From: Actinomycetospora cinnamomea
Lineage (GTDB): Bacteria > Actinomycetota > Actinomycetes > Mycobacteriales > Pseudonocardiaceae
Assembly (NCBI RefSeq): GCF_003096675.1
Contig: NZ_QEKW01000002.1
Coordinates: forward strand, 1-64,000
Direction of reading: 5' to 3'
Length of the DNA: 64,000 bases
In this document: positions 1 through 64,000 of the stretch, in pieces
Numbering within the stretch: the stretch's first letter is position 1
How the letters are laid out: each line of letters opens with the position of its first letter
Notes under the pieces: generated by a model
What the model was told of the DNA's origin: nothing
The model's database searches: none
What the model saw: the letters and a program-made list of their open reading frames with translations, nothing else
Position numbers and translations under genes: made by a program

Positions 1-87
1 GACCGCGAGATCCGCCGATGCCTCAAGCGCTACATCGCCCGCCAGCTCTACCGTCAGCTCGAACCCGCAGGGGTTGACGAACCATAG
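1..87 (+). CDS. C-terminal fragment of a transposase (IS110-like), truncated by window edge
   Basis: The first 28 codons are open and end in TAG at 85-87. The peptide contains RCLKRYIARQLYRQL, which resembles the Arg/Lys-rich C-terminal helix of IS110/IS116-type transposases as I remember them; this is recognition by memory, not alignment. It does not match the C-terminus of the complete IS110 transposase at 6331-7599, so it would be a different element. The stop is followed after 13 bases by the first 40-bp palindrome. The rest of the gene lies outside the window, so its integrity cannot be judged. Confidence 0.5.
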   Translation, partial: DREIRRCLKRYIARQLYRQLEPAGVDEP

Positions 88-100
88 GAGCGTCGGCCTC

Positions 101-140
101 GTGCGTGCTCTCCGGTGCCCTGGCACGGAGAAGCGCTCAC
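101..140. repeat. 40-bp dispersed palindrome, class A copy 1
   Basis: Starts GTGCGTGCTCTCCGGTGCC and ends GGCACGGAGAAGCGCTCAC; the arms pair with one bulged G. The stop codon of the TetR gene (complement of 137-139) lies inside the terminal CTCAC. It sits between the transposase tail and the TetR gene, which end facing each other, so it can act as a bidirectional terminator. Confidence 0.8.
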
Positions 141-712
141 ACCCCGGGGCCACCCCGCGCCGCGGCCACCAGCTGGGCCGCGGCGGCGCGGGCCGACCGG
201 ATCGCGCCCGGCTCCGCGGCCACCGCCTGCGCCACCAGCGCGCCCTCGTGCAGCACCAGCAGCTGGAGCGCCAGCCCGTCCGGGTCGTCCACGCCGGCGC
301 GCTCGAGCTCGGTCGCGAAGAGCGCCCGGAGCCAGCGCTTCTCGTCGTCGATCAGCGCCCGGCCCGGGTGTCCGGGATCGTCGAGCTCGGCGAAGGCGTT
401 GACGAAGGCACAGCCGCGATCGGCCACCCACGACCCGAGCACGTCGAACGGGGCGAGCACGCGGCTCACCGGGTCGCCGGCGGCCTCGAGCGCGTCGGAC
501 ACCCGGTCGCGCCACCGCTCGTCGCGGGCCCGCAGGTACGCGGCCACGAGCGCGTCCTTCGAGCCGAATCGGTCGTACAGCGTGCGCTTGGTGACCCCGG
601 ACGCGGCCGCGATCGTGTCCACCCCCACCGCGTGGATGCCGCGGGCGTAGAAGAGCTCCGAGGCGACCTCGAGAATCCGCCGGGCGCCCGGGGTGAGTGT
701 GTCGCCGGTCAT
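137..712 (-). CDS. TetR/AcrR-family transcriptional regulator
   Basis: A 191-residue repressor. The N-terminal helix-turn-helix spans about residues 10-55 (ILEVASELFYARGIHAVGVD, then SGVTKRTLYDRFGSKDALV), followed by a helical ligand-binding region typical of the family. ATG at 712 is chosen because GGAGG lies 5 bases upstream; a GTG at 733 is also in frame but has no such signal and lies in the operator. The gene is divergent from the MDR oxidoreductase at 786, and a 15-bp-arm inverted repeat lies between them, so it probably represses that gene and itself. The ligand is unknown. The stop codon is embedded in a dispersed palindrome. Confidence 0.9.
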   Translation of the reverse strand: MTGDTLTPGARRILEVASELFYARGIHAVGVDTIAAASGVTKRTLYDRFGSKDALVAAYLRARDERWRDRVSDALEAAGDPVSRVLAPFDVLGSWVADRGCAFVNAFAELDDPGHPGRALIDDEKRWLRALFATELERAGVDDPDGLALQLLVLHEGALVAQAVAAEPGAIRSARAAAAQLVAAARGGPGV

Positions 713-730
713 CGGGCCTCCGCTGGACTT

Positions 731-770
731 CACTGATCTGTGAACTTAGTGTCGGGTTCACAGGTCAGTG
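731..770. promoter_or_regulatory. Probable TetR operator between divergent genes
   Basis: Inverted repeat CACTGATCTGTGAAC (731-745) and GTTCACAGGTCAGTG (756-770): 15-bp arms with one mismatch and a 10-base spacer. It fills the gap between the TetR gene and the MDR oxidoreductase, where both promoters must lie. Size and position fit a TetR dimer-pair operator. Confidence 0.8.
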
Positions 771-785
771 TAGTCGGAGGTCGAG

Positions 786-1844
786 ATGGTCCCGGACGAG
801 ATGCAGGCGGCGGTGCTCACGGGGTTCGGTGGGCCGGAGGTGCTGGAGGTGCGCTCGGTCCCGGTACCCCGGCCCGGCGACGGCGAGGTGCTGGTGCGGG
901 TCGCGGCGGCCGCGCTGAACAACACCGACATCTGGACCCGCCAGGGCGCCTACGGGCTGCCGGGCGACCCCGACGCACGGGCGGGCTGGCGGGGCCCGGT
1001 CGACTTCCCGCGCATCCAGGGCGGGGACATCGCCGGTGAGGTCGTCGCGGTGGGCGGGGGCGTGGACCCCGCGCGCGTCGGGCGGCGGGTGCTCGTCGAC
1101 CCGGCGTTCTACGACGGGCCCGGCCCGGACGCGCGTCCGGTCGGCCTGCTCGGCAGCGAGGCCGACGGCGGGTTCGCGGGCTACGCCGTGGCGGCGGACG
1201 AGCGTGCCCACGACGTCACCGACTCGCCCCTGACCGACGACGAGCTCGCGGCGCTCCCGGTCGCCTACGGCACGGCCGCCGGGATGCTGGCCCGCGGCGG
1301 GATCGCCGGGGGCGAGACGGTGCTGGTCACCGGGGCGTCGGGCGGGGTGGGGCTCGCGGCGGTGCAGCTCGCGGCGGCCCGGGGCGCGCGGGTCGTGGCG
1401 ATCACCGCGGCCGGGAAGGAGGAGGCGGTCCGCGAGGGCGGGGCGGCCGAGGTCGTGCTGCGCGATCGCGACCCGGCGGCGGTCGCCGACGCCGTGGGGC
1501 GCGTCGCGGGCCGGCCGCTCGACGCCGTCGTGGACGTCGTGGGCGGCCCGCTGCTGCCCGCGCTGCTCGACCGCGTCCGTGACGGCGGACGGTGGGTGAT
1601 CGCCGGGGCGATCGGCGGGGCGCGCGTGGACCTCGACCTGCGGCGGCTCTACCTGCACAACGTCGCGCTCGTCGGCTCGTCGATGCACACCCCGGCCCAC
1701 TTCGCCGAGCTCGTCGCCGACGCGGTCGCCGGGCGCGTCCGCCCCCGCATCGCCGGGCGCCGCCCCCTGAGCGCGATCCACGAGGCGCAGGAGGAGTTCG
1801 CCCGCGCCGAGCACGTCGGGAAGATCGTGGTCCACCCGGGGTGA
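786..1844 (+). CDS. MDR-superfamily oxidoreductase (quinone oxidoreductase/zinc-free alcohol dehydrogenase type)
   Basis: A 352-residue medium-chain dehydrogenase/reductase. The GroES-like N-terminal domain covers about residues 5-150. The Rossmann domain has GASGGVGLAAVQLA near residue 180, the NAD(P)H-binding motif. The GHE-type catalytic zinc motif is replaced by GGDIAG, so it is more likely a zinc-independent quinone oxidoreductase-type reductase than a classical alcohol dehydrogenase. ATG at 786 follows GGAGG by 7 bases. It is divergent from a TetR gene with a strong operator between them, suggesting induction by a reactive carbonyl, quinone or xenobiotic. The substrate cannot be read from the sequence. 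Confidence 0.88.
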   Translation: MVPDEMQAAVLTGFGGPEVLEVRSVPVPRPGDGEVLVRVAAAALNNTDIWTRQGAYGLPGDPDARAGWRGPVDFPRIQGGDIAGEVVAVGGGVDPARVGRRVLVDPAFYDGPGPDARPVGLLGSEADGGFAGYAVAADERAHDVTDSPLTDDELAALPVAYGTAAGMLARGGIAGGETVLVTGASGGVGLAAVQLAAARGARVVAITAAGKEEAVREGGAAEVVLRDRDPAAVADAVGRVAGRPLDAVVDVVGGPLLPALLDRVRDGGRWVIAGAIGGARVDLDLRRLYLHNVALVGSSMHTPAHFAELVADAVAGRVRPRIAGRRPLSAIHEAQEEFARAEHVGKIVVHPG

Positions 1845-1862
1845 CCTCGGTGCTCCCCACCC

Positions 1863-1902
1863 GTGCGTGCTCGTCCGTGCCGGGGCACGGACGAGCACTC
1901 AC
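1863..1902. repeat. 40-bp dispersed palindrome, class A copy 2
   Basis: GTGCGTGCTCGTCCGTGCC and GGCACGGACGAGCACTCAC flank a 2-base centre. It lies between the convergent MDR and epoxide hydrolase genes. The epoxide hydrolase stop (complement of 1899-1901) is inside the CTCAC end, and the MDR TGA (1842-1844) is in the TGACCTCGG flank that partly matches the class A flank. Probable bidirectional terminator. Confidence 0.85.
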
Positions 1903-3065
1903 GAGCGCGCCAGCGCAAACGCCGTCCGCAGCTCGTCGACGAAGTCGCCGGGCACCTCGAGGGAGGCGAAGTGCCCGCCGGTCGGGAGCACGTTCCAGTG
2001 CCGCAGGTCGGTGTAGCGCGCCTCCACCCAGGCGCGCGGCACCTTGACCATCTCGGCGGGGAAGTACGACACCGCGCTCGGGACCGTGACCGGGCTGAGG
2101 TCGCCGCGCGCGAAGCTCTCCCAGTACAGGCGCGCCGACGAGGCGCCCGAGGCGGTCAGCCAGTAGACGGCGGCGTTGTCGAGGACCCGGTCGCGGGGCA
2201 CGCCGCCGAAGCCGTCGCCGTCGGTCCAGGCGACGAACTTCTCGGCCATCCACGCGAGCTGGCCCGCGGGCGAGTCGACGAGGCCGTAGCCCAGCGTCTG
2301 CGGCCGGGTGCGCTGCTGGCCGGAGTAGCCGGAGCCGACCCTGCGGAACTCGTCGGTCCCGGCGAGCCACCGTCGCTCGGTCTCGTCCAGCTCGGCCAGC
2401 ATCGCGTCGTCGAAGCCCTCGGGGCGCGGGGCGATCGGCATGGTGGTGTGCATCATCGCCACCCGGTCGGGGTGGCGGAGCGCGAGGCTCGTCGTGATCA
2501 TCGCGCCCCAGTCGCCGCCCTGGGCGAGGAAGCGCTCGTAGCCGAGGCGGGTCATCAGCTCGGCCCACGCGTCGGCGATGCGCTCGACGCCCCAGCCGGG
2601 AGCGGTGGGCTTGTCGCTGAAGGCGTAGCCGGGCAGCGACGGCGCGACCACGTGGAAGGCGGGGCGCGTGTCGTCGCCGGGGTCGGTGAGGGCGTCGAGG
2701 ACGTCGAGGACCTCGACCACCGACCCCGGCCACCCGTGGGTGATGATCAGTGGCAGAGCGTCACGACGTGGTGACCGAACGTGGAGGAAGTGGACGCCGA
2801 GACCGTCGATCGCGGTGCGGTACTGACCCCGTCGGTTGAGCTCGTCCTCCACCCGCCGCCAGTCGTGCTCCTCGAGCCACGCGCGGCACAGCTCGGTCAC
2901 CGCGTCGAGGCCCAGGCCCTGCGACGGGTCGGTCGCCGGCTCGGGCAGCCGGACCCGCCGGAGCCGTTCCCGCAGGTCGAGGAGCTGTTCGTCGGGCACG
3001 TCGAGCACGAACGGGACGACCTCGACGGACGGATCGCCGGTCGGCACCGGTGCGGAGGCGGCCAC
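1899..3065 (-). CDS. Epoxide hydrolase (EHN plus alpha/beta-hydrolase)
   Basis: About 388 residues. An epoxide hydrolase N-terminal domain (about 10-120, with VPDEQLLDLRERLRRVRLPE) precedes an alpha/beta-hydrolase fold. GGDWG carries the expected nucleophilic Asp, THGWPGS is the oxyanion-hole HGXP motif, and GGHF near the C-terminus holds the catalytic His. The family hydrates epoxides to vicinal diols in the cytosol. The GTG at 3065 gives the usual family N-terminus; the frame stays open to 3179 but the extra residues look non-coding, and no clear Shine-Dalgarno was found, so the start is tentative and may be leaderless. It is convergent with the MDR gene across a palindrome that contains its stop. 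Confidence 0.88.
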   Translation of the reverse strand: MAASAPVPTGDPSVEVVPFVLDVPDEQLLDLRERLRRVRLPEPATDPSQGLGLDAVTELCRAWLEEHDWRRVEDELNRRGQYRTAIDGLGVHFLHVRSPRRDALPLIITHGWPGSVVEVLDVLDALTDPGDDTRPAFHVVAPSLPGYAFSDKPTAPGWGVERIADAWAELMTRLGYERFLAQGGDWGAMITTSLALRHPDRVAMMHTTMPIAPRPEGFDDAMLAELDETERRWLAGTDEFRRVGSGYSGQQRTRPQTLGYGLVDSPAGQLAWMAEKFVAWTDGDGFGGVPRDRVLDNAAVYWLTASGASSARLYWESFARGDLSPVTVPSAVSYFPAEMVKVPRAWVEARYTDLRHWNVLPTGGHFASLEVPGDFVDELRTAFALARS

Positions 3066-3241
3066 GACCGCACCGTATCCAGACGCGCGGGACGCCGCCC
3101 AACGATGCGACCCGATCCGGTGGGCGTCCGGACCAGCGCGACACGCCGACGGCTGGAGTTCATGACCCGAACGAGCCAACTTCGCGGCGAGGTGTCACAC
3201 GGGACCGCATGGTGGCGATGCACGAAGCGGAGGTGATCAGC

Positions 3242-3469
3242 GTGCTGAACGATCGATCGGCCGTGCTGCTGGCCGCGGCGGCGGACCTGGACGAGTGCGA
3301 CGGGTACGTCGTGCTGGTGTTCGACCCGGAGACCGGGGAGCTCGACGCCCACGGCCCCTACGAAGGGGTCGAGGCCACCCTGCGCGCCGAGGAGATGCGG
3401 CGGGAGTTCGACCACGACGGCCTCCGCGACATCGTCATCCGCGTCTCGCGGCTGCATCGACCGCGCTGA
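3242..3469 (+). CDS. Small conserved-looking acidic protein, 75 residues, unknown function
   Basis: GTG at 3242 is preceded by GGAGGTGATCA, an unusually complete match to the anti-Shine-Dalgarno, 2 bases upstream; this decides the start over the in-frame ATGs at 3209 and 3218. The protein is acidic and compact (about residues 15-50 contain DECDGYVVLVFDPETGELDA), with a basic tail RVSRLHRPR. I do not recognise the family. It lies just upstream of the thiamine-diphosphate enzyme in the same direction but is separated by 56 bases with its own signals, so co-transcription is possible but not shown. Confidence 0.65.
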   Translation: MLNDRSAVLLAAAADLDECDGYVVLVFDPETGELDAHGPYEGVEATLRAEEMRREFDHDGLRDIVIRVSRLHRPR

Positions 3470-3525
3470 CCCCGCCCGGTCCGGGGATACTCGCCCGGCG
3501 GGATCACAGCCGGGAGGGGTGTGGG

Positions 3526-5139
3526 ATGGCGGACGGACCGACGGTGCGGGAGGCCTCCCTGGAGGTGTTCCGGGCCCACGGGATGACCACCGTGTTCGGC
3601 AACCCGGGCTCCACGGAGCTGCCGATGCTCGCCGACCTGCCGGACGACTTCCGCTACGTGCTCGGCCTGCAGGAGGCCGCCGTGGTGGGCATGGCCGACG
3701 GCTACGCCCAGGCCACCGGACGTCCCGCGCTGGTCAACCTGCACACCGCGCCCGGCGTCGGCAACGCCCTCGGCGCGCTGGTGAACGCCGCGGCCAACGG
3801 CGCGCCGCTCGTCGTCACCGCGGGCCAGCAGGTCCGCCCGATGCTCAACCTCGAAGCGCTGCTCACCAACCCGGACGCCACCGTCCTGCCGCGCCCGACC
3901 GTGAAGCTCTCGCTCGAGCCCGCCCGCCCGGCCGACGTGCCCGCCGTGCTGGCCCGCGCCGTGCACGCGGCGGCGACCCCGCCGCGCGGTCCGGTGTTCG
4001 TCTCGGTCCCGATGGACGACTGGGACGCCGTGCTCGACCCGGAGACCGAGGCGGCCGCCGCCGTCGCCGCACGCCGCGTGCACCACCGCGCCGGACCCGA
4101 CCCCGACGGCCTCGCCGCGTGCGTCGCCGCGCTGGACCGCGCGCGGTCCCCGGCCCTGGTCGTCGGCGGCGACGTCGACGCCACCGGCGGCTTCGACGAC
4201 GCCGTCGCCCTCGCCGAGCGGCTCGGGGCGACGGTGTTCGCCCCGCCCTCGGACGGCCGCGTCGGTTTCCCCACCGACCACCCGCAGTTCCGGGGCGCGC
4301 TGCCGATGGCGATCGCGCCCGTGGCGGAGGCCCTCGAGGGGTTCGACGTCGTCCTCGTCGTCGGCACGGCGGTCTTCCGCTACTACCCGTACGTGCCGGG
4401 CCGGTTCCTGCCCGAGGGCACGCGGCTGCTGCACGTCACCGCCGACCCGGACCAGGCGGCGCGCGCCCCGGTGGGCGACGCCGTCGTCGCCGACCCGACC
4501 CTGACGCTGCGGGCCCTGTGCGAGCGCGTCGGCCCGGGCCCCGACGACCGCACGGCCCCACCGCCCGCGCAGGAGCTCGCCGCACCCCGGGCCGGCGGCG
4601 ACGGGCGGGTGTCCGCCGAGGAGGTCTTCACGACCCTCGCGCAGGAGTGGCCCGAGGGCGGGGTGCTCATCAACGAGGCGCCCTCGCACCGGGCGATCGC
4701 CCAGGCGCGCGTGCCGCTGGCCCGGCCCGGGAGCTCGTACTTCACCGCCTCCGGGGGCCTGGGCTTCGGCCTGTCCGCAGCGGTGGGCGTGGCGCTCGCG
4801 GACCCGACGCGTCCCGTGCTGGCGGCGATCGGCGACGGCTCGTTGCAGTACACGGTGCAGGCGCTCGCGTCGGCCGCGGCGCTGCAGGTGCCGGTGACGG
4901 TGCTCGTCCTGGACAACCGCGAGTACGCGATCCTCAAGTGGTTCGCCGCGCGCGAGCAGACCCCGAAGGTGCCGGGGCTCGACCTGCCCGCGATCGACCA
5001 CGTCGGGCTCGCCCGGGCCTACGGGGTGCCCGCCGAGAGCGTCGGGAGCGTCGAGGAGCTGCGCGCGGCGCTGCGGCGCGGCTTCGCCGGGCCGGGCCCG
5101 CGGCTGGTGCACGTCCCGGTGCCGCCGTCGGAGCACTGA
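3526..5139 (+). CDS. mdlC: Benzoylformate decarboxylase-like thiamine-diphosphate enzyme
   Basis: 537 residues, the normal length for ThDP-dependent 2-ketoacid decarboxylases. The N-terminal Pyr domain has FGNPGSTELP (Ser26 position of P. putida BFD) and LHTAPG (His70 position). The central domain has the benzoylformate-decarboxylase-like segment DHPQFRGALP and VFRYYPYVPG. The C-terminal PP domain has GDGSLQYTVQAL followed by the Asn of LVLDN, the ThDP/Mg motif. The family decarboxylates benzoylformate to benzaldehyde in the mandelate route, but no other mandelate gene is visible, so the substrate is uncertain. Start ATG follows GGGAGGGG. Confidence 0.82.
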   Translation: MADGPTVREASLEVFRAHGMTTVFGNPGSTELPMLADLPDDFRYVLGLQEAAVVGMADGYAQATGRPALVNLHTAPGVGNALGALVNAAANGAPLVVTAGQQVRPMLNLEALLTNPDATVLPRPTVKLSLEPARPADVPAVLARAVHAAATPPRGPVFVSVPMDDWDAVLDPETEAAAAVAARRVHHRAGPDPDGLAACVAALDRARSPALVVGGDVDATGGFDDAVALAERLGATVFAPPSDGRVGFPTDHPQFRGALPMAIAPVAEALEGFDVVLVVGTAVFRYYPYVPGRFLPEGTRLLHVTADPDQAARAPVGDAVVADPTLTLRALCERVGPGPDDRTAPPPAQELAAPRAGGDGRVSAEEVFTTLAQEWPEGGVLINEAPSHRAIAQARVPLARPGSSYFTASGGLGFGLSAAVGVALADPTRPVLAAIGDGSLQYTVQALASAAALQVPVTVLVLDNREYAILKWFAAREQTPKVPGLDLPAIDHVGLARAYGVPAESVGSVEELRAALRRGFAGPGPRLVHVPVPPSEH

Positions 5140-5287
5140 GCTGAGCGGTTGACCTCGACCGTGCTCGAGGGCCGACCGTGGTCCCCGTGACCGCGCCCAC
5201 CGGAATTCGACATGAGGGCTGTCGGGGGCCCGGCGTAGCGTCGATCGGGCGTCCGCCACCCGGGCCGGCGCGACGGGAGGACCACGG

Positions 5288-6307
5288 GTGAGCACGCAGA
5301 CGACCGCTCCCGCGACGCAGCCGGCCGTCCACGCCGACGAGGGGGCGCCCGCCGTCGAGGTCGCCGACCTGGTGAAGCGCTACGGCCGCAGCGGCCGGCC
5401 CGCCGTCGACGGCCTGAGCTTCGCGGTGCGCCGCGGGGAGGTGTTCGGGCTGCTCGGGCCCAACGGCGCGGGCAAGACCACCACGGTGGGCGTGCTGACC
5501 ACGCGCGTCACGCCCACCTCCGGGCGCGCCACCGTCGCGGGCATCGACGTCGCGGCCGATCCCGTGGCGGCGCGGGCCGTGCTCGGCGTCGTGCCCCAGC
5601 GGCCCAACCTCGACCGTTCGCTCGACGCCCGCGGCAACCTCGTCTGGCACGCCGCCTACCACGGGGTGCCCCGAGCGCGGCGCGGTCCGCTGGCCGACGA
5701 GCTGCTCGAGCGCATGGGCCTCACCGAGAAGGCGTCGACCAACCCCGACGAGCTCTCCGGCGGGCAGGCCCAGCGGCTGATCATCGCGCGCGGCCTCATG
5801 CACGACCCGCAGGTGCTCTTCCTCGACGAGCCGTCCACCGGGCTCGACCCGCAGGCGCGCCTGTTCGTCCACGACCGCGTGACCGAGCTCGCCGCGTCCG
5901 GGGTCACGGTCGTGCTCACCACCCACGACATGGACGAGGCGGCGAAGCTCGCCGACCGCGTGGGCATCGTCGACCACGGCAAGCTGCTGGCGCTGGACTC
6001 CCCGGACGCGCTGGTCGCGGGTCTGCCCGGCGAGGCCACCATCGACCTCGTGCTCACCGGCGCCGACGCGGCGACCGTGCGGGGCCGCATCGACGGCGTG
6101 CGCGGCGTGGCCGGGGTGGACGACCGCGGCGGCGAGGGCGACGACACGGTCCGCCTGCGCGTGCGGGTCGACGGCGACGCCGGCGCGGCGCTCGCCCCGG
6201 TGCTGGGCGCGGTGGCCGGCACCGGCGCCACCGTGGGCCAGGTCGACGTCGGGGAGCCGACGCTCGAGGACGTCTTCATCGACCTGACGGGCAGGGGGCT
6301 GCGGTGA
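5288..6307 (+). CDS. ABC transporter ATP-binding protein (DrrA/ABC-2 type)
   Basis: 339 residues with Walker A GPNGAGKTT, Q-loop PQRPNLD, signature LSGGQAQR, Walker B VLFLDEPSTGLD and H-loop TTHD. The C-terminal extension of about 100 residues ending in EPTLEDVFIDLTGRGL is typical of DrrA-like exporters. Its partner is the ABC-2 permease now starting near 7811; the two ORFs were separated by an IS110 insertion directly after this gene's TGA. Before insertion the stop probably overlapped the permease GTG. Substrate unknown; the family exports drugs, lipids or polysaccharide precursors. Confidence 0.92.
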   Translation: MSTQTTAPATQPAVHADEGAPAVEVADLVKRYGRSGRPAVDGLSFAVRRGEVFGLLGPNGAGKTTTVGVLTTRVTPTSGRATVAGIDVAADPVAARAVLGVVPQRPNLDRSLDARGNLVWHAAYHGVPRARRGPLADELLERMGLTEKASTNPDELSGGQAQRLIIARGLMHDPQVLFLDEPSTGLDPQARLFVHDRVTELAASGVTVVLTTHDMDEAAKLADRVGIVDHGKLLALDSPDALVAGLPGEATIDLVLTGADAATVRGRIDGVRGVAGVDDRGGEGDDTVRLRVRVDGDAGAALAPVLGAVAGTGATVGQVDVGEPTLEDVFIDLTGRGLR

Positions 6308-6330
6308 GACACCCTCTGTCAACCACCGGG

Positions 6331-7599
6331 TCAGGCGGCGCGTCCGAGGGCGCGGTTGCGGTTGGTGACGTGGATGTTCTCGTCGTAGGCGACGCCCTTG
6401 GTCAGGCAGTGCCAGAGGATCTCCAGCCAGCGGTTGCCCAACGCGCGGATCGCGGCGTGGTGGCTTTTCCCTGTTGTGATCTTGGTGTCGTAGAACTCGC
6501 GGGCCCAGCCGCTGCGGGTGAGGCTGCAGAACGCCCACTGGTGCACCGCGTCGCCGAGGTAGCGGTTGTGGGCCAGGCGGCGGGCGACCACGAAATCGTT
6601 CTTGCCCGAGCGGCGGGTGACCGGGGCGCGGCCGGCGTAGCACTGCTGGGCGTTGGGTGTGTCGAACTGTGCGATGTGTTCACCGATCTCACCGGCGACC
6701 CGAGCTGCGAGGCGGTCTCCCAGGCCGGGGAAGCTCAGGTAGATGTCCCCGCCTGGGAAGGCCTTCCCCGGGTCGGGTTCTTTCACGGTGTGGTCACGTC
6801 CGCTGCGTGGCCCGCCGAGCAGCAGTTCGGCCATGCGCTTCTCCCAGCCGCGGCGGGCGTCGTGCAGCGCGAGCAGCTGCACCGCGGCCAGCCGGATGCC
6901 GGCGGCTTTGGCGCGCACGAGGTAGTCGCGGGTGGGCAGACCCGGAACAGCGAGGGCGTGTTCGACCTGATCGGCGAACCGGTCGGGCCAGCCGTGGCGG
7001 CCAGCGCGGGCGAACGCGACGAGGTCCTCGCGGGAGGCTTCGGCGAGCTCGGGTTGGCTGGGCCAGCGCTCGAGCAGCCGCAGCACCGTGGGCGCCCCGA
7101 GATCACTACCGGCCAGGGTCAGCGCGGCCGGGTAGGTGGTCTGCAGGTCCGCGCGCAGCCGGTTGAGCAGTCGGCGTTGGTCGCGGGCGGCGCGTTCGTC
7201 GTCGCGGCCGATCGCGCGCAGCTCGCCGCCGATGTCGCCGTGGGGGATCAGCGTCTTGAGCATGGCGTGGCGGTCCAGCGCCAGCAGACAACAGATGCGG
7301 GCGTCCTCGGCGTCGTCCTTCTTGCGTGCCGGACCGCGACGGCGGGCGACCAGGTCGGGGTTGACCGGGACCACCGCGAAGCCGGCGTCAATCAGCGCCT
7401 CGACCAGCAACCCGTGTCGGGTCTCGAGCACCACCCGGATCTCGGCCGGGTCCGGTTCCAGGCGCAGCGCCCGCTCGATCAGCGTGGCGACGCCGCTCGG
7501 GCCGTGCTCGATCCGGAACTGTTCGATCACTCCTTTCTCCACCGTTCCGAAGGCAACATCGTGGAACTCTTCGGCCCAGTCGATGCCGATTCCCAGCAC
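6331..7599 (-). CDS. IS110-family transposase (DEDD recombinase)
   Basis: 422 residues. The N-terminal RuvC-like DEDD domain has GIDWAEEFHD, VLETRHG and KDDAEDA acidic positions; the C-terminal Transposase_20 domain has FPGLGDRLAARVAGEIGE and the conserved Ser region VTRRSGKND. GTG at 7599 is preceded by GAAGGAG at 8 bases, better than the longer open frame. The gene looks intact. Upstream of it, about 215 bases of non-coding element end would encode the bridge RNA in this family. It is transcribed against the interrupted ABC operon. Confidence 0.92.
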   Translation of the reverse strand: MLGIGIDWAEEFHDVAFGTVEKGVIEQFRIEHGPSGVATLIERALRLEPDPAEIRVVLETRHGLLVEALIDAGFAVVPVNPDLVARRRGPARKKDDAEDARICCLLALDRHAMLKTLIPHGDIGGELRAIGRDDERAARDQRRLLNRLRADLQTTYPAALTLAGSDLGAPTVLRLLERWPSQPELAEASREDLVAFARAGRHGWPDRFADQVEHALAVPGLPTRDYLVRAKAAGIRLAAVQLLALHDARRGWEKRMAELLLGGPRSGRDHTVKEPDPGKAFPGGDIYLSFPGLGDRLAARVAGEIGEHIAQFDTPNAQQCYAGRAPVTRRSGKNDFVVARRLAHNRYLGDAVHQWAFCSLTRSGWAREFYDTKITTGKSHHAAIRALGNRWLEILWHCLTKGVAYDENIHVTNRNRALGRAA

Positions 7600-7813
7600 G
7601 GTCCGTTCTCCTTCCGCCGCCGACAGCATGCTCGGCGGCCGGGGAAGGCGCTGCGTCGTGCTGATGAACCAGTCCTCGCGGGACCACACCCTCCCGGACG
7701 TCAGGCCTTCGCCGGGGCCCGGCAGGGGCGCCGTCTCACCTCAGTCCTCAAGGGACAAGCGCACCAAGCGCTCCCTGCCGGGTTCCACCGTGCGAAGGGA
7801 AGGTAGAGCCATC
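7600..7813 (-). ncRNA. Candidate IS110 bridge (seek) RNA region
   Basis: The non-coding element end upstream of the transposase is about 214 bases, the place where IS110-group elements encode the structured guide RNA that pairs with target and donor DNA. Several short complementary segments are visible, for example AAGCGC...GCGCTT-like pairs near 7760-7775 and GTCCTcaagGGAC near 7744-7757. I could not fold it, so RNA ends and loops are not defined. Confidence 0.4.
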
Positions 7814-7828
7814 AGCGCGCCGACGCGG

Positions 7829-8605
7829 GTGGGTCCGGGGCAGGGGCGGGCGTTCCTGGGGGTGCTGGGCCGTGACCTCGCGGTCACGGGCAAGGAGTTC
7901 GGCAGCTTCATCAGCCAGGTGCTGGTGCAGCCGTTCTTCCTGCTGTTCGTCTTCGGCGTCGTGCTGGGCCAGCTCGGTTACGTGACGCCGGACTACGCCC
8001 AGCTGCTGCTGCCCGGGCTGCTGGCGCTCAACGCGTTCTTCGTGGCCGTGCAGGCGACGGCGTTGCCCCTGGTCATCGACTTCTCGTACACCAAGGAGAT
8101 CGAGGACCGGCTGCTCGCGCCGCTCTCGACGCGCCTGGTGGCCGTCGAGAAGATCGTGTTCGGCGCGATGCGCGGGCTGTTCGGGTCGCTGGTGATGATC
8201 CCGGTCGGCTACCTCGTGCTCGACCGCGTGGACTGGGACCTCAGCGGGCTGCCCTGGGCGGCGGTCCTGCTGGTGCTCGGCTCGTTGTCGGGTGGGGCGG
8301 CGGGGCTGGTCATCGGCACGCTGGTCTCGCCGCGGCGCATCAACGTCGTGTTCGCGGTCGTGATCACCCCGCTGCTGTTCACTGGCTCGACGCAGTTCCC
8401 GTTCCTGCAGCTGGAGAACCTGCGATGGTTCCAGGTGATCTGCGCGTTCAACCCGATCACCTACGTCTCCGAGGGGCTGCGCGGCGCGCTGACCCCGGCG
8501 GTACCGCACCTGCCCGCGTGGATCTGCCTGCTCGCGCTGCTGGCGTCGTGCGTGCTGTTCGGGGCCATCGGCCTCCGGGGTTTCCTGCGCCGCGCGCTGG
8601 ACTGA
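7829..8605 (+). CDS. ABC-2 type permease, 5' end displaced by IS110
   Basis: About 258 residues with six hydrophobic segments; typical ABC-2 permease features include the N-terminal amphipathic region before VLVQPFFLLFVFGVVLG and the conserved C-terminal FNPITYVSEGLRGAL. Partner of the ATPase at 5288. The coding frame extends upstream to ATCAGCGCGCCG at 7811, where IS110 replaced the original GTG. The first remaining normal start is the GTG at 7829, which lacks a clear ribosome site, although the IS end places GGGAAGG upstream of the ATC at 7811. The exporter may be inactive or poorly translated. Confidence 0.85.
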   Translation: MGPGQGRAFLGVLGRDLAVTGKEFGSFISQVLVQPFFLLFVFGVVLGQLGYVTPDYAQLLLPGLLALNAFFVAVQATALPLVIDFSYTKEIEDRLLAPLSTRLVAVEKIVFGAMRGLFGSLVMIPVGYLVLDRVDWDLSGLPWAAVLLVLGSLSGGAAGLVIGTLVSPRRINVVFAVVITPLLFTGSTQFPFLQLENLRWFQVICAFNPITYVSEGLRGALTPAVPHLPAWICLLALLASCVLFGAIGLRGFLRRALD

Positions 8606-8679
8606 GCGCCGGCAGGGACCGCTCCCGACGTTCTGCTGATCGGGGGTACACGGCGACGCGAGCCGGGTAGGCCCGGGCC

Positions 8680-9390
8680 ATGCGACACCAGGAGTTCCTC
8701 GCCGGCGTGGCCACACGAGGTGGCTTCGCCCAGACCGACGACGCCCGCCGTGCGGCCGACGCCGTGCTCGCCACGCTGGCCGAGCACCTGCCGAGCGACG
8801 ACCGCGACGCGCTGGCGAAGGCGCTGCCGAACCTCCTCGAGCAGGAGGCGGGCGTCGACACGGCCGGTGGCGGCGGCACCCCGACCGAGGCCGGCCTCGT
8901 CGACGAGGTCGCGCGCCGCAGCGGCTGGGAGCCCGAGCGCGCCCGCTACGCGCTGACCGCGGTGATCGGCCAGCTGAACGCCGAGGACGCCGACCTGGGC
9001 GAGCGCATCGGGCGGGTCGTGCCGGAGGACCTGCGCGGCAGCGGCCCCACGGTGCCGCCGGACGCTGCGTCCGTGGGGGCCCAGGGTCGGCCGCAGCCGG
9101 TGGACCCCGACGAACTGGAACGCGTGCTGCGCCAGCTCACCGACTGGTCGGGCGACGTCTCCGGCATCGAGCGCACCGTCTCGCTGCCCGCGGAGCACCT
9201 CGACCTCGTCCTCGAGCGCCTCCGCGCGGCCGAGAGCGAGATCGGCGCCCGGCTGCGCATCGTCGAGCGCACGCCCACCTCGCTGACCGTGCGCGCGCGC
9301 ACCGAGAGCATGGGTGTCGTCGCCGCCCTCGACCTCGACCTCGCCGCCCGCTTCGACGACATCGTCGCCTCGGTGGGCTCGGCGGCCTGA
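8680..9390 (+). CDS. DUF2267 protein with C-terminal degenerate pterin-4a-carbinolamine dehydratase-like domain
   Basis: 236 residues. Residues about 1-120 match the DUF2267 pattern (MRHQEFLAGVATRGGF, ADAVLATLAEHLP, LPNLLEQE). Residues about 147-236 look like a PCD fold: LTDWSGDVSGIERTVSLP, a middle helix, and a C-terminal strand/helix VVAALDLDLAARFDDIV. The usual catalytic histidine pair (HHP) and the later Thr-His are absent; the positions read GARLRIVER and ARTESMG. The second domain is therefore probably non-enzymatic. The fusion assignment is by pattern recognition and needs a profile search. Function unknown. Confidence 0.72.
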   Translation: MRHQEFLAGVATRGGFAQTDDARRAADAVLATLAEHLPSDDRDALAKALPNLLEQEAGVDTAGGGGTPTEAGLVDEVARRSGWEPERARYALTAVIGQLNAEDADLGERIGRVVPEDLRGSGPTVPPDAASVGAQGRPQPVDPDELERVLRQLTDWSGDVSGIERTVSLPAEHLDLVLERLRAAESEIGARLRIVERTPTSLTVRARTESMGVVAALDLDLAARFDDIVASVGSAA

Positions 9391-9400
9391 TGCTGCGCCC

Positions 9401-9440
9401 GTGAGCGATCTGGGTCGCCACGGCGACCCGGATCGCTCAC
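9401..9440. repeat. 40-bp dispersed palindrome, class B copy 1 (bidirectional terminator)
   Basis: GTGAGCGATCTGGGTCGCC and GGCGACCCGGATCGCTCAC form a near-perfect stem. It lies between convergent genes, 10 bases from the TGA of the DUF2267 gene and 9 bases from the stop of the DinB-type gene. Confidence 0.85.
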
Positions 9441-9449
9441 GTGGGCCGC

Positions 9450-10058
9450 TCAGACCACGCTGAAACCCGCGGGCAGGGGCGCGCGGCCGGTGAGAGCGTG
9501 GATGATCGCCGGGCCGTGGCCCAGCCGGACGCCGGTGCGGGCGAGCAGGGCGGCCACGCCGGCCGTCGTCCCCTCCGAGAACGTCACGTCCAGCCCGGTC
9601 GCGGCCGCGATGTCGTGGCCGTGCACCACGAGCTCCACGGTGCGCGTCGGCACGTAGGACGCGACGCGCAGCCCGCCGGCGATGGTCTCGATCAGCGCGT
9701 CCGGGTCCGCCGCGCGGGCGGCCGCCACCGCGCGGTCGGCGAGGTCACGGAACGCGCCCGCCGGGTCGTCGCCGAGCGCGGCCCCGGCGTCGCGGCCCCG
9801 CTGGGCGACCGCGGCCTGGTCGAAGCCCTCGCCGGTCATCGACGGCAGCAGGGCGTAGTAGCCCTCGGGGTCGGGGACGTCCTCGCGCTCCGCGGGGCGT
9901 CCGAGGTAGGTCAGGACGGTGACGAACGACCGGCTCGTGTGCCCCACCAGCGCGCGCAGGTCCCACTCACCCAGCGCGGGCCGGTCCCAGGCGTCGTCCG
10001 GGATCCGCGCCACCAGCTCCGTCACGGCCGTCGCGGCCTCGGCGTAGGCATCCAGCAC
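9450..10058 (-). CDS. Maleylpyruvate isomerase-family mycothiol-dependent enzyme (DinB-like)
   Basis: 202 residues from a GTG at 10058. The N-terminal helical DinB/MDMPI fold starts LDAYAEAATAVTELVARIP and contains WDLRALVGHTSRS; the His there and the HxH of LVVHGHDIA are the usual metal-ligand positions. Family members use mycothiol as thiol cofactor, but most are uncharacterised. The frame runs on to 10094, but that part lies inside a 40-bp palindrome, so the downstream GTG, immediately after the palindrome and at the normal family N-terminus, is preferred. It is downstream of the wrbA-like gene in the same direction. Confidence 0.78.
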   Translation of the reverse strand: MLDAYAEAATAVTELVARIPDDAWDRPALGEWDLRALVGHTSRSFVTVLTYLGRPAEREDVPDPEGYYALLPSMTGEGFDQAAVAQRGRDAGAALGDDPAGAFRDLADRAVAAARAADPDALIETIAGGLRVASYVPTRTVELVVHGHDIAAATGLDVTFSEGTTAGVAALLARTGVRLGHGPAIIHALTGRAPLPAGFSVV

Positions 10059-10098
10059 GTGAGCGATCTTCTCGGCTATAGCTGGGAAAATCACTCAC
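10059..10098. repeat. 40-bp dispersed palindrome, class B copy 2
   Basis: GTGAGCGATCTTCTCGGCTA and TAGCTGGGAAAATCACTCAC pair with a few G-U or mismatch positions. It separates the wrbA-like gene (stop at 10106) from the next co-directional gene, whose GTG start is directly adjacent. It could terminate wrbA transcripts or mask the downstream start. Confidence 0.8.
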
Positions 10099-10105
10099 AT
10101 GGGAC

Positions 10106-10714
10106 CTACGCGATCAGCTTCGCCGTCACCTGTGCCAGGCGGGTGCCCTGGACGCGGGCGGCGTGCAGCGCGTCGTCGTCGGGCGCGGCCGACTTCTTCG
10201 ACACCCACGACGCGCCGTAAGGGTTCCCCGAGGACATGAGCGACGGGTCGGCGGCGTAGCCGAGCGGCATCACCAGCGTGCCCCAGTGGTAGAGCACGTT
10301 GTTCATCGCGAGGATCGTCGACTCCAGCCCCCCGTGGCCGGTCGACGCGCTGGTGAACGCCGTGCCGACCTTGTCCGCGAGCTTGCCCTGCGCCCACAGC
10401 CCGCCGGTGGTGTCCATGAACGCCTTGAGCTGCTCGGCGGCGTTGCCGAACCGCGTCGGGCTGCCGAACGCCATGCCGTCGGCCCACTCGAGGTCGTCGA
10501 GGGAGGCCTGCGTGTCGTACGGGTTGCCCTCCACCCAGGCCTTCCACCGGCGGTTCGCCTCGATCGCCTCGGCCGGTGCCCGCTCGGCGACCGGCCGCAC
10601 GCGCGTCTCGGCGCCGGCGTCGCGGGCCCCCTGCGCGAGCGCCTCGGCGAGCGCGGCCACGTTGCCGGTCGCGGAGTAGAAGACGACGACGATGCGGGGC
10701 GCACGGTCGGTCAC
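10106..10714 (-). CDS. WrbA-type NAD(P)H:quinone oxidoreductase (flavodoxin fold)
   Basis: 202 residues, the standard WrbA length. The FMN phosphate loop is VVFYSATGNVAALAEAL; further flavodoxin/WrbA motifs are FGSPTRFGNAAEQLKAFMD, GTAFTSASTGHGGLEST and a C-terminal GTRLAQVTAKL. The family reduces quinones by two electrons with FMN. GTG at 10714 follows GGGAGG at about 6 bases; the longer open frame upstream is not needed. It is divergent from the PucR gene at 10806. Confidence 0.9.
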   Translation of the reverse strand: MTDRAPRIVVVFYSATGNVAALAEALAQGARDAGAETRVRPVAERAPAEAIEANRRWKAWVEGNPYDTQASLDDLEWADGMAFGSPTRFGNAAEQLKAFMDTTGGLWAQGKLADKVGTAFTSASTGHGGLESTILAMNNVLYHWGTLVMPLGYAADPSLMSSGNPYGASWVSKKSAAPDDDALHAARVQGTRLAQVTAKLIA

Positions 10715-10805
10715 GGGGCCTCCCGGGGTCGGGGTCGGGCCCCCGATCATGACGAGCCGCCCGTTCCGGCCGCGCACCGGGCCGCGACGGAGCAGACTGG
10801 TGCAC

Positions 10806-12107
10806 GTGACGACCCGGGAGGCGCGTGGGACGCCGCCGAGGGCCGCGGCTGCGGACACCGCGGGCCCGCGCGGCCTCGTCGCCCTCTACCGGCGCCTGTC
10901 CGGGCTGGTCGCCGCGCCGACCGCGGACGTCCAGGCCGTCGCCGCCGTCGTCGCGGGCGAGCTCGGCGTGCTCGCGGCCGTGGTCGGGCCGTCCTGCGAG
11001 GTGCTCGCCGCCGCGGCGCCGGGCCTCGGGCTGCCCGAGGCGTCGGGGCTGGTGCGCGGCGCGGCCTGGACGCGCACGCTCGAGACCGCCGCGGCGGCCG
11101 GCCGTGCCCTGCGGGTGCCCGGGGCCGGCACGCGGGTCCAGGTCGTGGCCCCGGTGCTGCTCGGTCCCGAGGTCCCGGCCTTTCTCGTCGCCGAGGAGGA
11201 CACGGCGGGCCGCGACCGCCCCGAGGCCCTGACGGGTGACGACGTCCTGCTGCTCGTCGCCGAGCACGCCGCCACGGTGGTCGGGGTGCTCGCCGGGCGC
11301 GACCGGGTGCTGGCCACGGCCGCGGGCCAGGTCCGGGGCGACCTCGTGTCGGGGCTGCTGCTCGATCGGGCCCGCGACGCCGACCAGGCCGCCCAGTGGG
11401 CCGAGCACGTCGGCTACGACCACGGCGTCCCGCACCGCGTCGTGGTGGTGTCCCCGGACGACGACGATGCCTACGGCGCGGGGCCCGCGAGCCTGCTCGG
11501 CGAGGCCGAGGAGCACCTGCTCGCCGCCGCCCCGTCCGCGCTGACCGTCGTGCGCGACAGCGAGACCGTGGCCGTCGTGCCCGAGTCCGCCGACCCCGTC
11601 GCCGTCGGCGCCGCCTGTGCCCGCCGCCTCGCCCGGGGGCGCGTCCCCGATCCGGACGCCCAGTGGCCGGTCAGCGTCGCCGTGGGCGGGCCGGTCAGCG
11701 CGCCGGGGGAGATCGCCGCGTCGTACGACCAGGCGCGCCGCACCCTCGTCGCCGCGCGCCGGCTCGGGCGGGCCGGGCGCGTGCTGCGCTTCGACGACCT
11801 GGGCGTGCACCGCCTCCTGCTGCAGATCCCCGACCCCGACGCCGCCCGGGCGTTCGCCCACGAGGTGCTGGGCCGCCTCGTCACCGACCGCTCCGAGCGC
11901 ACGGTCGAGCTGCTGCGCACCCTCGCCCGCTACTTCCGCGAGGACGGCAGCCCCCAGCGCGTGGCGCGGGCGCTCAACGTCCACCCCAACACCGTCGGCT
12001 ACCGGCTGCGGCGGGCCGAGGAGCTCAGCGGCCTGCGCCTGGACACCTACCGCGACCGGCTCGCCGCCCAGGTCGCGCTGGAGATCCTCGGGGAGATGGA
12101 GGGGTGA
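10806..12107 (+). CDS. PucR-family transcriptional regulator
   Basis: About 433 residues. The N-terminal region (about 20-190) is GAF-like, the middle (about 200-330) resembles the CdaR/GGDEF-like domain, and the C-terminus carries the PucR-type helix-turn-helix NVHPNTVGYRLRRAEELSGL. GTG at 10806 is chosen near the natural N-terminus; another GTG at 10800 is in frame and no strong ribosome site is present, so translation may be leaderless. Its TGA overlaps the GTG of the methyltransferase-MTHFR fusion by four bases, so the two are translationally coupled and it probably controls methionine or one-carbon metabolism, or senses a related metabolite. Confidence 0.85.
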   Translation: MTTREARGTPPRAAAADTAGPRGLVALYRRLSGLVAAPTADVQAVAAVVAGELGVLAAVVGPSCEVLAAAAPGLGLPEASGLVRGAAWTRTLETAAAAGRALRVPGAGTRVQVVAPVLLGPEVPAFLVAEEDTAGRDRPEALTGDDVLLLVAEHAATVVGVLAGRDRVLATAAGQVRGDLVSGLLLDRARDADQAAQWAEHVGYDHGVPHRVVVVSPDDDDAYGAGPASLLGEAEEHLLAAAPSALTVVRDSETVAVVPESADPVAVGAACARRLARGRVPDPDAQWPVSVAVGGPVSAPGEIAASYDQARRTLVAARRLGRAGRVLRFDDLGVHRLLLQIPDPDAARAFAHEVLGRLVTDRSERTVELLRTLARYFREDGSPQRVARALNVHPNTVGYRLRRAEELSGLRLDTYRDRLAAQVALEILGEMEG

Positions 12108-14038
12108 GCGAGTCCTTCACCGAGGCGCTGGCCCGCCGGGTGCTGCTGTGCGACGGCGCGATGGGCACGCTCGCGCGGGCCAGCGGCGGCCAGGTCGAGG
12201 GGCCCGGCGCCGAGCTCTGCGTCGTGGCCCCGGAGCTGGTCGGCGCCCTGCACGAGCGCTACCTCGCCGCCGGCGCCGACGTGCTGCAGACCCACACGTT
12301 CGGCGCCTCGCGCCCGCGCCTCGAGCGTCACGGGCTGGCGCGGCGCACCCGCGAGCTCAACCGCGCGGGCGCCCGTCTCGCCGTCGAGGCGCGGGACCGC
12401 GCCGGGCGTCCCGCCTGGGTCGCGGGCTCGGTCTCGCCGGTGACGCCGCCGGGGCGCGGCAGTCCCGTCGACGCCGCGGAGGCGGCCGCCGCGATCCGCG
12501 AGCAGGTCACCGCCCTCGTCGAGGGCGGGGTCGACCTCATCCTGTTCGAGACGTTCAGCCGGGCCGACGAGCTGCTCGCCGCGGTGCGCGCCGTGCGCGA
12601 GGTGACCGACCTGCCCGTCGTGGCCCAGGCCACCTTCGTCGACGAGGACGGTGGACCCCTGACCGCGGCCGGCGAGTCCCCGGCCGACGTCGTCGCCCGG
12701 CTCGCCGACGCCGGCGCGGCGGCCGTCGGCAGCAACTGCACGCTCGGCCCCCAGGGCCTGCTCGACGTCCTGCGCCGGATGGGCCCCAACGGTGGTGGCC
12801 CCGCGCTCACCGCCCAGCCCAACGCCGGGCTGCCGCACGTCGTCGCCGACCGCAGCGTGCGCTTCGCGGGCGACGCCGAGCACTTCGCGCGCTACGTCCT
12901 GCGCTACGTCACGGCCGGAGCACGGCTGGTCGGCGGCTGCTGCGGCACGACGCCCGAGCACATCGCCGCCGCGGCCGCCGCGCTGACCGCCCACGACGCC
13001 TGGGCGCCGCCGCCGGACCCGGACCCCGCGCCCGCTCCCGTCGTGGTCACCAGCCGCGCCACGGTGCCCGACGAGCTGCCCCCGGAGGCCGCCGCCGCGC
13101 GCGGGCGGGGAGCACTGGACCGGTGGCTGCGCCGCCGCGGGACGCGGGAGTTCCTCGTCGCCGCCGAGATCGCCGGCCCCGGCGGCCCGGACGAGCACCT
13201 CGGCCGCGCCCGCCGGGCCGTCGCCGGTGGCGCCTCCGCGCTGTGGGTCAGCCGCCCGCGGGCGCGGCGTGTCACGACCAGCACCGCCGGGCTCGCGCTG
13301 CACCTGCACGACGGCGTCGACGTCGACACGGTCCTGACGGTGACGAGCTGGCAGACGAGCATGCTCGCCCTGCAGGCCGACCTGCTGGGACTGCACGCCC
13401 TGGGCCTGCGCGCCCTCGTGTGCGAGACGGGCAACCCGCCGGTGCACGCCGAGCAGGCCGTGCGCGACGGGGTGTGGGAGGTCGACGGCGCCCAGCTGCT
13501 GCGGATGGCCGCGGGGCTCAACCGCGGTGTCGACGCGGACGGCGTCGAGCTCGGGGTGGCGACGGCGTTCCGCCTCGGTGCCCGCGTGACGCCCGGCGCC
13601 GATGATCTCGAGCACGAGGCCGCCCGCGCCGTGGCCAAGGTCGAGGCGGGCGCCGAGTTCCTCGTGTCGCGGCCGGTGTTCGAGGTCGAGCGGCTGAAGG
13701 TGGTGGTCGACGCGCTCGACGTGGCCGGGTGCCGGGTGCCGGTGCTCGTCTCGGTCGGCGCACTGACGGGCTACGCGCAGGCCGAGTACCTGCGCCACGA
13801 GGTGCCCGACGTCGTCGTCCCCGACGAGGTCCTGGAGGCGATGCGCCGCGCGGGTGACGGGCCGGACGCGGCGCGGACGGGGTTGGCGCTGGCCTCGGAC
13901 CTGGTCGCGCTCGCCGCGGACGTGGTCGAGGGCGCCGTGGTGCGGTGGTCGGGGCCGGCACTGCCCGGCCTCGACCCGGGGACGGCCGTGGCCCGGCTGC
14001 GGGCCGCGGCCGGTGACGGGACGCGGGTCAGGCGGTGA
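12104..14038 (+). CDS. Homocysteine S-methyltransferase / methylenetetrahydrofolate reductase fusion
   Basis: 644 residues. Residues about 1-300 are a homocysteine S-methyltransferase: LCDGAMGT at the start, GSNC and GGCCGT supplying the three zinc-binding Cys. Residues about 340-635 resemble a MetF-type (beta/alpha)8 domain (FLVAAEIAGPGG, SWQTSMLALQADLLGLHALG, VAKVEAGAEFLVSRPVF). The arrangement resembles YitJ-like bifunctional proteins, which make and use methyl-THF for methionine synthesis; whether both activities are retained is not known. It overlaps the pucR stop by four bases and its 3' end overlaps the convergent small gene by 11 bases. Confidence 0.85.
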   Translation: MSESFTEALARRVLLCDGAMGTLARASGGQVEGPGAELCVVAPELVGALHERYLAAGADVLQTHTFGASRPRLERHGLARRTRELNRAGARLAVEARDRAGRPAWVAGSVSPVTPPGRGSPVDAAEAAAAIREQVTALVEGGVDLILFETFSRADELLAAVRAVREVTDLPVVAQATFVDEDGGPLTAAGESPADVVARLADAGAAAVGSNCTLGPQGLLDVLRRMGPNGGGPALTAQPNAGLPHVVADRSVRFAGDAEHFARYVLRYVTAGARLVGGCCGTTPEHIAAAAAALTAHDAWAPPPDPDPAPAPVVVTSRATVPDELPPEAAAARGRGALDRWLRRRGTREFLVAAEIAGPGGPDEHLGRARRAVAGGASALWVSRPRARRVTTSTAGLALHLHDGVDVDTVLTVTSWQTSMLALQADLLGLHALGLRALVCETGNPPVHAEQAVRDGVWEVDGAQLLRMAAGLNRGVDADGVELGVATAFRLGARVTPGADDLEHEAARAVAKVEAGAEFLVSRPVFEVERLKVVVDALDVAGCRVPVLVSVGALTGYAQAEYLRHEVPDVVVPDEVLEAMRRAGDGPDAARTGLALASDLVALAADVVEGAVVRWSGPALPGLDPGTAVARLRAAAGDGTRVRR

Positions 14039-14276
14039 GCGAGACGACCGGCGCCCGGGGCGGCTGGGCCGGCTGGACCAACTGGGCCGACTGGGCCGAC
14101 CGGGCCGGCTGCGTCGTCTGGGGCGGTTGCGCGACACCGCGCAGGCGGGCGACGGTCTCGCGCAGGTAGGCGACCTCGCGGGTCAGCGAGGCGACGGTCT
14201 CGCCGTCGAAGTCGTAGGACAGCTCCCGGGGCATGACCACGACCCCGCAGCAGGGGCACGTCGTCGGGGCGTTCAT
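14028..14276 (-). CDS. Small CPCC zinc-motif protein, 82 residues, unknown function
   Basis: ATG at 14276 is preceded by GAGGTGA at 5 bases. The N-terminus has TTCPCCGVVVMPRELSYD, a single CxxC knuckle that could bind zinc as a dimer. Residues about 27-45 are a heptad-like helix (VASLTREVAYLRETVARL). The C-terminal third is a low-complexity Gln/Ala/Pro tail built on short repeats of the CTGGGCCGA type. It overlaps the end of the methyltransferase fusion tail-to-tail by 11 bases. I do not recognise the family. Confidence 0.65.
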   Translation of the reverse strand: MNAPTTCPCCGVVVMPRELSYDFDGETVASLTREVAYLRETVARLRGVAQPPQTTQPARSAQSAQLVQPAQPPRAPVVSLTA

Positions 14277-14442
14277 GCAGGTCACCTCGGTGGTCGTCGG
14301 CGCGGTGCGGGCGCGTCGCGGGCCCGCTGCCACCAGTCTTCGGCAGCGCCCGCGGCCGGGCACTGTGCCCGCCCACAGAGATCACGACAGCGGCGTTGTG
14401 GCACACCACAGCGTGCGCCGACGATGCGTCCGGTCGGCCGGA

Positions 14443-15201
14443 TCAGGCTGCGTCGACCAGCCGAGCCCGCCACGCGTCGAGATCGGGCTCGGGCACCCCG
14501 GCCTCCCGCAGCGGGGTCCGCGGGTCGTCGTCGAGCAGGTCGAGCACGGCCTCGAGGTGCTCCGGGTCGACGCCGACGCGGGACGGGTCGGTGTCCGGGT
14601 CGAGCGCGCCCTGGGCGGCCAGGCGGTCGCGCAGCGGGGCGCGGTGGGCGTTGGTCACGGCGAAGTCGGCCGCGACGGCGTCGCGGGGCACCCCGGCGGC
14701 GCGCAGCAGCAGCGCGACGGCCACGCCGGTGCGGTCCTTGCCGGCGGCGCAGTGCACGAGCAGCGGCCCCGGCCCGTGGGCCGCAGCCCGGACGAGCGGG
14801 GGCATCCACGCCTCGCCGGTGCGGACCAGGAGCAGGTAGAGCTCGTCGAGACCCTTGCGCTGCCGCCGCTCGGGCGGCGCGCCCCGCATCAGCACGCCGG
14901 GCGCGAGCGCCTGGATCAGCGGCAACGGCAGCAGGTCGGCGCCGAGGTCGACGAGCGGGTGCGGCCGGCCGTCGAGCTCCTCGGGGTTGCGCAGGTCGAC
15001 GACGGTGCGGGGCGGCCAGTCCAGCCCGCCGGGCCCCCGTGTCGTCGCGTCGCCGTGCAGCGGCGCGTCCGAGCGCCACAGCACGCCCGGCCGCGTGCGG
15101 CCGCCGTCGACCGTCGGCATCCCCCCGACGTCCCGGAGGTTGGCGAGGTGCCGGACGGCCTCGATCTCGATGCCCTCGGTGGGCAGCGGAGTGACGGGCA
15201 A
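14443..15201 (-). CDS. Tyrosine/lipid phosphatase (MptpB-like protein-tyrosine phosphatase)
   Basis: 252 residues. The P-loop HCAAGKDRTG near residue 148 is the CX5R signature, with the extra Lys-Asp typical of the MptpB/LipA-type dual-specificity and phosphoinositide phosphatases. The N-terminal NLRDVGG and WRSDAP motifs are also characteristic. The start used is TTG at 15201, preceded by GAGGAGGGG. A weak stem-loop GTCCGG/CCGGAT follows the gene at about 14429-14443 and may terminate it. It is divergent from the GNAT gene at 15324. Cellular target unknown. Confidence 0.87.
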   Translation of the reverse strand: MPVTPLPTEGIEIEAVRHLANLRDVGGMPTVDGGRTRPGVLWRSDAPLHGDATTRGPGGLDWPPRTVVDLRNPEELDGRPHPLVDLGADLLPLPLIQALAPGVLMRGAPPERRQRKGLDELYLLLVRTGEAWMPPLVRAAAHGPGPLLVHCAAGKDRTGVAVALLLRAAGVPRDAVAADFAVTNAHRAPLRDRLAAQGALDPDTDPSRVGVDPEHLEAVLDLLDDDPRTPLREAGVPEPDLDAWRARLVDAA

Positions 15202-15323
15202 CGGGCCCCTCCTCGTCGTCGCGGGTCTCCCCCTCCATCATCGTCCCGCGCGACGCTGCTCCGGGGCCGGCGTGGGCGGCTTCACGCCGCCGCCTCACCC
15301 TCGCGACCCGCTCGACGCCCCCC

Positions 15324-16169
15324 ATGCTGGTGGGCGTGGGCTGGACGGTGACGGCGGACGCCGAGGAGTTCTGGCGGGCGACCGACCCCTATCTGCGGGC
15401 GCACCGGGTGGCATCGACCCTCGTTCTCTCGATCCTCGACACGCTCCGCTCCCGCGGGGGCGGGGTGTACGGCGCCCCGCCGGAGCTGGCGTGGTGGGAC
15501 GACGGCGCCGGCCCGTCCGCGCTGGTCGTGCACACCCCGCCGTACCGGCCCGTGGTGTCGGCGATGCCCGTGGACGCGGCCGCGGCGTGGGCGGCGCTGC
15601 GGCCGCGGCCGCGGCGCGTGCTCGGCCCCGCGGGCACCGTGGACCACCTGGCGCGGGCCTGGGACGCGACGGTCGACGTCCTCGTCGCCGAGCGCCTCCA
15701 CCGCCTCGCGGCGCTCCGGCCGCCGCGCGCGCCCGCCCCGACGCGGCCGGCGCGGGACGCGGACCGCGAGCTGCTGTGGTCGTGGGTGCAGGAGTTCCAC
15801 GACGAGGCCACACCGGACGACCCGCCCCCGCCGCGACCGGCTCTCGACGCGGCGGTCGACCAGGGGCGCATCGTGGTCGCGGTGACCGGCGGCGGGCCGG
15901 TGGCCTACGCCGCGGTGGGCCCGACCTCGCTCGCCACCGCGCGCATCGGGCCGGTCTACACGCGCCCCGAGCACCGCGGGCGCGGGCACGGGGCGACGGT
16001 CACCGCGGCGGCGGCCCGGCTCGCGCTCGCGCGCGGGGCCGAGGAGGTCCTGCTGTTCACCGACCTCGCCAACCCGACGAGCAACGCGCTCTACGCGCGG
16101 CTGGGATTCGTCGGCGTCACCGACGTCGTCGACGCCGCCCTCGTGCCGGTGGCGCGGAAGAACGTGTAG
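15324..16169 (+). CDS. GNAT-family N-acetyltransferase
   Basis: 281 residues. The C-terminal GNAT domain includes RIGPVYTRPEHRGRGHGATV, the acetyl-CoA pyrophosphate loop, and NPTSNALYARLGF at the end, the usual motif B. The N-terminal half (EEFWRATDPYLRAHRVASTL) matches acetyltransferases that begin with a non-catalytic helical region. The ATG at 15324 lacks a strong ribosome site, and a nearby in-frame GTG is an alternative. The last 79 bases overlap the convergent MerR-methyltransferase gene, an unusually long 3' overlap. Substrate unknown. Confidence 0.82.
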   Translation: MLVGVGWTVTADAEEFWRATDPYLRAHRVASTLVLSILDTLRSRGGGVYGAPPELAWWDDGAGPSALVVHTPPYRPVVSAMPVDAAAAWAALRPRPRRVLGPAGTVDHLARAWDATVDVLVAERLHRLAALRPPRAPAPTRPARDADRELLWSWVQEFHDEATPDDPPPPRPALDAAVDQGRIVVAVTGGGPVAYAAVGPTSLATARIGPVYTRPEHRGRGHGATVTAAAARLALARGAEEVLLFTDLANPTSNALYARLGFVGVTDVVDAALVPVARKNV

Positions 16170-17308
16170 CTGAAGGTCCCGCCGGGCTCGGTGGTGCGCA
16201 GGAGGTCGCGCACCCCCGCGTCGAAGCGCTCGGGGGTGATCAGCCCCGCGGCCAGGGCGGGTTCGCGGACCCCGGCGACCATCGCGGTGAAGGTCCGACG
16301 CACGAGGGCGTCGGCGAGGTCGGGCCGGCCGGCGTGGGCGTGGGCGGTGCGGGGCACAACGTCGACGTCGTCGAACCCGGCCGCGGTGAGCAGCGGGTGG
16401 AGCCGCCGCCCGATGCCCGCGTCGCCCCCGGCGTGGCGCTGGAGCACCTCCTGGCACGCGATGACCGCCCGGGCGTCGGCGCTGTCGGGGTGGAACGCGG
16501 TGGCGCCGTGGTCGCCCTCGACGACCGTGATCGTCCCGCCGGGCCGCAGCACCCGGCGCAGCGCCCGCAGGGCCTCGTCGGGCCGGGGGAGGTGCTCGAG
16601 CAGGAAGAACACCACGACGTCGTCGATTGAGCCGGCGGCCACCGGCGGGGCGTGGACGTCACCGGCGCGCACGTCGACGCGGTCGGCGAGCCCGGCGGCC
16701 GCGACGCGGGCGCGGGCGGCGGCGACCTGGCCCGGCTCGAGGTCGATCGAGGTGAAGCGTGCGCCCGGGCTGCGGGCGGCCAGCACGACGGTCTGGGCGC
16801 CGACGCCGCACCCGGGCTCGAGGACGTGGGCGCCGTCGGCGAACGCCACGCCCTCGTGGAGCAGGTCGGCGAGGGTCGCGGCCTGGTCGCGCAGCCGCGC
16901 CGCCTCGGTGTCGTGGTAGCCGTGGACGTAGGACCCGACCATGGTCATCTCCCGGATCACGGTGGACAGGACGTCGTCGCCGGGCCGGTCGAGGACCTCG
17001 GCGAGGCGGTCGCGGACCACCTGCCGGCGGCGCAGGTCGGCGTCGACGCCCGCCAGGTGGGCGCGCAGCGTGGCGGCCGGATCGGGATCGGCGCCGTCGA
17101 GGAGGGCGGCCACCTGGTCGAGCCGCAGGCCCAGCGCCCGCAGGGTGATCGCGCGGTGCAGGCGCACGACGTCGTCGGCGTCGTAGAGCCGGTGGCCCGC
17201 GGGGGTGCGGGACGGCGAGACGACCCCTCGCTGGTCCCAGTGCCGCAGTACCCGCACGGACAGGCCGGTGGCCTCGGCGAGCTCGCCGACCGTCCGACCG
17301 CGTGTCAT
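16091..17308 (-). CDS. MerR-type regulator fused to a SAM-dependent methyltransferase
   Basis: 405 residues. Residues about 5-75 are a MerR DNA-binding domain (TVGELAEATGLSVRVLRHWD, RTPAGHRLYDADDVVRLHRA) followed by a helical dimerisation stretch to about 130. Residues about 145-395 are a class I methyltransferase: motif I VLEPGCGVGAQT, the acidic SAM-ribose contact in SIDLEPGQ, and a post-I region DVRAGDVHAPP. In this fusion the methyltransferase may act as effector-sensing domain or as an enzyme modifying the inducer. The gene faces the ClpC2-like gene across a perfect palindrome. Its 3' end overlaps the GNAT gene by 79 bases. Confidence 0.85.
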   Translation of the reverse strand: MTRGRTVGELAEATGLSVRVLRHWDQRGVVSPSRTPAGHRLYDADDVVRLHRAITLRALGLRLDQVAALLDGADPDPAATLRAHLAGVDADLRRRQVVRDRLAEVLDRPGDDVLSTVIREMTMVGSYVHGYHDTEAARLRDQAATLADLLHEGVAFADGAHVLEPGCGVGAQTVVLAARSPGARFTSIDLEPGQVAAARARVAAAGLADRVDVRAGDVHAPPVAAGSIDDVVVFFLLEHLPRPDEALRALRRVLRPGGTITVVEGDHGATAFHPDSADARAVIACQEVLQRHAGGDAGIGRRLHPLLTAAGFDDVDVVPRTAHAHAGRPDLADALVRRTFTAMVAGVREPALAAGLITPERFDAGVRDLLRTTEPGGTFSYTFFRATGTRAASTTSVTPTNPSRA

Positions 17309-17353
17309 GGCGGGGACGGTAGGGCCTCACACCGTGGGAGGGGCAAGCGTCTA

Positions 17354-17390
17354 CCTACGGTTGACGATTCGCGAATCGTCAACCTACGGT
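17354..17390 (+). promoter_or_regulatory. Palindromic operator inside a leaderless promoter of the ClpC2-like gene
   Basis: Positions 17360-17383 form a perfect 24-bp palindrome (left half GTTGACGATTCG), bracketed by direct copies of CCTACGG. On the plus strand TTGACG (17361-17366) and TACGGT (17385-17390) are spaced 18 bp, and the ATG at 17397 lies 6 bases after the -10, implying a leaderless mRNA. The palindrome occupies the -35 and spacer, ideal for repression. The symmetric -35 could also serve the divergent MerR-methyltransferase gene. Confidence 0.8.
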
Positions 17391-17396
17391 GGACGC

Positions 17397-18140
17397 ATGT
17401 CGACCCCCGCGCACCCCGTCCGCCTGGACGACCTCATCAACGCGATCACCTCGGTGCACTCCGACGCCCTCGAACAGCTCCAGGACGCCGTGCTCGCCGC
17501 CGAGCACCTCGACGAGATCGCCGACCACCTCATCGGCCACTTCGTCGACCGCGCCCGCCGCTCGGGGGCGTCCTGGACCGAGATCGGCAAGCGCATGGGC
17601 GTCACCAAGCAGGCCGCCCAGAAGCGTTTCGTGCCCAAGGGGGCGAGCAGTGACCTCGACCCCGAGGAGGGCTTCAGCCGCTTCACGCCGCGCGCCCGCA
17701 ACGTCGTCGTCGCCGCGCAGGAGGAGGCGCGGTCGGCGGGCAACGCGGAGATCGGCCCGGCGCACCTGGCCCTCGGGCTCCTGCACGAGCCGGAGTCGCT
17801 CGCGGTCCTCACGATCAAGGCCCTCGACGTGTCGCCGGAGGCGGTCCGCCGCACGCTGGTGGGCACCCTGCCGCCGCGGGCCGAGGGGGTGGGCGACCTC
17901 ATCCCGTTCGACGCCCAGGCCAAGAAGGCCCTCGAGCTGACGTTCCGGCAGGCGCTGCGGCTGGGGCACAACTACGTCGGCACCGAGCACCTCCTCCTGG
18001 CGCTGCTCGAGCAGGAGGACGGCCAGGGCACGTTGACCGGGCTCGGCCTGGCCCGCGACGCCGTCGAGGGGCACGTCGTGCGGACGCTGTCGATGCTCAC
18101 CGGTGCGCCCGAGGACCCCGAGGGATCTCAGACCCCGTAG
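17397..18140 (+). CDS. clpC2: ClpC2-like protein: HTH plus double Clp N-terminal domain, no ATPase
   Basis: 247 residues. The N-terminal part (about 1-85) contains a helix-turn-helix-like segment SWTEIGKRMGVTKQAAQKRF. Residues about 95-235 are two Clp repeat-N motifs (FTPRARNVVVAAQEEARSAG, IGPAHLALGLLHE; AKKALELTFRQALRLGHNYV, GTEHLLLALL). There are no AAA domains. Size and layout match mycobacterial ClpC2, reported to bind its own promoter and to sequester ClpC1-targeting antibiotics such as cyclomarin. The perfect palindrome between its -35 and -10 fits autoregulation. Its end overlaps the convergent PPOX gene by 13 bases. Identity by memory of the family. Confidence 0.82.
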   Translation: MSTPAHPVRLDDLINAITSVHSDALEQLQDAVLAAEHLDEIADHLIGHFVDRARRSGASWTEIGKRMGVTKQAAQKRFVPKGASSDLDPEEGFSRFTPRARNVVVAAQEEARSAGNAEIGPAHLALGLLHEPESLAVLTIKALDVSPEAVRRTLVGTLPPRAEGVGDLIPFDAQAKKALELTFRQALRLGHNYVGTEHLLLALLEQEDGQGTLTGLGLARDAVEGHVVRTLSMLTGAPEDPEGSQTP

Positions 18141-18556
18141 ACCCGCCCCGGCGTCACGAGCACCGCCGCGCGCCGCTCGCGGGCCATCACGGCGTCGTAC
18201 TCCGCCCAGTCGTCGTGGGTCCCGCCCGCCGCGGTGAACACCGCGCGCAGCAGGGCCGGTACCTGGTCGACCCCGGCCAGCGGGTCGTCCGGGCCGGCGA
18301 GCTCGGCCGAGCCCTCGACGGTGACCCACCGCCAGCCCGACCGCACGGTCACCGCCGTCCAGGGCCGCTGCCGGAGATTGCCGAGCTTGACCGGCCCGCC
18401 GGCGACGAACGCGACCACGGGCACGCCGGTCACGGGGTGGTCCATCACCCCGGCGTTGACCACCGTCGACTGGATCGACCCGTCGGCCCGGGCCGTCGCG
18501 ACGACCACCAGTCCCTGCTCGACGCCGGCCTGCCGGCGGAAGTCCTCGAGGTCCAC
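18128..18556 (-). CDS. PPOX-class flavin/F420-dependent enzyme
   Basis: 142 residues, the size of split-barrel pyridoxamine-5'-phosphate-oxidase-like proteins. Recognisable parts are the N-terminal EDFRRQAGVEQGLVVVATAR, STVVNAGVMDHP, KLGNLRQRPWTAVTVRSGWRWVTVEG and a C-terminal VLVTPGRVYGV. Family members bind F420 or FMN and reduce varied substrates. GTG at 18556 is preceded by GGAGGGCAAA; this ribosome site lies in the conserved flank of the adjacent class A palindrome (18573-18612). The 3' end overlaps the ClpC2-like gene by 13 bases. Confidence 0.82.
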   Translation of the reverse strand: MDLEDFRRQAGVEQGLVVVATARADGSIQSTVVNAGVMDHPVTGVPVVAFVAGGPVKLGNLRQRPWTAVTVRSGWRWVTVEGSAELAGPDDPLAGVDQVPALLRAVFTAAGGTHDDWAEYDAVMARERRAAVLVTPGRVYGV

Positions 18557-18572
18557 TTTGCCCTCCGGGCTC

Positions 18573-18612
18573 GTGCGTGCTTTCCCGTCCTATAGCACGG
18601 ACAGGCACTCAC
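18573..18612. repeat. 40-bp dispersed palindrome, class A copy 3
   Basis: GTGCGTGCTTTCCCGTCCTA and TAGCACGGACAGGCACTCAC pair imperfectly. The cbiO stop (complement of 18609-18611) is inside CTCAC, and the other side carries the flank CTTTGCCCTCCGGGCTC, whose complement supplies the Shine-Dalgarno of the PPOX gene. Stop codon, hairpin and next ribosome site are thus packed within about 60 bp. Confidence 0.8.
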
Positions 18613-19343
18613 AAGGCGAAGCCAAAGGGCAGCTCGAGCCGGTGGGCCGCGAGGAGGTCGGGGTCGGCGAGGATGTCCCAGGTCGGGGCGTCGGCGACGA
18701 CCACGCCGCCGTCGATGACCACCGAGCGCGGGCAGAGCTGCAGCGCGTAGGGCAGGTCGTGGGTGACCATGAGCATCGTCCGGTCGAGCCCGAGCAGCAC
18801 CTCGGCGAGCTCGCGGCGGGCGACCGGGTCGAGGTGGGTCGACGGCTCGTCGAGCACGAGGATCTCCGGGTCGCACGCCAGTACGGTCGCGAGCGCGACG
18901 CGGCGCCGCTGGCCGCCGGAGAGGTGCATGGGGGAGCGGTCGGCGAGGTCGGCCATCCCGACCGCGTCGAGCGCGTCGGACACCCGCTGCGAGAGCTCCG
19001 GCTCGGTGACCCCGAAGTTCGCCGGCCCGAACGCCACGTCGTCGCCGACGGTCGGCATGAACAGCTGGTCGTCGGGGTCCTGGAAGACGATGCCGACGCG
19101 GCGGCGGATCTCCTGCACGTGCTCGCGGGTGACCTCCAGCCCGCCCACGCGCACCTCGCCGGCGCCCGCGCGGTGCACCCCGTTGAGGTGCAGCACGAGC
19201 GTCGTCTTGCCCGCCCCGTTCGGACCCAGCAGCGCCACGCGCTCGCCGCGCTCGATGCGCAGGTCCACGCCGAACAGCGCCTGGTGACCGTCGGGGTAGG
19301 CGAACGCGAGGCCCGAGACCTCGAGGGAGGGCGGACTGCTCAC
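18609..19343 (-). CDS. cbiO: Cobalt ECF transporter ATPase CbiO
   Basis: 244 residues. Walker A GPNGAGKTT, Q-loop region FQDPDDQLF (typical of CbiO/EcfA), signature LSGGQRRR, Walker B ILVLDEPSTHLD and H-loop THD. It energises Co2+ uptake with CbiM, CbiN and CbiQ encoded immediately upstream; its GTG overlaps the cbiQ stop by four bases. This is the last gene of the cbiMNQO operon; its TGA lies in a 40-bp palindrome that probably terminates the operon. Confidence 0.93.
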   Translation of the reverse strand: MSSPPSLEVSGLAFAYPDGHQALFGVDLRIERGERVALLGPNGAGKTTLVLHLNGVHRAGAGEVRVGGLEVTREHVQEIRRRVGIVFQDPDDQLFMPTVGDDVAFGPANFGVTEPELSQRVSDALDAVGMADLADRSPMHLSGGQRRRVALATVLACDPEILVLDEPSTHLDPVARRELAEVLLGLDRTMLMVTHDLPYALQLCPRSVVIDGGVVVADAPTWDILADPDLLAAHRLELPFGFAL

Positions 19344-20104
19344 CGCACCCAGTATCCCGACGCCGCGCACACCACCGCCGCGGCCGCGGGCAGCAGGGCC
19401 ACCGACCACGTCGCGGTGGATGCCGGCGCGGTGGTGAACGCGGGCATGGTGCCGGTGTAGCCGCGGGAGAGCATCGCGAGGTGCACGCGCTCGCCGCGCT
19501 CGTAGGAGCGCAGGAACAGCGCGCCCACCGAGCGCACCGTCGCCCCGAGCTGCCAGACGAAGCGCGGGTCGTGGCCCCGCGAGACCCGCGCGAGGCGCAT
19601 CCGGCGGGCCTCCGCGACGATCACCTCGAGATAGCGCAGCATCAGGGTCGCGATCACGCAGACCATCGCCGGCACCCGTAGCCGCGAGAGCCCGGAGACG
19701 AGGTCGCGCAGCGGGGTGGTCGCCGCGAGCGTCACGGACACGAGCACGCCGAGCGTGCCCTTGACCAGGATGTTCCAGCCGGCGAGCAGCCCGTCGACCG
19801 ACAGCGACATCCCCCACCACTCCACGCGCGGGCCGGCGGCGAAGAACGGCAGCAGGACCGCCAGGACGACGAAGGGCGCCTCGATGAGCGCCCGCGTCGC
19901 GAGCCAGCCGGGCGGGATGCGCGCGACGACCCACACGCCGGCGAGCAGCAGCAGGTGGCACCCGAACACCGCGAACGCCTCGCGCGGCGTGGCCACCACC
20001 GCGAGCACGAACACGAAGGCCACGACGATCTTGACGTGGGCGGGGAGCCGGTGGACGGCGGAGTCCCCGGCCCGGTAGAGGGGGTGTGCGTGACCCGCGG
20101 CCAC
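19340..20104 (-). CDS. cbiQ: Cobalt ECF transporter transmembrane protein CbiQ
   Basis: 254 residues with several hydrophobic segments (VKIVVAFVFVLAVVAT, LLLLAGVWVVA, APFVVLAVLLPFFA). The two ATPase-coupling ARG-type motifs appear as EARRMRLARVSRG and near SYERGERVHLAMLSRGY. GTG at 20104 lies 2 bases after the cbiN TAG, so translation is coupled. The T component links CbiO to the CbiM/N substrate module. Confidence 0.92.
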   Translation of the reverse strand: MAAGHAHPLYRAGDSAVHRLPAHVKIVVAFVFVLAVVATPREAFAVFGCHLLLLAGVWVVARIPPGWLATRALIEAPFVVLAVLLPFFAAGPRVEWWGMSLSVDGLLAGWNILVKGTLGVLVSVTLAATTPLRDLVSGLSRLRVPAMVCVIATLMLRYLEVIVAEARRMRLARVSRGHDPRFVWQLGATVRSVGALFLRSYERGERVHLAMLSRGYTGTMPAFTTAPASTATWSVALLPAAAAVVCAASGYWVR

Positions 20105-20106
20105 GG

Positions 20107-20460
20107 CTACTCGACCTGGGTGGGCGCCTCGTCGCGCGAGCGCCGGCGCAGCACCCGGAACAGGCCCCCGGCCACGAGCAGGGTGAGGAGCACGCCGATG
20201 ACGCCCGCGACGCCTGTGGTGCCCTCGGATCCTCCGACCGCGTAGTCCGCGAGCGGGCTGCCGCCCGTGGCGTGCTCGCCGGCGTTCCGGGCGATGCACT
20301 GCCCGCCGACGGGCTCGCCGGACTCGTCGAGCTCGCACCCGGTCTGCGTGACGGCGTCGAGGCCGTCGGGACTGCCGCTCGCGGCGTACGAGACCACCCC
20401 GGCCAGCAGCAGGGCGACGACGAGGAAGCCGGCGTAGAAGGCCAGTGGGAGCTTCTTCAC
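20107..20460 (-). CDS. cbiN: Cobalt transporter subunit CbiN
   Basis: 117 residues: an N-terminal transmembrane helix (LAFYAGFLVVALLLAGVVSY), an extracytoplasmic loop with SGSPDGLDAV typical of CbiN/PDGLE proteins, and a second helix (GVIGVLLTLLVAGGLF) with a basic cytosolic tail. The PDGLE-like signature supports assignment. The loop contains two Cys (TGCELDESGEP, GQCIARN), an extra feature. GTG at 20460 overlaps the cbiM stop by four bases. Confidence 0.88.
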   Translation of the reverse strand: MKKLPLAFYAGFLVVALLLAGVVSYAASGSPDGLDAVTQTGCELDESGEPVGGQCIARNAGEHATGGSPLADYAVGGSEGTTGVAGVIGVLLTLLVAGGLFRVLRRRSRDEAPTQVE

Positions 20461-21170
20461 GACGACCGCACCCCCGGGGTCTTGATCTGCAGCGACGGCG
20501 CGGCGGTGCGCGTGAGGTAGACGAGGTCCGGGCGCACGGCGGCGACGGCGCCGACGGTGAGCGCGGTGATGAGGCCCTCGCCGATGCCGATGAGCGCGTG
20601 GAACCCGGTCATCAGCCCGAACACCGTGCCGAGGGCCAGGCCCTCGCCGCCGATCGCGTACTGCACGACGAACCCGAGCGACGCGACGACGGTGTTCACC
20701 CAGGCCGCGACGAAGGCCGTCACGACGAGGCCCCCGCGGCTGCGGGTGGCGATCCGGCGCATGGCCACGGCCACGCCGTAGCCGACGAAGGTGCCGAGCA
20801 GCGCCATGTTCGTGATGTTCGTGCCGAGCGCGGAGAGCCCGCCGTCGGCGAAGAGCAGCGCCTGGAGCAGCAGCACGATCGACACGCACAGCGCCCCGAC
20901 GTAGGGCCCGACGAGGATCGCGCAGAGGGCGCCGCCGAGCAGGTGCCCGCTGACGCCGGGCAGCACCGGGAAGTTCAGCATCTGCACGGCGAAGACGAAC
21001 GCGGCGACGAGGCCGGCCATCGGCGCGGTGCGGTCGTCGAGGTCGCGGCGGGCGCGGGCGACGCAGACGGCCAGGCCGAGCACGGCGACCAGCCCGAAGA
21101 GCAGCGACGTCGGCGCGTTGACGATGCCGTCGCTCATGTGCATGGCGACGAGGCCGGTGTGCGTTTCCAC
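20457..21170 (-). CDS. cbiM: Cobalt ECF transporter substrate-specific protein CbiM
   Basis: 237 residues from GTG 21170, or 228 if started at the ATG at 21143. The Met-His-Met-Ser-Asp-Gly segment at residues 10-15 is the metal-binding N-terminus of CbiM, which must be exposed, so either the later ATG is used or the first nine residues are removed. Hydrophobic segments cover the rest, with LPGVSGHLLGGALCAILVGP and GTNITNMALLGTF typical of CbiM. First gene of cbiMNQO. Only about 80 bases separate it from the upstream tetR stop; no cobalamin riboswitch fits there. Confidence 0.92.
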   Translation of the reverse strand: METHTGLVAMHMSDGIVNAPTSLLFGLVAVLGLAVCVARARRDLDDRTAPMAGLVAAFVFAVQMLNFPVLPGVSGHLLGGALCAILVGPYVGALCVSIVLLLQALLFADGGLSALGTNITNMALLGTFVGYGVAVAMRRIATRSRGGLVVTAFVAAWVNTVVASLGFVVQYAIGGEGLALGTVFGLMTGFHALIGIGEGLITALTVGAVAAVRPDLVYLTRTAAPSLQIKTPGVRSS

Positions 21171-21225
21171 GAGTCACCCCCGCGTGCGGAGCACCTGCCA
21201 CCCGGGCGGGTGACTCGGGTCAGTG

Positions 21226-21263
21226 TGTCGCAGGAACCTCGTTGTCGCACTACTCCTGCGACA
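21226..21263 (-). terminator. Alternative hairpins between tetR and cbiM
   Basis: TGTCGCAGG at 21226-21234 can pair with CCTGCGACA at 21255-21263, and a second TGTCGCA at 21243-21249 can pair with TGCGACA at 21257-21263. The two pairings share the same strand and exclude each other. The tetR stop (complement of 21250-21252) is in the loop. On the minus strand this may be the tetR terminator or an attenuator-like switch before cbiM. Confidence 0.55.
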
Positions 21264-21933
21264 GCGGAGAACTGGCCGAAGGGAGGGTGCGCGAGCGGTG
21301 CGCTCCCGTTCTCGTGGCGGCCGGCGCGTCGAGCAGGGCGGCCGCCGCCCGCCCGACGGCCGACGCGTCGGTGCCGAAGGCCGCGCGCCGCAGGATCAGG
21401 CCGGGGAGCAGTGACACCACGAGGGCCGCGCCGTCGGCGACGTCGAGGCCGGCGGAGACCCGGCCCGCCGCCTGGCCGCGGGCCAGGGCCCCGGCGATCC
21501 CGGCGTCGAACCGCCGCAGCCCCTGGCCGGCCTCGCGGCGCAGGCCCTCGTCGCGCAGGACCGCGCCCCAGGCGTCGACGGCCACCCGGGCCTGGACGTC
21601 GAGGTCGATCTCCCGGCCGTCCGCGGTGAACGTCGCGGCCGAGAGCGCGGTGGTGATGACCTCGACGACGTCGGCGACGGAGGGGGCGTCCAGGCGCTCG
21701 AGCGTGGCGACGAGCCCGGAGGCGAGGTTCACGAAGGTCTCGTGCGCGATCTCGCGGACGATCTCCTCCTTGCTCGCGAAGTACCGGTAGAAGGCGCCCG
21801 CCGAGATGCCCGCCTCGGCGACGAGGTCGGGCATCGAGGTCTGGTGGAAGCCGTCGCGGGCGAAGCAGCGCCGCGCGGCGTCGAGGATCACCGCCCGGTT
21901 GGCCGCCCGTCGCTCGTCGCTGATCCGGGGCAC
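21250..21933 (-). CDS. TetR-family transcriptional regulator
   Basis: 227 residues. HTH domain about 8-55: RAVILDAARRCFARDGFHQT, then EAGISAGAFYRYFASKEEIV. The C-terminal ligand domain is of the TetR_C_13/BetI-like length. GTG at 21933 begins VPRISDERR, the usual N-terminus. It is divergent from the flavin monooxygenase at 22030, and two GCGAA-N6-TTCGC inverted repeats flank the promoter between them, so it likely represses that gene. Its last codons are part of a hairpin before the cobalt operon. Confidence 0.9.
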   Translation of the reverse strand: MPRISDERRAANRAVILDAARRCFARDGFHQTSMPDLVAEAGISAGAFYRYFASKEEIVREIAHETFVNLASGLVATLERLDAPSVADVVEVITTALSAATFTADGREIDLDVQARVAVDAWGAVLRDEGLRREAGQGLRRFDAGIAGALARGQAAGRVSAGLDVADGAALVVSLLPGLILRRAAFGTDASAVGRAAAALLDAPAATRTGAHRSRTLPSASSPLSQE

Positions 21934-21946
21934 GGACCCACCGTAC

Positions 21947-22013
21947 GCGAATGTGCGTTCGCCTTGACGGGATCGCGGGGCGGGAGGATGCTCCATGGCG
22001 AAAGAACGTTCGC
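21947..22013 (+). promoter_or_regulatory. Promoter of the flavin monooxygenase with two TetR operator copies
   Basis: GCGAATGTGCGTTCGC (21947-21962) and GCGAAAGAACGTTCGC (21998-22013) share GCGAA-N6-TTCGC. Between them TTGACG (21964-21969) and GATGCT (21987-21992), spaced 17 bp, make a plausible promoter reading toward 22030. The layout fits repression by the divergent TetR protein. Confidence 0.7.
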
Positions 22014-22029
22014 GGAAGAGGTGGTCGCG

Positions 22030-23355
22030 ATGGACAGGCAGCGGACGACGTGCGCGATCGTCGGCGGCGGCCCGGCCGGCATCGTCCTGGGGCTCGTGCT
22101 CGCCCGCGCCGGGGCCGAGGTCACCGTGCTCGAGAAGCACGGCGACTTCCTCCGCGACTTCCGGGGCGACACCGTCCACGTCTCGACGATGACGCTGATC
22201 GACGAGCTGGGCCTGTGGGACCGCTTCGCTGATCTGCCGTGGAAGCCGATCGAGACGGCGCGGGTGGTCCTGGACGCCGGCGCCGCGACCGTGGCCGACA
22301 TGCGGCGACTGCGGGAGCCGCACCCGTTCGTCGCGATGGTGCCGCAGTGGCACCTGCTCGACATGCTCGTCGCTGCGGGCGAGGAGGAGCCCACGTTCAC
22401 GCTCGTCCGGCACGCCGAGGTCACCGACCTGCTGCGGCGTGACGGGCGGGTCACCGGGGTGCGGTGGCGCGACCGGGCCGGCGGCGAGGGCGGCGACGAA
22501 CACGAGCTCGCCGCCGACCTCGTCGTCGCCTGCGACGGGCGCGACTCGCGGGTGCGGGCCCGCAGTGGCCTGCCGCTGCGCGACTTCGACGTGCCGATGG
22601 ACGTGTGGTGGTTCCGGCTGCCGCGCGGCGAGGGGGAGGACCCGGCCGGCGGGCTGGGCCGCCTGAGCACCGGCCGGATGGTCGTGATGCTCGATCGCGG
22701 CGACCACTACCAGGTCGCCTACCTCATCCCGCGCGGCGCCGACGCGGAGTACCGGCAGCGCCCGATCCGCTTCCTGCGCGACGACCTGCTCGCCCTGCAC
22801 CCGTGGCTCGGCGAGCGGGTCGAGGGCCTCGCGTCGTGGGACGACGTCAAGCTGCTGCGGGTCACCCTCGACCGGCTGCGCCGCTGGTACGCCCCGGGCC
22901 TGCTGTGCATCGGCGACGCCGCGCACGCCATGTCGCCGGTCGGCGGCGTGGGGATCAACCTGGCCGTGCAGGACGCCGTGGCCGCCGCGCGCGTGCTCGG
23001 TCCGGTCCTCGCCGCGGCGCCGCCCGACCCGGCGCAGGTCGACCGGGCGGCTGCGCGCGTGCAGCGGCGACGGTGGCTGCCGACCCTCCTGACCCAGACC
23101 GCCCAGCGCCTGGGACACCGCGCGGTCATCGGTGCTGTGCTCGGCCGTCGGGAGACGCTCGGCCGCGAGCGGCTGCCGGTGCCGCTGCGGCTGCTCCAGC
23201 GGGTGCCGGCGTTGCAGCGGGTGCCGGCCTACCTCGTCGGCGTCGGCGTGCTGCCCGAGCACGCGCCGGCGTGGGCGCGGCGGGATCAGGACGCGAGCGC
23301 GAAGAACTCCAGCGCGTTGCCGTCCGGGTCGGTGAAGGAGAGCGCCCAGCCGTAG
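22030..23355 (+). CDS. FAD-dependent monooxygenase (aromatic hydroxylase family)
   Basis: 441 residues. The Rossmann FAD motif CAIVGGGPAGIVLGLVLARAG is at the N-terminus, the DG motif VVACDGRDSRVRARSG in the middle and the GD motif CIGDAAHAMSPVGGVGINLA near residue 300. These three define group A flavoprotein monooxygenases using NAD(P)H and O2. ATG at 22030 follows GAAGAGG. The last about 23 codons, after the natural-looking end APAWARRDQ, run across the convergent VOC gene, giving a 70-base overlap. Likely controlled by the divergent TetR gene. Substrate unknown. Confidence 0.87.
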   Translation: MDRQRTTCAIVGGGPAGIVLGLVLARAGAEVTVLEKHGDFLRDFRGDTVHVSTMTLIDELGLWDRFADLPWKPIETARVVLDAGAATVADMRRLREPHPFVAMVPQWHLLDMLVAAGEEEPTFTLVRHAEVTDLLRRDGRVTGVRWRDRAGGEGGDEHELAADLVVACDGRDSRVRARSGLPLRDFDVPMDVWWFRLPRGEGEDPAGGLGRLSTGRMVVMLDRGDHYQVAYLIPRGADAEYRQRPIRFLRDDLLALHPWLGERVEGLASWDDVKLLRVTLDRLRRWYAPGLLCIGDAAHAMSPVGGVGINLAVQDAVAAARVLGPVLAAAPPDPAQVDRAAARVQRRRWLPTLLTQTAQRLGHRAVIGAVLGRRETLGRERLPVPLRLLQRVPALQRVPAYLVGVGVLPEHAPAWARRDQDASAKNSSALPSGSVKESAQP

Positions 23356-23681
23356 TCGGCCTCGACGACACCGCCGTGCGGGACGCCGATGAGGTCGAGG
23401 TGGGTCTGCCACGCGGCCACCTCGGCGCGGTCGGTGCAGGCGAACCCGACGTGGTCGAGTCCCGGGGCCACGACGTCGAAGCGGTCGCCGGGGCGCGCGG
23501 CCTCGTGGGCGGTCAGCCCGAACAGCTGGCCGCCCGCGAGGGCGAACACCTTCCGTTCGAACGGCCCGTCGGACAGCGTCATCGCCGGCTCGACACCGAA
23601 CAGCCGCTCGTACCAGGCCTGGCTGGCCGCGAGGTCGGTCACCGACAACGCGACGTGGGAGATCGAGGGGAGCTCGGGCAC
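23286..23681 (-). CDS. VOC/glyoxalase-family protein
   Basis: 131 residues with the paired beta-alpha-beta-beta-beta modules of the vicinal oxygen chelate family: ISHVALSVTDLAASQAWYER at the start, LDHVGFACTD in the middle and LSFTDPDGNALEFF at the end. The His in each half and the C-terminal Glu are candidate metal ligands. GTG at 23681 is preceded by GGAGG at 5 bases and gives the typical start; the frame extends to 23741 without such a signal. Overlaps the end of the monooxygenase gene by 70 bases. Confidence 0.85.
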   Translation of the reverse strand: MPELPSISHVALSVTDLAASQAWYERLFGVEPAMTLSDGPFERKVFALAGGQLFGLTAHEAARPGDRFDVVAPGLDHVGFACTDRAEVAAWQTHLDLIGVPHGGVVEADYGWALSFTDPDGNALEFFALAS

Positions 23682-23794
23682 GGGGTCCTCCGGGGCGTCG
23701 TCCGTTGTCGCAACGAACGCCCTATCGGCGTGCTGCGTCAACTGCTGCGTCTACGCGCACGAGATACCCGTTCGCGGCGTCGGACGGGGCCGGT

Positions 23795-25150
23795 TCAGCC
23801 CGCGCGGACCGGGAAGTGCACGGGCCCGCGCAGGACCGTCGCGACGCGGGGCACGATCCGCCCGGCGGGGCGCAGGCGCGGCATCCGCTGCGCGAGCATC
23901 TCCAGCGCCACCTCGCCCTCCATCCGCGCCAGCGCGGCGCCGAGGCAGTAGTGCGCACCCCCGGAGAAGGCCAGGTGCGGGGTGGACTGCTCGCGCCGCG
24001 GGTCGAAGCGGTCGGGGTCGGCGTGCGCCGCCGGGTCGCGCCCGGCGCTCGCGAGCAGCACGAGCACACCGGAGTCCCGCCGCAGCCGCCGCCCGGCGAT
24101 CTCCACGTCGGAGTGCGCGAACCGTGCCGTGAGCTGCACCGGCGGATCGAAGCGCAGCGTCTCCTCGACGGCGCCGGCCGCCAGGCCCGGGTCGGCGACG
24201 AGGTCGTCCCAGGTGCCCGTCGCGTGCAGGGCGCGGACGGCGTTGCCGATCAGGTTGGTCGTGGTCTCGAAGCCCGCGACGAGCAGCAGCTGCGCGAGCG
24301 AGACCAGTTCGTCGAGGGTCAGCGTGCCCTCGTCCAGCTCGTGCACGAGCTGGGAGATGACGTCCTCGCCCGGTTCGGCGCGGCGCCGCTCGACCAGGTC
24401 GCCGAACAGTGCGCGCAGGTCGGCCGTGGCGCGGGAGAGCGCGTGCGCGTGGCGCACCGAACGCACACCGTCCAGGGCCGCGCCCAGCGCCCGGCCCCAT
24501 CGGGCGAAACGGGGCGCGTCGACGTCGGGGATCGCGAGCAGCTCGGCGATGACGCTGATCGGCAGCGGCGCGGCGAGGTCGGTGGTGAGGTCGAACGTTC
24601 CACGCGCGGCCCGGTCAGCGGCGTCGTCGAGCAGCCGGTCGGTGACCTCGCGGGCGGTGTCGCGGTACTGCGCGAGCCGCCGTGGCGCGAACGTCGGCTG
24701 GGCGAGGCGGCGCAGGCGCGTGTGGTCGGGCGGGTCGAGGGAGAGCAGGGAGAGGTCGATCGGCTCGAGGAGCGCGGTGTCCGCGGCGGTGGGGTCCGGT
24801 GCGGACGAGGTGCTCGCATCGTCGGTCGGGTCGAACGGCATCCGCCCGTCCGCCAACCGCACCCCGAACCGGCGATCCCGGAGCACGGCGGTGCAGGCCT
24901 CGTGCGTGACGACGGCGTGGATGCCGGTGCGGCTGCGGGCGAGCCCGCCGTCCGCGGACGCGCGCAGCGCGGCGTAGGTCGGGTAGGGGTCGAGGCGCCA
25001 GGGCCTGTGCATCAACCGGGCGACGGGGTCGCCGCGCAGGGCCAGGGCGAGCCCGCCGGCCCGCATCACGGCGATGCGCGTGCCCAGCCGCAGGTCGGCG
25101 CGCCACCGGGGAAGGGGCCGGCGTGCCGATTCCACCTGGTCCGTCGTCAC
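23795..25150 (-). CDS. Cytochrome P450
   Basis: 451 residues. The I-helix oxygen-binding motif is AGFETTTN, the ExxR motif is EETLRF and the haem loop is FSGGAHYCLGAALARME with the Cys ligand. Length and lack of a membrane anchor indicate a soluble bacterial class I P450 needing ferredoxin partners, none of which is adjacent. GTG at 25150 is used. It is divergent from the isochorismate synthase gene. Substrate unknown. Confidence 0.93.
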   Translation of the reverse strand: MTTDQVESARRPLPRWRADLRLGTRIAVMRAGGLALALRGDPVARLMHRPWRLDPYPTYAALRASADGGLARSRTGIHAVVTHEACTAVLRDRRFGVRLADGRMPFDPTDDASTSSAPDPTAADTALLEPIDLSLLSLDPPDHTRLRRLAQPTFAPRRLAQYRDTAREVTDRLLDDAADRAARGTFDLTTDLAAPLPISVIAELLAIPDVDAPRFARWGRALGAALDGVRSVRHAHALSRATADLRALFGDLVERRRAEPGEDVISQLVHELDEGTLTLDELVSLAQLLLVAGFETTTNLIGNAVRALHATGTWDDLVADPGLAAGAVEETLRFDPPVQLTARFAHSDVEIAGRRLRRDSGVLVLLASAGRDPAAHADPDRFDPRREQSTPHLAFSGGAHYCLGAALARMEGEVALEMLAQRMPRLRPAGRIVPRVATVLRGPVHFPVRAG

Positions 25151-25296
25151 GGTCCGCGGCCTCCCTGCTCGTCGTGTGGTCCCCCCCGGCGCCGTCGTAG
25201 CGTGAGCCGCGCCCGGTGCGGAGCGTCACGTCCGCTCCGCTGGACCGGACACCACGCCGCGCGGAGGGTGAACAGTGCGGGGCCGGGCGACCCCCC

Positions 25297-25326
25297 GGAC
25301 CACCTCCGACCACCTCCGACCACCAT
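25297..25326. repeat. Short tandem CCGACCACCT repeat in a divergent promoter region
   Basis: The 224-base region between the P450 and isochorismate synthase genes contains almost three copies of a 10-base unit, CCG(G)ACCACCT. It may contain activator sites or be slippage. Apart from GGGAG before the GTG at 25375 I see no other clear signal there. Confidence 0.4.
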
Positions 25327-25374
25327 GCCACCAGGATCGACACCCGGTCCGCACGACGACGACGGGAGCGGGAC

Positions 25375-26565
25375 GTGACGAGCACCAGCCCCGCGCCGCA
25401 CACACCGCGCGCGGCGGCGACCGACCCGGTGCGCCTGCTCCGGTCCTGGGCGCCCGGCCGGGGCTCGTGGCTCTCCGGCCCGCGGGGGTCGCTGCTCACC
25501 CGGGGCACGCTCACCCGCCCGTCGTCGGCCGACCCCGACGCCGTCGTGCGCTGCCTGCGCGAGGTCGACGCGGGCCGTCCGGCGGGCGCGGAGCCCGCCC
25601 TCGCCGTCGGCGCCCTGCCCTTCGACCCGGACGCGCCCGCCCACCTCGTCGTCCCCGAGCGGGTCGAGCGCGCCGCCCCGCTGGGCACCGTGCTCGTCGC
25701 CGAGCCCACCGGCGCACCGGTGTCGGGGGTGCTGCGGTCGGTGCCGGCGCCCGAGCGCTACGAGGCGATGGTCGCCGAGGCGCTGGCGCGGATGGCGTCC
25801 GACGGGCTGGCGAAGGTCGTGCTCGCCCGCGGGCTCGAGGTCGTCGCCGACGCGCCGGTCGACGCGGTGCGGATGGTCCGCGAGCTCGCCCACCGCGATC
25901 CCCGCAGCCACCTCTTCGCCGTGGACCTGCCCGGGGACACGCCGCGCACCCTCCTCGGCGCGAGCCCCGAGCTGCTGGTGTCCCGCGAGGGCGCCGACGT
26001 CGTCGCCAACCCCATCGCCGGCTCGGCCGCCCGCTCGCCGGAGCCCGCCGAGGACCGGCGGCGCGCCGAGGCCCTGCTCGCCTCGGTCAAGGACCAGCAC
26101 GAGCACGCGCTCGTCGTCGCCGACGTCGCCGAGCGGCTGGCGCCCCTCGTGGACGGGCTCGAGGTGCCCGACGCGCCGTCGCTCGTCGCCACCCCGACGC
26201 TGTGGCACCTGTCGACCGAGCTGCGCGGGCGGGTCGCCGACCCGGACGTCTCGGCGCTGCACCTGGCGCGCGCCCTGCACCCGACGCCGGCGGTCTGCGG
26301 GGTGCCCCGGGCCGCCGCGCACACCGCGATCACCGAGATCGAGCCGTTCGACCGCGGCTTCTACACCGGCACCGTGGGCTGGACCGATGCGCAGGGCGAC
26401 GGCGAGTGGGTGATGGCGCTGCGCTGCGGCGAGGTCGAGGGCGACCGGGTGCGCCTGTGGGCCGGCGCCGGCATCGTGCCCGCCTCGCGGCCCGCCGACG
26501 AGCTCGCCGAGACCGCGGTCAAGCTGCGCACGCTGCTCGACGCGTTGGGCCTCGACGAGGCGTGA
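25375..26565 (+). CDS. menF: Isochorismate synthase
   Basis: 396 residues with the chorismate-binding domain over about 130-390. Characteristic motifs are KVVLARGLEV, PIAGSAARS, KDQHEHALVV, TLWHLSTELRG, HPTPAVCGVPR and FDRGFYTGTVGW. These match isochorismate synthases (MenF/EntC/DhbC) rather than anthranilate synthase. The product isochorismate leads to menaquinone or to salicylate/DHB siderophores; no further pathway gene is adjacent. GTG at 25375 follows GGGAG. It overlaps the rluA-like gene by four bases. Confidence 0.88.
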   Translation: MTSTSPAPHTPRAAATDPVRLLRSWAPGRGSWLSGPRGSLLTRGTLTRPSSADPDAVVRCLREVDAGRPAGAEPALAVGALPFDPDAPAHLVVPERVERAAPLGTVLVAEPTGAPVSGVLRSVPAPERYEAMVAEALARMASDGLAKVVLARGLEVVADAPVDAVRMVRELAHRDPRSHLFAVDLPGDTPRTLLGASPELLVSREGADVVANPIAGSAARSPEPAEDRRRAEALLASVKDQHEHALVVADVAERLAPLVDGLEVPDAPSLVATPTLWHLSTELRGRVADPDVSALHLARALHPTPAVCGVPRAAAHTAITEIEPFDRGFYTGTVGWTDAQGDGEWVMALRCGEVEGDRVRLWAGAGIVPASRPADELAETAVKLRTLLDALGLDEA

Positions 26566-27281
26566 GCCGCTGGGACGAGATCCGCGCGGGCCGCGAGGTG
26601 CTCGCCGACGACGACCTGCTGGTGCTGGACAAGCCCGCCGGGTGGTCGGTGATGGGCGAGCGCCACGACACCGACCTCGTGCGCCTGGCCCGCGACGCCG
26701 GCGAGACCCTGTGGCCCGCGCACCGGATCGACAAGGTGACGTCCGGGCTCGTGCTCTTCGCCCGGCGCCTCGAGGTGCACGGCGCGCTGACCCGCCAGTT
26801 CGCCGACCGCAGCGTCACCAAGACCTACCTCGCCGTCGCCGCCGGGACGGGCCTGCCCGCGGCCGGGACGATCGAGCTGCCGTTGTCGGTAGGGCGCAAG
26901 AACCGGGTGCGCGTCGCCGCGCCCCGCGAGGCGATCACGCGCGAGGGCGACCGCTGGGCCGTGCCCGACGACGCCGTGCTGCCCGGGGACGTCTACCCCT
27001 CGACGACGACGTTCGAGCGGCTCGCCGAGGCCGAGGTCGAGGGCGCCGGACGCACCCTGCTGGCGGTGTCGCCGCTCACGGGACGGCGCCACCAGATCCG
27101 CGTGCACCTCGCGTGGATCGGCCACGCGCTGATCGGCGACCCGCTGTTCACGAAGTCCCCGGCCACGCGCACGGGCCTGCACGCCTGGCGTCTCGGCTTC
27201 ACCGGCCCCGACGGCACCCGCCACGACCTCGAGGCGCCGCCCGGCGACGACTTCCGCGCCCTGGGTGCCTTCGGCGCGTGA
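26562..27281 (+). CDS. RluA-family RNA pseudouridine synthase
   Basis: 239 residues. The catalytic motif [13 protein letters not shown] carries the nucleophilic Asp; [13 protein letters not shown] and [20 protein letters not shown] are the other RluA-family blocks. There is no N-terminal S4 domain. Its GTG overlaps the menF TGA. The TGA at 27279-27281 lies in the GTGAG end of a class C palindrome that separates it from a convergent SRPBCC gene. Which rRNA or tRNA it modifies cannot be told. Confidence 0.9.
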
Positions 27282-27332
27282 GCAGGAGGAAGTGCTCCAG
27301 CACCTCGTCCTGCTCACGTGCGCGGAGCGCAC
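27278..27332. repeat. Dispersed palindrome, class C copy 1, with second hairpin
   Basis: A 40-bp stem (GTGAGCAGGAGGAAGTGCT and AGCACCTCGTCCTGCTCAC) at 27278-27317 is followed directly by GTGCGCGGAGCGCAC (27318-27332). The rluA-like stop is in the first GTGAG and the convergent gene's stop begins two bases after the second hairpin. Confidence 0.88.
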
Positions 27333-27333
27333 C

Positions 27334-27783
27334 TCACGCCAGGGCTTCGGCGAGGCGGCCGATCGTCATCCGCATCTGCTCGGCGGTGACCTCGCGGACG
27401 CGGCTCAGGATCGCCTCGTCGGTGACCGCCGACCAGTCGTGGGTGTGAGTCACCCGCGTGCGGTCGTCGTCGGTGGCCTCGAGCTCCCAGCTCCAGACGT
27501 GCCCCGACGGCTCGGCGCCCGGCCTGGCCGGCGCCCACGCCAGCGCCCGGTCGGGCTCGTAGCGCACGACGTGGTTCTCCACCCGGTAGCGCCCGCGGTC
27601 GGGGTGCTCCATGTCGATGACGAAGACGTCGCCGACCTCGGTGATCGCGAGGTGGGTGTGCGACGCCCGCACCGTGCCGCTGCCGTCGAGGTCGGGATGC
27701 CGGTCGGGGTCGGCGAGCAGGGCGAAGACCCGCTCGACCGGCGCGTCGACGATGTCGCTGACCGAGATCTGCGTGTCGCTCAC
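27334..27783 (-). CDS. SRPBCC (polyketide cyclase/START-like) family protein
   Basis: 149 residues. The N-terminal [27 protein letters not shown] is the standard opening of the SRPBCC fold; [21 protein letters not shown] is the central sheet and the C-terminal long helix runs through [19 protein letters not shown]. Such proteins bind small hydrophobic ligands; no catalytic prediction is possible. It converges on the rluA-like gene and is divergent from the macrodomain gene, with 42 bases between their starts. Confidence 0.85.
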
Positions 27784-27803
27784 CCCGCGATCGTGTCAGG
27801 TCC

Positions 27804-27825
27804 GCGCGCGGGGTACCCCGCGCGC
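27804..27825. promoter_or_regulatory. Perfect 22-bp palindrome abutting the macrodomain start codon
   Basis: Left half GCGCGCGGGGT, right half ACCCCGCGCGC, no mismatch, ending at the base before the ATG at 27826. In RNA it would hide the start; in DNA it could be an operator for the divergent pair. No ribosome site is visible, since the palindrome occupies that place. Confidence 0.6.
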
Positions 27826-28350
27826 ATGGCGACCCCGGACATCACGTTGCACCGCGGTGACATCACCGCCGCCGCGGTCGACGCCGTCGTCAACGCGGCC
27901 AACTCCTCGCTGCTCGGGGGCGGCGGGGTCGACGGCGCGATCCACCGCGCCGGCGGCCCGGCGATCCTCGAGGCGTGCCGCGAGCTGCGCCGCACCACCC
28001 TGCCCGACGGGCTCCCGACGGGGCGGGCCGTCGCGACGACGGCGGGGGAGCTCCCGGCGCGCTGGGTGATCCACACCGTCGGGCCGGTGTACGCGAAGTC
28101 CGAGGACCGCTCGCACCTGCTGGCCTCGGCCTACCGCGAGTCGCTGCGGGTGGCCGACGAGATCGGCGCGCTGACCGTCGCGTTCCCCGCGGTGTCGGCC
28201 GGCGTGTACGGATGGCCGCTCGGCGACGCGGCGCGGATCGCGGTGACGACCGTGCGCGAGACCGAGAGTGCGGTGCGCGAGGCACGGTTCATCCTGTTCA
28301 GCGATCAAGTCCACCAGGTCTTCGTCCGGGCGACGCAATCGCTCGGGTGA
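27826..28350 (+). CDS. Macrodomain protein (O-acetyl-ADP-ribose deacetylase type)
   Basis: 174 residues, a stand-alone macrodomain. [23 protein letters not shown] is the ADP-ribose-binding loop 1 with the catalytic-type Asn and Gly-rich segment; [11 protein letters not shown] and [12 protein letters not shown] form the second loop, as in YmdB/MacroD enzymes. These remove O-acetyl-ADP-ribose or mono-ADP-ribose. The gene starts right behind a perfect palindrome. The TGA lies in GTGAGAGATCC, resembling the start of a class B palindrome without a matching second arm. Confidence 0.9.
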
Positions 28351-28562
28351 GAGATCCGGTGGCCCGACGCACAGAGTGAGCGATCCGCCAGACCCACAGC
28401 GGTTGTGCGCCGAACCGGTGTAGGTGACGTGCGTCCGACCACCGTGAACGGTCCGTGACCCCCTCGTCACTGCCTCGTTGTGCCCGTCGGATCGGGCCGT
28501 CGACACGACCAGGTCCTCCCGTCCGGGGCTCGGGCGGGACGCACGCGAGCGAGGGGCAGGCA

Positions 28563-29063
28563 ATGGCGGGCAGGCATCGCAGGGGGGCGCAGCGCGGGGT
28601 GCCGGCGGGGCGGGTCGCGGTCTCGGTGGCCGCCGTCGGGCTCGGCGCGATCCAGCTCGCGGGGGTCGCGGCGGCGGCGCCCACCGGCACGGCCACGGTC
28701 GGGGGGACGCCCTGCACGGACGCGCGCATCAAGGCGTGCGTCGACCTCTCCGAGAACCGCGCGTGGCTGCTCGACGGCCACGGCAACGTCGTCCACGGCC
28801 CCGTCGCCAACAGCCACGGTGCCGAGGGCCACGAGACGCCGCCCGGCGACTACATCATCCAGCGCAAGGAGCGCTACCACGTCAGCCGCGAGTACGAGGG
28901 CGCCGAGATGCCGTACTCGGTGTTCTTCGACAACGAGGGCCGGGCGTTCCACGGGGGCGACATCGACCGGCAGTCGGCCGGCTGCGTGCGGCTCGAGATG
29001 GACGACGCGGAGCGCTTCTTCGAGCACCTGGACCCGAACGACCGCGTGCAGATCGTTCCCTGA
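28563..29063 (+). CDS. Exported L,D-transpeptidase
   Basis: 166 residues. A signal peptide is visible (basic N-terminus, hydrophobic VAVSVAAVGLGAIQLAGVAAAA, cleavage near AAA-PTG). The YkuD catalytic domain ends with FHGGDIDRQSAGCVRLEMDD, the H-X(n)-S-X-G-C-X-R motif with the Cys nucleophile. The domain is short and lacks Ig-like or LysM parts. The family makes 3-3 crosslinks or attaches proteins to peptidoglycan. The 212-base upstream region has no clear riboswitch or palindrome, only a short GTGAC/GTCAC inverted repeat. Confidence 0.88.
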   Translation: MAGRHRRGAQRGVPAGRVAVSVAAVGLGAIQLAGVAAAAPTGTATVGGTPCTDARIKACVDLSENRAWLLDGHGNVVHGPVANSHGAEGHETPPGDYIIQRKERYHVSREYEGAEMPYSVFFDNEGRAFHGGDIDRQSAGCVRLEMDDAERFFEHLDPNDRVQIVP

Positions 29064-29129
29064 CCGGGTCGCGGGGCGGGGGACACGCGAGGGGGGTGCC
29101 TCTCGCCCCGCGACCACCGGGGTCGGCCG

Positions 29130-29774
29130 TCAGGCCCGCCGGCGCAGCACGAGCGCGACGGCGCCGGCGACGACCACCAGGGCGATCACCACGAACACCC
29201 AGGTCGGCACGCCGCCGTCGGTGTCCTGGTCGGCCGCGGCCGCCGGTGAGGGCGGCGCGGTGGGCCCGCCGTGACCCGCGTGGGGGTCGACGGGGGCGGG
29301 CGTGCCCGCGGTGCCCGGCGTGGTCGCGGGCACGGCTGCGCCCGGCGAGGGGTTGGTCAGCGTGAACGAGATCGATCCGGTGACGGGGTGCCCGTCGCTG
29401 GAGACGACGCGGTAGCCGATCTCGTACTCGCCCGCGGTCGGCAGCGGCCCGACCGGGACCGAGACGACCTCGCCCTGCACGGTCGCCTGACCCTGCTCGT
29501 GGTGGGCGCCGTCGGGCCCCACCACGGTGAGGGCGGCGAGGCCGGGCTGGGGGGTCTGGTCGAAGGTCACCGACACCTGGGTCGGCGCGTTCGCCAGGGT
29601 GGCGCCGTCGGCCGGGTCGCTTCCGGTGACGACGTCGTGGGCGGACGCGGTCCCGCTGGTCAGCAGGAGGGCCACCAGGGCGAGCAGGCCGGCGGCGAGC
29701 ACGCCGAGCGGGTCGCGGGGGCTGCGCGGGCGGTGGGTCCGGGGGACGGCGCGCGCCGTCCACGTCGGGGTCAT
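29130..29774 (-). CDS. CopC-domain copper-resistance-like membrane-anchored protein
   Basis: 214 residues. A signal peptide ends at ASA, so the mature protein would start HDVVTGSDPADGATLANAPT with the N-terminal His used for Cu(II) binding by CopC. The CopC beta-barrel covers about 46-140 (GYRVVSSDGHPVTGSISFTL). A Pro/Ala linker with HAGHGG leads to a C-terminal transmembrane helix (WVFVVIALVVVAGAVALVL) and basic stop-transfer. Together with the next membrane gene it suggests copper handling; no CopD domain is present. Confidence 0.85.
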   Translation of the reverse strand: MTPTWTARAVPRTHRPRSPRDPLGVLAAGLLALVALLLTSGTASAHDVVTGSDPADGATLANAPTQVSVTFDQTPQPGLAALTVVGPDGAHHEQGQATVQGEVVSVPVGPLPTAGEYEIGYRVVSSDGHPVTGSISFTLTNPSPGAAVPATTPGTAGTPAPVDPHAGHGGPTAPPSPAAAADQDTDGGVPTWVFVVIALVVVAGAVALVLRRRA

Positions 29775-29816
29775 GGGGGTCCTTCCGGGGCGGGGTGTCG
29801 TCGGACGCGCGGGTGC

Positions 29817-30359
29817 TCAGCGCGTCGACGGCGGACCCCGCCGCGGGTGGTGCCCGACGGCCGCGCGGGCGGCCGCGCCGGGGGCGGCCGGGCCGGGGCG
29901 TCCGGTGCGCGGACGGGGTCCGGCGGGCGGCGTGACGCCGGCCAGCAGCACCGGCCACCACCGCCAGGCGGTGCCGACGCGCGTGAACGCCTCGCGGGCG
30001 GCGCGGTCGGCCCGCACGATCGCCCCGCCCACGACGACGGCGACCGCGAGGTGCGCGAGGACCATGCCGGGCCCGTGCGGCGTCGCGGCCGGCCCGTGGT
30101 GGGCGTGGTCGGTGTGGCCGGCGGGCAGGGACAGGTGCAGGGCGAGCTGGCCGGCCGCGAGCACGCCGACGGTGCGTCCGGGCGACCCCGGGCGGGCCCC
30201 GACCAGCGCCGTCGCCAGGACGACGAGGACGGCGACGACCGTGGCCGGGGCGGTGGCGGCGACCGCCCCGCCCGCCTCGCCGTGGGCGGCGACCCCGAGC
30301 ACGGCCGCGGACACGCCGAGCAGCACGGCGCGGGGCGCGGCGGCGGGCTCGGGTGTCAC
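29817..30359 (-). CDS. His-rich small membrane protein near copC
   Basis: 180 residues with about four hydrophobic segments (VLLGVSAAVLGVAAHG, TVVAVLVVLATALVGA, VGVLAAGQLALHLSLP, MVLAHLAVAVVVGGAIV). The loop GHTDHAHHGPAATPHGPG is His-rich and could bind metal. The C-terminal 40 residues are basic Pro/Arg low complexity. GTG at 30359 follows GGAGGCCC. It precedes the copC-like gene in the same direction with a 42-base gap, so the two probably form a copper-related unit. I recognise no characterised family. Confidence 0.72.
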   Translation of the reverse strand: MTPEPAAAPRAVLLGVSAAVLGVAAHGEAGGAVAATAPATVVAVLVVLATALVGARPGSPGRTVGVLAAGQLALHLSLPAGHTDHAHHGPAATPHGPGMVLAHLAVAVVVGGAIVRADRAAREAFTRVGTAWRWWPVLLAGVTPPAGPRPRTGRPGPAAPGAAARAAVGHHPRRGPPSTR

Positions 30360-30399
30360 GGGCCTCCACGGTAACCCCGCCCCCGCGCCGCCCTCCCAC

Positions 30400-30439
30400 G
30401 TGAGCGGACTTCCCGGCTGCAGCCGGGAAGTCCGCTCAC
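30400..30439. repeat. 40-bp perfect palindrome, class B copy 3
   Basis: GTGAGCGGACTTCCCGGCTG followed by its exact complement, 20-bp arms with no loop. The esterase stop (complement of 30436-30438) lies in the right CTCAC. It separates the esterase 3' end from the start of the His-rich membrane gene. Confidence 0.9.
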
Positions 30440-31452
30440 ATGTGGGTCCGGAGGAACGCGCCCGCCTCGGCGACGGCCTGCAGCGAGGTGCGGGGGGTGA
30501 GCCCGCCGGTGGCGACGTAGCCGTGGGCGGCGCCGAGGTAGCGGGTGTGGCGCACGGCCACGCCGGCGCCGGCCAGCGCCGTCACGTAACGCTCGCCGTG
30601 GTCGCGCAGCGGGTCGTGCTCGGCGGTCTGCACCAGCGCGGGCGGCAGCTCGCGGAGGTCGGCGCGCAACGGCGAGGCGTAGGGCGCGGTGCCGTCGGCG
30701 CCGGCGAGGTAGAGCGCGTGGAAGCCGCGGATGTCGGCGGCCGAGAGGATCGGCGCGACGGGGATCGTCCGCTCCGAGGGCAGGACGTCGACCATCTCGA
30801 CGCCCGGGTAGACGAGCACCTGGGCGGCGATGCGCGGCCCGTCCTGCCCCTCGCGCCGTCGGTCACGGGCCATCAGGCACACGACGGTCGCGATGTTGCC
30901 GCCCGCGCTGTCGCCCATCACCGCGATGCGCCCGGCGTCGATGCCCCAGCCGCCGGGGTCGGCGGCCAGCGCGGCGACCGCGTCGTAGCCGTCCTGCGCC
31001 GGCACCGGGAACGGGTGCTCGGGCGCCAGCCGGTAGTCCACGGACACCACGACCGCGCCGGCCTCGCGCGCGACGTGCGCGCAGAACCACTCGGACTGGT
31101 CGAGGTCGCCCTGCACGAACCCGCCGCCGTGGAAGTTCACGACGACGGGGGCGGGCGCGTCCGTCGACGGCGGGCGGTACACGCGCACCGCGAGCCCGTC
31201 GGGCACGGCCGCCGTGGGCAGCCGGGCGTCCTCGACGACGACCTCGCGCGGCGGGCTCCCCATCACCGCCCGGGCCAGCGGGCCGTGCTGCAGGCGCAGC
31301 ACGGCGGCCCGGGCGGCGGGGACGTCGGCCGGATCGAGGTGGGCGACCGAGCCGCCGAGCCGGCGGCGCAGCGCACCCACGAGGCGCAGGCTGAGGGGGA
31401 GGCGCACCCGTGGAGCTTCGCCCACGGGCACGCCGACGCTCACACCCCTCAC
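30436..31452 (-). CDS. Alpha/beta-hydrolase esterase of the hormone-sensitive-lipase family
   Basis: 338 residues. NFHGGGFVQG is the HSL oxyanion-hole HGGG motif, VMGDSAGGN the nucleophile elbow with Ser, and AEHDPLRDHGERY plus GAAHGY supply the Asp and His. The family hydrolyses short-chain esters in the cytosol. Its GTG at 31452 overlaps the TGA of the OsmC gene by three bases (GTGA), so the two are co-translated. The stop sits in a perfect palindrome, likely the operon terminator. Confidence 0.92.
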   Translation of the reverse strand: MRGVSVGVPVGEAPRVRLPLSLRLVGALRRRLGGSVAHLDPADVPAARAAVLRLQHGPLARAVMGSPPREVVVEDARLPTAAVPDGLAVRVYRPPSTDAPAPVVVNFHGGGFVQGDLDQSEWFCAHVAREAGAVVVSVDYRLAPEHPFPVPAQDGYDAVAALAADPGGWGIDAGRIAVMGDSAGGNIATVVCLMARDRRREGQDGPRIAAQVLVYPGVEMVDVLPSERTIPVAPILSAADIRGFHALYLAGADGTAPYASPLRADLRELPPALVQTAEHDPLRDHGERYVTALAGAGVAVRHTRYLGAAHGYVATGGLTPRTSLQAVAEAGAFLRTHM

Positions 31453-31865
31453 ACCGCGGCGCTGAGGTTGACCTCGATGTTCCCGCGGGTGGCCTTGGAG
31501 TACGGGCAGAGCTCGTGCGCGCGGGCCACGAGCCGGTCGGCCTGCTGCTGGTCGGCGCCCGGGACCGTGGCCGTGAGCCAGACCTTCAGCCCGAAGCTCT
31601 CGGCGTCCGGGCCGATCCCGACGCGGGCCTCCACGGTCGAGGAGTCGATGTCGAGGTCGGCCTGCCCCGCGGCGAGCTTGAGCGCCTGGTGGAAGCAGGC
31701 GGCGTACCCGGCGGCGAAGAGCTGCTCGGGATTCGTGCCGCCACCGGGGCCGCCCATCTCCTTGGGCATCGTCATGTCCTGGTCGATGACGCCGTCCGAG
31801 CTGCGGACGTGACCGTTGCGGGCGTCACCCGAGGACGTGGCCTCGGCGGTGTACTGGATGTCCAT
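31449..31865 (-). CDS. OsmC/Ohr-family organic hydroperoxide resistance protein
   Basis: 138 residues, full length for Ohr. The peroxidatic and resolving Cys are in AACFHQALK and ELCPYSKATRGN, and NPEQLFAAGYAACF is the Ohr signature. Ohr reduces organic hydroperoxides with lipoyl or thiol partners. ATG at 31865 gives the standard start MDIQYTAEAT. The gene is first in a two-gene unit with the esterase. No OhrR repressor is adjacent. Confidence 0.92.
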   Translation of the reverse strand: MDIQYTAEATSSGDARNGHVRSSDGVIDQDMTMPKEMGGPGGGTNPEQLFAAGYAACFHQALKLAAGQADLDIDSSTVEARVGIGPDAESFGLKVWLTATVPGADQQQADRLVARAHELCPYSKATRGNIEVNLSAAV

Positions 31866-32038
31866 ACGACAGGGCGTACCCGCGCACGACGCCCCCACCC
31901 GCGGGATCGGTCACGTCGGTCGGACCGGCGCCCACCCGGCGTCGGGGTGGGCCGCTGACCCTCCCGCGTCGCACGGCCCCGGCGGTGCTGCCAGGCTCGG
32001 CCCGCCAACAGCGGTCGAGAACCTCCGAGGGTGAGCCC

Positions 32039-32749
32039 GTGCCCGACCTGCACATCCCCGCCTCGGCGGGCAGCCACCAGTCCGCCTACCTCGCCGAGCC
32101 CCCCGTCGGCGACGGCCCGTTCCCCGGCGTCGTCGTCCTCCAGGACGCCTTCGGGGTGGGGGAGAACATCAAGGACCACGCCGACCGGCTCGCGGCCGCC
32201 GGCTACCTGGCCGTCGCCCCGGCCGTCTACACCGCGCGCGGTGGCGGGCCGCGGTGTGTGGCCGCCACCCTGCGGGCCATGCGCTCCGGTCGGGGCCCGG
32301 TGTTCGACGACATCGAGGCGGCCCGGACGTGGCTCGCGGGCCGGGACGACTGCACCGGGCGGATCGGCATCATCGGGTTCTGCCAGGGCGGCACCTTCGC
32401 GCTGCTGTCCGCCGCCCGCCACGACTACGCGGCGGCGGCCCCGAACTACGGGATGGTCCCGGCGGACGCCGAGGCCGACCTGTCCGGCATCTGCCCGGTG
32501 GTCGCGAGCTTCGGCGGACGGGACACGATGCTCCGCGACCATCCGGCACGCCTCGAGGCCGCGCTGACGAGCATGGGCGTGGACCACGACGTGAAGACCT
32601 ATCCCGACGCCGGGCACAGCTTCTTCGAGCACTTCCCGGCCAACGGCCTGCTGGTGCGCTTCGCCGGCGCCGGGTTCCACCGTCCGAGCGCCGAGGACGC
32701 CTGGAGGCGCATCCTGGGGTTCTTCCACACCCACCTGGAGGCGGCGTGA
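32039..32749 (+). CDS. Dienelactone hydrolase family protein
   Basis: 236 residues. The nucleophile elbow is GFCQGG with Cys, followed by the Asp of SFGGRDTM and the His of DAGHSFFE, matching the Cys-Asp-His triad of dienelactone hydrolases. VVLQDAFGVGENIKDHADRLA is the N-terminal family block. It may hydrolyse cyclic ester intermediates of aromatic degradation, but no other such gene is adjacent. GTG at 32039 follows GAGGGTGA. The stop overlaps the HAD gene start by four bases. Confidence 0.88.
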   Translation: MPDLHIPASAGSHQSAYLAEPPVGDGPFPGVVVLQDAFGVGENIKDHADRLAAAGYLAVAPAVYTARGGGPRCVAATLRAMRSGRGPVFDDIEAARTWLAGRDDCTGRIGIIGFCQGGTFALLSAARHDYAAAAPNYGMVPADAEADLSGICPVVASFGGRDTMLRDHPARLEAALTSMGVDHDVKTYPDAGHSFFEHFPANGLLVRFAGAGFHRPSAEDAWRRILGFFHTHLEAA

Positions 32750-33531
32750 CCGACCTGCCCGACCTCGAGTCGTACCTCATCGACATGGACGGGGTGCTCG
32801 TCCACGAGCAGAACGCCCTGCCGGGTGCGGACGAGTTCCTGCGTCGCCTGCACGACGCGGGCAAGACGTTCCTCGTCCTGACCAACAACCCGATCTACAC
32901 CCCGCGCGACCTGCAGGCCCGCCTGCACGCGAGCGGCATCGACGTGCCCGCCGAGAACCTGTGGACCTCCGCGCTGGCCACCGCGCAGTTCCTCGACGAC
33001 CAGCGCCCGGGCGGCAGTGCCTTCGTCGTGGGCGAGGCGGGGCTCACCACCGCGCTGCACGACATCGGCTACATCCTCACCGACCGCGACCCCGACTACG
33101 TCGTCATCGGCGAGACCCGGACGTACTCCTTCGAGGCCATCACCCGGGCCATCCGCCTCATCCAGGGCGGCGCGCGCTACATCGTCACCAACCCCGACGC
33201 CACGGGCCCGTCCCCGGAGGGCACGTTGCCGGCCACCGGATCGGTCGCCGCGTTGATCACCCACGCGACGAAGCGTGACCCGTACTTCGTGGGCAAGCCG
33301 AACCCGTTGATGATCCGTGCCGGGCTCAACACCATCGGTGCCCACTCCGAGACCACGGCGATGATCGGCGATCGGATGGACACCGACATGGTCGCGGGCA
33401 TGGAGGCCGGGCTGCACACCATCCTCGTGCTCTCGGGCATCACGGACCCCAGCGAGATGGATCGCTACCCCTACCGGCCCAACCAGGTGGTCCAGAGCGT
33501 GGCCGAGCTGGAGGTGGGCGTGCGGGGCTGA
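32746..33531 (+). CDS. HAD-superfamily hydrolase (NagD-like, class IIA)
   Basis: 261 residues. Motif I is YLIDMDGVLVHE with the nucleophilic Asp, motif II VLTNN, motif III GKPNPLM with Lys, motif IV IGDRMDTDMVAGMEAGL. The substitution pattern and cap position match NagD/4-nitrophenyl phosphatase-like proteins, which dephosphorylate small sugar or nucleoside phosphates. It is translationally coupled to the dienelactone hydrolase. Confidence 0.9.
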   Translation: MTDLPDLESYLIDMDGVLVHEQNALPGADEFLRRLHDAGKTFLVLTNNPIYTPRDLQARLHASGIDVPAENLWTSALATAQFLDDQRPGGSAFVVGEAGLTTALHDIGYILTDRDPDYVVIGETRTYSFEAITRAIRLIQGGARYIVTNPDATGPSPEGTLPATGSVAALITHATKRDPYFVGKPNPLMIRAGLNTIGAHSETTAMIGDRMDTDMVAGMEAGLHTILVLSGITDPSEMDRYPYRPNQVVQSVAELEVGVRG

Positions 33532-33548
33532 CGGGGTACCTCGCGGGT

Positions 33549-33953
33549 ATGCCCGAGAAGTTCGAGGACCTGCCGTCGACGCTGCAGCGCTCGCCGGAGA
33601 GTGCCCGCGAGACCTACGCGAAGGCGAAGGAGTCCGCGGAGGACACCTACGGCAAGGGCGAACGCGCCAGTCGCACGGCCTACGCGGCGCTCAAGCACAC
33701 GCACGAGAAGGTCGGCGACCACTGGGAGCAGAAGGAGGAGTACGGCCCCTCCGACTCCCGCGCCGAGAGCGGCGGCGCGAACCCCGGCGGGGAGACCGGC
33801 GGCGGGGTCGACGCGGGAGCCAGCAAGGAGCACCTCTACGAGCGGGCGAAGGAGCTCGGCGTGGAGGGTCGCTCGAAGATGGACAAGGACGACCTCGCGG
33901 AGGCCGTGCAGAAGGCCAACGACAGGGAGACCCGCAAGGCCCGGGGTGACTGA
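33549..33953 (+). CDS. ChaB-like protein with C-terminal Rho-N/SAP-like segment
   Basis: 134 residues, highly charged. Residues about 5-65 resemble ChaB (EDLPSTLQRSPESARETYAK ... RTAYAALKHTHEKVGDHW). A Gly-rich linker follows (ESGGANPGGETGGG). Residues about 95-128 (KEHLYERAKELGVEGRSKMD) look like the small helical motif of Rho N-terminal/SAP type, possibly nucleic-acid binding. Function unknown. It overlaps the downstream CPBP gene start by eight bases. Confidence 0.78.
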   Translation: MPEKFEDLPSTLQRSPESARETYAKAKESAEDTYGKGERASRTAYAALKHTHEKVGDHWEQKEEYGPSDSRAESGGANPGGETGGGVDAGASKEHLYERAKELGVEGRSKMDKDDLAEAVQKANDRETRKARGD

Positions 33954-34668
33954 CCCCGCGCTGGAGCCGGCCGGTCCCGCCGAACCCGTCACCGGGCCGG
34001 TGACGCCGCCCCGTCCTGCGCCGGGCTGGCTCGAGCTCGTCGTCGCCGCCCTCGCCTACGTCGTCCTCCAGATCGGCCTGTTCGTGCCGATCGGGCTGCT
34101 GTCGGAGGGCATGCCGCCGGCTCCGTTGCTGGTCGCGGTCTCGGGGGCCTCGGCCCTCGGCGCGGTCGCGATCGCGCTGTCCCTGCGCGTGCGCTCGGCC
34201 GCCGCGGTGGGGCTCGTGCGCCCCACGGCGCGTCACCTGGCGACCGGTCTCGGGATCGGCCTCGTGGTCTGGCTGCTCTCCCGCGTCCTCATCGTCGTCT
34301 ACGTCGCCGTCACCGGCGACACCTCCGACCCCCAGGCCGCGCTGACGCTGTTCAGCGGACCGGTCGCCGCGGCGCTGGTCGTCGCGATCGGCGGCCTCGT
34401 CGTCCCGCTGGGTGAGGAGCTGCTCTTCCGCGGGCTGGCCTACCCCGTCCTGCGCCGCCTCGGCCGCGTCGTCGCCGTGGTGCTCAGCGCGGCGGTGTTC
34501 GCCCTGGCGCACGGGCTCAACGTCGTCTTCGCCGCCGCGTTCCTGCTCGGTGTCGTCAACGCCGTGCTCTACGAGCGCACCGGCTCGATCTGGCCGGCCG
34601 TGGCCTCCCACGCCACGTTCAACGTCATCTCGTTCGTGCTGGTGCTCGCGGTGGGCGACCAGCTCTGA
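33946..34668 (+). CDS. CPBP-family intramembrane glutamic endopeptidase
   Basis: 240 residues, about six to eight hydrophobic segments. The Abi/CPBP motifs are present: EELLFRG (motif 1 with the catalytic Glu pair), FALAHG (motif 2 with His) and SHATFN (motif 3). Family members are Rce1-like membrane proteases or bacteriocin-immunity proteins. GTG at 33946 overlaps the ChaB-like gene end, so the two are probably co-expressed. Confidence 0.9.
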   Translation: MTDPALEPAGPAEPVTGPVTPPRPAPGWLELVVAALAYVVLQIGLFVPIGLLSEGMPPAPLLVAVSGASALGAVAIALSLRVRSAAAVGLVRPTARHLATGLGIGLVVWLLSRVLIVVYVAVTGDTSDPQAALTLFSGPVAAALVVAIGGLVVPLGEELLFRGLAYPVLRRLGRVVAVVLSAAVFALAHGLNVVFAAAFLLGVVNAVLYERTGSIWPAVASHATFNVISFVLVLAVGDQL

Positions 34669-34699
34669 GCCCCGACCGAGCCCGACCGGCCGGTCGTGC

Positions 34700-35041
34700 T
34701 CAGGTGAAGGCCTCGAAGTCCATGTCCACGCCGTCGGTGGTGCGCCGGACGGTGACGACCCCGGCGGCGTCCTTCGTGTCCAGTTCCCAGAGCATCCGGG
34801 CGAGGCGGTGCGCCGCGCCGCGGGGCTCGTCGGCGGTCTGCAGCAGTGTGCGGTGCGAGGCCCCGAGGTTCCACGCCGCGGCCGTGCCGGCACCCTGGCT
34901 GGCCGACGTCACGACGTCGAGCAGCCAGCGGGCGGGCTTCCCGGAGAACGCCGCGGTCTGGTGGGCGAGGACCTCGACGACGTGGTCGGCACGCACCAGC
35001 CCGTCGTCCAGGGTCTGGATCCACACCCGGCTCAGCCCCAC
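34700..35041 (-). CDS. Conserved-looking hypothetical protein, 113 residues
   Basis: GTG at 35041 is preceded by GGGAGG at 8 bases and begins a stretch of normal composition (VWIQTLDDGLVRADHVVEVL). The middle has WLLDVVTSASQG and AWNLGASHRTLLQTADEP, the end VRRTTDGVDMDFEAF. The frame is open to an ATG at 35221 that overlaps the stop of a 41-codon small ORF, but the intervening residues are low-complexity and less convincing; both starts are possible. I do not recognise the family. A MerR-type promoter at 35414-35442 probably drives it. Confidence 0.62.
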   Translation of the reverse strand: MGLSRVWIQTLDDGLVRADHVVEVLAHQTAAFSGKPARWLLDVVTSASQGAGTAAAWNLGASHRTLLQTADEPRGAAHRLARMLWELDTKDAAGVVTVRRTTDGVDMDFEAFT

Positions 35042-35217
35042 GATCGCGCCTCCCTCGCCTCCGCAGCACACCGTCGGTCCGGCTCCCGCGTGCCACGGTG
35101 ACGAGACCGCGCCCGGCGGAAGCCGGGGCCGGTGGCCGGAGCGACCCGTGTCGAGGGTGGATGCGGCGTACGGCCGTGCGTCGGTCGTCCGGTCGGCCCG
35201 GCTCCCGCCGGGGAGGG

Positions 35218-35343
35218 TCATCGATCACCGTGCTGTCGGTCAGGAGTCGGTATCGCGCTCGACATCACCTCCTCGTCGAGACGGTCGTCGTCGACGTGCG
35301 GCGGGGGCGACCGCGTCCTCGGGCGGCGACGGTCGACGGCCAC
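35218..35343 (-). CDS. Possible small protein, 41 residues, downstream of the MerR-type promoter
   Basis: GTG at 35343 is preceded by GGAGGAGGT at 6 bases, a very strong ribosome site. The peptide is charged (DRRRPRTRSPPPHVDDDRLD) and ends with TGA at 35218-35220, which overlaps an ATG in the next frame. It may be a true small protein or a leader peptide coupling translation to the downstream gene. Nothing recognisable in the sequence. Confidence 0.45.
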   Translation of the reverse strand: MAVDRRRPRTRSPPPHVDDDRLDEEVMSSAIPTPDRQHGDR

Positions 35344-35413
35344 GACGAACACCTCCTCCGGTCAACCCTGAGAGCGCCTCGGCGCCTCTCCAACCAACCG
35401 CGAGATACCTGCA

Positions 35414-35450
35414 ACTCTAGGGAGAGGTTTTCCTCAGGTCAACCCTGAGG
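35414..35450 (-). promoter_or_regulatory. MerR/SoxR-like palindrome over a -35 box, at the merR 3' end
   Basis: The palindrome 35432-35450 reads CCTCAGGTCAACCCTGAGG and resembles SoxR-type operators. On the minus strand TTGACC (35437-35442) and TAGAGT (35414-35419), spaced 17 bp, form a good promoter toward the small ORF. The merR stop (complement of 35439-35441) is in the middle of the palindrome. A related site, GGTCAACCCTGAG, recurs at 35360-35372 next to the small ORF's ribosome site. Confidence 0.65.
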
Positions 35451-35831
35451 TTCCTCCCCGCGCGTGGAGCCGAGCTCGCGGCGCGCGACGTCGCGTTCGT
35501 CGCGCGCGGTGTCCCGTTCCCGGCGAGCCCGGTCGCGCTCCTCGGTGGTCGCGGCGTGACGGGCGCGCTCGTCGGCGAGGTCGGCACGGAGGTCGAGGAT
35601 CGCCGCGGCGCTGGCGAGGGTGTGACCGTGCTCGGTCAGCTCCCGCAGGGCGACGATCCGGTCGAGCTGCGCGCGCGACCACCGCCGGTGCCCGCCCTCG
35701 GAACGTGCCGGGCTGACCAGCCCGGCGGCGTCGAGGTTGCGCAGGTACGCCGGGGTGACCCCGAGCAGGTCGACGGCCTGGCCCATGCCGAAGGCCGGGT
35801 GGTCGGGGTCGTCCAGACGGTCCAGAGACAT
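35439..35831 (-). CDS. MerR-family transcriptional regulator with coiled-coil tail
   Basis: 130 residues. MerR HTH about 12-65 (FGMGQAVDLLGVTPAYLRNL, GGHRRWSRAQLDRIVALREL), then a long charged helix from about 85 (ADERARHAATTEERDRARRE) built of Arg/Glu heptads. Cys residues for metal or redox sensing are absent, unlike SoxR or MerR itself, so the signal is unknown. ATG at 35831 follows GAAGAAGG; the upstream extension would run through a class C palindrome. The gene's last codons form part of an operator-like palindrome and promoter for the downstream small genes, which suggests it controls them. Confidence 0.85.
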   Translation of the reverse strand: MSLDRLDDPDHPAFGMGQAVDLLGVTPAYLRNLDAAGLVSPARSEGGHRRWSRAQLDRIVALRELTEHGHTLASAAAILDLRADLADERARHAATTEERDRARRERDTARDERDVARRELGSTRGEEPQG

Positions 35832-35879
35832 GCCTTCTTCTCCCACCGGTACCGCGACCCGACGGTACCGGCCCGCCGG

Positions 35880-35935
35880 GTGCGCTCCGCGCACATGAGC
35901 ACGAAGAAGTGCTTCCAGCACTCCTACGTGCTCAC
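35880..35935. repeat. Dispersed palindrome, class C copy 2 (inverted orientation)
   Basis: The small hairpin GTGCGCTCCGCGCAC (35880-35894) is followed by the long one (ATGAGCACGAAGAAGTGCT and AGCACTCCTACGTGCTCAC, loop TCC). Relative order is the mirror of copies 1 and 3. It lies 7 bases after the stop of a 44-codon ORF and upstream of merR. Confidence 0.85.
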
Positions 35936-35942
35936 GGGCGCG

Positions 35943-36077
35943 TCAGCGCACCTGCTCGGTGGGGCGCACGAGCATCTCGTTCACCGCCGCGCGCCGCGGC
36001 CGGGTGACCATGGAGAGGGCGGGACCATCGAGCGCCCCCGTCACCACGGCGGTCGTGCCCCCGAGCACTCCACCCAC
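35943..36077 (-). CDS. Possible small protein, 44 residues
   Basis: GTG at 36077 is preceded by GGGGAGG at 5 bases. The peptide (MGGVLGGTTAVVTGALDG at the start, AAVNEMLVRPTEQVR at the end) has a Gly/Val-rich N-terminal half and basic C-terminal half, with G or C at nearly every third codon position. The stop lies just before a class C palindrome, the normal position of these elements relative to genes. It fills the otherwise empty region between merR and the aldehyde dehydrogenase. No family recognised. Confidence 0.45.
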   Translation of the reverse strand: MGGVLGGTTAVVTGALDGPALSMVTRPRRAAVNEMLVRPTEQVR

Positions 36078-36148
36078 GCAGTCCTCCCCACCTCGGTGCC
36101 GATCACGAGCAGGCGTACCACGGGCGCTCCGGTGGAACCCCGCGACAC

Positions 36149-37540
36149 GTGAGCACTCCGACCGACAGCCAGACCGCCATCGAGGTCCACGACCCGGCCA
36201 CCGGCGAGCTCGTGGGCCGCGTCCACCCCGCCGGCCCCGACGAGGTCGACGCCGCGGTCGCCCGCGCCCGCACCGCCCGCGACGGCTGGGCCCGCACGTC
36301 CCCCGGTGACCGCGCCGGGCTCGTCCGCGACGCCGCGGGGGCGCTGCGCGCCGTCGCCGAGGAGCTCGCCCGCCTCAACGAGACCGAGACCGGCCGGCCC
36401 TACGACGACGGCCTGGGCGGGGTGCTCGCCGCCGCCGGGACCCTCGAGCAGTACGCCGAGCTGGGCCCGGTGCACCGCGGGCGCTCGCTGCAGGGCAACT
36501 GGGGTGCCACCGACCTCATGGTCCCCGAGCCGCGCGGGGTGGCCGCGGTCATCACCCCGTGGAACGACCCGGTCGCCGTCGCCGCCGGGCTATCCGGGGC
36601 GGCCCTGGTCACCGGCAACACCGTCGTGCACAAGCCCAGCGAGCGCTGCCCGCACCTCGGGCGGCGCTTCGCCGAGCTCGTCGCGTCGTTCCTGCCCGAC
36701 GGCGTGCTCGAGATCGTCGACGGCGCGGGCCCCACCGGCGCGGCGCTGGCCGGGCACGCGGACGTCGACCTCGTCGCCCATGTCGGCTCGATCGTCGCCG
36801 GCCGCGCGATCGCCCAGGCCGCCGCGGGCACCGGGGCGCACGTCCTGCTCGAGAACGGCGGCAACGACCCGCTGGTCGTCGACGACGACGTCGACCCGCG
36901 CTGGGCCGCCGAGCAGGCCGCGCTGGGCTCGTACGCCAACGGCGGCCAGGTGTGCGTGTCGGTCGAGCGCATCTACGTCGCGGCGGGCGTCGCCGAGCCG
37001 TTCCTCGACGCGCTGGCCGAGGAGGCCGCCCGCTGGGTCTACCGGCCGGGACCGGGGGAGAAGGCGCTCGGCCCGCTGGTCGACCGCCGCCACCGCGACC
37101 ACGTCCACGCCCACGTCGCCGCCGCGGTCTCCGACGGCGCGCGGGTGCACGCCGGCGGCTACGTGCCCGAGGGCGAGGGCGCGTTCTACCCGGCCACCGT
37201 GCTCTCGGGCCTGAGCCCGGCGATGGCGATCCTGCGCGAGGAGACGTTCGGTCCGGTCGCCCCGGTGCGCGTCGTGGAGGACTTCGCCCAGGGCCTGGCC
37301 GAGGCGATCGACGACCCGCACGGCCTCGCCGCCACGGTGCTGACCGGTCGCATGGCGCACGCCCAGCAGGCGTGGCGGGAGCTGCCCGTCGGCACCGTGA
37401 AGATCAACGCGGTGTTCGGGGGCGCGCCGGGCGGGGCCGCCGAGCCGCGCGGGCGCTCGGGATCGGGCTTCGGCTACGGGCCGGAGCTCCTCGACGAGAT
37501 GACGACCACCAAGGTGGTGCACTGGTCGCCGCTGCCGTAG
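36149..37540 (+). CDS. Aldehyde dehydrogenase family protein
   Basis: 463 residues. ITPWNDPVAV is the Asn-containing oxyanion motif (PWN), LLENGGNDPLVV holds the general-base Glu, GGQVCVSVERIYV the catalytic Cys, and EETFGPVAPV the conserved EExFGP. The cofactor domain includes GNTVVHKPSERCP. The family oxidises aldehydes with NAD(P)+. GTG at 36149 is used. Substrate not predictable; it could serve aldehydes from elsewhere in this region, but it is not next to the diol dehydratase operon. Confidence 0.92.
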   Translation: MSTPTDSQTAIEVHDPATGELVGRVHPAGPDEVDAAVARARTARDGWARTSPGDRAGLVRDAAGALRAVAEELARLNETETGRPYDDGLGGVLAAAGTLEQYAELGPVHRGRSLQGNWGATDLMVPEPRGVAAVITPWNDPVAVAAGLSGAALVTGNTVVHKPSERCPHLGRRFAELVASFLPDGVLEIVDGAGPTGAALAGHADVDLVAHVGSIVAGRAIAQAAAGTGAHVLLENGGNDPLVVDDDVDPRWAAEQAALGSYANGGQVCVSVERIYVAAGVAEPFLDALAEEAARWVYRPGPGEKALGPLVDRRHRDHVHAHVAAAVSDGARVHAGGYVPEGEGAFYPATVLSGLSPAMAILREETFGPVAPVRVVEDFAQGLAEAIDDPHGLAATVLTGRMAHAQQAWRELPVGTVKINAVFGGAPGGAAEPRGRSGSGFGYGPELLDEMTTTKVVHWSPLP

Positions 37541-37621
37541 GCCGTCCGGGCGCCGGTCGCGACGGAGGGTGGCTCCTGATCACGGCGTGACCCCCGGACT
37601 GGGTGCCCTCGTTGGTCCGTC

Positions 37622-38146
37622 ATGGCTACTCCCGACGACGCGCCCACGGACGCCGGCCTCACGACCGTGCTGCGCCGGCGGCGCCGCCGGCCGGGCGTGC
37701 TCGCCCGCGCGACGCTCGGGGTGTCGACGGCGGTCCTGGGCGTCGCGGGCGTGGGCGTGGCCACCGGCGTGGCGCCCGCGGCGCTGGTCGGGGCGCCGGC
37801 GACGCTCGCGGTCCCGCCGCCGGTTCCCGTGCCCGTGCTCGGTCCGCCGCCGACGCTCGTGACGCCCACGACGGAGGCCCCGGAGGTGACCTCGCCGACG
37901 ACGACCCGGACCACGACCCGGACCACGACCCGGATGCCGCGGCGCAGCGCCGTCGAGGAGACGACCCGGCGCACGACCCGCGCGACGGCGCGGACGGTCA
38001 CCCCGCAGCCGGTGGCGCCGGCACCCGTCACGCCGACACGCGGGGGATCGACGCCGGCGGAACCGGAGCCGAGTGAGCCCGCCGACCCGTCGACGAGCGG
38101 CGACGGCGGCGCGTCGCCCCGGGTGTCGCGCAGCGTCGAGGGCTGA
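37622..38146 (+). CDS. Single-pass membrane protein with Pro/Thr-rich exported tail
   Basis: 174 residues. A basic cluster (LRRRRRRPG) precedes one hydrophobic helix (about 28-60, ARATLGVSTAVLGVAGVGVA), then a low-complexity Pro/Thr/Val segment with repeats of RTTT, as in cell-wall-spanning or mannosylated proteins. There is no catalytic domain. ATG at 37622 gives the positive-inside start. Composition suggests secretion or anchoring, but function is unknown and the frame could partly reflect base composition. Confidence 0.55.
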   Translation: MATPDDAPTDAGLTTVLRRRRRRPGVLARATLGVSTAVLGVAGVGVATGVAPAALVGAPATLAVPPPVPVPVLGPPPTLVTPTTEAPEVTSPTTTRTTTRTTTRMPRRSAVEETTRRTTRATARTVTPQPVAPAPVTPTRGGSTPAEPEPSEPADPSTSGDGGASPRVSRSVEG

Positions 38147-38330
38147 ACTGACCATCGCGCCTGTCCGGGCGGGGGGTTCTCGTCCACGCGGGGCGAGACG
38201 GGCGTTTCGGCCGGTCGTCCTGGTCGGCGTCCGGGCTCGGAGGCGCGGCCGTGATCTCCGGGTTCGTGCGGTGGACGACGGCGCCGCGCGCGGGTCGTGC
38301 TCCTGATCTACGAGCGCCACGGTCGTGGTC
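38147..38330. other. Intergenic stretch without recognisable gene
   Basis: About 184 bases after the Pro/Thr-rich gene. No ORF with a ribosome site or plausible composition was found on either strand. It leads into the repeat-dense block at 38331-38517. Confidence 0.5.
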
Positions 38331-38395
38331 GTGATCGGCGGAAGTGTGCGCCAACGTGCTCTCGAAGCCTGCCCCCGCACACTTCCGCCGATCAC
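38331..38395. repeat. Long perfect inverted repeat, 20-bp arms
   Basis: GTGATCGGCGGAAGTGTGCG at 38331-38350 is exactly complementary to 38376-38395, with a 25-base loop. It starts with GTGA like the 40-bp family but has a longer loop and different arms. No gene stop lies inside it. Confidence 0.85.
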
Positions 38396-38454
38396 CGGCC
38401 GCGCCGGTCACCGGCCGCGCCGATCACCGGCCGCGCCGATCACCGGCCGCGCCG
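38391..38454. repeat. Four tandem copies of a 16-bp unit
   Basis: The unit ATCACCGGCCGCGCCG occurs four times head to tail (38391, 38407, 38423, 38439); only the second copy differs, starting with G. It begins inside the right arm of the inverted repeat, suggesting the array grew from that arm. Confidence 0.9.
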
Positions 38455-38482
38455 ACCGCCGACGGTGATCGATGCGCCTTTC

Positions 38483-38517
38483 CCTGGCGTTGCGTAGCAG
38501 CAACGCCGCATTGCTCG
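38483..38517. repeat. 35-bp dispersed repeat, intergenic copy
   Basis: The complement reads CGAGCAATGCGGCGTTGCTG, 7 variable bases, ACGCCAGG. The same pattern with identical spacing is found at 43108-43142 inside a glycosyltransferase. It contains short self-complementary parts (AGCAA/TTGCT and GGCGTTGC/GCAACGCC). Confidence 0.75.
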
Positions 38518-38584
38518 CACTCCGGAGCGCGGACCTCAGGGCGGCGGGTCCCACGCCCGGCGCAGGACCCGCCACCCACGCTCG

Positions 38585-39031
38585 TCAGCGCATGAGGGCG
38601 ACCAGCTCGCCGGGGAGCTGCTCGAGGGTGCGGTCGACCTGGTCGGAGGGCAGCCACTCGCGCAGCAGCCGCAGGACCTGCTCGACCTGGCGCTCGACCT
38701 CGTCGGCGTCGACCGACGCGACGTGGCCGCTGACCGCGTCGACGAACGCGTCCTTGCCGACCGGGCGGGCGGCGTCGTCCTTCGGGCGCTGGGCACGCAG
38801 CTCCGCGGACAGTTCCGGCGGCAAGCTGACCGTGAGCTCCTGCGCGAGGCCGCTGCTGATCGTCTTGCCGAGCTCGTTGAGCGTGCTGCGGACCAGCACC
38901 TCGGCCTCCGAGGGCTGCTCGAGCCCGAGGCGACGCTGCACCTGCCCGCTGAACGCGGCGAGGGTCTGGCTCGAGTTCGACGGGTTCGGGTCGTGGGGGT
39001 TCTCGTCACCCTGGATCGGCGGTGTCGTCAT
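38585..39031 (-). CDS. Hypothetical DUF2267-like protein
   Basis: 148 residues. The region AEVLVRSTLNELGKTISSGLAQELTVSLPPELSAEL resembles the helix pairs of DUF2267 proteins, as does VEQVLRLLREWLPSDQVDRTL; assignment is tentative. The N-terminal 20 residues are polar and probably disordered. ATG at 39031 is preceded by GGAAGGAAG. Upstream lies a class A palindrome whose flank, GACCGAAGGTCGAAC in this orientation, lies next to that ribosome site. Confidence 0.65.
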   Translation of the reverse strand: MTTPPIQGDENPHDPNPSNSSQTLAAFSGQVQRRLGLEQPSEAEVLVRSTLNELGKTISSGLAQELTVSLPPELSAELRAQRPKDDAARPVGKDAFVDAVSGHVASVDADEVERQVEQVLRLLREWLPSDQVDRTLEQLPGELVALMR

Positions 39032-39063
39032 CAGATGCTTCCTTCCGTTCGACCTTCGGTCTT

Positions 39064-39103
39064 GTGCGCGCGTGTCCGTGCCCCGGCACGGAGATCCGCT
39101 CAC
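39064..39103. repeat. 40-bp dispersed palindrome, class A copy 4
   Basis: GTGCGCGCGTGTCCGTGCC and GGCACGGAGATCCGCTCAC. The stop of the gene at 39100-39417 (complement of 39100-39102) lies in the CTCAC end, and the class A flank (CGACCTTCGGTCTT) leads to the DUF2267-like gene's start. Confidence 0.85.
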
Positions 39104-39417
39104 GAGGCGGAGCCGAAGCCCTCCTGCGCGGCGCGGTGCAGGCCCTCGGTCCAGCGCGCTCGGCGCTCGTCCTCGGTCTGCTCCCACCACGCCGGGCCTC
39201 GCTCACCCAGGGCGGTCTTGGCCGCCTGTACCCGCGATCGCGCCGACGACTCTCCCGCACGGTCGCCGGCGCGGGTCGCGGCGCCCACGTCGCGGCGGGC
39301 GGCCATGAGCCAGCGCCGCAGGACCGCGGCGTCGTCGGCGGGGATCCGCGGGTCGGCGGCGCGCCAGCGGCGCCCGTCGACGACGATGTATCGCCCGTCG
39401 TCGGTGTGCTCGACCAT
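39100..39417 (-). CDS. Small conserved hypothetical protein, 105 residues
   Basis: Begins MVEHTDDGRYIVVDGRRWRA and continues with a helical, Arg/Ala-rich segment (RRWLMAARRDVGAATRAGDR, SRVQAAKTALGERGPAWWEQ). Similar short actinobacterial proteins are often labelled biopolymer transporter Tol without evidence; I would leave the function open. ATG overlaps the stop of the glycosyltransferase gene (TGATG), so it is translated as the last gene of that unit. The TGA lies in a 40-bp palindrome. Confidence 0.7.
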   Translation of the reverse strand: MVEHTDDGRYIVVDGRRWRAADPRIPADDAAVLRRWLMAARRDVGAATRAGDRAGESSARSRVQAAKTALGERGPAWWEQTEDERRARWTEGLHRAAQEGFGSAS

Positions 39418-40424
39418 CAACCGAATGCGAGCGCCCGCAGGCGCCGGGCCGCGGCGACGACCTCGTCGGGCCCGATGTCCAGGCACTCCTGGGCGAACGG
39501 GCACGCGAGCTGGCGGCAGGGCGCGCAGGACACGGGCCGGGTGAGCACCTCGGCGCGGGTGGAGCGCGGCGCGTACTGGCCGACGGTCTCGGTGCCGGCG
39601 AACAGCTCGACGACGGGCGCGCCGACGGCGTCGGCGAGGTGCACACCGCCGGAGTTGTTGGCGACGACCACCTCGGCGTCCGCGAGCACCGCGGCCAGGT
39701 CGCCGAGACCGAGCCCGCCCGCGAGCGGCACGCCGACGTCACCGGCGACGGCATGGACGAGGTCGGCCTCGCGCTCGGTACCGGTCACCGCGACGACCAG
39801 CCCGTCGGCCGCGAGGGTGCGGGCGACGGCGGCGAACCGCTCGGCGGGCCAGCGCCGCGACGGGCAGCTCGCGCCGGGGGCCACGACGGCGTAGCGGGTG
39901 CCGGCGAGCGCGGTGGGCACGTACGCGTCGTCGGGGACGCGGGCGTGCAGCGTGTGGCCCCGCGACGGCACGCCCACGGCGGCGAGGGTGCCGAGCATGC
40001 GGTCGACCTGGTGCTCCTCGTCCGGTGGCGCGGGCACCCAGTGGGTCAGCAAGCCGCCGCCGAACTCCTTGGACGTGCCCACCCGCACGGGGACGCCGGC
40101 GCGCCGGGCGACCTCGGCGGCGGGCCAGGGCGACTGGGAGAACGAGGTGAGCACGACGGCGGCGTCGAGGCCGCGGGCGGCGAGGTCGGCGACGAGGTCG
40201 GCGTCCGGGTCGGCGCCGGGCACGAGGTCGAGCTGCTGCCACGACACCGAGGCGGTGACGACGTCGTCGACCTCGGGCAGCAGGGCGGCCGCGGCGGCGC
40301 CGGCGGGGGAGGCGAGCAGCGTCAGGCGCGCGTGCGGTGCGGCGGCGCGCAGCGCGCGGAACACCGGGCCGGTCATGAGCACGTCGCCGACGTTGTCGGG
40401 GCGCACGACGAGGACGTGGCGCAT
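39417..40424 (-). CDS. Glycosyltransferase family 9 (heptosyltransferase-like)
   Basis: 335 residues, GT-B fold. The N-terminal HVLVVRPDNVGDVLMTGPVF is the GT9 signature; the C-terminal half has APGASCPSRRWPAERFAAVA and VVVANNSGGVHLADAVGAPVVELF, the nucleotide-sugar-binding block. A Cys cluster near the C-terminus (SCAPCRQLACPFAQECL) is typical of GT9. ATG at 40424 is used. In Gram-positives these probably decorate a cell-surface glycan. It faces away from the MBL and GT4 genes. Confidence 0.9.
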   Translation of the reverse strand: MRHVLVVRPDNVGDVLMTGPVFRALRAAAPHARLTLLASPAGAAAAALLPEVDDVVTASVSWQQLDLVPGADPDADLVADLAARGLDAAVVLTSFSQSPWPAAEVARRAGVPVRVGTSKEFGGGLLTHWVPAPPDEEHQVDRMLGTLAAVGVPSRGHTLHARVPDDAYVPTALAGTRYAVVAPGASCPSRRWPAERFAAVARTLAADGLVVAVTGTEREADLVHAVAGDVGVPLAGGLGLGDLAAVLADAEVVVANNSGGVHLADAVGAPVVELFAGTETVGQYAPRSTRAEVLTRPVSCAPCRQLACPFAQECLDIGPDEVVAAARRLRALAFG

Positions 40425-40543
40425 CGCGGCCCAGTCGGGGTCGCCGTGCCCGGGCCGGTGGGCCGCGGGGTGCCTCAGGTCGGGGCACGGGTGATCGACA
40501 CGCACGACGGCGAGTACCCGGAGCTGCTGGCAGCATCACGCGC

Positions 40544-41410
40544 GTGGCCTGGTCAGGGTGGTTCCACGCGCGGCCCGTCGCCCGCGGCGTGTGGCTCGTC
40601 GCCGAGCCCGGGCACGTCAACTCCTTCCTCGTGGCCGGACGGGACCGGGCGGTGCTGGTCGACTCGGGGCTCGGCATCGCCCCGATCCGCCGCGTCGTCG
40701 AGGCCCTCACCGACCGCCCGGTGGACGTCGTGCACACCCACGCCCACCTCGACCACGTGGGCGGCGACGCGGAATTCGACCGGGTCGCGATCCACCCCGC
40801 CGGCGTCGCCGAGCTGCGGGCGGGCGCGAGCGCGTCCGAGCGGCGCCGCTACCTCGCCCACACGCGCCGGATGCTGACGGCGGCCGACGCGTACCGGGCG
40901 CTCGACCGCGACTTCTTCCACCTGCTCTCCGCCGACTCCGACCCGCGCCCGCTGCCGCCCGGGGTCGACGAGACCACCTGGGCGCCCGGCCCCGCGCTGG
41001 AGCCCGCGCTGCTCGCCGACGGCGACGTGGTCGACCTCGGCGGGCGCGCGCTCACCGTGCTGCACACGCCCGGGCACAGCCCCGACTCCGTCTGCTTCCT
41101 CGACGAGCACGCCGGGCTGCTGTTCGGCGGGGACACGGTCAACACCGGACCCACGTACGCCCAGGCGCCGGAGTCCGACCTCGCCGCCTTCGCGGCCTCG
41201 ACGGCGCGGCTCGCCGACCTCGCCGACGACGTGCACCTCGTGCTCATGGCGCACTTCGGGCGGGCGGTGGCCGAGGGCGCGTACCTGCGCGAGGTCGCGG
41301 CGGCCTTCGCGCGGCTGCTCGCCGGCGACGCCGTCCTGCGCCCGGCCCGCGACTGCGACGACGACCCGGTCCGCGAAGCCGTCTTCGACGCCTGCTCGAT
41401 CTACCTTTGA
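40544..41410 (+). CDS. Metallo-beta-lactamase-fold hydrolase
   Basis: 288 residues. HTHAHLDHVGG is the HxHxDH metal-binding motif, LHTPGHSPDS the second His, and LLFGGDTVNTG the bridging Asp. These are binuclear zinc hydrolases of glyoxalase II/lactonase type; substrate unknown. GTG at 40544 starts MAWSGWFHARPVARGV. The TGA lies in CTTTGACCTCC, the outer flank of a class A palindrome. It starts the plus-strand run MBL-GT4-GT9-AKR. Confidence 0.88.
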   Translation: MAWSGWFHARPVARGVWLVAEPGHVNSFLVAGRDRAVLVDSGLGIAPIRRVVEALTDRPVDVVHTHAHLDHVGGDAEFDRVAIHPAGVAELRAGASASERRRYLAHTRRMLTAADAYRALDRDFFHLLSADSDPRPLPPGVDETTWAPGPALEPALLADGDVVDLGGRALTVLHTPGHSPDSVCFLDEHAGLLFGGDTVNTGPTYAQAPESDLAAFAASTARLADLADDVHLVLMAHFGRAVAEGAYLREVAAAFARLLAGDAVLRPARDCDDDPVREAVFDACSIYL

Positions 41411-41461
41411 CCTCCGGTCTCGTGCGCGCTTGCCCGTGCCCCGGCACGGGGAAGCGCGCAC
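41406..41461. repeat. 40-bp dispersed palindrome, class A copy 5, with full flank
   Basis: The hairpin is 41422-41461 (GTGCGCGCTTGCCCGTGCC and GGCACGGGGAAGCGCGCAC). The flank TTTGACCTCCGGTCTC (41406-41421) is identical, reversed, to the flank at 43673-43688. The MBL stop TGA (41408-41410) lies in the flank; the far end reads GCGCAC, not CTCAC. Confidence 0.88.
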
Positions 41462-41503
41462 GGCCCACGGTTGCCCGCCGGGCGGGTCGGGTACCGGCGC
41501 CGG

Positions 41504-42658
41504 GTGAGTCCTCTGCGTGTCGCCCTGGTGCACGGGCGCGCCGACCCCGCCCACGACGGGGTCGCCGACTACACCGTGCACCTCGCCGACGCGCTCGACC
41601 GCCGGGGTCTCGACGTCGTCGACGTGCCCGTCGACCCGGGCGTGCGGGGGCTGCTGCGCGCCGCCCGCCTGCTGCGCGCGAGCCGCGCCGACGTCGCCCA
41701 TGTGCAGTTCGCGCCCTCGGCGTTCGGGTTCTCCGGCGCGCCCGGGCTGCTGGGCGACCTCGCGGGGAGACCGCTGGTGACGACCCTGCACGAGTACGGC
41801 TGGTGGTCGTGGGCGCCCCGCGTGCCGGCGCGCGTGTGGTCGTTCCTCGAGCGGCGTCGCTGGGCCGACCGCGAGACCGGCCGCCTCGTCCCGCGCAGCG
41901 CCGCGGTGCTCACGACCAACGGCGAGCACGCCACGACGCTGGCCGACCGGTGCGGTGTCGCGTCACGCCGGGCGCCGCTGCTCCCCAACGTCGAGGTCTC
42001 TCCCGATGCCCCCGACCGCGTCGCCACCCGCCGGGCGCTCGGCGTGCCCGAGGACGCGGAGCTCGTGGTGTTCTTCGGCTTCGTGCACCCGGTCAAGGGC
42101 CTGCGCTACCTCGCCGACGCCGTCGCGAAGCTCGCCGCCGAGCGGCCGCGGGTGCACCTGCTGATCCTGGGCGGCTTCACCTCGCTCGCCCTGCCCGCCG
42201 ACGAGGCAGAGGCGTTCCGCGCGGAGCTGGCCGGGCAGATCGCCGAGGCGGGCGCGGCCGACCGCGTCACGATCACCGGGCACCGGCCCGCCGGCGAGGT
42301 GAGCGCCGCGCTGCAGGCCGCCGACGTCGCCGCGTTCCCGTTCACCGCCGGCGCCACGCTGAAGAGCGGGGCGCTGCTCGCCGCGCTGGACCACCAGCTG
42401 CCCACCCTGGTCACGCGCCGCCCCGACGCGCCCGAGGACCCCGACCTCGTCGACGGCGAGACGGTCGTCGTGGCCCGGCAGGTGCGCGACGCGGAGGTGC
42501 TCGTCGACGGGCTGCGCCGGCTGCTGGGCGACGACGCGCTGCGAGAACGTGTCGCCGCCGGTGGCCACGAGCTGGTGCGCGGGCAGTCGTGGGACACGCT
42601 CGCCGCGCTGCACGTGGAGGTCTACCGAGAGGTGACCCGGTGCGCCGCATCCTCCTGA
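41504..42658 (+). CDS. Glycosyltransferase family 4
   Basis: 384 residues, GT-B fold. The N-terminal domain has ALVHGRADPAHDGVADYTVH, the glycine-bearing acceptor loop, and HVQFAPSAFGFSGAPGLLGD. The C-terminal domain has VVFFGFVHPVKGLRYLADAV (GT4 nucleotide-binding) and ADVAAFPFTAGATLKSGALLAAL, matching the EX7E region loosely; the first Glu of EX7E is not obvious. GTG at 41504 is used. Overlaps the next GT9 gene by 19 bases. Together they may build one surface glycan. Confidence 0.85.
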   Translation: MSPLRVALVHGRADPAHDGVADYTVHLADALDRRGLDVVDVPVDPGVRGLLRAARLLRASRADVAHVQFAPSAFGFSGAPGLLGDLAGRPLVTTLHEYGWWSWAPRVPARVWSFLERRRWADRETGRLVPRSAAVLTTNGEHATTLADRCGVASRRAPLLPNVEVSPDAPDRVATRRALGVPEDAELVVFFGFVHPVKGLRYLADAVAKLAAERPRVHLLILGGFTSLALPADEAEAFRAELAGQIAEAGAADRVTITGHRPAGEVSAALQAADVAAFPFTAGATLKSGALLAALDHQLPTLVTRRPDAPEDPDLVDGETVVVARQVRDAEVLVDGLRRLLGDDALRERVAAGGHELVRGQSWDTLAALHVEVYREVTRCAASS

Positions 42659-43635
42659 TCGACCTGCTCGGCGGGCTCGGCGACCTGATCATGGTGCTGC
42701 CGAGCGTGCACGCGCTGGCCGACGCGCACCCGGGCGCGGAGCTGACCGTGCTGACCCACGCCCCGAGCGTCCCACTGCTGGCCCGCGACCCCGCCGTCGC
42801 CGCGGTACGCACGGCCGAGAAGCACGACGAGCGCGCCGCAATCGAGCAGGCCCTCGTCGACCTGGCCCCCGACCTGACCGTCACGACGACGCGCTTCGAC
42901 GGCATCGGCGACCTCGTCGAGAGCGACGCCGCCGCCCGGGGGACGAGGGCCGTCGCGAACCTGTGGCGGAACCCGCCGCCCGACGAGCTGGTGGGAGAGC
43001 GCTACCAGCGCATCCTCGCCGCCGAGGGCGTCATCGCCGACGAGCTCCGACCCCCGCGCGTCGTCCTCACCGACGACGAGCGCGCGCGGGGTCGGGACGC
43101 GCTGGTCCGAGCAATGCGGCTTTGCTGGCATCAGACGCCAGGATCGCCACATCCTCGCCCGCGCGACACGCCGACCGTCCTCGTCCCCGACGCCGGGATG
43201 GCCGTCAAGCGCTGGCCGGCGCGCCGGTGGGCGGAGCTGGCGGCGTCGCTGCCCGGCCCCGTGCTGTCGGTCGGCCCGGTCGAGGGTGCGGCCGAGCTCC
43301 CGCCGACCGACCTGCGCGGCCTCGGCGCCCTGTTCGCCGCGGTCGGCGAGGCCGGCGGCACCGTCGTCGGCCCCGACACCGGCCCGGTCCGGCTGGCCGC
43401 GGCCGTGGGCACGCGCACCGTCGGCCTCTTCGGGCCCACGGCGGCCTCGCGCTACGGGCTCGAGGAGGGCACCAACCTGCAGGGCCTGCCCGGATGCCCG
43501 TACCGGATGCCGACCGCGATCACCGAGCAGGTCTGCTGGTGGGATGCCGGATGTCCGCTGGCCCCCGAGCCCGCGTGCCTGCTCGACCTGCCCGTCGAGC
43601 GTGTGCGCGAGCACGTCCTCGATCCGATCCTGTGA
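42640..43635 (+). CDS. Glycosyltransferase family 9 with an in-frame repeat-derived insert
   Basis: 331 residues. RRILLIDLLGGLGDLIMVLP is the GT9 N-terminus; VVGPDTGPVRLAAAVGTRTVGLFGP is the nucleotide-sugar site, and a Cys-containing C-terminus follows (GCPYRMP, CWWDAGCPLAPEPACLLDLP). Between the two Rossmann domains the stretch MRLCWHQTPGSPHPRP is encoded by the 35-bp dispersed repeat at 43108-43142 plus neighbouring bases; family members normally pass directly from the helix to the beta strand (TVLVPDAGMAVKRWP). GTG at 42640 follows GAGAGGTGA. The TGA sits in a 40-bp palindrome. Confidence 0.85.
   Translation: MRRILLIDLLGGLGDLIMVLPSVHALADAHPGAELTVLTHAPSVPLLARDPAVAAVRTAEKHDERAAIEQALVDLAPDLTVTTTRFDGIGDLVESDAAARGTRAVANLWRNPPPDELVGERYQRILAAEGVIADELRPPRVVLTDDERARGRDALVRAMRLCWHQTPGSPHPRPRDTPTVLVPDAGMAVKRWPARRWAELAASLPGPVLSVGPVEGAAELPPTDLRGLGALFAAVGEAGGTVVGPDTGPVRLAAAVGTRTVGLFGPTAASRYGLEEGTNLQGLPGCPYRMPTAITEQVCWWDAGCPLAPEPACLLDLPVERVREHVLDPIL
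43108..43142. repeat. 35-bp dispersed repeat inserted in frame in a GT9 gene
   Basis: CGAGCAATGCGGCTTTGCTG, 7 bases, ACGCCAGG: same order and spacing as the complement of 38483-38517, with one difference in the 28 conserved bases. It lies in the linker between the two domains of the glycosyltransferase. Base composition drops locally compared with flanking codons. Confidence 0.75.
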
Positions 43636-43688
43636 GTGCTTCCCCGTGCCCCAGCACGGGAAGGCACTCACGAGACCGGAGGTCAAAG
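43632..43688. repeat. 40-bp dispersed palindrome, class A copy 6, with flank
   Basis: Hairpin 43632-43671 (GTGAGTGCTTCCCCGTGCC and AGCACGGGAAGGCACTCAC) carries the GT9 stop TGA at 43633-43635. The flank GAGACCGGAGGTCAAAG follows, then the aldo/keto reductase start at 43707 with its own GGAGG. Confidence 0.88.
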
Positions 43689-43706
43689 GCGGGTAGAACG
43701 GAGGAC

Positions 43707-44690
43707 ATGCGCTACCTCGATCTCCCCACCGCGAAGAGCTGGTCCGCGATCGGCCTCGGCACCTGGCAGTTCGGGTCCCGGGAGTGGGGGTACGGGCGCG
43801 ACTACGCCGGCGCCGACGGTGAGGCCGGCCGGATCGTCGCGCGCGCCCTGGAGCTCGGCGTGACCGTCTTCGACACCGCCGAGGCCTACGGCTTCGGGCG
43901 CAGTGAGCGCATCCTCGGCGAGGCGCTCGACCGCGCCGACGCCGACCCCGAGACCACCGTCGTCGCGACGAAGATCTTCCCTGTGCTGCCGATCGACCAG
44001 GTCGTCGTGCAGCGCGGCACCTCCAGCGCCGCCCGGCTGCGCCGGAGGATCGACCTCTACCAGGTCCACCAGCCCAACCCGGTGATCGGCGACGGCACCA
44101 CGATGGCCGGCATGCGGACCTTGCAGGCCGCGGGAGTCATCGGCGAGGTCGGCGTCAGCAACTACTCGCTCGACCGCTGGCAGGGCGCCGAGACCGCGCT
44201 CGGCACCCAGGTGGTCTCCGACCAGGTGCAGTACAGCCTCGTCGCGCGCGACCCCGACCGCGACCTCCTGCCCTACGCCCGCACCGCGGGCCGCGCGATC
44301 CTCGCCTACAGCCCGCTGGCCCAGGGCTTCCTGTCGGGCAGGTACGACGCCGACCACCGCCCGGCCAATCGCGTGCGCTCGCTCAACCCGCTCTTCCTGC
44401 CCGAGAGCCTGCGCCGCGCGACGCCGTTGATCGAGACGCTGCGCGAGGTCGCCGACGCCCACGACGCGACGCCCTCGCAGGTCGCGCTGGCGTGGACGAT
44501 CCACCACCCGGTCGTGTGCGCCATCCCCGGCGCCTCGAGCGTCGCGCAGCTCGAGAGCAACTGCGCCGCCGCCGAGATCCGTCTCGGCGACGACGAGTAC
44601 GACGCGCTGACCGCCGCCGCCGAGCGGTTCGAGCCCGTGCGCGGGTTCTCGGCCGTCGCGGGGATCGCCCGCGCGCAGCTCGGCGCCTGA
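43707..44690 (+). CDS. Aldo/keto reductase
   Basis: 327 residues, TIM barrel. The tetrad positions are visible: Asp in VFDTAEAYGFGRSE, Tyr in AEAYG, Lys in VATKIFP, His in YQVHQPNP. NADPH-binding residues are in AYSPLAQGFLSGRY and PGASSVAQLESNC. The family reduces aldehydes and ketones with NADPH. ATG at 43707 follows GGAGG. It ends the MBL-GT4-GT9-AKR run and converges on the hybrid regulator, with a short hairpin between them. Confidence 0.92.
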   Translation: MRYLDLPTAKSWSAIGLGTWQFGSREWGYGRDYAGADGEAGRIVARALELGVTVFDTAEAYGFGRSERILGEALDRADADPETTVVATKIFPVLPIDQVVVQRGTSSAARLRRRIDLYQVHQPNPVIGDGTTMAGMRTLQAAGVIGEVGVSNYSLDRWQGAETALGTQVVSDQVQYSLVARDPDRDLLPYARTAGRAILAYSPLAQGFLSGRYDADHRPANRVRSLNPLFLPESLRRATPLIETLREVADAHDATPSQVALAWTIHHPVVCAIPGASSVAQLESNCAAAEIRLGDDEYDALTAAAERFEPVRGFSAVAGIARAQLGA

Positions 44691-44726
44691 CCGGGCCGAG
44701 CGAACGGGGACTCCGTGCGCGTAGAA

Positions 44727-44749
44727 GCAGCGAACAGCACGTTCGCTGC
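44727..44749. terminator. Bidirectional hairpin between convergent genes
   Basis: GCAGCGAAC, five-base loop AGCAC, GTTCGCTGC: a perfect 9-bp stem. It lies 36 bases after the aldo/keto reductase stop and 12 bases beyond the regulator's stop, so it can terminate both. Confidence 0.7.
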
Positions 44750-44761
44750 GGGAACCCCGCG

Positions 44762-46186
44762 CTACCCCAACCGCGCCAGCATCGTCCGGTTGCGGGTGCC
44801 GGTCTTGCGCAGCAGCGAGCCCACGTGCTTCTCGACGGTCTTGGCGGAGATGGCCAGGGTCCGCGCGATCTGGCGGTCGGTGAGGCCCCGGGCCACGAGA
44901 CCCCGGACCTCGTGCTCCCGCGGGGTGATCCCGGGCGCACGGGGTGGCGCCGCGAGCCGGTTCAGCTGGTCGTCGGCCAGCAGGGTCTCGCCGCGCCCGG
45001 CGGCGGTGACGACGGCGACGAGGCGGTCGGCGTCCGGGTCGACGCAGCCCTTCACCCCGGCGGCGACGGCGGCACGCAGCCGCTCGTCGGGGCAGTCGTG
45101 CGCGAGCAGCACGACCGCGGGCGGGGCGGGGAGGGCGGCGAGGCGGTCGAGGACGGCGAGGTCGTCGCCCAGCAGGCCGTGCTCGACGACCAGCACGTCG
45201 GGCCCGAGGAGCCGGCAGGCGCCGGCGAGGTCGTCGGCGGGCTCGGCGACCTCGGACACCATGCCGAGCCCCGGTTCGCCGAGCTGCAGCAGCCGGACCA
45301 CGCCCGCCCGCACCACCGGGCGGACGGCCGCGACGAGAACCCCGGTCCGCGCCCGGCCCTGCGGGACCGCGGCCGCCGCGCACGGGACGGTCAGGCGCAG
45401 CCGCGTCCCGCGGCCCGGCGTGCTGTCGATCTCGAGCTCGCCGTCGAGGCGCCGCGCCCGCGCGGCCATCGCGCGCAGCCCGAGCCGCGCACCCGCCGTC
45501 GCCACGTGCAGCCGGGACTGAGCGGTGGCGTCGAAGCCGCGGCCGTCGTCCTCGACGAGCACGGTCAACGTGCCGGGCCCGTGCAGCACGCCCACCCGGA
45601 CGCAGGCGGCGTCCGCGTGGACGACGACGTTGAGCAGCGCCTCCTGCGCCATCCGGAAGACCTCGTCGGCCACCTCGCCGGGGACGGCGCCGGCGCCCAC
45701 CGTGACGAGGTCGGCGCGCGGGGACCCGTGCCCCTCCACCCAGGCGAGCTCCTCGCGCACGGCCTGCTCGAGGGTGCGGCCGGCGAGCGCGCCGCTGTCG
45801 GCCAGCGCGAGGACCGCGTAGTCGGCGAACAGCTCCGCCAGGTGGACGTCGGCGGGGGAGAAGGCCCCGGTGCCGGTGACCACGCACGCGCCGATGACCC
45901 GCGGGCCGCGGCGCGCGGGCACGGCGAGCACCGGCTCGCGTCCCGGTTCGTCGTCCACCACCGGGCCGCGCGTCGCGAGGACCCGGTCGACGGCCTCGAT
46001 GGGCACGTCGCCCGCGCCGGCCGCCACCGCCCACGTGCCCGTGGCCTCGTCGACACGCACGACCCAGCCGGTGCCGCCGGTGAGCGACCCGAGGTGGTCG
46101 GCGATGCGCTGGAGCAGCGGATCCGCCTCGTCGTGCCCCGCCGGTGCGGGAGCGGGCAGGGCGTCGAGGGGAGCCGCGGCCACCAC
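44762..46186 (-). CDS. Hybrid sensor/regulator: GAF-like, HATPase, pseudo-receiver and LuxR HTH
   Basis: 474 residues. About 25-130 is GAF-like. About 170-265 is a HATPase_c domain: N box FRMAQEALLNVVVHADA and D/F box VEDDGRGFD, as in NarL-type kinases, but no upstream phospho-acceptor helix with His is visible. About 275-390 resembles a receiver whose key acids are changed: the phospho-acceptor block reads PDVLVVEHG and the N-terminal acidic pair is AAVRP. About 410-474 is a LuxR HTH (LTDRQIARTLAISAKTVEKH). Thus it is a one-protein regulator. GTG at 46186 follows GAGGAGGA. It is divergent from the GntR gene. Confidence 0.82.
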   Translation of the reverse strand: MVAAAPLDALPAPAPAGHDEADPLLQRIADHLGSLTGGTGWVVRVDEATGTWAVAAGAGDVPIEAVDRVLATRGPVVDDEPGREPVLAVPARRGPRVIGACVVTGTGAFSPADVHLAELFADYAVLALADSGALAGRTLEQAVREELAWVEGHGSPRADLVTVGAGAVPGEVADEVFRMAQEALLNVVVHADAACVRVGVLHGPGTLTVLVEDDGRGFDATAQSRLHVATAGARLGLRAMAARARRLDGELEIDSTPGRGTRLRLTVPCAAAAVPQGRARTGVLVAAVRPVVRAGVVRLLQLGEPGLGMVSEVAEPADDLAGACRLLGPDVLVVEHGLLGDDLAVLDRLAALPAPPAVVLLAHDCPDERLRAAVAAGVKGCVDPDADRLVAVVTAAGRGETLLADDQLNRLAAPPRAPGITPREHEVRGLVARGLTDRQIARTLAISAKTVEKHVGSLLRKTGTRNRTMLARLG

Positions 46187-46217
46187 CAGTCGTCCTCCTC
46201 GACCACGTCGGGAACCG

Positions 46218-46236
46218 GATGCATACAAGATGCATC
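46218..46236. promoter_or_regulatory. Probable GntR operator in the divergent promoter region
   Basis: GATGCAT, five bases, ATGCATC forms a 19-bp palindrome between the starts of the hybrid regulator (46186) and the GntR gene (46288). It is the only AT-rich symmetric element in that interval and fits an FCD-type GntR site. It may control both genes. Confidence 0.65.
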
Positions 46237-46287
46237 GATGCGGTGAGAGTAGGGTCACGCCGACTCGACGGCAAGGGTGGGTGCGCG

Positions 46288-46953
46288 GTGGGGAACGGGA
46301 CCTCGGCCAAGGACCGGGCATACCGGGACACCAAGGCGCGCATCCTCGACGGCTCGCTGCCCGGCGGTGAGCTCATCACCGAGGGCCAGGTGGCCGACGC
46401 CCTCGCGATGAGCCGTACCCCCGTCCGCGAGGCGTTCCTGCGCCTGGAGGCCGAGGGGCTGCTACGCCTGTTCCCCAAGCGCGGGGCGCTCGTCGTCGCC
46501 GTGTCGCCGGCAGAGGTCGAGGCCGTCCTCGAGGCCCGCGAGGTGGTCGAGGGCCACGCGTTGGGCAAGCTCTGCGAGGCGCCGACGGCGGAGCGCGAGG
46601 CCGTCGCACGCGCCCTGCACGAGGTGCTCTACGTCCAGCGGGCCGCGCTCGCCGACGACGACGAGCCGGCGTTCGCCGAGGCGGACCGGCGCTTCCACAT
46701 CACGATCGTCGAGAGCACGCGCAATCCGATCCTGCTCGAGCTCTACGCCTCGCTGCGCGACCGTCAGCTGCGCATCAACCTCGGCTCGCTGGACCGCGGG
46801 CCCCGCCGGCCGCAGGAGATCCTCGCCCAGCACGAGGCGATCGTCGACGCGCTCGCCCCGGGGCGGGCGGACGAGGCCCGCGCCAGGCTGCGCGACCACC
46901 TCGACGCCACCCGCGTCGCCGTCGCAGGCACGCGGAGCCCCGCTGCTTCCTAG
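46288..46953 (+). CDS. GntR-family (FadR/FCD) transcriptional regulator
   Basis: 221 residues. The winged HTH covers about 10-75 (ITEGQVADALAMSRTPVREA, LRLEAEGLLRLFPKRGALVV); the FCD effector domain about 85-210 has the metal-ligand pattern Asp/His in FAEADRRFHITIVEST and HEAIVDAL. The effector is probably a carboxylate. GTG at 46288 has a weak GGTGGG upstream; leaderless start possible. The TAG lies at the edge of a structured 80-bp element leading into the dehydratase operon, which it may regulate. Confidence 0.87.
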   Translation: MGNGTSAKDRAYRDTKARILDGSLPGGELITEGQVADALAMSRTPVREAFLRLEAEGLLRLFPKRGALVVAVSPAEVEAVLEAREVVEGHALGKLCEAPTAEREAVARALHEVLYVQRAALADDDEPAFAEADRRFHITIVESTRNPILLELYASLRDRQLRINLGSLDRGPRRPQEILAQHEAIVDALAPGRADEARARLRDHLDATRVAVAGTRSPAAS

Positions 46954-47029
46954 GAGCGCCATGGGGGACATCCCCCATGCCCCGGGGTGGGGACAGTCCC
47001 CGTGGCCGGGGCGGCCCGTGCGCTCCTAG
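46950..47029 (+). promoter_or_regulatory. Structured leader/operator region of the diol dehydratase operon
   Basis: CTAGGAGCGC (46950-46959) pairs with GCGCTCCTAG (47020-47029). Inside are CATGGGGGA/TCCCCCATG (46960-46979), CCCCGG/CCGGGG (46980-47010) and GGGGA/TCCCC (46989-47001). As DNA the last two palindromes read GGGGACAT and GGGGACAG with matching CCCC halves, centres about 25 bp apart, like NarL/DosR-type sites. TAGCGT (47027-47032) is a plausible -10. Confidence 0.65.
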
Positions 47030-47127
47030 CGTCCTGCGCGCCGGACTCTCCCCGGCCGCCCCCCGACGGTGAGGTCCCCAGGGACCGGTCCGGGTGCGGG
47101 CGTCACCCCACCCCGGAGGTTCCCGAG

Positions 47128-47532
47128 ATGCCGGGACTGACCCTTGCCGAGGCCCGCCGGATGCTCGATGCCGGGCTCGCCGAGGCCGACGCGATCGGCC
47201 AGCCGATGAACGTGGCGATCGTCGACGCGGGTGGCCACCTGCTGGCCTTCGCCCGCCAGGACGGCGCGATCCGGGCCAGCATCGACATCGCCCAGCGCAA
47301 GGCGAAGACCTCGATCCTCATGGAGGCCCCGACCGCGGCGCTCATGCCGCTGGTCCAGCCGGGTGCCGAGCTCTACGGGCTCGAGCAGACCGCCGGCGGC
47401 ATGGTCGTCTTCGGTGGCGGAATCCCGGCGCACCGCGACGGCGAGCTGGTCGGCGCCGTCGGCGTCAGCGCCGGCTCGGCCGAGCAGGACGTCCGCGTCG
47501 CCGAGGCCGCCGTCGCCGCGCTGAAGGCCTGA
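47128..47532 (+). CDS. GlcG/HbpS-like (DUF336, PduO C-terminal type) protein
   Basis: 134 residues, the full GlcG_HbpS domain: LTLAEARRMLDAGLAEADAI, VAIVDAGGHLLAFARQDGA and GGIPAHRDGELVGAVGVSAG. In other organisms this domain is the C-terminal half of PduO or the extracellular haem sensor HbpS; here it has no signal peptide. ATG at 47128 follows GGAGG at 8 bases. As first gene of the dehydratase operon, it may bind a corrinoid or haem, or support dehydratase function; this is inference from neighbours. Confidence 0.85.
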   Translation: MPGLTLAEARRMLDAGLAEADAIGQPMNVAIVDAGGHLLAFARQDGAIRASIDIAQRKAKTSILMEAPTAALMPLVQPGAELYGLEQTAGGMVVFGGGIPAHRDGELVGAVGVSAGSAEQDVRVAEAAVAALKA

Positions 47533-47571
47533 CCAGAGCACGACCCCACACGAGCGGATGGTGAGCGACCC

Positions 47572-48012
47572 GTGACCCAGACCGGCGACCGGCATCTCGA
47601 CCCCGCGGTCGACTACCCCCTGAGCAGCCGGCGGCCCGACCTGCTGCACACCCCGACCGGCAAGCACATCGAGGACTTGACCCTGGACGCGGTGGTGGCG
47701 GGCGACCTCAGCCCGCTGGACCTGCGCATCGCGCCCGACACGCTGCTCATGCAGGCCGAGATCGCCGACGGCGCGGGGCGGTGGCAGCTGGCGGAGAACT
47801 TCCGCAGGGCTGCCGAGATGACCGAGATCCCCGACGAGCGTGTCCTCGCGATGTACAACGCCCTGCGGCCCAACGCCTCCAGCGGGCAGGAGCTGGCCGA
47901 TCTGGCCGACGAGCTCGAGCGTGAGTACTCGGCGGGGCGCACTGCGGCCCTCGTCCGCGAGGCCGCCGACGTCTACGGGCGACGCAACCTGCTGGCCGCC
48001 GCCGACGACTGA
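47572..48012 (+). CDS. pduE: Diol/glycerol dehydratase small (gamma) subunit
   Basis: 146 residues. DYPLSSRRPDLLHTPTGKHI is the conserved N-terminal block of PduE/DhaE, and DLRIAPDTLLMQAEIADGAG and YNALRPNASS are the other small-subunit motifs. The gamma chain completes the (alpha-beta-gamma)2 adenosylcobalamin-dependent dehydratase. Here it precedes the large subunit, unlike the large-medium-small order of enteric pdu operons. GTG at 47572 follows GGTGAG. Confidence 0.9.
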   Translation: MTQTGDRHLDPAVDYPLSSRRPDLLHTPTGKHIEDLTLDAVVAGDLSPLDLRIAPDTLLMQAEIADGAGRWQLAENFRRAAEMTEIPDERVLAMYNALRPNASSGQELADLADELEREYSAGRTAALVREAADVYGRRNLLAAADD

Positions 48013-48056
48013 CCCCGCGGACGACACTGTCGCCCCGCGACCCGAGAGAGGCCGTC

Positions 48057-49763
48057 ATGACCAGTACCGACCGCCCGGCCCAGAACCGGCACTCGACGCG
48101 CACCGAGATCATCGAGGCCCGACCGATCCAGCTCGACGGCTTCGTCGAGGAGTGGCCCGAGGTCGGCATGATCGCGATGGAGAGCCCCTACGACCCGGAG
48201 CCGAGCATCCGCGTCGAGGACGGCGTCATCGTCGAGATGGACGGGCGCGAGCGCTCCGACTTCGACTTCCTCGACCAGTTCATCGCTGACCACGCGATCG
48301 ACATCTCTGCCGCCGAGGAGGCCATGGCCCTCGACGCGCAGGAGATCGCCGCCCGGATCGTCGACCCCCGAGTACCGCGGCAGGACATCCTCCACCTCAC
48401 TCGCGGGCTGACCCCGGCCAAGCTGCTCGACGTCGTCGAGAGCATGAACGTCGTCGAGATCATGATGGCGATGCAGAAGATGCGCGCCCGGCGGACCCCC
48501 GCCAACCAGGCGCACTCGACCAGCGCCCGGGACAACCCCGTGCAGGTCGCCGCCGACGCCGCGGAGGCCGCGCTGCGCGGGTTCGCCGAGCTGGAGACCA
48601 CCCTCGGCGTCGTGCGGTACGCGCCGCTGGTGGCCATCGCGCTGCAGGTCGGCGGGCAGACCGGGCGCGGCGGCGTCATCACCCAGTGCGCGCTCGAGGA
48701 GGCGACCGAGCTCGAGCTCGGGATGCGGGGCATCACCGCCTACGCCGAGACGATCTCGGTGTACGGCACCGAGTCGGTGTTCGTCGACGGCGACGACACG
48801 CCCTGGTCCAAGGCGTTCCTCGCGTCCGCCTACGCCTCGCGCGGGATCAAGATGCGCTTCACCTCGGGGACCGGGGCCGAGGTGCAGATGGGCAACGCCG
48901 AGGGCAAGTCCATGCTGTACCTGGAGATCCGCTGCATCCAGGTGGCCAAGGGCGCGGGTGTGCAGGGCCTGCAGAACGGCTCCATCAGCTGCATCGGCGT
49001 GCCGGGGGCCGTGCCCTCCGGCATCCGCGCGGTGGCCGCGGAGAACCTGGTGGCCAGCATGCTCGACCTGGAGTGCGCGTCGGGCAACGACCAGTCGTTC
49101 TCGCACTCGCCCATGCGGCGCACGGCACGCACCATGCCCCAGCTGCTGCCCGGGACCGACTTCGTGGTGTCCGGCTACTCCGGCGTCCCCAACGCCGACA
49201 ACATGTTCGCGGGCTCCAACTGGGACCCGGAGGACTACGACGACTGGAACACCATCCAGCGCGACCTCAAGGTCGACGGCGGGCTGCGCCACGTCGCCGA
49301 GAAGGAGGTCCTGGCGGTGCGGGGCAAGGCGATCCGCGCTCTGCAGGCCGTCTTCGCGGGCCTCGACCTGCCGCCGATCACCGACGAGGAGGTCGACGCC
49401 GGCATCTACGCCCACGGCAGCGAGGAGCTCCCGGAGCGCGACGTGCTCGAGGACCTCAAGGCGGCCAAGGGCGTGATGGATCGCGGCATCACCGGGCTGG
49501 ACCTGGTGGCCGCCCTGGAGAAGGGGGGGTTCCGCGACGTCGCCGAGAACCTGCTCCACGTGCTGCGCCAGCGCGTCTCCGGCGACCTGTTGCAGACCTC
49601 GGCGATCCTCGACGGCGACTTCTCCGTGCGGTCGGCGATCAACGACGCCAACGACTACGCAGGTCCCGGCACCGGCTACCGCCCCTCGGGCGAGCGCTGG
49701 GAGGAGATGAAGCGGCTGCGCCACGTGCTGTCCGCCAGCAACCCCGAGCAGGAGGTCGAGTGA
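48057..49763 (+). CDS. pduC: Diol/glycerol dehydratase large (alpha) subunit, B12-dependent
   Basis: 568 residues. The TIM-barrel chain carries expected active-site blocks of Klebsiella diol dehydratase: Gln and His of NQAHSTSARDNPVQ, Glu of ELETT, Glu of YAETISVYGTE, Asp of GNDQSF, Ser of SGYSGVPN. FTSGTGAEVQMG and RDLKVDGGLR are also conserved. It converts 1,2-propanediol or glycerol to the aldehyde by a radical mechanism. Which substrate is preferred cannot be told. No B12-independent (GldA radical) features. Confidence 0.95.
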   Translation: MTSTDRPAQNRHSTRTEIIEARPIQLDGFVEEWPEVGMIAMESPYDPEPSIRVEDGVIVEMDGRERSDFDFLDQFIADHAIDISAAEEAMALDAQEIAARIVDPRVPRQDILHLTRGLTPAKLLDVVESMNVVEIMMAMQKMRARRTPANQAHSTSARDNPVQVAADAAEAALRGFAELETTLGVVRYAPLVAIALQVGGQTGRGGVITQCALEEATELELGMRGITAYAETISVYGTESVFVDGDDTPWSKAFLASAYASRGIKMRFTSGTGAEVQMGNAEGKSMLYLEIRCIQVAKGAGVQGLQNGSISCIGVPGAVPSGIRAVAAENLVASMLDLECASGNDQSFSHSPMRRTARTMPQLLPGTDFVVSGYSGVPNADNMFAGSNWDPEDYDDWNTIQRDLKVDGGLRHVAEKEVLAVRGKAIRALQAVFAGLDLPPITDEEVDAGIYAHGSEELPERDVLEDLKAAKGVMDRGITGLDLVAALEKGGFRDVAENLLHVLRQRVSGDLLQTSAILDGDFSVRSAINDANDYAGPGTGYRPSGERWEEMKRLRHVLSASNPEQEVE

Positions 49764-49764
49764 C

Positions 49765-50355
49765 GTGACCAGCACCGAGACCGGGCGACCGGAGCGCACC
49801 GCCGAGATCACCGAGAAGGGGCCGGCCGGACGCGGTGAGCGCGAGGACGAGGTGGTCCTGGGGATCTCGCCCGCCTTCTGCTCCTTCTTCACCAAGACCA
49901 TCTCGAACATCCCGCTCGCGGAGGTGCTGCGCGAGGTGATGGCCGGCGTCGAGGAGCAGGGCGTCTCGCTGCGCATCGTGCGCGTGAAGGACTCCAGCGA
50001 CCTGGCCAAGATCGCCCACCGGGCGGCCCGGCTGTCCGGGTCGGGGATCGGGGTGGGGATCCTGTCCCGCGGGACCTCGATGATCCACCAGAAGGACCTG
50101 GCCAAGCTCAGCAACCTCGAGCTGTTCCCCCAGGCCCCGCTGCTGACGCCGGAGACCTTCCGCGCCATCGGCAGCAACGCCGCGCAGTACGCCAAGGGCG
50201 ACTCGCCCGCGCCGGTCCCGGTGCAGAACGACTTCATGGCCCGCCCGCGCTACCAGGCCAAGGCGGCGCTGCTGCACCTCAAGGAGACCGAGATGATCGA
50301 GCCGGACGGGGGCATCGTCGAGCTCGACGTGTCGATCCGACGCGCCGGGAGCTGA
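49765..50355 (+). CDS. pduD: Diol/glycerol dehydratase medium (beta) subunit
   Basis: 196 residues. EDEVVLGISPAFCSFFTKTI is the start of the conserved domain, with VRVKDSSDLAKIAHRAARLS, GIGVGILSRGTSMIHQKDL and LELFPQAPLLT matching PduD/DhaC, which binds the lower face of cobalamin. The N-terminal 30 residues are a short, charged extension without the amphipathic encapsulation peptide seen in microcompartment-targeted PduD. GTG lies one base after the large-subunit stop. Confidence 0.93.
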   Translation: MTSTETGRPERTAEITEKGPAGRGEREDEVVLGISPAFCSFFTKTISNIPLAEVLREVMAGVEEQGVSLRIVRVKDSSDLAKIAHRAARLSGSGIGVGILSRGTSMIHQKDLAKLSNLELFPQAPLLTPETFRAIGSNAAQYAKGDSPAPVPVQNDFMARPRYQAKAALLHLKETEMIEPDGGIVELDVSIRRAGS

Positions 50356-50360
50356 CCGCG

Positions 50361-52232
50361 GTGGCATCCGGCGCGCCGCGCCTCGTCGTCGGCGTGGACA
50401 TCGGCAACTCGACCACGGAGGCCTGCTGCGCCCGCGTCGACGACGACGGCGGCGTGGAGTACCTCGGCAGCGGCCTCGCGCCCACCACCGGGATCAAGGG
50501 CACCCCCGACAACGCCGAGGGCGTGCGGAAGGCCGCCGGGCAGGCGCTGGCCGACGGCGGGTGCCGGTGGCCGGACGTCGACCTCGTCCTCACCAACGAG
50601 GCCACCCCGGTGATCAGCGGGCTCGCCATGGAGACCATCACCGAGACCGTCGTGACCGAGTCGACGATGATCGGCCACGACCCCCGGACCCCGGGCGGCA
50701 GCGGCATCGGTGTGGGCACCACGGTCGCCCTGGCCGACCTCGCCGAGCGGGCGGCCGGCGAGGACGTCCTCGTCGTGGTGCCCGCGGCGGAGGACTTCGA
50801 GGACGTCGCCGAGGCCCTGGTCGCGGCGGCCCGCCGCGGGGTCGGGGTGCGCGGCGCGATCCTGGGGGGCGACGACGCGGTGCTGGTGGCTAACCGGCTG
50901 GAGGAGACCCTGCCGATCGTCGACGAGGTGACCCTGGTCGACGAGGTCCCGCTGGGCATGCTCGCCGCCGTCGAGGTCGCCGAGCCGGGACGCACCATCC
51001 GCACCCTGTCCAACTCCTACGGCATCGCCACCCTGTTCGACCTCGACGCCGAGCAGACGAAGATGATCTCACCGGTGGCCCGGTCGCTCACCGGCAACCG
51101 GTCCGCGGTCGTCGTGCGCACCCCGGGCGGCGACATCACCGACCGCCGGGTGCCGGCCGGCTCGATCGCCCTGCGCGGGCGGTCCTCGACGGTGTCGGTC
51201 GAGGTCGACGCGGGCGCCGACGAGATCATGCGGGCGCTCGCCCGGATCCGGCCGCTGGTCGACGCCGAGGGGGAGAGCGGCACCCACGTCGGCGGCATGA
51301 TCGCCGGTGTCCGTGACGCGATGTCGGAGCTGACCGGGCAGCGTCCCGACGAGGTCGCCATCGAGGACCTGCTGGCGGTGGACACGCTCGTGCCGCAGGA
51401 GGTCCGCGGCGGGCTGGCCAAGGAGGTCGCGCGGGAGGACGCCGTCCTGCTCGCCGCGATGGTGCGCACCAGCCGCGGGCCGATGGAGCAGGTAGCCGCC
51501 GAGGTGCGCCGCGTGCTCGCCGAGGAGGCCCAACGTGTGCTCGAGGTCGAGATCGGCGGGATCGAGGCCGAGATGGCGGTCGGCGGCGCGCTGACCACCC
51601 CCGGCAGCGGGGAGCCGATCGTGGTGCTCGACCTCGGCGGCGGCTCGACGGACGCGGCCCACGCCGACACCGACGGCGAGGTGTACTCGGTGCACGTCGC
51701 GGGTGCCGGGGACCTGGTCACCACCCTCATCGACGCCGAGCTCGGCCTGGACGACAAGCAGGTGGCCGAGGAGATCAAGCGCTACCCGCTGGCGAAGGTG
51801 GAGAGCTTCTTCCACGTCCGGCACGAGAACGGCACGGCGCAGTTCTTCACCGAGCCGCTGGCCCCGGAGCTGTTCGCCCGGGTTGTGGTCCTCACCGACG
51901 AGGGCATGCACGCGGTCCCGGGCCGCCACGATCTGGCGACGCTGCGCCACACCCGACGCGAGGCCAAGCGGCGGGTGTTCGTGGTCAACGCGTTGCGCGC
52001 CCTCGAGCAGATCGCGCCGGGCGGCACCCTGCGCCAGATCGAGTTCGTGGTGCTGCTCGGCGGGTCCGCGCTCGACTTCGAGATCCCCGACATGATCGCC
52101 GACGCGGTCGCGCCGCACGGCATCGTCTGCGGCACCGGCAACGTCCGGGGCAGCCTGGGTCCCCGCAACGCGGTGGCGTCCGGGCTGGTGGCCGGGCACG
52201 CCCGCGGTCGCCGGGTCTCGGGGGCGGCGTGA
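50361..52232 (+). CDS. pduG: Diol/glycerol dehydratase reactivase large subunit
   Basis: 623 residues, the DdrA/PduG size. The actin-like ATPase fold is shown by VVGVDIGNSTTEACCARVDD at the N-terminus and VVLDLGGGSTDAAHADTDGE in the C-terminal half. NEATPVISGLAMETITETVV and TPGGDITDRRVPAGSI are family motifs. It exchanges damaged cobalamin for intact cofactor on the dehydratase, driven by ATP. It follows the medium subunit by five bases and overlaps the small reactivase gene by four. Confidence 0.94.
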   Translation: MASGAPRLVVGVDIGNSTTEACCARVDDDGGVEYLGSGLAPTTGIKGTPDNAEGVRKAAGQALADGGCRWPDVDLVLTNEATPVISGLAMETITETVVTESTMIGHDPRTPGGSGIGVGTTVALADLAERAAGEDVLVVVPAAEDFEDVAEALVAAARRGVGVRGAILGGDDAVLVANRLEETLPIVDEVTLVDEVPLGMLAAVEVAEPGRTIRTLSNSYGIATLFDLDAEQTKMISPVARSLTGNRSAVVVRTPGGDITDRRVPAGSIALRGRSSTVSVEVDAGADEIMRALARIRPLVDAEGESGTHVGGMIAGVRDAMSELTGQRPDEVAIEDLLAVDTLVPQEVRGGLAKEVAREDAVLLAAMVRTSRGPMEQVAAEVRRVLAEEAQRVLEVEIGGIEAEMAVGGALTTPGSGEPIVVLDLGGGSTDAAHADTDGEVYSVHVAGAGDLVTTLIDAELGLDDKQVAEEIKRYPLAKVESFFHVRHENGTAQFFTEPLAPELFARVVVLTDEGMHAVPGRHDLATLRHTRREAKRRVFVVNALRALEQIAPGGTLRQIEFVVLLGGSALDFEIPDMIADAVAPHGIVCGTGNVRGSLGPRNAVASGLVAGHARGRRVSGAA

Positions 52233-52630
52233 GCGTCGGCGACGGCCCGACCCGTCCGATGGTGCTCGTCGCCGCCGCCGGGACGTTCCCCGCCGCGATC
52301 CTGCGGGAGCTGCGCGCCGGGCTGGAGGAGGAGGGCGTGCCGCACGAGCTGCGGCCCGGCCACGACGACGAGCCCGACCCGACCGTCCTGGCCCACCGCG
52401 TCGCGCGCGATTCATCGCTCGAGGTCGGCGTCGGCCTCACCGAGCGCGGGATCGCCGTCCACCACGCGAAACTCCCGGCGGGGCGACCGGTCACGGTCGA
52501 CCCCGACGTCAACGCCGAGGTCGCCCGGCGGATGGGTCACGACGCGGCCCGCGTCGTCACCGGCGTCCCCCTCAAGCTCGTGACCGACGAGGACCACGCC
52601 GCCCCCGGCGACGCGGCCCGGCGCGCCTGA
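52229..52630 (+). CDS. pduH: Diol/glycerol dehydratase reactivase small subunit
   Basis: 133 residues. LREGLEEE-like helix (LRELRAGLEEEGVPHE), ARDSSLEVGVGLTERGIAVH and the C-terminal RRMGHDAARVVTGVPLKLV match DdrB/PduH, which resembles the dehydratase beta chain and swaps with it during reactivation. It is the last intact gene of the operon. Its C-terminal sequence is repeated about 150 bases downstream in a fragment. Confidence 0.92.
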   Translation: MSVGDGPTRPMVLVAAAGTFPAAILRELRAGLEEEGVPHELRPGHDDEPDPTVLAHRVARDSSLEVGVGLTERGIAVHHAKLPAGRPVTVDPDVNAEVARRMGHDAARVVTGVPLKLVTDEDHAAPGDAARRA

Positions 52631-52697
52631 CCCGCGCAGATCAGGCGGTGCGTCGCGCGGGGTCCTCGTCGTCGCTCGAACCCGAGCGAGGCCCAGA

Positions 52698-52754
52698 GGC
52701 GACGCGGCCCGCATCGTCGCGGGGCTGCCGCTGCGGACGGCGGCCGCCGGCTGA
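52698..52754 (+). pseudogene. Remnant of a second reactivase small-subunit C-terminus
   Basis: The 18 codons GDAARIVAGLPLRTAAAG end in TGA and match GHDAARVVTGVPLKLV of the intact gene at 52543-52590; the DNA GACGCGGCCCGC-TCGTC is nearly identical. No start or upstream reading frame remains. A small hairpin GCTCG/CGAGC at about 52675-52690 separates the two and may terminate the operon. Confidence 0.55.
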
Positions 52755-52772
52755 CGCCCGGCACCAGCCGGC

Positions 52773-53768
52773 TCAGGCCGGCCTGAGCTCCACGTCGCGC
52801 CCGTCCTCGTCGAACTGGAGGGCCAGGCGCAGCGCGCCCTGCCCGGTCTCGATGCCGCGGCGCAGGACGTCGGGGTCGGTCTCGAGCGGGTTGATGGTGT
52901 CCGCGCCGGACGGCGGGCGGACCTCGAACAGGTACGGGGGCTCGCCGTCGGGCGAGGCGGTGGCGTGGGCGAGCCGGCGGTCGTCGCCGCGGCGGTTCTC
53001 GAGCCGGTTGCCCAGCACGTGCACCAGCCCCGGCACGTTGACCGCGCCGAGCCGGGACACCAGCGCCTTCTCCAGGCGGGTCGCGTCGATCGCGGTCTGG
53101 TCCGCGCGGCGGGTGCGCAGCACGAGCACGTGCGTGGCGCCCTGGTGCACCGCGGTGCGGAAGGGGATCGGCTCGGCGACGGCGGCGTCGACGTAGCGGC
53201 GCCCATCGATCTCGACCGGCAGCCCGGCGAGCAGGGGGACCGCCGCGCTGGCGCGCAGCGCGAGCTGCAGGGAGGCCTTGTCGACGATGGTGTCGTGGAG
53301 GTCGACGGCCTCGCCGGTCTCGACGTCGGTGGCCACCGGGTGCAGCGGGACCTCGGCGTCGAGCACCATCTGCCAGTCGAGCGGGACGATGTCCTCGCCG
53401 ACGGTGTGGATGAGGTACTCGACGTCGACCACCGGCTGGCCGCGCAGCCCGCGGCCGGGCCGGGTCACCCGCTCCATGAGCCCCGGGCGGTACCAGCCGG
53501 CGCAGCAGTGCGCGGCCTGCGCGCCGACGAGCCAGCTCCCCGCCAGCGCGCCGGCGGACGAGCCGTAGACGGCGTCGAAGCACTCCGCGAGCCCGAGCTC
53601 CTCGAGCGCCAGCACCATGCCCGAGGAGTACGTGGCCCGGCTGCCGCCGCCCTCGACGGCCAGGGCGACGCGGTGGGGGTCGCTCCGCCGGCTCGGCGTG
53701 CTGCCCTCGGCGCGCCGGGCGGCCAGCACGTCGAGGACCGGGTGGGCGCGCACCGGGGCATCATGCAC
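52773..53768 (-). CDS. Patatin-like phospholipase
   Basis: 331 residues. ALAVEGGGSRATYSSGMVLA holds the glycine-rich oxyanion hole, YGSSAGALAGSW the GXSXG nucleophile Ser, and RYVDAAVAEPIPF the catalytic DG/A region, here DAA. The family are membrane-active lipid acyl hydrolases, some of them effectors or stress enzymes. The third motif is Asp-Ala instead of the usual Asp-Gly, a mild deviation. GTG at 53768 lies directly after GAGGAG, too close to be ideal; a later GTG is possible. Convergent with the dehydratase operon and divergent from the CocE gene. Confidence 0.87.
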   Translation of the reverse strand: MHDAPVRAHPVLDVLAARRAEGSTPSRRSDPHRVALAVEGGGSRATYSSGMVLALEELGLAECFDAVYGSSAGALAGSWLVGAQAAHCCAGWYRPGLMERVTRPGRGLRGQPVVDVEYLIHTVGEDIVPLDWQMVLDAEVPLHPVATDVETGEAVDLHDTIVDKASLQLALRASAAVPLLAGLPVEIDGRRYVDAAVAEPIPFRTAVHQGATHVLVLRTRRADQTAIDATRLEKALVSRLGAVNVPGLVHVLGNRLENRRGDDRRLAHATASPDGEPPYLFEVRPPSGADTINPLETDPDVLRRGIETGQGALRLALQFDEDGRDVELRPA

Positions 53769-53797
53769 GCTCCTCTCCGGCGGTGCCCCGCGGGCAC

Positions 53798-53852
53798 GTG
53801 AGCGGGAAGAAGTGCTGGGGCGCCTCGAAGTGCTCACGTGCGCGGAGCGCAC
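53798..53852. repeat. Dispersed palindrome, class C copy 3, between divergent genes
   Basis: Hairpin 53798-53837 (GTGAGCGGGAAGAAGTGCT ... CGAAGTGCTCAC) plus GTGCGCGGAGCGCAC at 53838-53852. Unlike the other copies it lies upstream of two diverging genes, where a terminator role is not obvious. Confidence 0.85.
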
Positions 53853-53873
53853 CCCGCGGCGAGACTGGCGCGG

Positions 53874-55556
53874 ATGAGCCTCACGACCGCCCTGCTGCGC
53901 CGGGCGATGCGCCTGCCCGCGCCCCGCGCCCGGCGCGTGTCGGTCGACCGCGACGTCGCGGTCCCGATGCCCGACGGCACCGTCCTGCGCCACGACCACC
54001 ACCGTCCCGCCGGGGTGGCGCGGGGTCCGGTGGTCGTGGTGCGCAGCCCCTACGGGCGCGCGGGGTGGGTCGGCACGGTGTTCGGGCGCCTCGTCGCCGA
54101 GCGCGGCCTCCAGGTCGTCGTGCAGTCGGTGCGCGGCACGGCCGGTTCCGGCGGCGTCCTCTCGCCGTTCGACGAGGCCGACGACGGGTGCGCGTTCGTC
54201 GCCTGGGTGCTCGACCAGCCGTGGTGCGACGGGCGCCTGGCCACGCTCGGCCCCAGCTACCTGGGCCTGACGCAGTGGGCCCTGGCCCCGGCGGCGGGCG
54301 GGGCCCTGCGCGCCATGGGCACGCTGGTCACCGCGTCCTCGTTCCGCGGCCAGACCTACCCCGGCGGCGCGTTCTCGCTGGACAACGCCCTGTCCTGGAC
54401 CTCGACGATGCGCACGCTCGCCGCCGGGCCCGTCGTCCGCGTCGTGCGGCTGCTGCGCGGGCGCCGCAACGTCGTCGACGCCCTCGACGCGCTGCCCCTG
54501 AGCTCCGCCGACTCGCGCGCCACCGGCGGCCAGGTCGACTGGTTCCAGGACTGGCTGCGCGAGTCCGACCCCGACTCGGCGTACTGGGCCCACCGCTCCT
54601 ACGGCGCCGGCATCGACGACGTCGCGCGGGCCGGGGTCGAGGTGGTGATGCTCGGCGGCTTCTCCGACATCTTCCTGCCCTGGCAGCTCGCCGACCACGC
54701 CGCGCTGCGGGCCGCCGGGGCGCGCCCGCGGCTCGTGCTGGGCCCGTGGGTGCACACCGCGGGCCCGGGCATGGCCGCCGGGATGCGCGAGTCGCTGGCC
54801 GCGTTCGAGCGGGTGCTCGACGGCGGCGGCGCGACGACGGCGGCGACCACCACGCAGACACCGGTCGCCGTGACGCTGTCCGGCGGCGGGGGCAGCCGGC
54901 GGCTCGCGGACTGGCCGCCGCCGGACGCCGTCGAGCGCACCTGGTACCTGCGCGCCGACCACTCCCTGTCGGTCCAGCCGCCGCCCGACCGGACCGACGG
55001 CGCCGTGCGCTGGCCCGGTACGCGGGTCGACTACGACCCCGGTGACCCCACCCCGGCCGTCGGCGGCCCCATCCTCACGGGCCGCTCGGGCCCCCGCGAC
55101 CAGTCCGCGCTCGAGGCCCGCCCCGACGTCGCCGTCTTCTCCTCCGACCCGCTCGCCGACGACGTCGTCGCCCTCGGCCCGGTGTCGGCCACGGTGCACC
55201 TGCGCACGGAGGTCGGGCACCTCGACGTCTTCGTCCGCGTCTGCGACGTCGACCCCCGCGGGCGCTCGGTGAACATCACCGACGGCCTCGTCCGCCTGAC
55301 CCCGGGCTCGCCGCCCACCGCCGCCGACGGCACCCGCGCGGTGACCCTGGACCTCTGGCCGACCGGTCACCGCTTCGCCGCCGGGCACCGGCTGCGCGTG
55401 CAGGTCTCCGGCGGCGCCCACCCGCGCTTCGCCCGCAACCCCGGGACGGGCGAACCGCTGGGCGAGGCCACGACGCTCGTGCCCCAGCCCCGTGAGGTGC
55501 TCCACGACGCGGCCCACCCCACCGCGGTGACGCTGGCCGTCGAGCCGAGGCACTAG
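53874..55556 (+). CDS. CocE/NonD-family hydrolase (X-Pro dipeptidyl-peptidase S15 type)
   Basis: 560 residues. The S15 alpha/beta-hydrolase domain has VRSPYGRAG and GPSYLGLTQ with the nucleophilic Ser; FSDIF supplies the Asp and GPWVHTAGP the His. The C-terminal part from about 400 is the jelly-roll domain of the family (LGPVSATVHLRTEVGHLDVF, WPTGHRFAAGHRLRVQVSGG). Members hydrolyse esters such as cocaine or N-terminal peptides. ATG at 53874 is chosen; the longer frame would start within the palindrome. Confidence 0.9.
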   Translation: MSLTTALLRRAMRLPAPRARRVSVDRDVAVPMPDGTVLRHDHHRPAGVARGPVVVVRSPYGRAGWVGTVFGRLVAERGLQVVVQSVRGTAGSGGVLSPFDEADDGCAFVAWVLDQPWCDGRLATLGPSYLGLTQWALAPAAGGALRAMGTLVTASSFRGQTYPGGAFSLDNALSWTSTMRTLAAGPVVRVVRLLRGRRNVVDALDALPLSSADSRATGGQVDWFQDWLRESDPDSAYWAHRSYGAGIDDVARAGVEVVMLGGFSDIFLPWQLADHAALRAAGARPRLVLGPWVHTAGPGMAAGMRESLAAFERVLDGGGATTAATTTQTPVAVTLSGGGGSRRLADWPPPDAVERTWYLRADHSLSVQPPPDRTDGAVRWPGTRVDYDPGDPTPAVGGPILTGRSGPRDQSALEARPDVAVFSSDPLADDVVALGPVSATVHLRTEVGHLDVFVRVCDVDPRGRSVNITDGLVRLTPGSPPTAADGTRAVTLDLWPTGHRFAAGHRLRVQVSGGAHPRFARNPGTGEPLGEATTLVPQPREVLHDAAHPTAVTLAVEPRH

Positions 55557-55573
55557 CGACTCGACGAACGGCG

Positions 55574-55600
55574 CCCCGACTGCCCCGACTGCCCCGACTG
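55574..55600. repeat. Three tandem copies of CCCCGACTG
   Basis: Short 9-bp tandem repeat in the 172-base gap between two co-directional hydrolase genes. No other signal is evident in this gap. Confidence 0.6.
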
Positions 55601-55728
55601 CTCCGTCGGAGTGAGGCGACGCGGCCGCTGGGACCCCGGTCACACCGCCCGTCGGCCGCGGGGAGCACCTGGTCGACATCACCGGCCGGCGGGCTGGAGG
55701 CGGCGGCGGAGACGCCGATCCTGGGTCC

Positions 55729-56712
55729 ATGGCCGTCCTGCCCACCGAGCGGGCCGGCGCGACCCCCGGCGTGCCCGGGACGTCCGCCCCGGCTCCCGCC
55801 TCCGCGCACCAGCGACCCCGTCCCCGTCCGGTCCACGGCGTGCGCACCAGCGACGGGGTCCCGCTGCACGTCGAGATCCGCGGTCACCAGGGCCCCACCG
55901 TCGTGCTCACCCACGGTTTCACCGTCGACTCGACGGAGTGGTCGCCGCAGGTCGCGGCCCTCGCCCATCGCGCGCGGGTGGTGACGTGGGACCAGCGGGG
56001 CCACGGACGCTCGGGCTGGGGCGACCCGCGCCGCGCCACGATCGACCAGCTCGGGCGCGACCTGGCGGCCGTCGTCGAGGCCGTGGCCCCGTGCGGGCGG
56101 GTGGTGCTCGGCGGGCATTCGATGGGCGGCATGAGCGTGCTCGCGCTGGCCCGCCGCCACCCCGAGTGGTTCGGCACGCGGGTGGGCGGCGTGTTCCTCG
56201 TCGCCACCTCCGCCGGCGACCTCGTCTCCGACGGCCTGCTCGGCGTGCTGCACGCCACGGCGCGCCGGGCCGGCGTGCTGCCCGCGGTGCTCCAGGGCGC
56301 CCGCCTCGCGGCGCCGCTGGCCGACCAGCTGCCGTGGCGCGACTCGCTGCTGGGGCGCTGGCTCGTGCGTCGGCTCGCGTTCACCCCCGACGCCACCGAC
56401 GACGAGGTGCGGCGCCTGCAGACGGTCACCGAGAGCGTCCCGCTCCCGGTGACCTCGGCGTTCTCGTCCACTCTTCTCGACCACGACGAGACCGACGCGC
56501 TCCCCGCGCTGGCGCGGATCCCGACCACCGTCGTGGCCGCCACCGACGACCGGCTCACCCCGGCCGCGCACGGCCGCCGCATCGCCGAGACGCTCGGCCC
56601 GCGGGCGCGCCTGGTGCTGGTCGACGGCGCGGGACACGCGGTCAACCAGACCCACCACGCGGTGGTCGACGCCGCGCTGCTGGACCTGGTCGACCGGCTG
56701 CGCCACCGGTAG
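55729..56712 (+). CDS. Alpha/beta-hydrolase
   Basis: 327 residues. The hydrolase starts about residue 38 after a Pro/Ala-rich leader. VVLTHGFTVDSTEW is the oxyanion HG motif, GGHSMGGMSVLALA the nucleophile elbow with Ser, AATDDRLTP the Asp and GAGHAVNQTH the His. A cap insertion with hydrophobic residues lies at about 165-235. The substrate is unknown. The leader (MAVLPTERAGATPGVPGTSA) is not a clear signal peptide and the true start may be later. Confidence 0.87.
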   Translation: MAVLPTERAGATPGVPGTSAPAPASAHQRPRPRPVHGVRTSDGVPLHVEIRGHQGPTVVLTHGFTVDSTEWSPQVAALAHRARVVTWDQRGHGRSGWGDPRRATIDQLGRDLAAVVEAVAPCGRVVLGGHSMGGMSVLALARRHPEWFGTRVGGVFLVATSAGDLVSDGLLGVLHATARRAGVLPAVLQGARLAAPLADQLPWRDSLLGRWLVRRLAFTPDATDDEVRRLQTVTESVPLPVTSAFSSTLLDHDETDALPALARIPTTVVAATDDRLTPAAHGRRIAETLGPRARLVLVDGAGHAVNQTHHAVVDAALLDLVDRLRHR

Positions 56713-56849
56713 CGTCCCCGGCGCCCCATCGGCCGGTCACCGGCCACGCATGTGTGAGCACACCGCGTACGGGGCACTGACCATCTGCACAGGAACTCCG
56801 GTTCAGACACCAGCCGGGTCAGCTCATACCGAAAGAGCGCCCCGCCTGC

Positions 56850-56870
56850 ATCCGGAGCCCGCCTCCGGAT
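56850..56870 (+). promoter_or_regulatory. Hairpin in the sigF leader
   Basis: ATCCGGAG, five bases, CTCCGGAT forms an 8-bp stem 25 bases before the sigma-factor ATG, upstream of GGGGGTGA. It may modulate translation or be an operator. The region 56713-56849 shows no convincing promoter that I can name. Confidence 0.5.
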
Positions 56871-56895
56871 CCTCGGGGCCCCTTGGGGGTGACCG

Positions 56896-57687
56896 ATGGC
56901 CGGACGCAGTAGTGATTACGACGAGTACGTCCCGTTGCTGGAGGAGTACGCGTCCCTGCCCGACGACGACCCACGACGCGAACGCGTCAGGGAGAAGCTC
57001 GTCGTGGGTTTCCTACCCGTGGCCCGCAACATCGCCCGCCGGTTCGCCCGGCGTGGCGAACCGACCGACGACCTCGAGCAGGTGGCCTCGCTGGGCCTGC
57101 TCCACGCGCTCGACCGCTTCGACCCGGGCCGCGAGCGGGACTTCCTGTCCTACGCGGTGCCGACGATCATGGGCGAGGTCCGCCGCCACTTCCGTGACTC
57201 GGCCTGGTCGGTGCGCACGCCGCGCAGCGTCAAGGACCGCTACGTCGCGGTCGGGTCGGCGACGGCGTCGCTGTCCCAGCAGCTGGGGCGCGCGCCCACG
57301 GCGGCCGAGCTCGCCGAACACCTGGGCATGAGCCGCGACGAGGTCGCCGAGGCGATCGCCGCGCACGGTTCGTACCAGCCCGCGTCGCTCGACGAGTCCC
57401 TCGGCGACGGCGACGACTCGGCGCTCATGGACATCCTCGGGGTGCCCGACGGCGAGCTCGACCGCGTCGAGGTCCGCACGCTGGTCGGGTCCCTGGTCCG
57501 CGACCTGCCCGAGCGCGAGCGCACCATGCTCGCGCTGCGGTTCGTGCACGAGAAGACGCAGGCCGAGATCGCCTCGGTCCTGTGCATCTCGCAGATGCAC
57601 GTCTCGCGGCTGCTCTCGCGCACGCTGGCCGCGCTACGCGACCAGATCGAGCGCGAGTCGAGCATCGAGCAGCTGGTGGCGGTCTGA
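56896..57687 (+). CDS. sigF: SigF/SigB-type alternative sigma factor
   Basis: 263 residues. Region 2 is LVVGFLPVARNIARRFARRG, DDLEQVASLGLLHALDRFDP and YAVPTIMGEVRRHFRDSAWS, the SigB/SigF RNAP and -10 recognition block; region 3 has LGRAPTAAELAEHLGMSRDE; region 4 is MLALRFVHEKTQAEIASVL then ISQMHVSRLLSRTLAALR. It directs stress or development genes. No anti-sigma (RsbW) or antagonist gene is adjacent, unlike many sigF operons. Followed after 10 bases by a perfect palindrome. Confidence 0.92.
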   Translation: MAGRSSDYDEYVPLLEEYASLPDDDPRRERVREKLVVGFLPVARNIARRFARRGEPTDDLEQVASLGLLHALDRFDPGRERDFLSYAVPTIMGEVRRHFRDSAWSVRTPRSVKDRYVAVGSATASLSQQLGRAPTAAELAEHLGMSRDEVAEAIAAHGSYQPASLDESLGDGDDSALMDILGVPDGELDRVEVRTLVGSLVRDLPERERTMLALRFVHEKTQAEIASVLCISQMHVSRLLSRTLAALRDQIERESSIEQLVAV

Positions 57688-57697
57688 CTCCTCCCAT

Positions 57698-57737
57698 GTG
57701 AGCGATCTTCGCGGCTACAGCCGCGAAGATCGCTCAC
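57698..57737. repeat. 40-bp palindrome, class B copy 4 (terminator)
   Basis: GTGAGCGATCTTCGCGGCT, two-base loop, AGCCGCGAAGATCGCTCAC: perfect 19-bp arms. It begins 11 bases after the sigF stop and before the co-directional Rieske oxidoreductase gene, as expected for a terminator. Confidence 0.9.
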
Positions 57738-57782
57738 ACGGGGTGCCGTTTGCCCCACCGGACGCGCGGACACCTGGACGGC

Positions 57783-59378
57783 ATGGACGGCATGGACGGC
57801 GGCAGGGGCGGCGGTCGGGACGGCACCGCCCCCGCGCTGCCCGCCCGCGAGCTCTCCGCGTGGCACGACCCCGAGCACGCCGAGGAACCCGACACCTACC
57901 CGGCGCTGCGCGGCGACCGGCGGGTCGACGTCGCCGTCGTCGGCGCCGGCATCACGGGCCTGACCACGGCGGTGCTGCTCGCGCGCGAGGGCCTGCACGT
58001 CGCGGTGCTCGAGGGCCGGCGCATCGGGGCGGTCGCGAGCGGCAACACCACCGCCAAGATCTCCGTCCTGCAGGGCACCCGTGGCGCCGCGCTCGACGCG
58101 CGCCACGACGAGGAGGCCGTCGACGCCTACGTCGCCGCACACCGCGCCGGTGAGGAGTGGCTGCTCGACCGTGCCCGGCGGGTCGACTGCGACCTCGAGA
58201 GCCGCGACGCGGTCACGTTCGCGACCAGCGGGCGATCGTCGGCGGGCGCCGAGGCGATCCGGCGCGAGGCCGCGGTGCTGCGCCGCGCGGGGCTGCCCGC
58301 GCGCCTCGGGACCGACGTCGGCCTGCCGTTCGCCGTCTCCGAGGCCGTGACGCTGCCCGACCAGGCGCAGTTCGACCCCATGCCCTACCTCGCCGACCTC
58401 GCCCGCGAGCTGCACGACGGCGGCCACGCGGTGCACGAGAACACCCGCGTGCGCAGCGTCTCGCTGCTCGGCGCACCCCGGCTGCGCACCGACCACGGCG
58501 AGGTCCGCGCCGAGCGGGTCGTGCTCGCGACCGGCGTCCCGATCCTCGACCGCGGCCTGTACTTCGCCCGCGTCGAGCCCAGCCGCTCCTACGCCCAGGC
58601 GGTCCGCGTCGACGGGCCGCTGCCCGAGGCGATGTACCTCTCGGCCGACGAGCCGACCGTCTCCCTGCGCACCGCCGTGATCGAGGGGGAGAGGCGCCTG
58701 CTCACCGGCGGCTTCGGCCACCGCGTCGGCGCGAGCACGCCCACCTCCGCGCACGAGCAGGCGCTGGCGGCGTGGGCCGCCGACCACTTCGCCGTCCGCG
58801 AGATCACCCACCGCTGGTCGGCGCAGGACTACGAGCCCGAGGACGGGCTGCCGTTCGTCGGCCCGATGCGCTGGCAGCCGCGTGTCCTCGTCGCCACCGG
58901 GTTCGCGAAGTGGGGGATGACGGGCGGCACGGCGGCGGCGCTGGGCCTGCGCGACCACGTCCTCGGACGTGACAACCCCTGGATGCGCGCGCTGCGCGCC
59001 GACCGGGCGCCCACGACGTCGGCGCTGCCGACCCTCGCCCGGGTCAACACCGAGGTCGGCCGCTACCTCGCCACGGGCTGGGCCCGCCCGCACCTGCCCA
59101 CCGGCGCGGCGCTCGCCGAGGGCGAGGGTCGGATCGAGACCACCTCGCGCGGCAAGATCGCGCGCTGCCGGGTCGGCGGCGTGGAGCACGAGGTCGGCGC
59201 CGTCTGTCCGCACCTCGGCGGGATCGTCGCGTGGAACGACGCCGCGCAGAGCTGGGACTGTCCGCTGCACGGCTCGCGCTTCGCCCCCGACGGCGACGTG
59301 CTCGAGGGCCCGGCCACGACGGGGATGGCGCCCTCGCCGCCGGGTCTCGGTCGTGTCGTGGCGCCGCGGGCGACGTAG
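57783..59378 (+). CDS. FAD-dependent oxidoreductase with C-terminal Rieske domain
   Basis: 531 residues. The DAO-type Rossmann domain starts VDVAVVGAGITGLTTAVLLA; RIGAVASGNTTAKISVLQGT and FVGPMRWQPRVLVATGFAKW are typical of this group. The C-terminal about 100 residues are a Rieske domain with CPHLGG and CPLHGSRF, giving Cys-His/Cys-His 2Fe-2S ligands. The first 20 residues contain a Met-Asp-Gly repeat, so ATG 57783 or 57792 could start it. Similar fusions act as cytosolic electron-transfer oxidoreductases of unknown substrate. Confidence 0.9.
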   Translation: MDGMDGGRGGGRDGTAPALPARELSAWHDPEHAEEPDTYPALRGDRRVDVAVVGAGITGLTTAVLLAREGLHVAVLEGRRIGAVASGNTTAKISVLQGTRGAALDARHDEEAVDAYVAAHRAGEEWLLDRARRVDCDLESRDAVTFATSGRSSAGAEAIRREAAVLRRAGLPARLGTDVGLPFAVSEAVTLPDQAQFDPMPYLADLARELHDGGHAVHENTRVRSVSLLGAPRLRTDHGEVRAERVVLATGVPILDRGLYFARVEPSRSYAQAVRVDGPLPEAMYLSADEPTVSLRTAVIEGERRLLTGGFGHRVGASTPTSAHEQALAAWAADHFAVREITHRWSAQDYEPEDGLPFVGPMRWQPRVLVATGFAKWGMTGGTAAALGLRDHVLGRDNPWMRALRADRAPTTSALPTLARVNTEVGRYLATGWARPHLPTGAALAEGEGRIETTSRGKIARCRVGGVEHEVGAVCPHLGGIVAWNDAAQSWDCPLHGSRFAPDGDVLEGPATTGMAPSPPGLGRVVAPRAT

Positions 59379-59591
59379 GCGGCGTCGTCGCTCCGTGGAA
59401 CGGTCGGACCACCCTGGGTGCCGGTCCGCGGGGTACGGGGGCCGACCGTCCTACCGCCTCCCGCCGATGGTCCCTGGCGGCCCAGCGGGCCTGGCGGGAC
59501 GGTCGCCCGACGTCGGAGCGGTCGCGAGTCCGTGGGTCGAGCTGCGCTCCTGACCGACGGCTCCACGGGTACTCGGAAGGAGGCGGACAGC

Positions 59592-60017
59592 GTGCTGGGC
59601 GACAAATTGGGGGAAGCGCACGGGAAGTTCACCAGCGTTCGCGTGCTCCCGACGGAGGGCCAGGACATCTGGATCGAGGTCTCGTTCCAGGGCACCGGCA
59701 CCTTGGTGGGCCAGGACATCACCGACATCGGTACCTACCGTCAGACGATCCGGTCGGGGGGCGTGCTCTACGGCGAGGGCCACGTGCTGATGATGTCGAG
59801 CAACGGTGACGTCGCGGACTGGTCCGGCGGCGGCGTCGGACGGCCCACCGGTCCTGGCTACTCCGCGAGCTACGGCGTATGGGGCGCGGCGACGACCTCG
59901 TCGGAGACGTTCAAGCGGGTCGCGCAGGTGGCCGATGTGATCGAGTACGAGGTCGAGGAGGACGGTAGCTACCGCTGGACCATGTGGGAGTGGACAGGCG
60001 CCCAGGGCCGGGGGTAG
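59592..60017 (+). CDS. Conserved hypothetical beta-rich protein, 141 residues
   Basis: GTG at 59592 is preceded by AAGGAGG at 8 bases. The protein begins VLGDKLGEAHGKFTSVRVLP and continues with alternating strands (DIWIEVSFQGTGTLVGQDIT, GGVLYGEGHVLMMSSNGDV, GVGRPTGPGYSASYGVWG), ending EYEVEEDGSYRWTMWEWTGA. I recall similar uncharacterised proteins in soil bacteria, but no function. Its third-position GC is somewhat lower than that of neighbours. No signal peptide. The 179-base downstream gap holds a long hairpin. Confidence 0.75.
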   Translation: MLGDKLGEAHGKFTSVRVLPTEGQDIWIEVSFQGTGTLVGQDITDIGTYRQTIRSGGVLYGEGHVLMMSSNGDVADWSGGGVGRPTGPGYSASYGVWGAATTSSETFKRVAQVADVIEYEVEEDGSYRWTMWEWTGAQGRG

Positions 60018-60048
60018 CCGTCGCCGACCTCGACCATGGCGAGGACTT

Positions 60049-60087
60049 CGGTGACGAAGTCCGCGCTGAGCGCGGAGTTCGTCACCG
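60049..60087. terminator. 18-bp-arm hairpin between convergent genes
   Basis: CGGTGACGAAGTCCGCGC, loop TGA, GCGCGGAGTTCGTCACCG: one central mismatch. It lies between the hypothetical gene (ends 60017) and the FUSC gene (ends 60195) and starts with GTGAC/GTCAC, so it is not a member of the GTGAG/CTCAC family. Confidence 0.8.
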
Positions 60088-60194
60088 GAGCGTGCGTGCC
60101 CACGGGGATCGCCGGCCGACTCGCCGCGTCGACGCCGGCCGGTCGCACCACGCTCCCGGCAGCCTCGGGAGATCGCACCGGCGAGCTCGGCGCC

Positions 60195-61418
60195 TCACTC
60201 CGACGATCCCGGCCGCCGGCCCGTGAGGTCGACGACCGCGCGCTGGGCGGCGTTGAGCAGCGCACCCTCGACGCTCCAGCCCGCGCGCACCTCACCGGTC
60301 GAGCCGGGCAGCCGCTGCGCGGCCTCGCGGTGCACCGCGCTCATCAGCTCCAGAGCCCCCGTGCCGGGTGGGTGGCGGTCGGCCTGGGGCGACATGGCGG
60401 CCGGGTCGTCGCGGATCTCCTCCATCGCCGCGGCGAGATGGTCGAGCAGGTCGGCGAACGAACCCACGAACAGCGGGTCGAGGCCCGGCTCGCCGCCCTC
60501 GGTGGTCTCGTCCTCGTCCGCGCGGGCCTCGTCCTGCTGCTCGGCGGCGTCGACGGTGGCCTCGCACAGGTCGACGACGTGGCTCGAGACCTCGACGACG
60601 GCGTCGGCGGCCGGCCCGAGCACGGCGGCGGGGTCGGCGGTGCGCTGCCGCCGGCGCACCGGGTTGAGGCGCAGGCTCTCGCGCGCCCAGGAGGCGCTGT
60701 CGCGGGCGCGGCGCGCCTCGTCGGCGAGGCCTCGGGCGCGGTGCAACCAGTCGTGCGCGAGATCCGCCCGCGCCTCCTGGTCCTCCCGCAGCGAGGACGC
60801 CATCCGGCGCAAGAGGTCGGCGAGGCGACCCGCGACGCCGGTCAGCGCGGCCGTGGCGTCGCGCTGGTAGACGGGTGGGAGCACGAGCATGTTGACCACG
60901 ACGCCCACCACCGCGCCCACAGCGATCTCGGCGAGGCGCACGACGGCGCTCACGGGGGAGCTGGCCTCGGGACCCGCCTGGGAGACGAGGATGAGCGCCG
61001 TCACCGCCACCCACTGCCCGTGCTCGCCGAACATCCGCAGCCGGGAGAGCAGCATCCCGACGAGCACCACGACCGCGAGCCCCACCACGACCTGGTCGGT
61101 GAGCAGGGTCGCGACCAGGGCGAGCACGACGCCCGTGGCGACGACCGCGAGCTGCTGCCCGGCATCCCGCACCGACCGGTAGATGGTGACCTGCACGACG
61201 AGGAACACCGCCGCGTAGGGCGCGAGCCACGGCTGCGGCGACTCCAGCACCCAGCGGGAGAGCAGCCACGCCAGGGCGGCGGCGACCGCGGCCTTGGCCG
61301 CCTGGATGACGGCTTCGCGCTCGGGCCCGCTCGCGCGGGCGGCGCGGGCGAGGAAGCGGGGCGGGCGCAGCACCTGGCGACGAGCACGCCGGGCGAGCGT
61401 GCGGACGGAGGGCGCCAT
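60195..61418 (-). CDS. FUSC/aromatic acid exporter-family membrane protein
   Basis: 407 residues. The N-terminal half has about six hydrophobic segments (AVAAALAWLLSRWVL, YAAVFLVVQVTIYRS, LAVVATGVVLALVATLL, VVVGLAVVVLVGMLLS, IAVGAVVGVVVNMLVLPP), matching the FUSC/ArAE fold; the C-terminal half is a soluble helical domain (about 190-400) with an acidic patch EADEDETTEGG-like. The family exports aromatic acids or is uncharacterised. ATG at 61418 is used. Divergent from the coiled-coil gene at 61477. Confidence 0.85.
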   Translation of the reverse strand: MAPSVRTLARRARRQVLRPPRFLARAARASGPEREAVIQAAKAAVAAALAWLLSRWVLESPQPWLAPYAAVFLVVQVTIYRSVRDAGQQLAVVATGVVLALVATLLTDQVVVGLAVVVLVGMLLSRLRMFGEHGQWVAVTALILVSQAGPEASSPVSAVVRLAEIAVGAVVGVVVNMLVLPPVYQRDATAALTGVAGRLADLLRRMASSLREDQEARADLAHDWLHRARGLADEARRARDSASWARESLRLNPVRRRQRTADPAAVLGPAADAVVEVSSHVVDLCEATVDAAEQQDEARADEDETTEGGEPGLDPLFVGSFADLLDHLAAAMEEIRDDPAAMSPQADRHPPGTGALELMSAVHREAAQRLPGSTGEVRAGWSVEGALLNAAQRAVVDLTGRRPGSSE

Positions 61419-61476
61419 GGACCACAGTGTCCCCACGCGCGCCACCGGCGCGAACCACGACCGACGAGGTGTCCGC

Positions 61477-62532
61477 ATGCCCCCGGCCCAGGACGCGCCC
61501 GCCGAGGCCGACACGCCCGGTGCCGACGAGGAGCTGCCCACCTCCCTCGAGGACGCCGCCGACCTGCTGTACGGGGTCGGGCGGGAGGAGTTCATCCCGT
61601 ACCGCGACGCCCTGGTCAAGCAGGTGCGCCAGGCCGGCGACCGGGAGCTGGCGGGCGAGATCGGCGGGCTGCGCAAACCGTCCGTGGCGGCCTGGGTGGC
61701 CAACAGGCTCGCCCGCGAGTTCCCCGACGAGATCGGCGCGCTCGAGGAGCTCGGCTCGTCGCTGCGGGAGGCGCAGGAGAAGCTCGAGGGCGACGCGCTG
61801 CGCCAGCTCTCGCGCCAGCGCCACGGCCTCATCAACGCGCTGGTCGAACGCGGACGGCGGATCGCCCGCGAGGAGTCGGTGCGTCTCGGCGACCCGGCGG
61901 TCCGCGAGCTCGAGCGCACCATCGGCGCGGCGCTCGCCGACCCCACCGCGGCGCGGGCGCTCGCGGGTGGGCAGCTGGCGGGCGGGATGGAGGCCGGGGC
62001 GGGGCTGGGCGACGGCGGCGTCAGCGCCGCCCTGGGCGGCCCGGCGTCCGGGGCACGGCCCGCCCGCCCGGCGCACCCCGCGCGCCCGACGCAGCGCCGG
62101 CCGGACCGGCGCCCGTCCCGCCCGTCGGCGCCGGCCCGCGAGGACGCCGAGGAGCAGGACGACCGGCACGCCCGCGAGCAGGAGGAGCGGGAGCAGGAGG
62201 AGCGCGAGCGCGCCGAGCGTGAACGCCGGGAGCGCGAGGAGCGCGAGCGCGCCGAGCAGGCCGCCCGGGAGGCCCGGGCGCGCGCCGACGAGGCGGCCGA
62301 GGCGGCGCGGCGCGCGGGCGAGGACGCCGACGCCGCGCATGCGGAGGCCGAGGAGGCCGACGCGACGGTGAGCGACCTGCGTGCCCGCCTCGAGGCCGCC
62401 GAGGACGCCCGTCGCGGGGCCTGGGACCGCGCCGACACCGCGGCGCGCGAGCGCGACACCCGCCGCCGGGAGGCCGACCGGGCGCGCGAGGACGCCGACT
62501 CCGCCGAGCGCCACGCCCACTCGTTCCCCTGA
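61477..62532 (+). CDS. Uncharacterised protein with long charged coiled coil
   Basis: 351 residues. About 15-180 is a folded helical region (SLEDAADLLYGVGREEFIPY, LRKPSVAAWVANRLAREFPD), which I recall from hypothetical actinobacterial proteins. A Pro/Arg-rich linker (about 190-225) leads to a highly charged coiled coil (about 225-350, Glu/Arg/Ala heptads such as EREERERAERERREREERER and AEAARRAGEDADAAHAEAEE). Function unknown; could be a structural or DNA-associated protein. ATG at 61477 is used. Confidence 0.75.
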   Translation: MPPAQDAPAEADTPGADEELPTSLEDAADLLYGVGREEFIPYRDALVKQVRQAGDRELAGEIGGLRKPSVAAWVANRLAREFPDEIGALEELGSSLREAQEKLEGDALRQLSRQRHGLINALVERGRRIAREESVRLGDPAVRELERTIGAALADPTAARALAGGQLAGGMEAGAGLGDGGVSAALGGPASGARPARPAHPARPTQRRPDRRPSRPSAPAREDAEEQDDRHAREQEEREQEERERAERERREREERERAEQAAREARARADEAAEAARRAGEDADAAHAEAEEADATVSDLRARLEAAEDARRGAWDRADTAARERDTRRREADRAREDADSAERHAHSFP

Positions 62533-62580
62533 CGTCGCCTGTTGTCGCCTGACGCGACGGCGCCGGGCACGCTGCACCCC

Positions 62581-62880
62581 ATGAGCGCATCGACGGGCGG
62601 ACACGGCCCGCTGGTCTTCACCATGGGCCGCGAGGAACTGGTCATCCGGCGTCGCTACGAGGTCCTGTCGATCGTCAACGACATCCTCATCGCGATCTGG
62701 TTCCTCCTCGGCAGCATCCTGTTCTTCTCCGAGTCGACCACCTACGCGGGGACGTGGCTGTTCGTCCTCGGCAGCGTGGAGCTGCTGATCCGCCCGGTGA
62801 TCCGGCTGGCGCGCCGGGTCCACCTGCAGCGCGTGCCCGACGCCCGGGGCGTCCCGAGCGAGACCTCGCCCGACTTCTGA
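62581..62880 (+). CDS. YrhK-like small membrane protein
   Basis: 99 residues. About 18-90 resembles a YrhK domain: LVIRRRYEVLSIVNDILIAI, then two hydrophobic helices (IAIWFLLGSILFF and TWLFVLGSVELLIRPVIRLA). The C-terminal tail is polar. ATG at 62581 gives the family start. Follows the coiled-coil gene by 48 bases in the same direction. Function unknown. Confidence 0.82.
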   Translation: MSASTGGHGPLVFTMGREELVIRRRYEVLSIVNDILIAIWFLLGSILFFSESTTYAGTWLFVLGSVELLIRPVIRLARRVHLQRVPDARGVPSETSPDF

Positions 62881-62942
62881 GGAGCGTGCGCCGGGTCACC
62901 ACGGACGTTTCACCGCGCCGTCGACCGGGTGATGTCCCGTCG

Positions 62943-63854
62943 GTGAGCAGTTCCCGTGCGGCCGACGACGCCGCGCCCACGGCGTCCGACCGCGACCCGC
63001 ACGCGGTCGAGGCCGTCGCGGAGCACGCGGTGCACGAGGCGGTGGACCGGACCCTGCACGGCGGCGGCGACGCCCCGAGCCGCCTGGTCGAGCTGCTGGG
63101 CCGGGTGGGCCTGGTGGCCTACGGCGCGGTGCACCTGCTGGTCGCGGGGCTGGGACTGCGCCTGGCGTTCGGCGCCGGGCCGAGCGAGGTGGACCAGCAG
63201 GGCGCGGTGTCCGCCGTCGCGGCCGTGGGTGCGGCCGGGATCGTGCTGCTCCTCGTGTTCGTCGCGGGCCTCGCGGCGTTCGCGGTCTGGCAGGTCACGG
63301 CGGTGGCGGTCGGGTTCCGCTGGGTGTCGGGCGGGGAGCGCTTCCGCAAGCGGGTCGGGGCGGCGGCCAAGGCCGTCGCCGTGCTCGCCGTCGCCTACGT
63401 CGCCGCGCGCACCGTCCTCGGCGACCCGGCGCAGGGACGGGCGGGGCCCCAGAAGCTCGTGACCTGGCTGCTCGGCCTGCCGGGCGGTCAACTGCTCGTC
63501 GGCGCGGTCGCGATCACGGTCATGGTCATCGCGGGCTCGATGGTCTACACCGGCGTCGCCCGGACCTTCATGGGCGACCTCGTCGACGACCTCCCGGTCG
63601 GGGCCCGGCGCGCAGCGATCGTCCTCGGTGCGGTCGGCAACCTCGCCCGCGCCCTCGCGTTCGGGGCCGTCGGCGTGCTGTTCGCGGTCGGGGCGCTGCG
63701 CGGCGACCCCAGCCAGATCGGCGGGCTCGACCTCGCGCTGCGCGAGCTCGTCGACCGCTGGCAGGGCGTGGCGCCGCTGGTGGCGGTGTCGGTCGGGCTG
63801 GCCGCCTTCGGCCTCTACTGCCTGCTCGACGCCCGTTACCGGCGTGCCTACTGA
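62943..63854 (+). CDS. DUF1206 multi-pass membrane protein
   Basis: 303 residues with six hydrophobic segments in three similar pairs (LGRVGLVAYGAVHLLVAGLG, GIVLLLVFVAGLAAFAVWQV, AAKAVAVLAVAYVAARTVL, GAVAITVMVIAGSMVYTGVA, LARALAFGAVGVLFAVGAL, APLVAVSVGLAAFGLYCLLD), the triple-repeat layout of DUF1206. The N-terminal about 45 residues are polar. GTG at 62943 is used; the frame is open further upstream to about 62886. Function unknown. Confidence 0.83.
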   Translation: MSSSRAADDAAPTASDRDPHAVEAVAEHAVHEAVDRTLHGGGDAPSRLVELLGRVGLVAYGAVHLLVAGLGLRLAFGAGPSEVDQQGAVSAVAAVGAAGIVLLLVFVAGLAAFAVWQVTAVAVGFRWVSGGERFRKRVGAAAKAVAVLAVAYVAARTVLGDPAQGRAGPQKLVTWLLGLPGGQLLVGAVAITVMVIAGSMVYTGVARTFMGDLVDDLPVGARRAAIVLGAVGNLARALAFGAVGVLFAVGALRGDPSQIGGLDLALRELVDRWQGVAPLVAVSVGLAAFGLYCLLDARYRRAY

Positions 63855-63895
63855 TCCGCCGCGCCGAGGAGATGCGGCGCCAGGAGCAGAGCTCC

Positions 63896-64000
63896 CTAGG
63901 ACACCCGGGCGGCCAGACGCTCGAGCCGCCGAGCCGTGGGCCACTTGACGTGGCTGGCCCAGCCGAGCTTCTCGAACAGCCAGATCGTGCGCGCCGAGAT
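63896..64000 (-). CDS. C-terminal fragment of a gene running off the window
   Basis: The last 34 codons of a minus-strand frame end with TAG at 63896-63898. The peptide (TIWLFEKLGWASHVKWPTAR, then RLERLAARVS) is basic and helical with a hydrophobic patch. I do not recognise it. The remaining part of the gene lies beyond 64000. The codon usage is GC-rich like its neighbours, supporting coding. Confidence 0.45.
   Translation of the reverse strand: MSARTIWLFEKLGWASHVKWPTARRLERLAARVS

Follow-up and report, generated by a model that had tools for sequence, protein, structure and literature searches.

REP sequences are short interspersed hairpins associated with RAYT transposases, in which a GTAG-type tetranucleotide precedes an imperfect hairpin. 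SPRITE elements are terminator-like, and actinobacterial hairpin terminators that lack a U-tract exist. REPs located within 15 nt of stop codons are discussed in one article (PMC12306157), and another (PMC10969869) describes Rickettsia palindromic elements (RPEs) as in-frame coding insertions of about 150 bp. The palindromes analyzed here were found in a window of 64,000 nucleotides, the whole stretch of Actinomycetospora cinnamomea DNA under study. Like the REP/RAYT systems, they are short hairpins interspersed in many copies at the 3' ends of genes, with a patchy distribution, but they possess a fixed 40-bp symmetric core, free arms, and built-in stops, and 30 of the 31 carriers tested have no Y1 transposase. 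They share with MITE, ERIC, SPRITE, and RPE sequences the insertion of very small palindromic pieces at many places, and differ from them in that no consistent target duplication was seen and in having arms of unrelated sequence; compared with RPEs, they are also much shorter than about 150 bp and supply the stop of a gene end rather than an in-frame insert. With the actinobacterial terminators lacking a U-tract they have in common a strong GC-rich hairpin at or just past the stop codon, whereas the ordinary hairpins of these genomes are variable in length and never have a stop at the -3 position (0/155). The palindromes thus behave like REP, ERIC, SPRITE, and RPE sequences but with a geometry and a stop-codon register of their own, and they fail the RAYT test. 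In the open-access literature we recognized no description of this family, and an earlier account in subscription journals is possible.

Geometry of the 40-bp palindromes

The earlier note had listed 13 copies in the window, all intergenic, exactly 40 bp long, and with common GTG(A/C)G...CTCAC-type ends. In the 40-bp register, eleven of them form 13 or more of the 20 possible Watson-Crick pairs; the exceptions are the copies at 53798 (11/20) and 35895, the latter pairing at only 3/20 positions because it is a 41-bp variant. Ends of the form GTG(A/C)G...C(T/G)CAC are present in 12 of the 13 copies, and the intergenic location was stated slightly too strongly, since the copy at 10059 overlaps a predicted gene start. 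We then counted palindromes with these ends, an inner pairing of at least 60%, and lengths from 24 to 70. A length of 40 bp recurred in the window (11 palindromes at 40 bp versus 2 at all other lengths) and in 400 kb of another contig, C1 (8 versus 4), but other samples were less clean, with 16 versus 8 in G015, 5 versus 0 in G030, 1 versus 3 in G037, and 0 versus 1 in G044; G003 contained 8 palindromes at 40 bp versus 11 across nine other lengths, with at most 2 per length. Throughout the A. cinnamomea genome, GTGAG-N30-CTCAC had 73 matches versus 3 for the reversed control. When the window was scanned blindly, 16 strong palindromes were retrieved, including 8 at listed copies with scores of 12 to 21, and three first-order Markov controls yielded 1, 7, and 4 palindromes with scores of at most 13. 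Equally long palindromes with other termini do occur, at 16 to 65 40-mers with at least 15/20 pairs per sample when counted anywhere, including coding sequence and off-register matches, but ordinary hairpins outside genes ranged from 25 to 72 bp with no distinct peak at 40 (7/125). The 40-bp pattern is genuine and exceeds chance by far, with two of the 13 copies as exceptions. No match above the Rfam 15 gathering score was obtained in the window, and the counts given by covariance models level off near 117 per genome when both strands are included.

The common core is the 40-bp palindrome GTGAGY-N10-GCYNNRGC-N10-RCTCAC. Fifty-nine copies were extracted and, leaving out L093:15790, which was not family-like, 58 copies from five species, selected by their ends and at least 14/20 pairs, were aligned. 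Of the cells for the 18 modelled pairs, 92.6% are paired, a figure inflated by this preselection, versus 66.7% in shuffles and 29 to 46% in slid versions. Thirteen pairs change on both sides, and the 285 both-sided versus 15 one-sided changes indicate that the arms are symmetric at the DNA level; the alignment thus confirms that the inner arms are diverse yet complementary. In Actinomycetospora, the core is often accompanied on one or both sides by a mini-hairpin of 14 to 18 bp. All 23 mini-hairpin arms of the type GGTGCGCTYCGCGC adjoin a core (intact in 19 cases and degenerate in 4), and 18 of the 20 TTTGACCTYCGGTCTY arms fetched adjoin an intact core; the latter flank type mostly has a single arm, and the core is followed by AC or AG in 15/18. 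Copies of family f34, genus g109, have mostly ATGG...CCAT flanks. No GTAG-type tetranucleotide was constant, the flanks being mini-hairpins or lineage specific. Stops in all three frames, present in 13/32 arms of G015 versus 3 of 10,000 random 38-mers, were considered as a family rule and rejected, because they were found in only 1/38 arms of G000, 2/18 of G003, 0/14 of G005, and 0/20 of G008.

Stop-codon register at gene ends

The gene-end survey covered approximately 1.64 Mb from five species with 61 copies and was based on a home-made gene caller, which missed at least one Pfam-supported gene (27334 to 27783) by preferring an overlapping call. The copies were distributed over 25 convergent and 32 tandem positions, with 2 divergent, 1 inside a gene, and 1 at an edge, whereas the background, consisting of gaps of 20 bp or more, comprised 148 convergent, 582 tandem, and 275 divergent cases. 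Divergent placement was hence far rarer for the copies than for the background (2/59 versus 275/1005; p = 5e-6). Ordinary hairpins outside genes are also located mostly 3' of genes (57 convergent, 63 tandem, and 5 divergent, i.e., 120/125), so that a gene-end position by itself does not set the copies apart. The distinguishing feature is the register of the stop codon relative to the core. A TGA at bases 2 to 4 was observed at 28 of 84 gene 3' ends versus 0 of 155 ordinary hairpins (five species; Fisher p = 6e-15); stop overlap is not at the chance rate, which the earlier note had named as a refutation. Another 15/84 gene ends fall 16 bp before the core, 14 of these with TAG, and 4/84 fall inside the core at TAA or TAG. 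Loci of P. sulfidoxydans and f34/g109 were retrieved by the 40-bp pattern: all 19 f34/g109 copies are convergent or tandem, with 11/25 gene ends using the same TGA, and the 27 copies of P. sulfidoxydans comprise 11 convergent, 9 tandem, 1 divergent, 2 inside genes, and 4 at locus edges. The G030 copies include 3 convergent, 1 tandem, and 1 divergent.

All seven stop overlaps proposed for the window were recovered by the gene caller. The right end of the palindrome holds the TGA of a minus-strand gene ending at 137 in the copy at 101 to 140 (13/20 pairs), that of a minus-strand ABC-transporter gene at 18573 to 18612 (15/20 pairs; G008 has no copy), that of a minus-strand alpha/beta-hydrolase gene at 30400 to 30439 (20/20 pairs), and that of a minus-strand gene at 39064 to 39103 (15/20 pairs; left mini-arm at 39048 to 39063; no copy in G005 and G008). 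The copy at 1863 to 1902 (18/20 pairs) lies between convergent genes, its right end holding the stop of the minus-strand gene, and the G008 orthologue has no copy. Bases 2 to 4 are the TGA of a plus-strand pseudouridine-synthase gene at 27278 to 27317 (17/20 pairs), and the seventh overlap, at 43632, is discussed below. As for the other copies, convergent genes surround that at 9401 to 9440 (18/20 pairs), the site of which in G008 is occupied by a 40-mer whose arms are different (9/30 identical positions in the inner 30 bp), and that at 10059 to 10098 (16/20 pairs) overlaps the start predicted for the minus-strand gene 9450 to 10094 and is located downstream of a minus-strand gene ending at 10106. 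The degenerate 41-bp copy at 35895 to 35935 has one indel, begins with A (the first G is missing), and is flanked by mini-hairpins on both sides. At 41422 to 41461 (18/20 pairs; no copy in G005 and G008), the left mini-arm (41406 to 41421, TTTGACC...) provides the TGA at which the plus-strand gene ends. The degenerate 40-bp copy at 53798 to 53837 (11/20 pairs) has mini-hairpin arms and same-site copies in G005 and G008, and the palindrome at 57698 to 57737 (19/20 pairs) starts 11 nt past the stop of a plus-strand gene.

Where a stop at -3, -10, or +16 was compared with an orthologue without a copy, the predicted C termini differed by at most 2 residues in 32 of 50 comparisons, which are pairs and not independent sites, with extremes of -19 and +124 residues. 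Judged from these alignments, a stop-adjacent position, at the stop or a few codons away, recurs in many ortholog comparisons. The gene-end preference may reflect targeting or survivorship.

Insertion at 43632 and differing cores at shared sites

The copy at 43632 to 43671 (16/20 pairs) is located within the end of a glycosyltransferase (GT9 domain) gene. This gene ends with EQVLASG-TAG in G005 and G008; in A. cinnamomea, about 64 bp stand within these last codons, and the predicted protein ends with EHVLDPIL at the palindrome TGA (43633 to 43635). The inserted piece can be put at about 64 to 70 bp, with an approximate extent from 43622 to 43687 (about 64 to 66 bp), and the old GGGTAG persists downstream, a remnant of the original TAG being found at 43694 to 43696 on the plus strand. 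The piece is common only to A. cinnamomea and its sister G007, where it is 89% identical. The site is empty, with an uninterrupted gene end, in seven closely aligned congeners (G010, G005, G008, G017, G002, G012, and G011); eight more, loosely aligned (G015 not at all upstream), have no such piece, and G004 falls outside the coverage. The alignments show this copy to have been inserted into an empty site, as a MITE would be, and it is the single clean filled/empty site demonstrated. C termini also differ from copy-free orthologues at 18573, 39064, and 41422 and around G003 267916, and several absences at other sites are accompanied by other local changes. The gene at G003 329513 retains its LRYVL-TAG end, with the element directly after it. 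Inspection by eye revealed no consistent target-site duplication, whether TA or other, around elements whose ends are not exactly known.

The closest pair compared, G005 and G008, is 91% identical over 144 kb aligned. At two sites that they share, only 12/30 and 9/30 positions of the inner 30 bp are identical, versus 30 to 38 of 40 in the flanks; at two further sites, the cores match well (27/30 and 26/30) and a flank is less alike (22 to 39 of 40), so that swapping is not the rule. Similar arms were seen by eye at the 30400 site in G000, G007, G010, G002, G017, and G005, with another arm type in G008 and degenerate versions in G012 and G011. The 27278 site has several arm types among congeners, and G007, G002, G011, and G017 contain no 40-mer there. 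The 60 Pseudonocardia relatives sampled are too distant to reveal recent polymorphism. The earlier note had left the choice between a mobile palindrome and a terminator architecture; the 43632 insertion and the different cores at one site in close species support mobility, but stop targeting is not separable from selection against other landings.

Distribution and explanations

All 17 Actinomycetospora congeners carry GTGAG-N30-CTCAC, with 65 to 218 strict copies each (control, 0 to 4). Among 42 other genera of the family, with one genome each, 9 had 42 to 161 copies and 33 had 2 to 21, and 40 genomes from other families of the order had 0 to 13. Within the class, 7 of 394 genomes contained the tighter consensus, GTGAGY-N10-GCYNNRGC-N10-RCTCAC: A. 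cinnamomea with 47 copies, 4 of 12 sampled genomes of family f34, genus g109, with 3 to 9 each, and two further genomes with one copy each, a level that the control also reaches in five genomes. The distant family f34 is probably Micromonosporaceae, and g109 is presumably Micromonospora. Carriers outside the genus, among the matches listed, are Pseudonocardia sulfidoxydans, P. oroxyli, a Pseudonocardia MAG, and Saccharopolyspora hirsuta. P. sulfidoxydans contains 317 forward and 322 reverse half-site matches to near-identical arms (control, 0), and among the matches listed these mostly form 40-bp pairs, 4 nt apart, a pairing that may make terminal repeats of a longer IS less likely. One of its copies with 20-bp flanks had no match in a plasmid collection. 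The core is patchy across related genera and one distant family. We counted this patchiness in favor of mobility, together with the stop-codon register, the both-sided pair changes, the half-site matches of P. sulfidoxydans, and the same core, gene-end placement, and TGA use in f34/g109, and counted against it that neither a mobilizing gene nor a consistent target duplication was found, as well as the single clean filled/empty site.

That the palindromes are mobile appears probable or somewhat better than that, and they are probably very small MITE/REP-like hairpins that settle at gene ends with their own stop codon. An unlikely alternative is a static bidirectional 3'-end signal, i.e., a fixed-length hairpin of convergent genes that is selected via RNA or termination and undergoes compensated drift with compact stops. 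It would account for the convergent or tandem placement (2/59 divergent), for the strong folds (z of -2.9 to -16.3 in six copies tested), and for the other hairpins seen by eye at 27278 in species without the 40-mer. However, it is at odds with the recent insertion at 43632 and the rarity of G-U intermediates (15 versus 285), and it leaves the exact 40 bp without a reason, ordinary hairpins of the same genomes varying in length. Furthermore, a U-tract is absent, with a mean of 0.85 T in the 10 nt past the core (both sides, 61 copies), which counts against a canonical intrinsic terminator. A terminator role at gene 3' ends is nevertheless plausible as a prediction.

Distinctly improbable are sites of fixed 40-bp geometry, spread by ectopic conversion, that a chromosomal binding protein or a site-specific recombinase would recognize. 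Conserved ends and center at fixed spacing with free arms would suit such sites, as would a 260-aa gene inverted between G005 and G008 that lies between two similar palindromes in G005; G008, though, has no 40-mer at either border, the sequence shared outside the arms (about 5 to 6 bp) would be too short for ordinary conversion, and the tight stop-codon link has no role there.

Among 31 carrier genomes tested, with G004, G007, and G013 left out, the Y1 transposase domain PF01797 was present only in G045; it was found in none of 15 Actinomycetospora genomes, nor in P. sulfidoxydans, two other locus-derived carriers, or four f34/g109 carriers, and it occurred in 3 non-carriers. Movement of REP-like elements by a RAYT/IS200-type Y1 transposase, which the interspersed hairpins at gene 3' ends bring to mind, is therefore largely refuted and very improbable, although a divergent Y1 below the cutoff would revive it.

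Returning to mobile hairpins, the patchy distribution and the near-absence of RAYT point to an undescribed mobilizing activity. The piece may move as a folded hairpin handled by an enzyme that would read the ends, the center, and the fixed arm length but not the arm sequence; fixed length, free sequence, insertion, and exchange are consistent with an enzyme that recognizes shape and ends. If one arm templated the other when the hairpin is copied or repaired, the arms would stay Watson-Crick symmetric, so that they would differ among copies yet match within a copy. Insertions may be aimed at stop codons or survive best there, because the built-in TGA closes the frame and the hairpin, being symmetric, could serve as a 3'-end structure in both directions. 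We tentatively suggest a non-RAYT system that moves and exchanges 40-base hairpins by shape, prefers stops, and rebuilds symmetry by hairpin-templated copying at each move, patchily in Pseudonocardiaceae and probably Micromonosporaceae. The shape read would consist of fixed 20-bp arms, GTGAG ends, and the GCYNNRGC center.

The fixed-length, free-sequence arms predict what a mobilizing enzyme would recognize. If this reading is true, a mobile sequence persists in compact genomes via gene ends, to which it brings its own stop codon along with a symmetric 3' hairpin, and the C termini and gene ends across a bacterial family would have been shaped by these palindromes.

Matches and repeats outside the 40-bp family

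Three further strong palindromes were found in the window, of 50 bp (726-775), 26 bp (17359-17384), and 39 bp (60049-60087); they differ in ends and length from the GTGAG...CTCAC elements and fall outside the 40-bp family. Among genomes of other families, G359 and G111 each contained one match to the family consensus, and G068 contained three model matches. These could be chance matches. The copies in the distant genomes were single, perfect-looking or weak.

The glycosyltransferase (GT9) gene, which carries a palindrome insertion at 43632 near its end, contains a second interspersed repeat of approximately 70 bp in frame (43101-43173). This repeat has many matches in this genome and in the congeners G010, G011, and G012, with identities of ~83 to 95% among the matches listed. 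Both copies found in a sample from another contig of this genome, C1 (n = 2), were located outside predicted genes. At the equivalent position of the GT9 gene in the congeners G005 and G008, the sequence differs from the repeat yet is related to it.

Palindromes at an inverted gene

A 260-amino-acid gene has opposite orientations in G005 (locus L258, contig C10, contig coordinates 22292-23178) and G008 (locus L266). Two similar 40-bp palindromes flank the gene in G005; neither border of the inverted gene in G008 holds a 40-mer.

Architecture of the element arms

Of 32 element arms in the congener G015 (loci L067 to L086), 13 had a stop codon in each of the three reading frames over a length of 38 bp; among 10,000 random 38-mers, 3 did so. 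The outer-end TAG of these arms seems to be tied to its use by a gene. The TTTGACC unit, a mini-hairpin type that adjoins the 40-bp core (for example, 41406-41421), was mostly one-armed, lying on a single side of the core (loci L307 to L326), and AC or AG directly followed the core in 15 of the 18 intact copies. Together, these observations suggest that the TTTGACC-type element is asymmetric and comprises roughly 58 to 60 bp.
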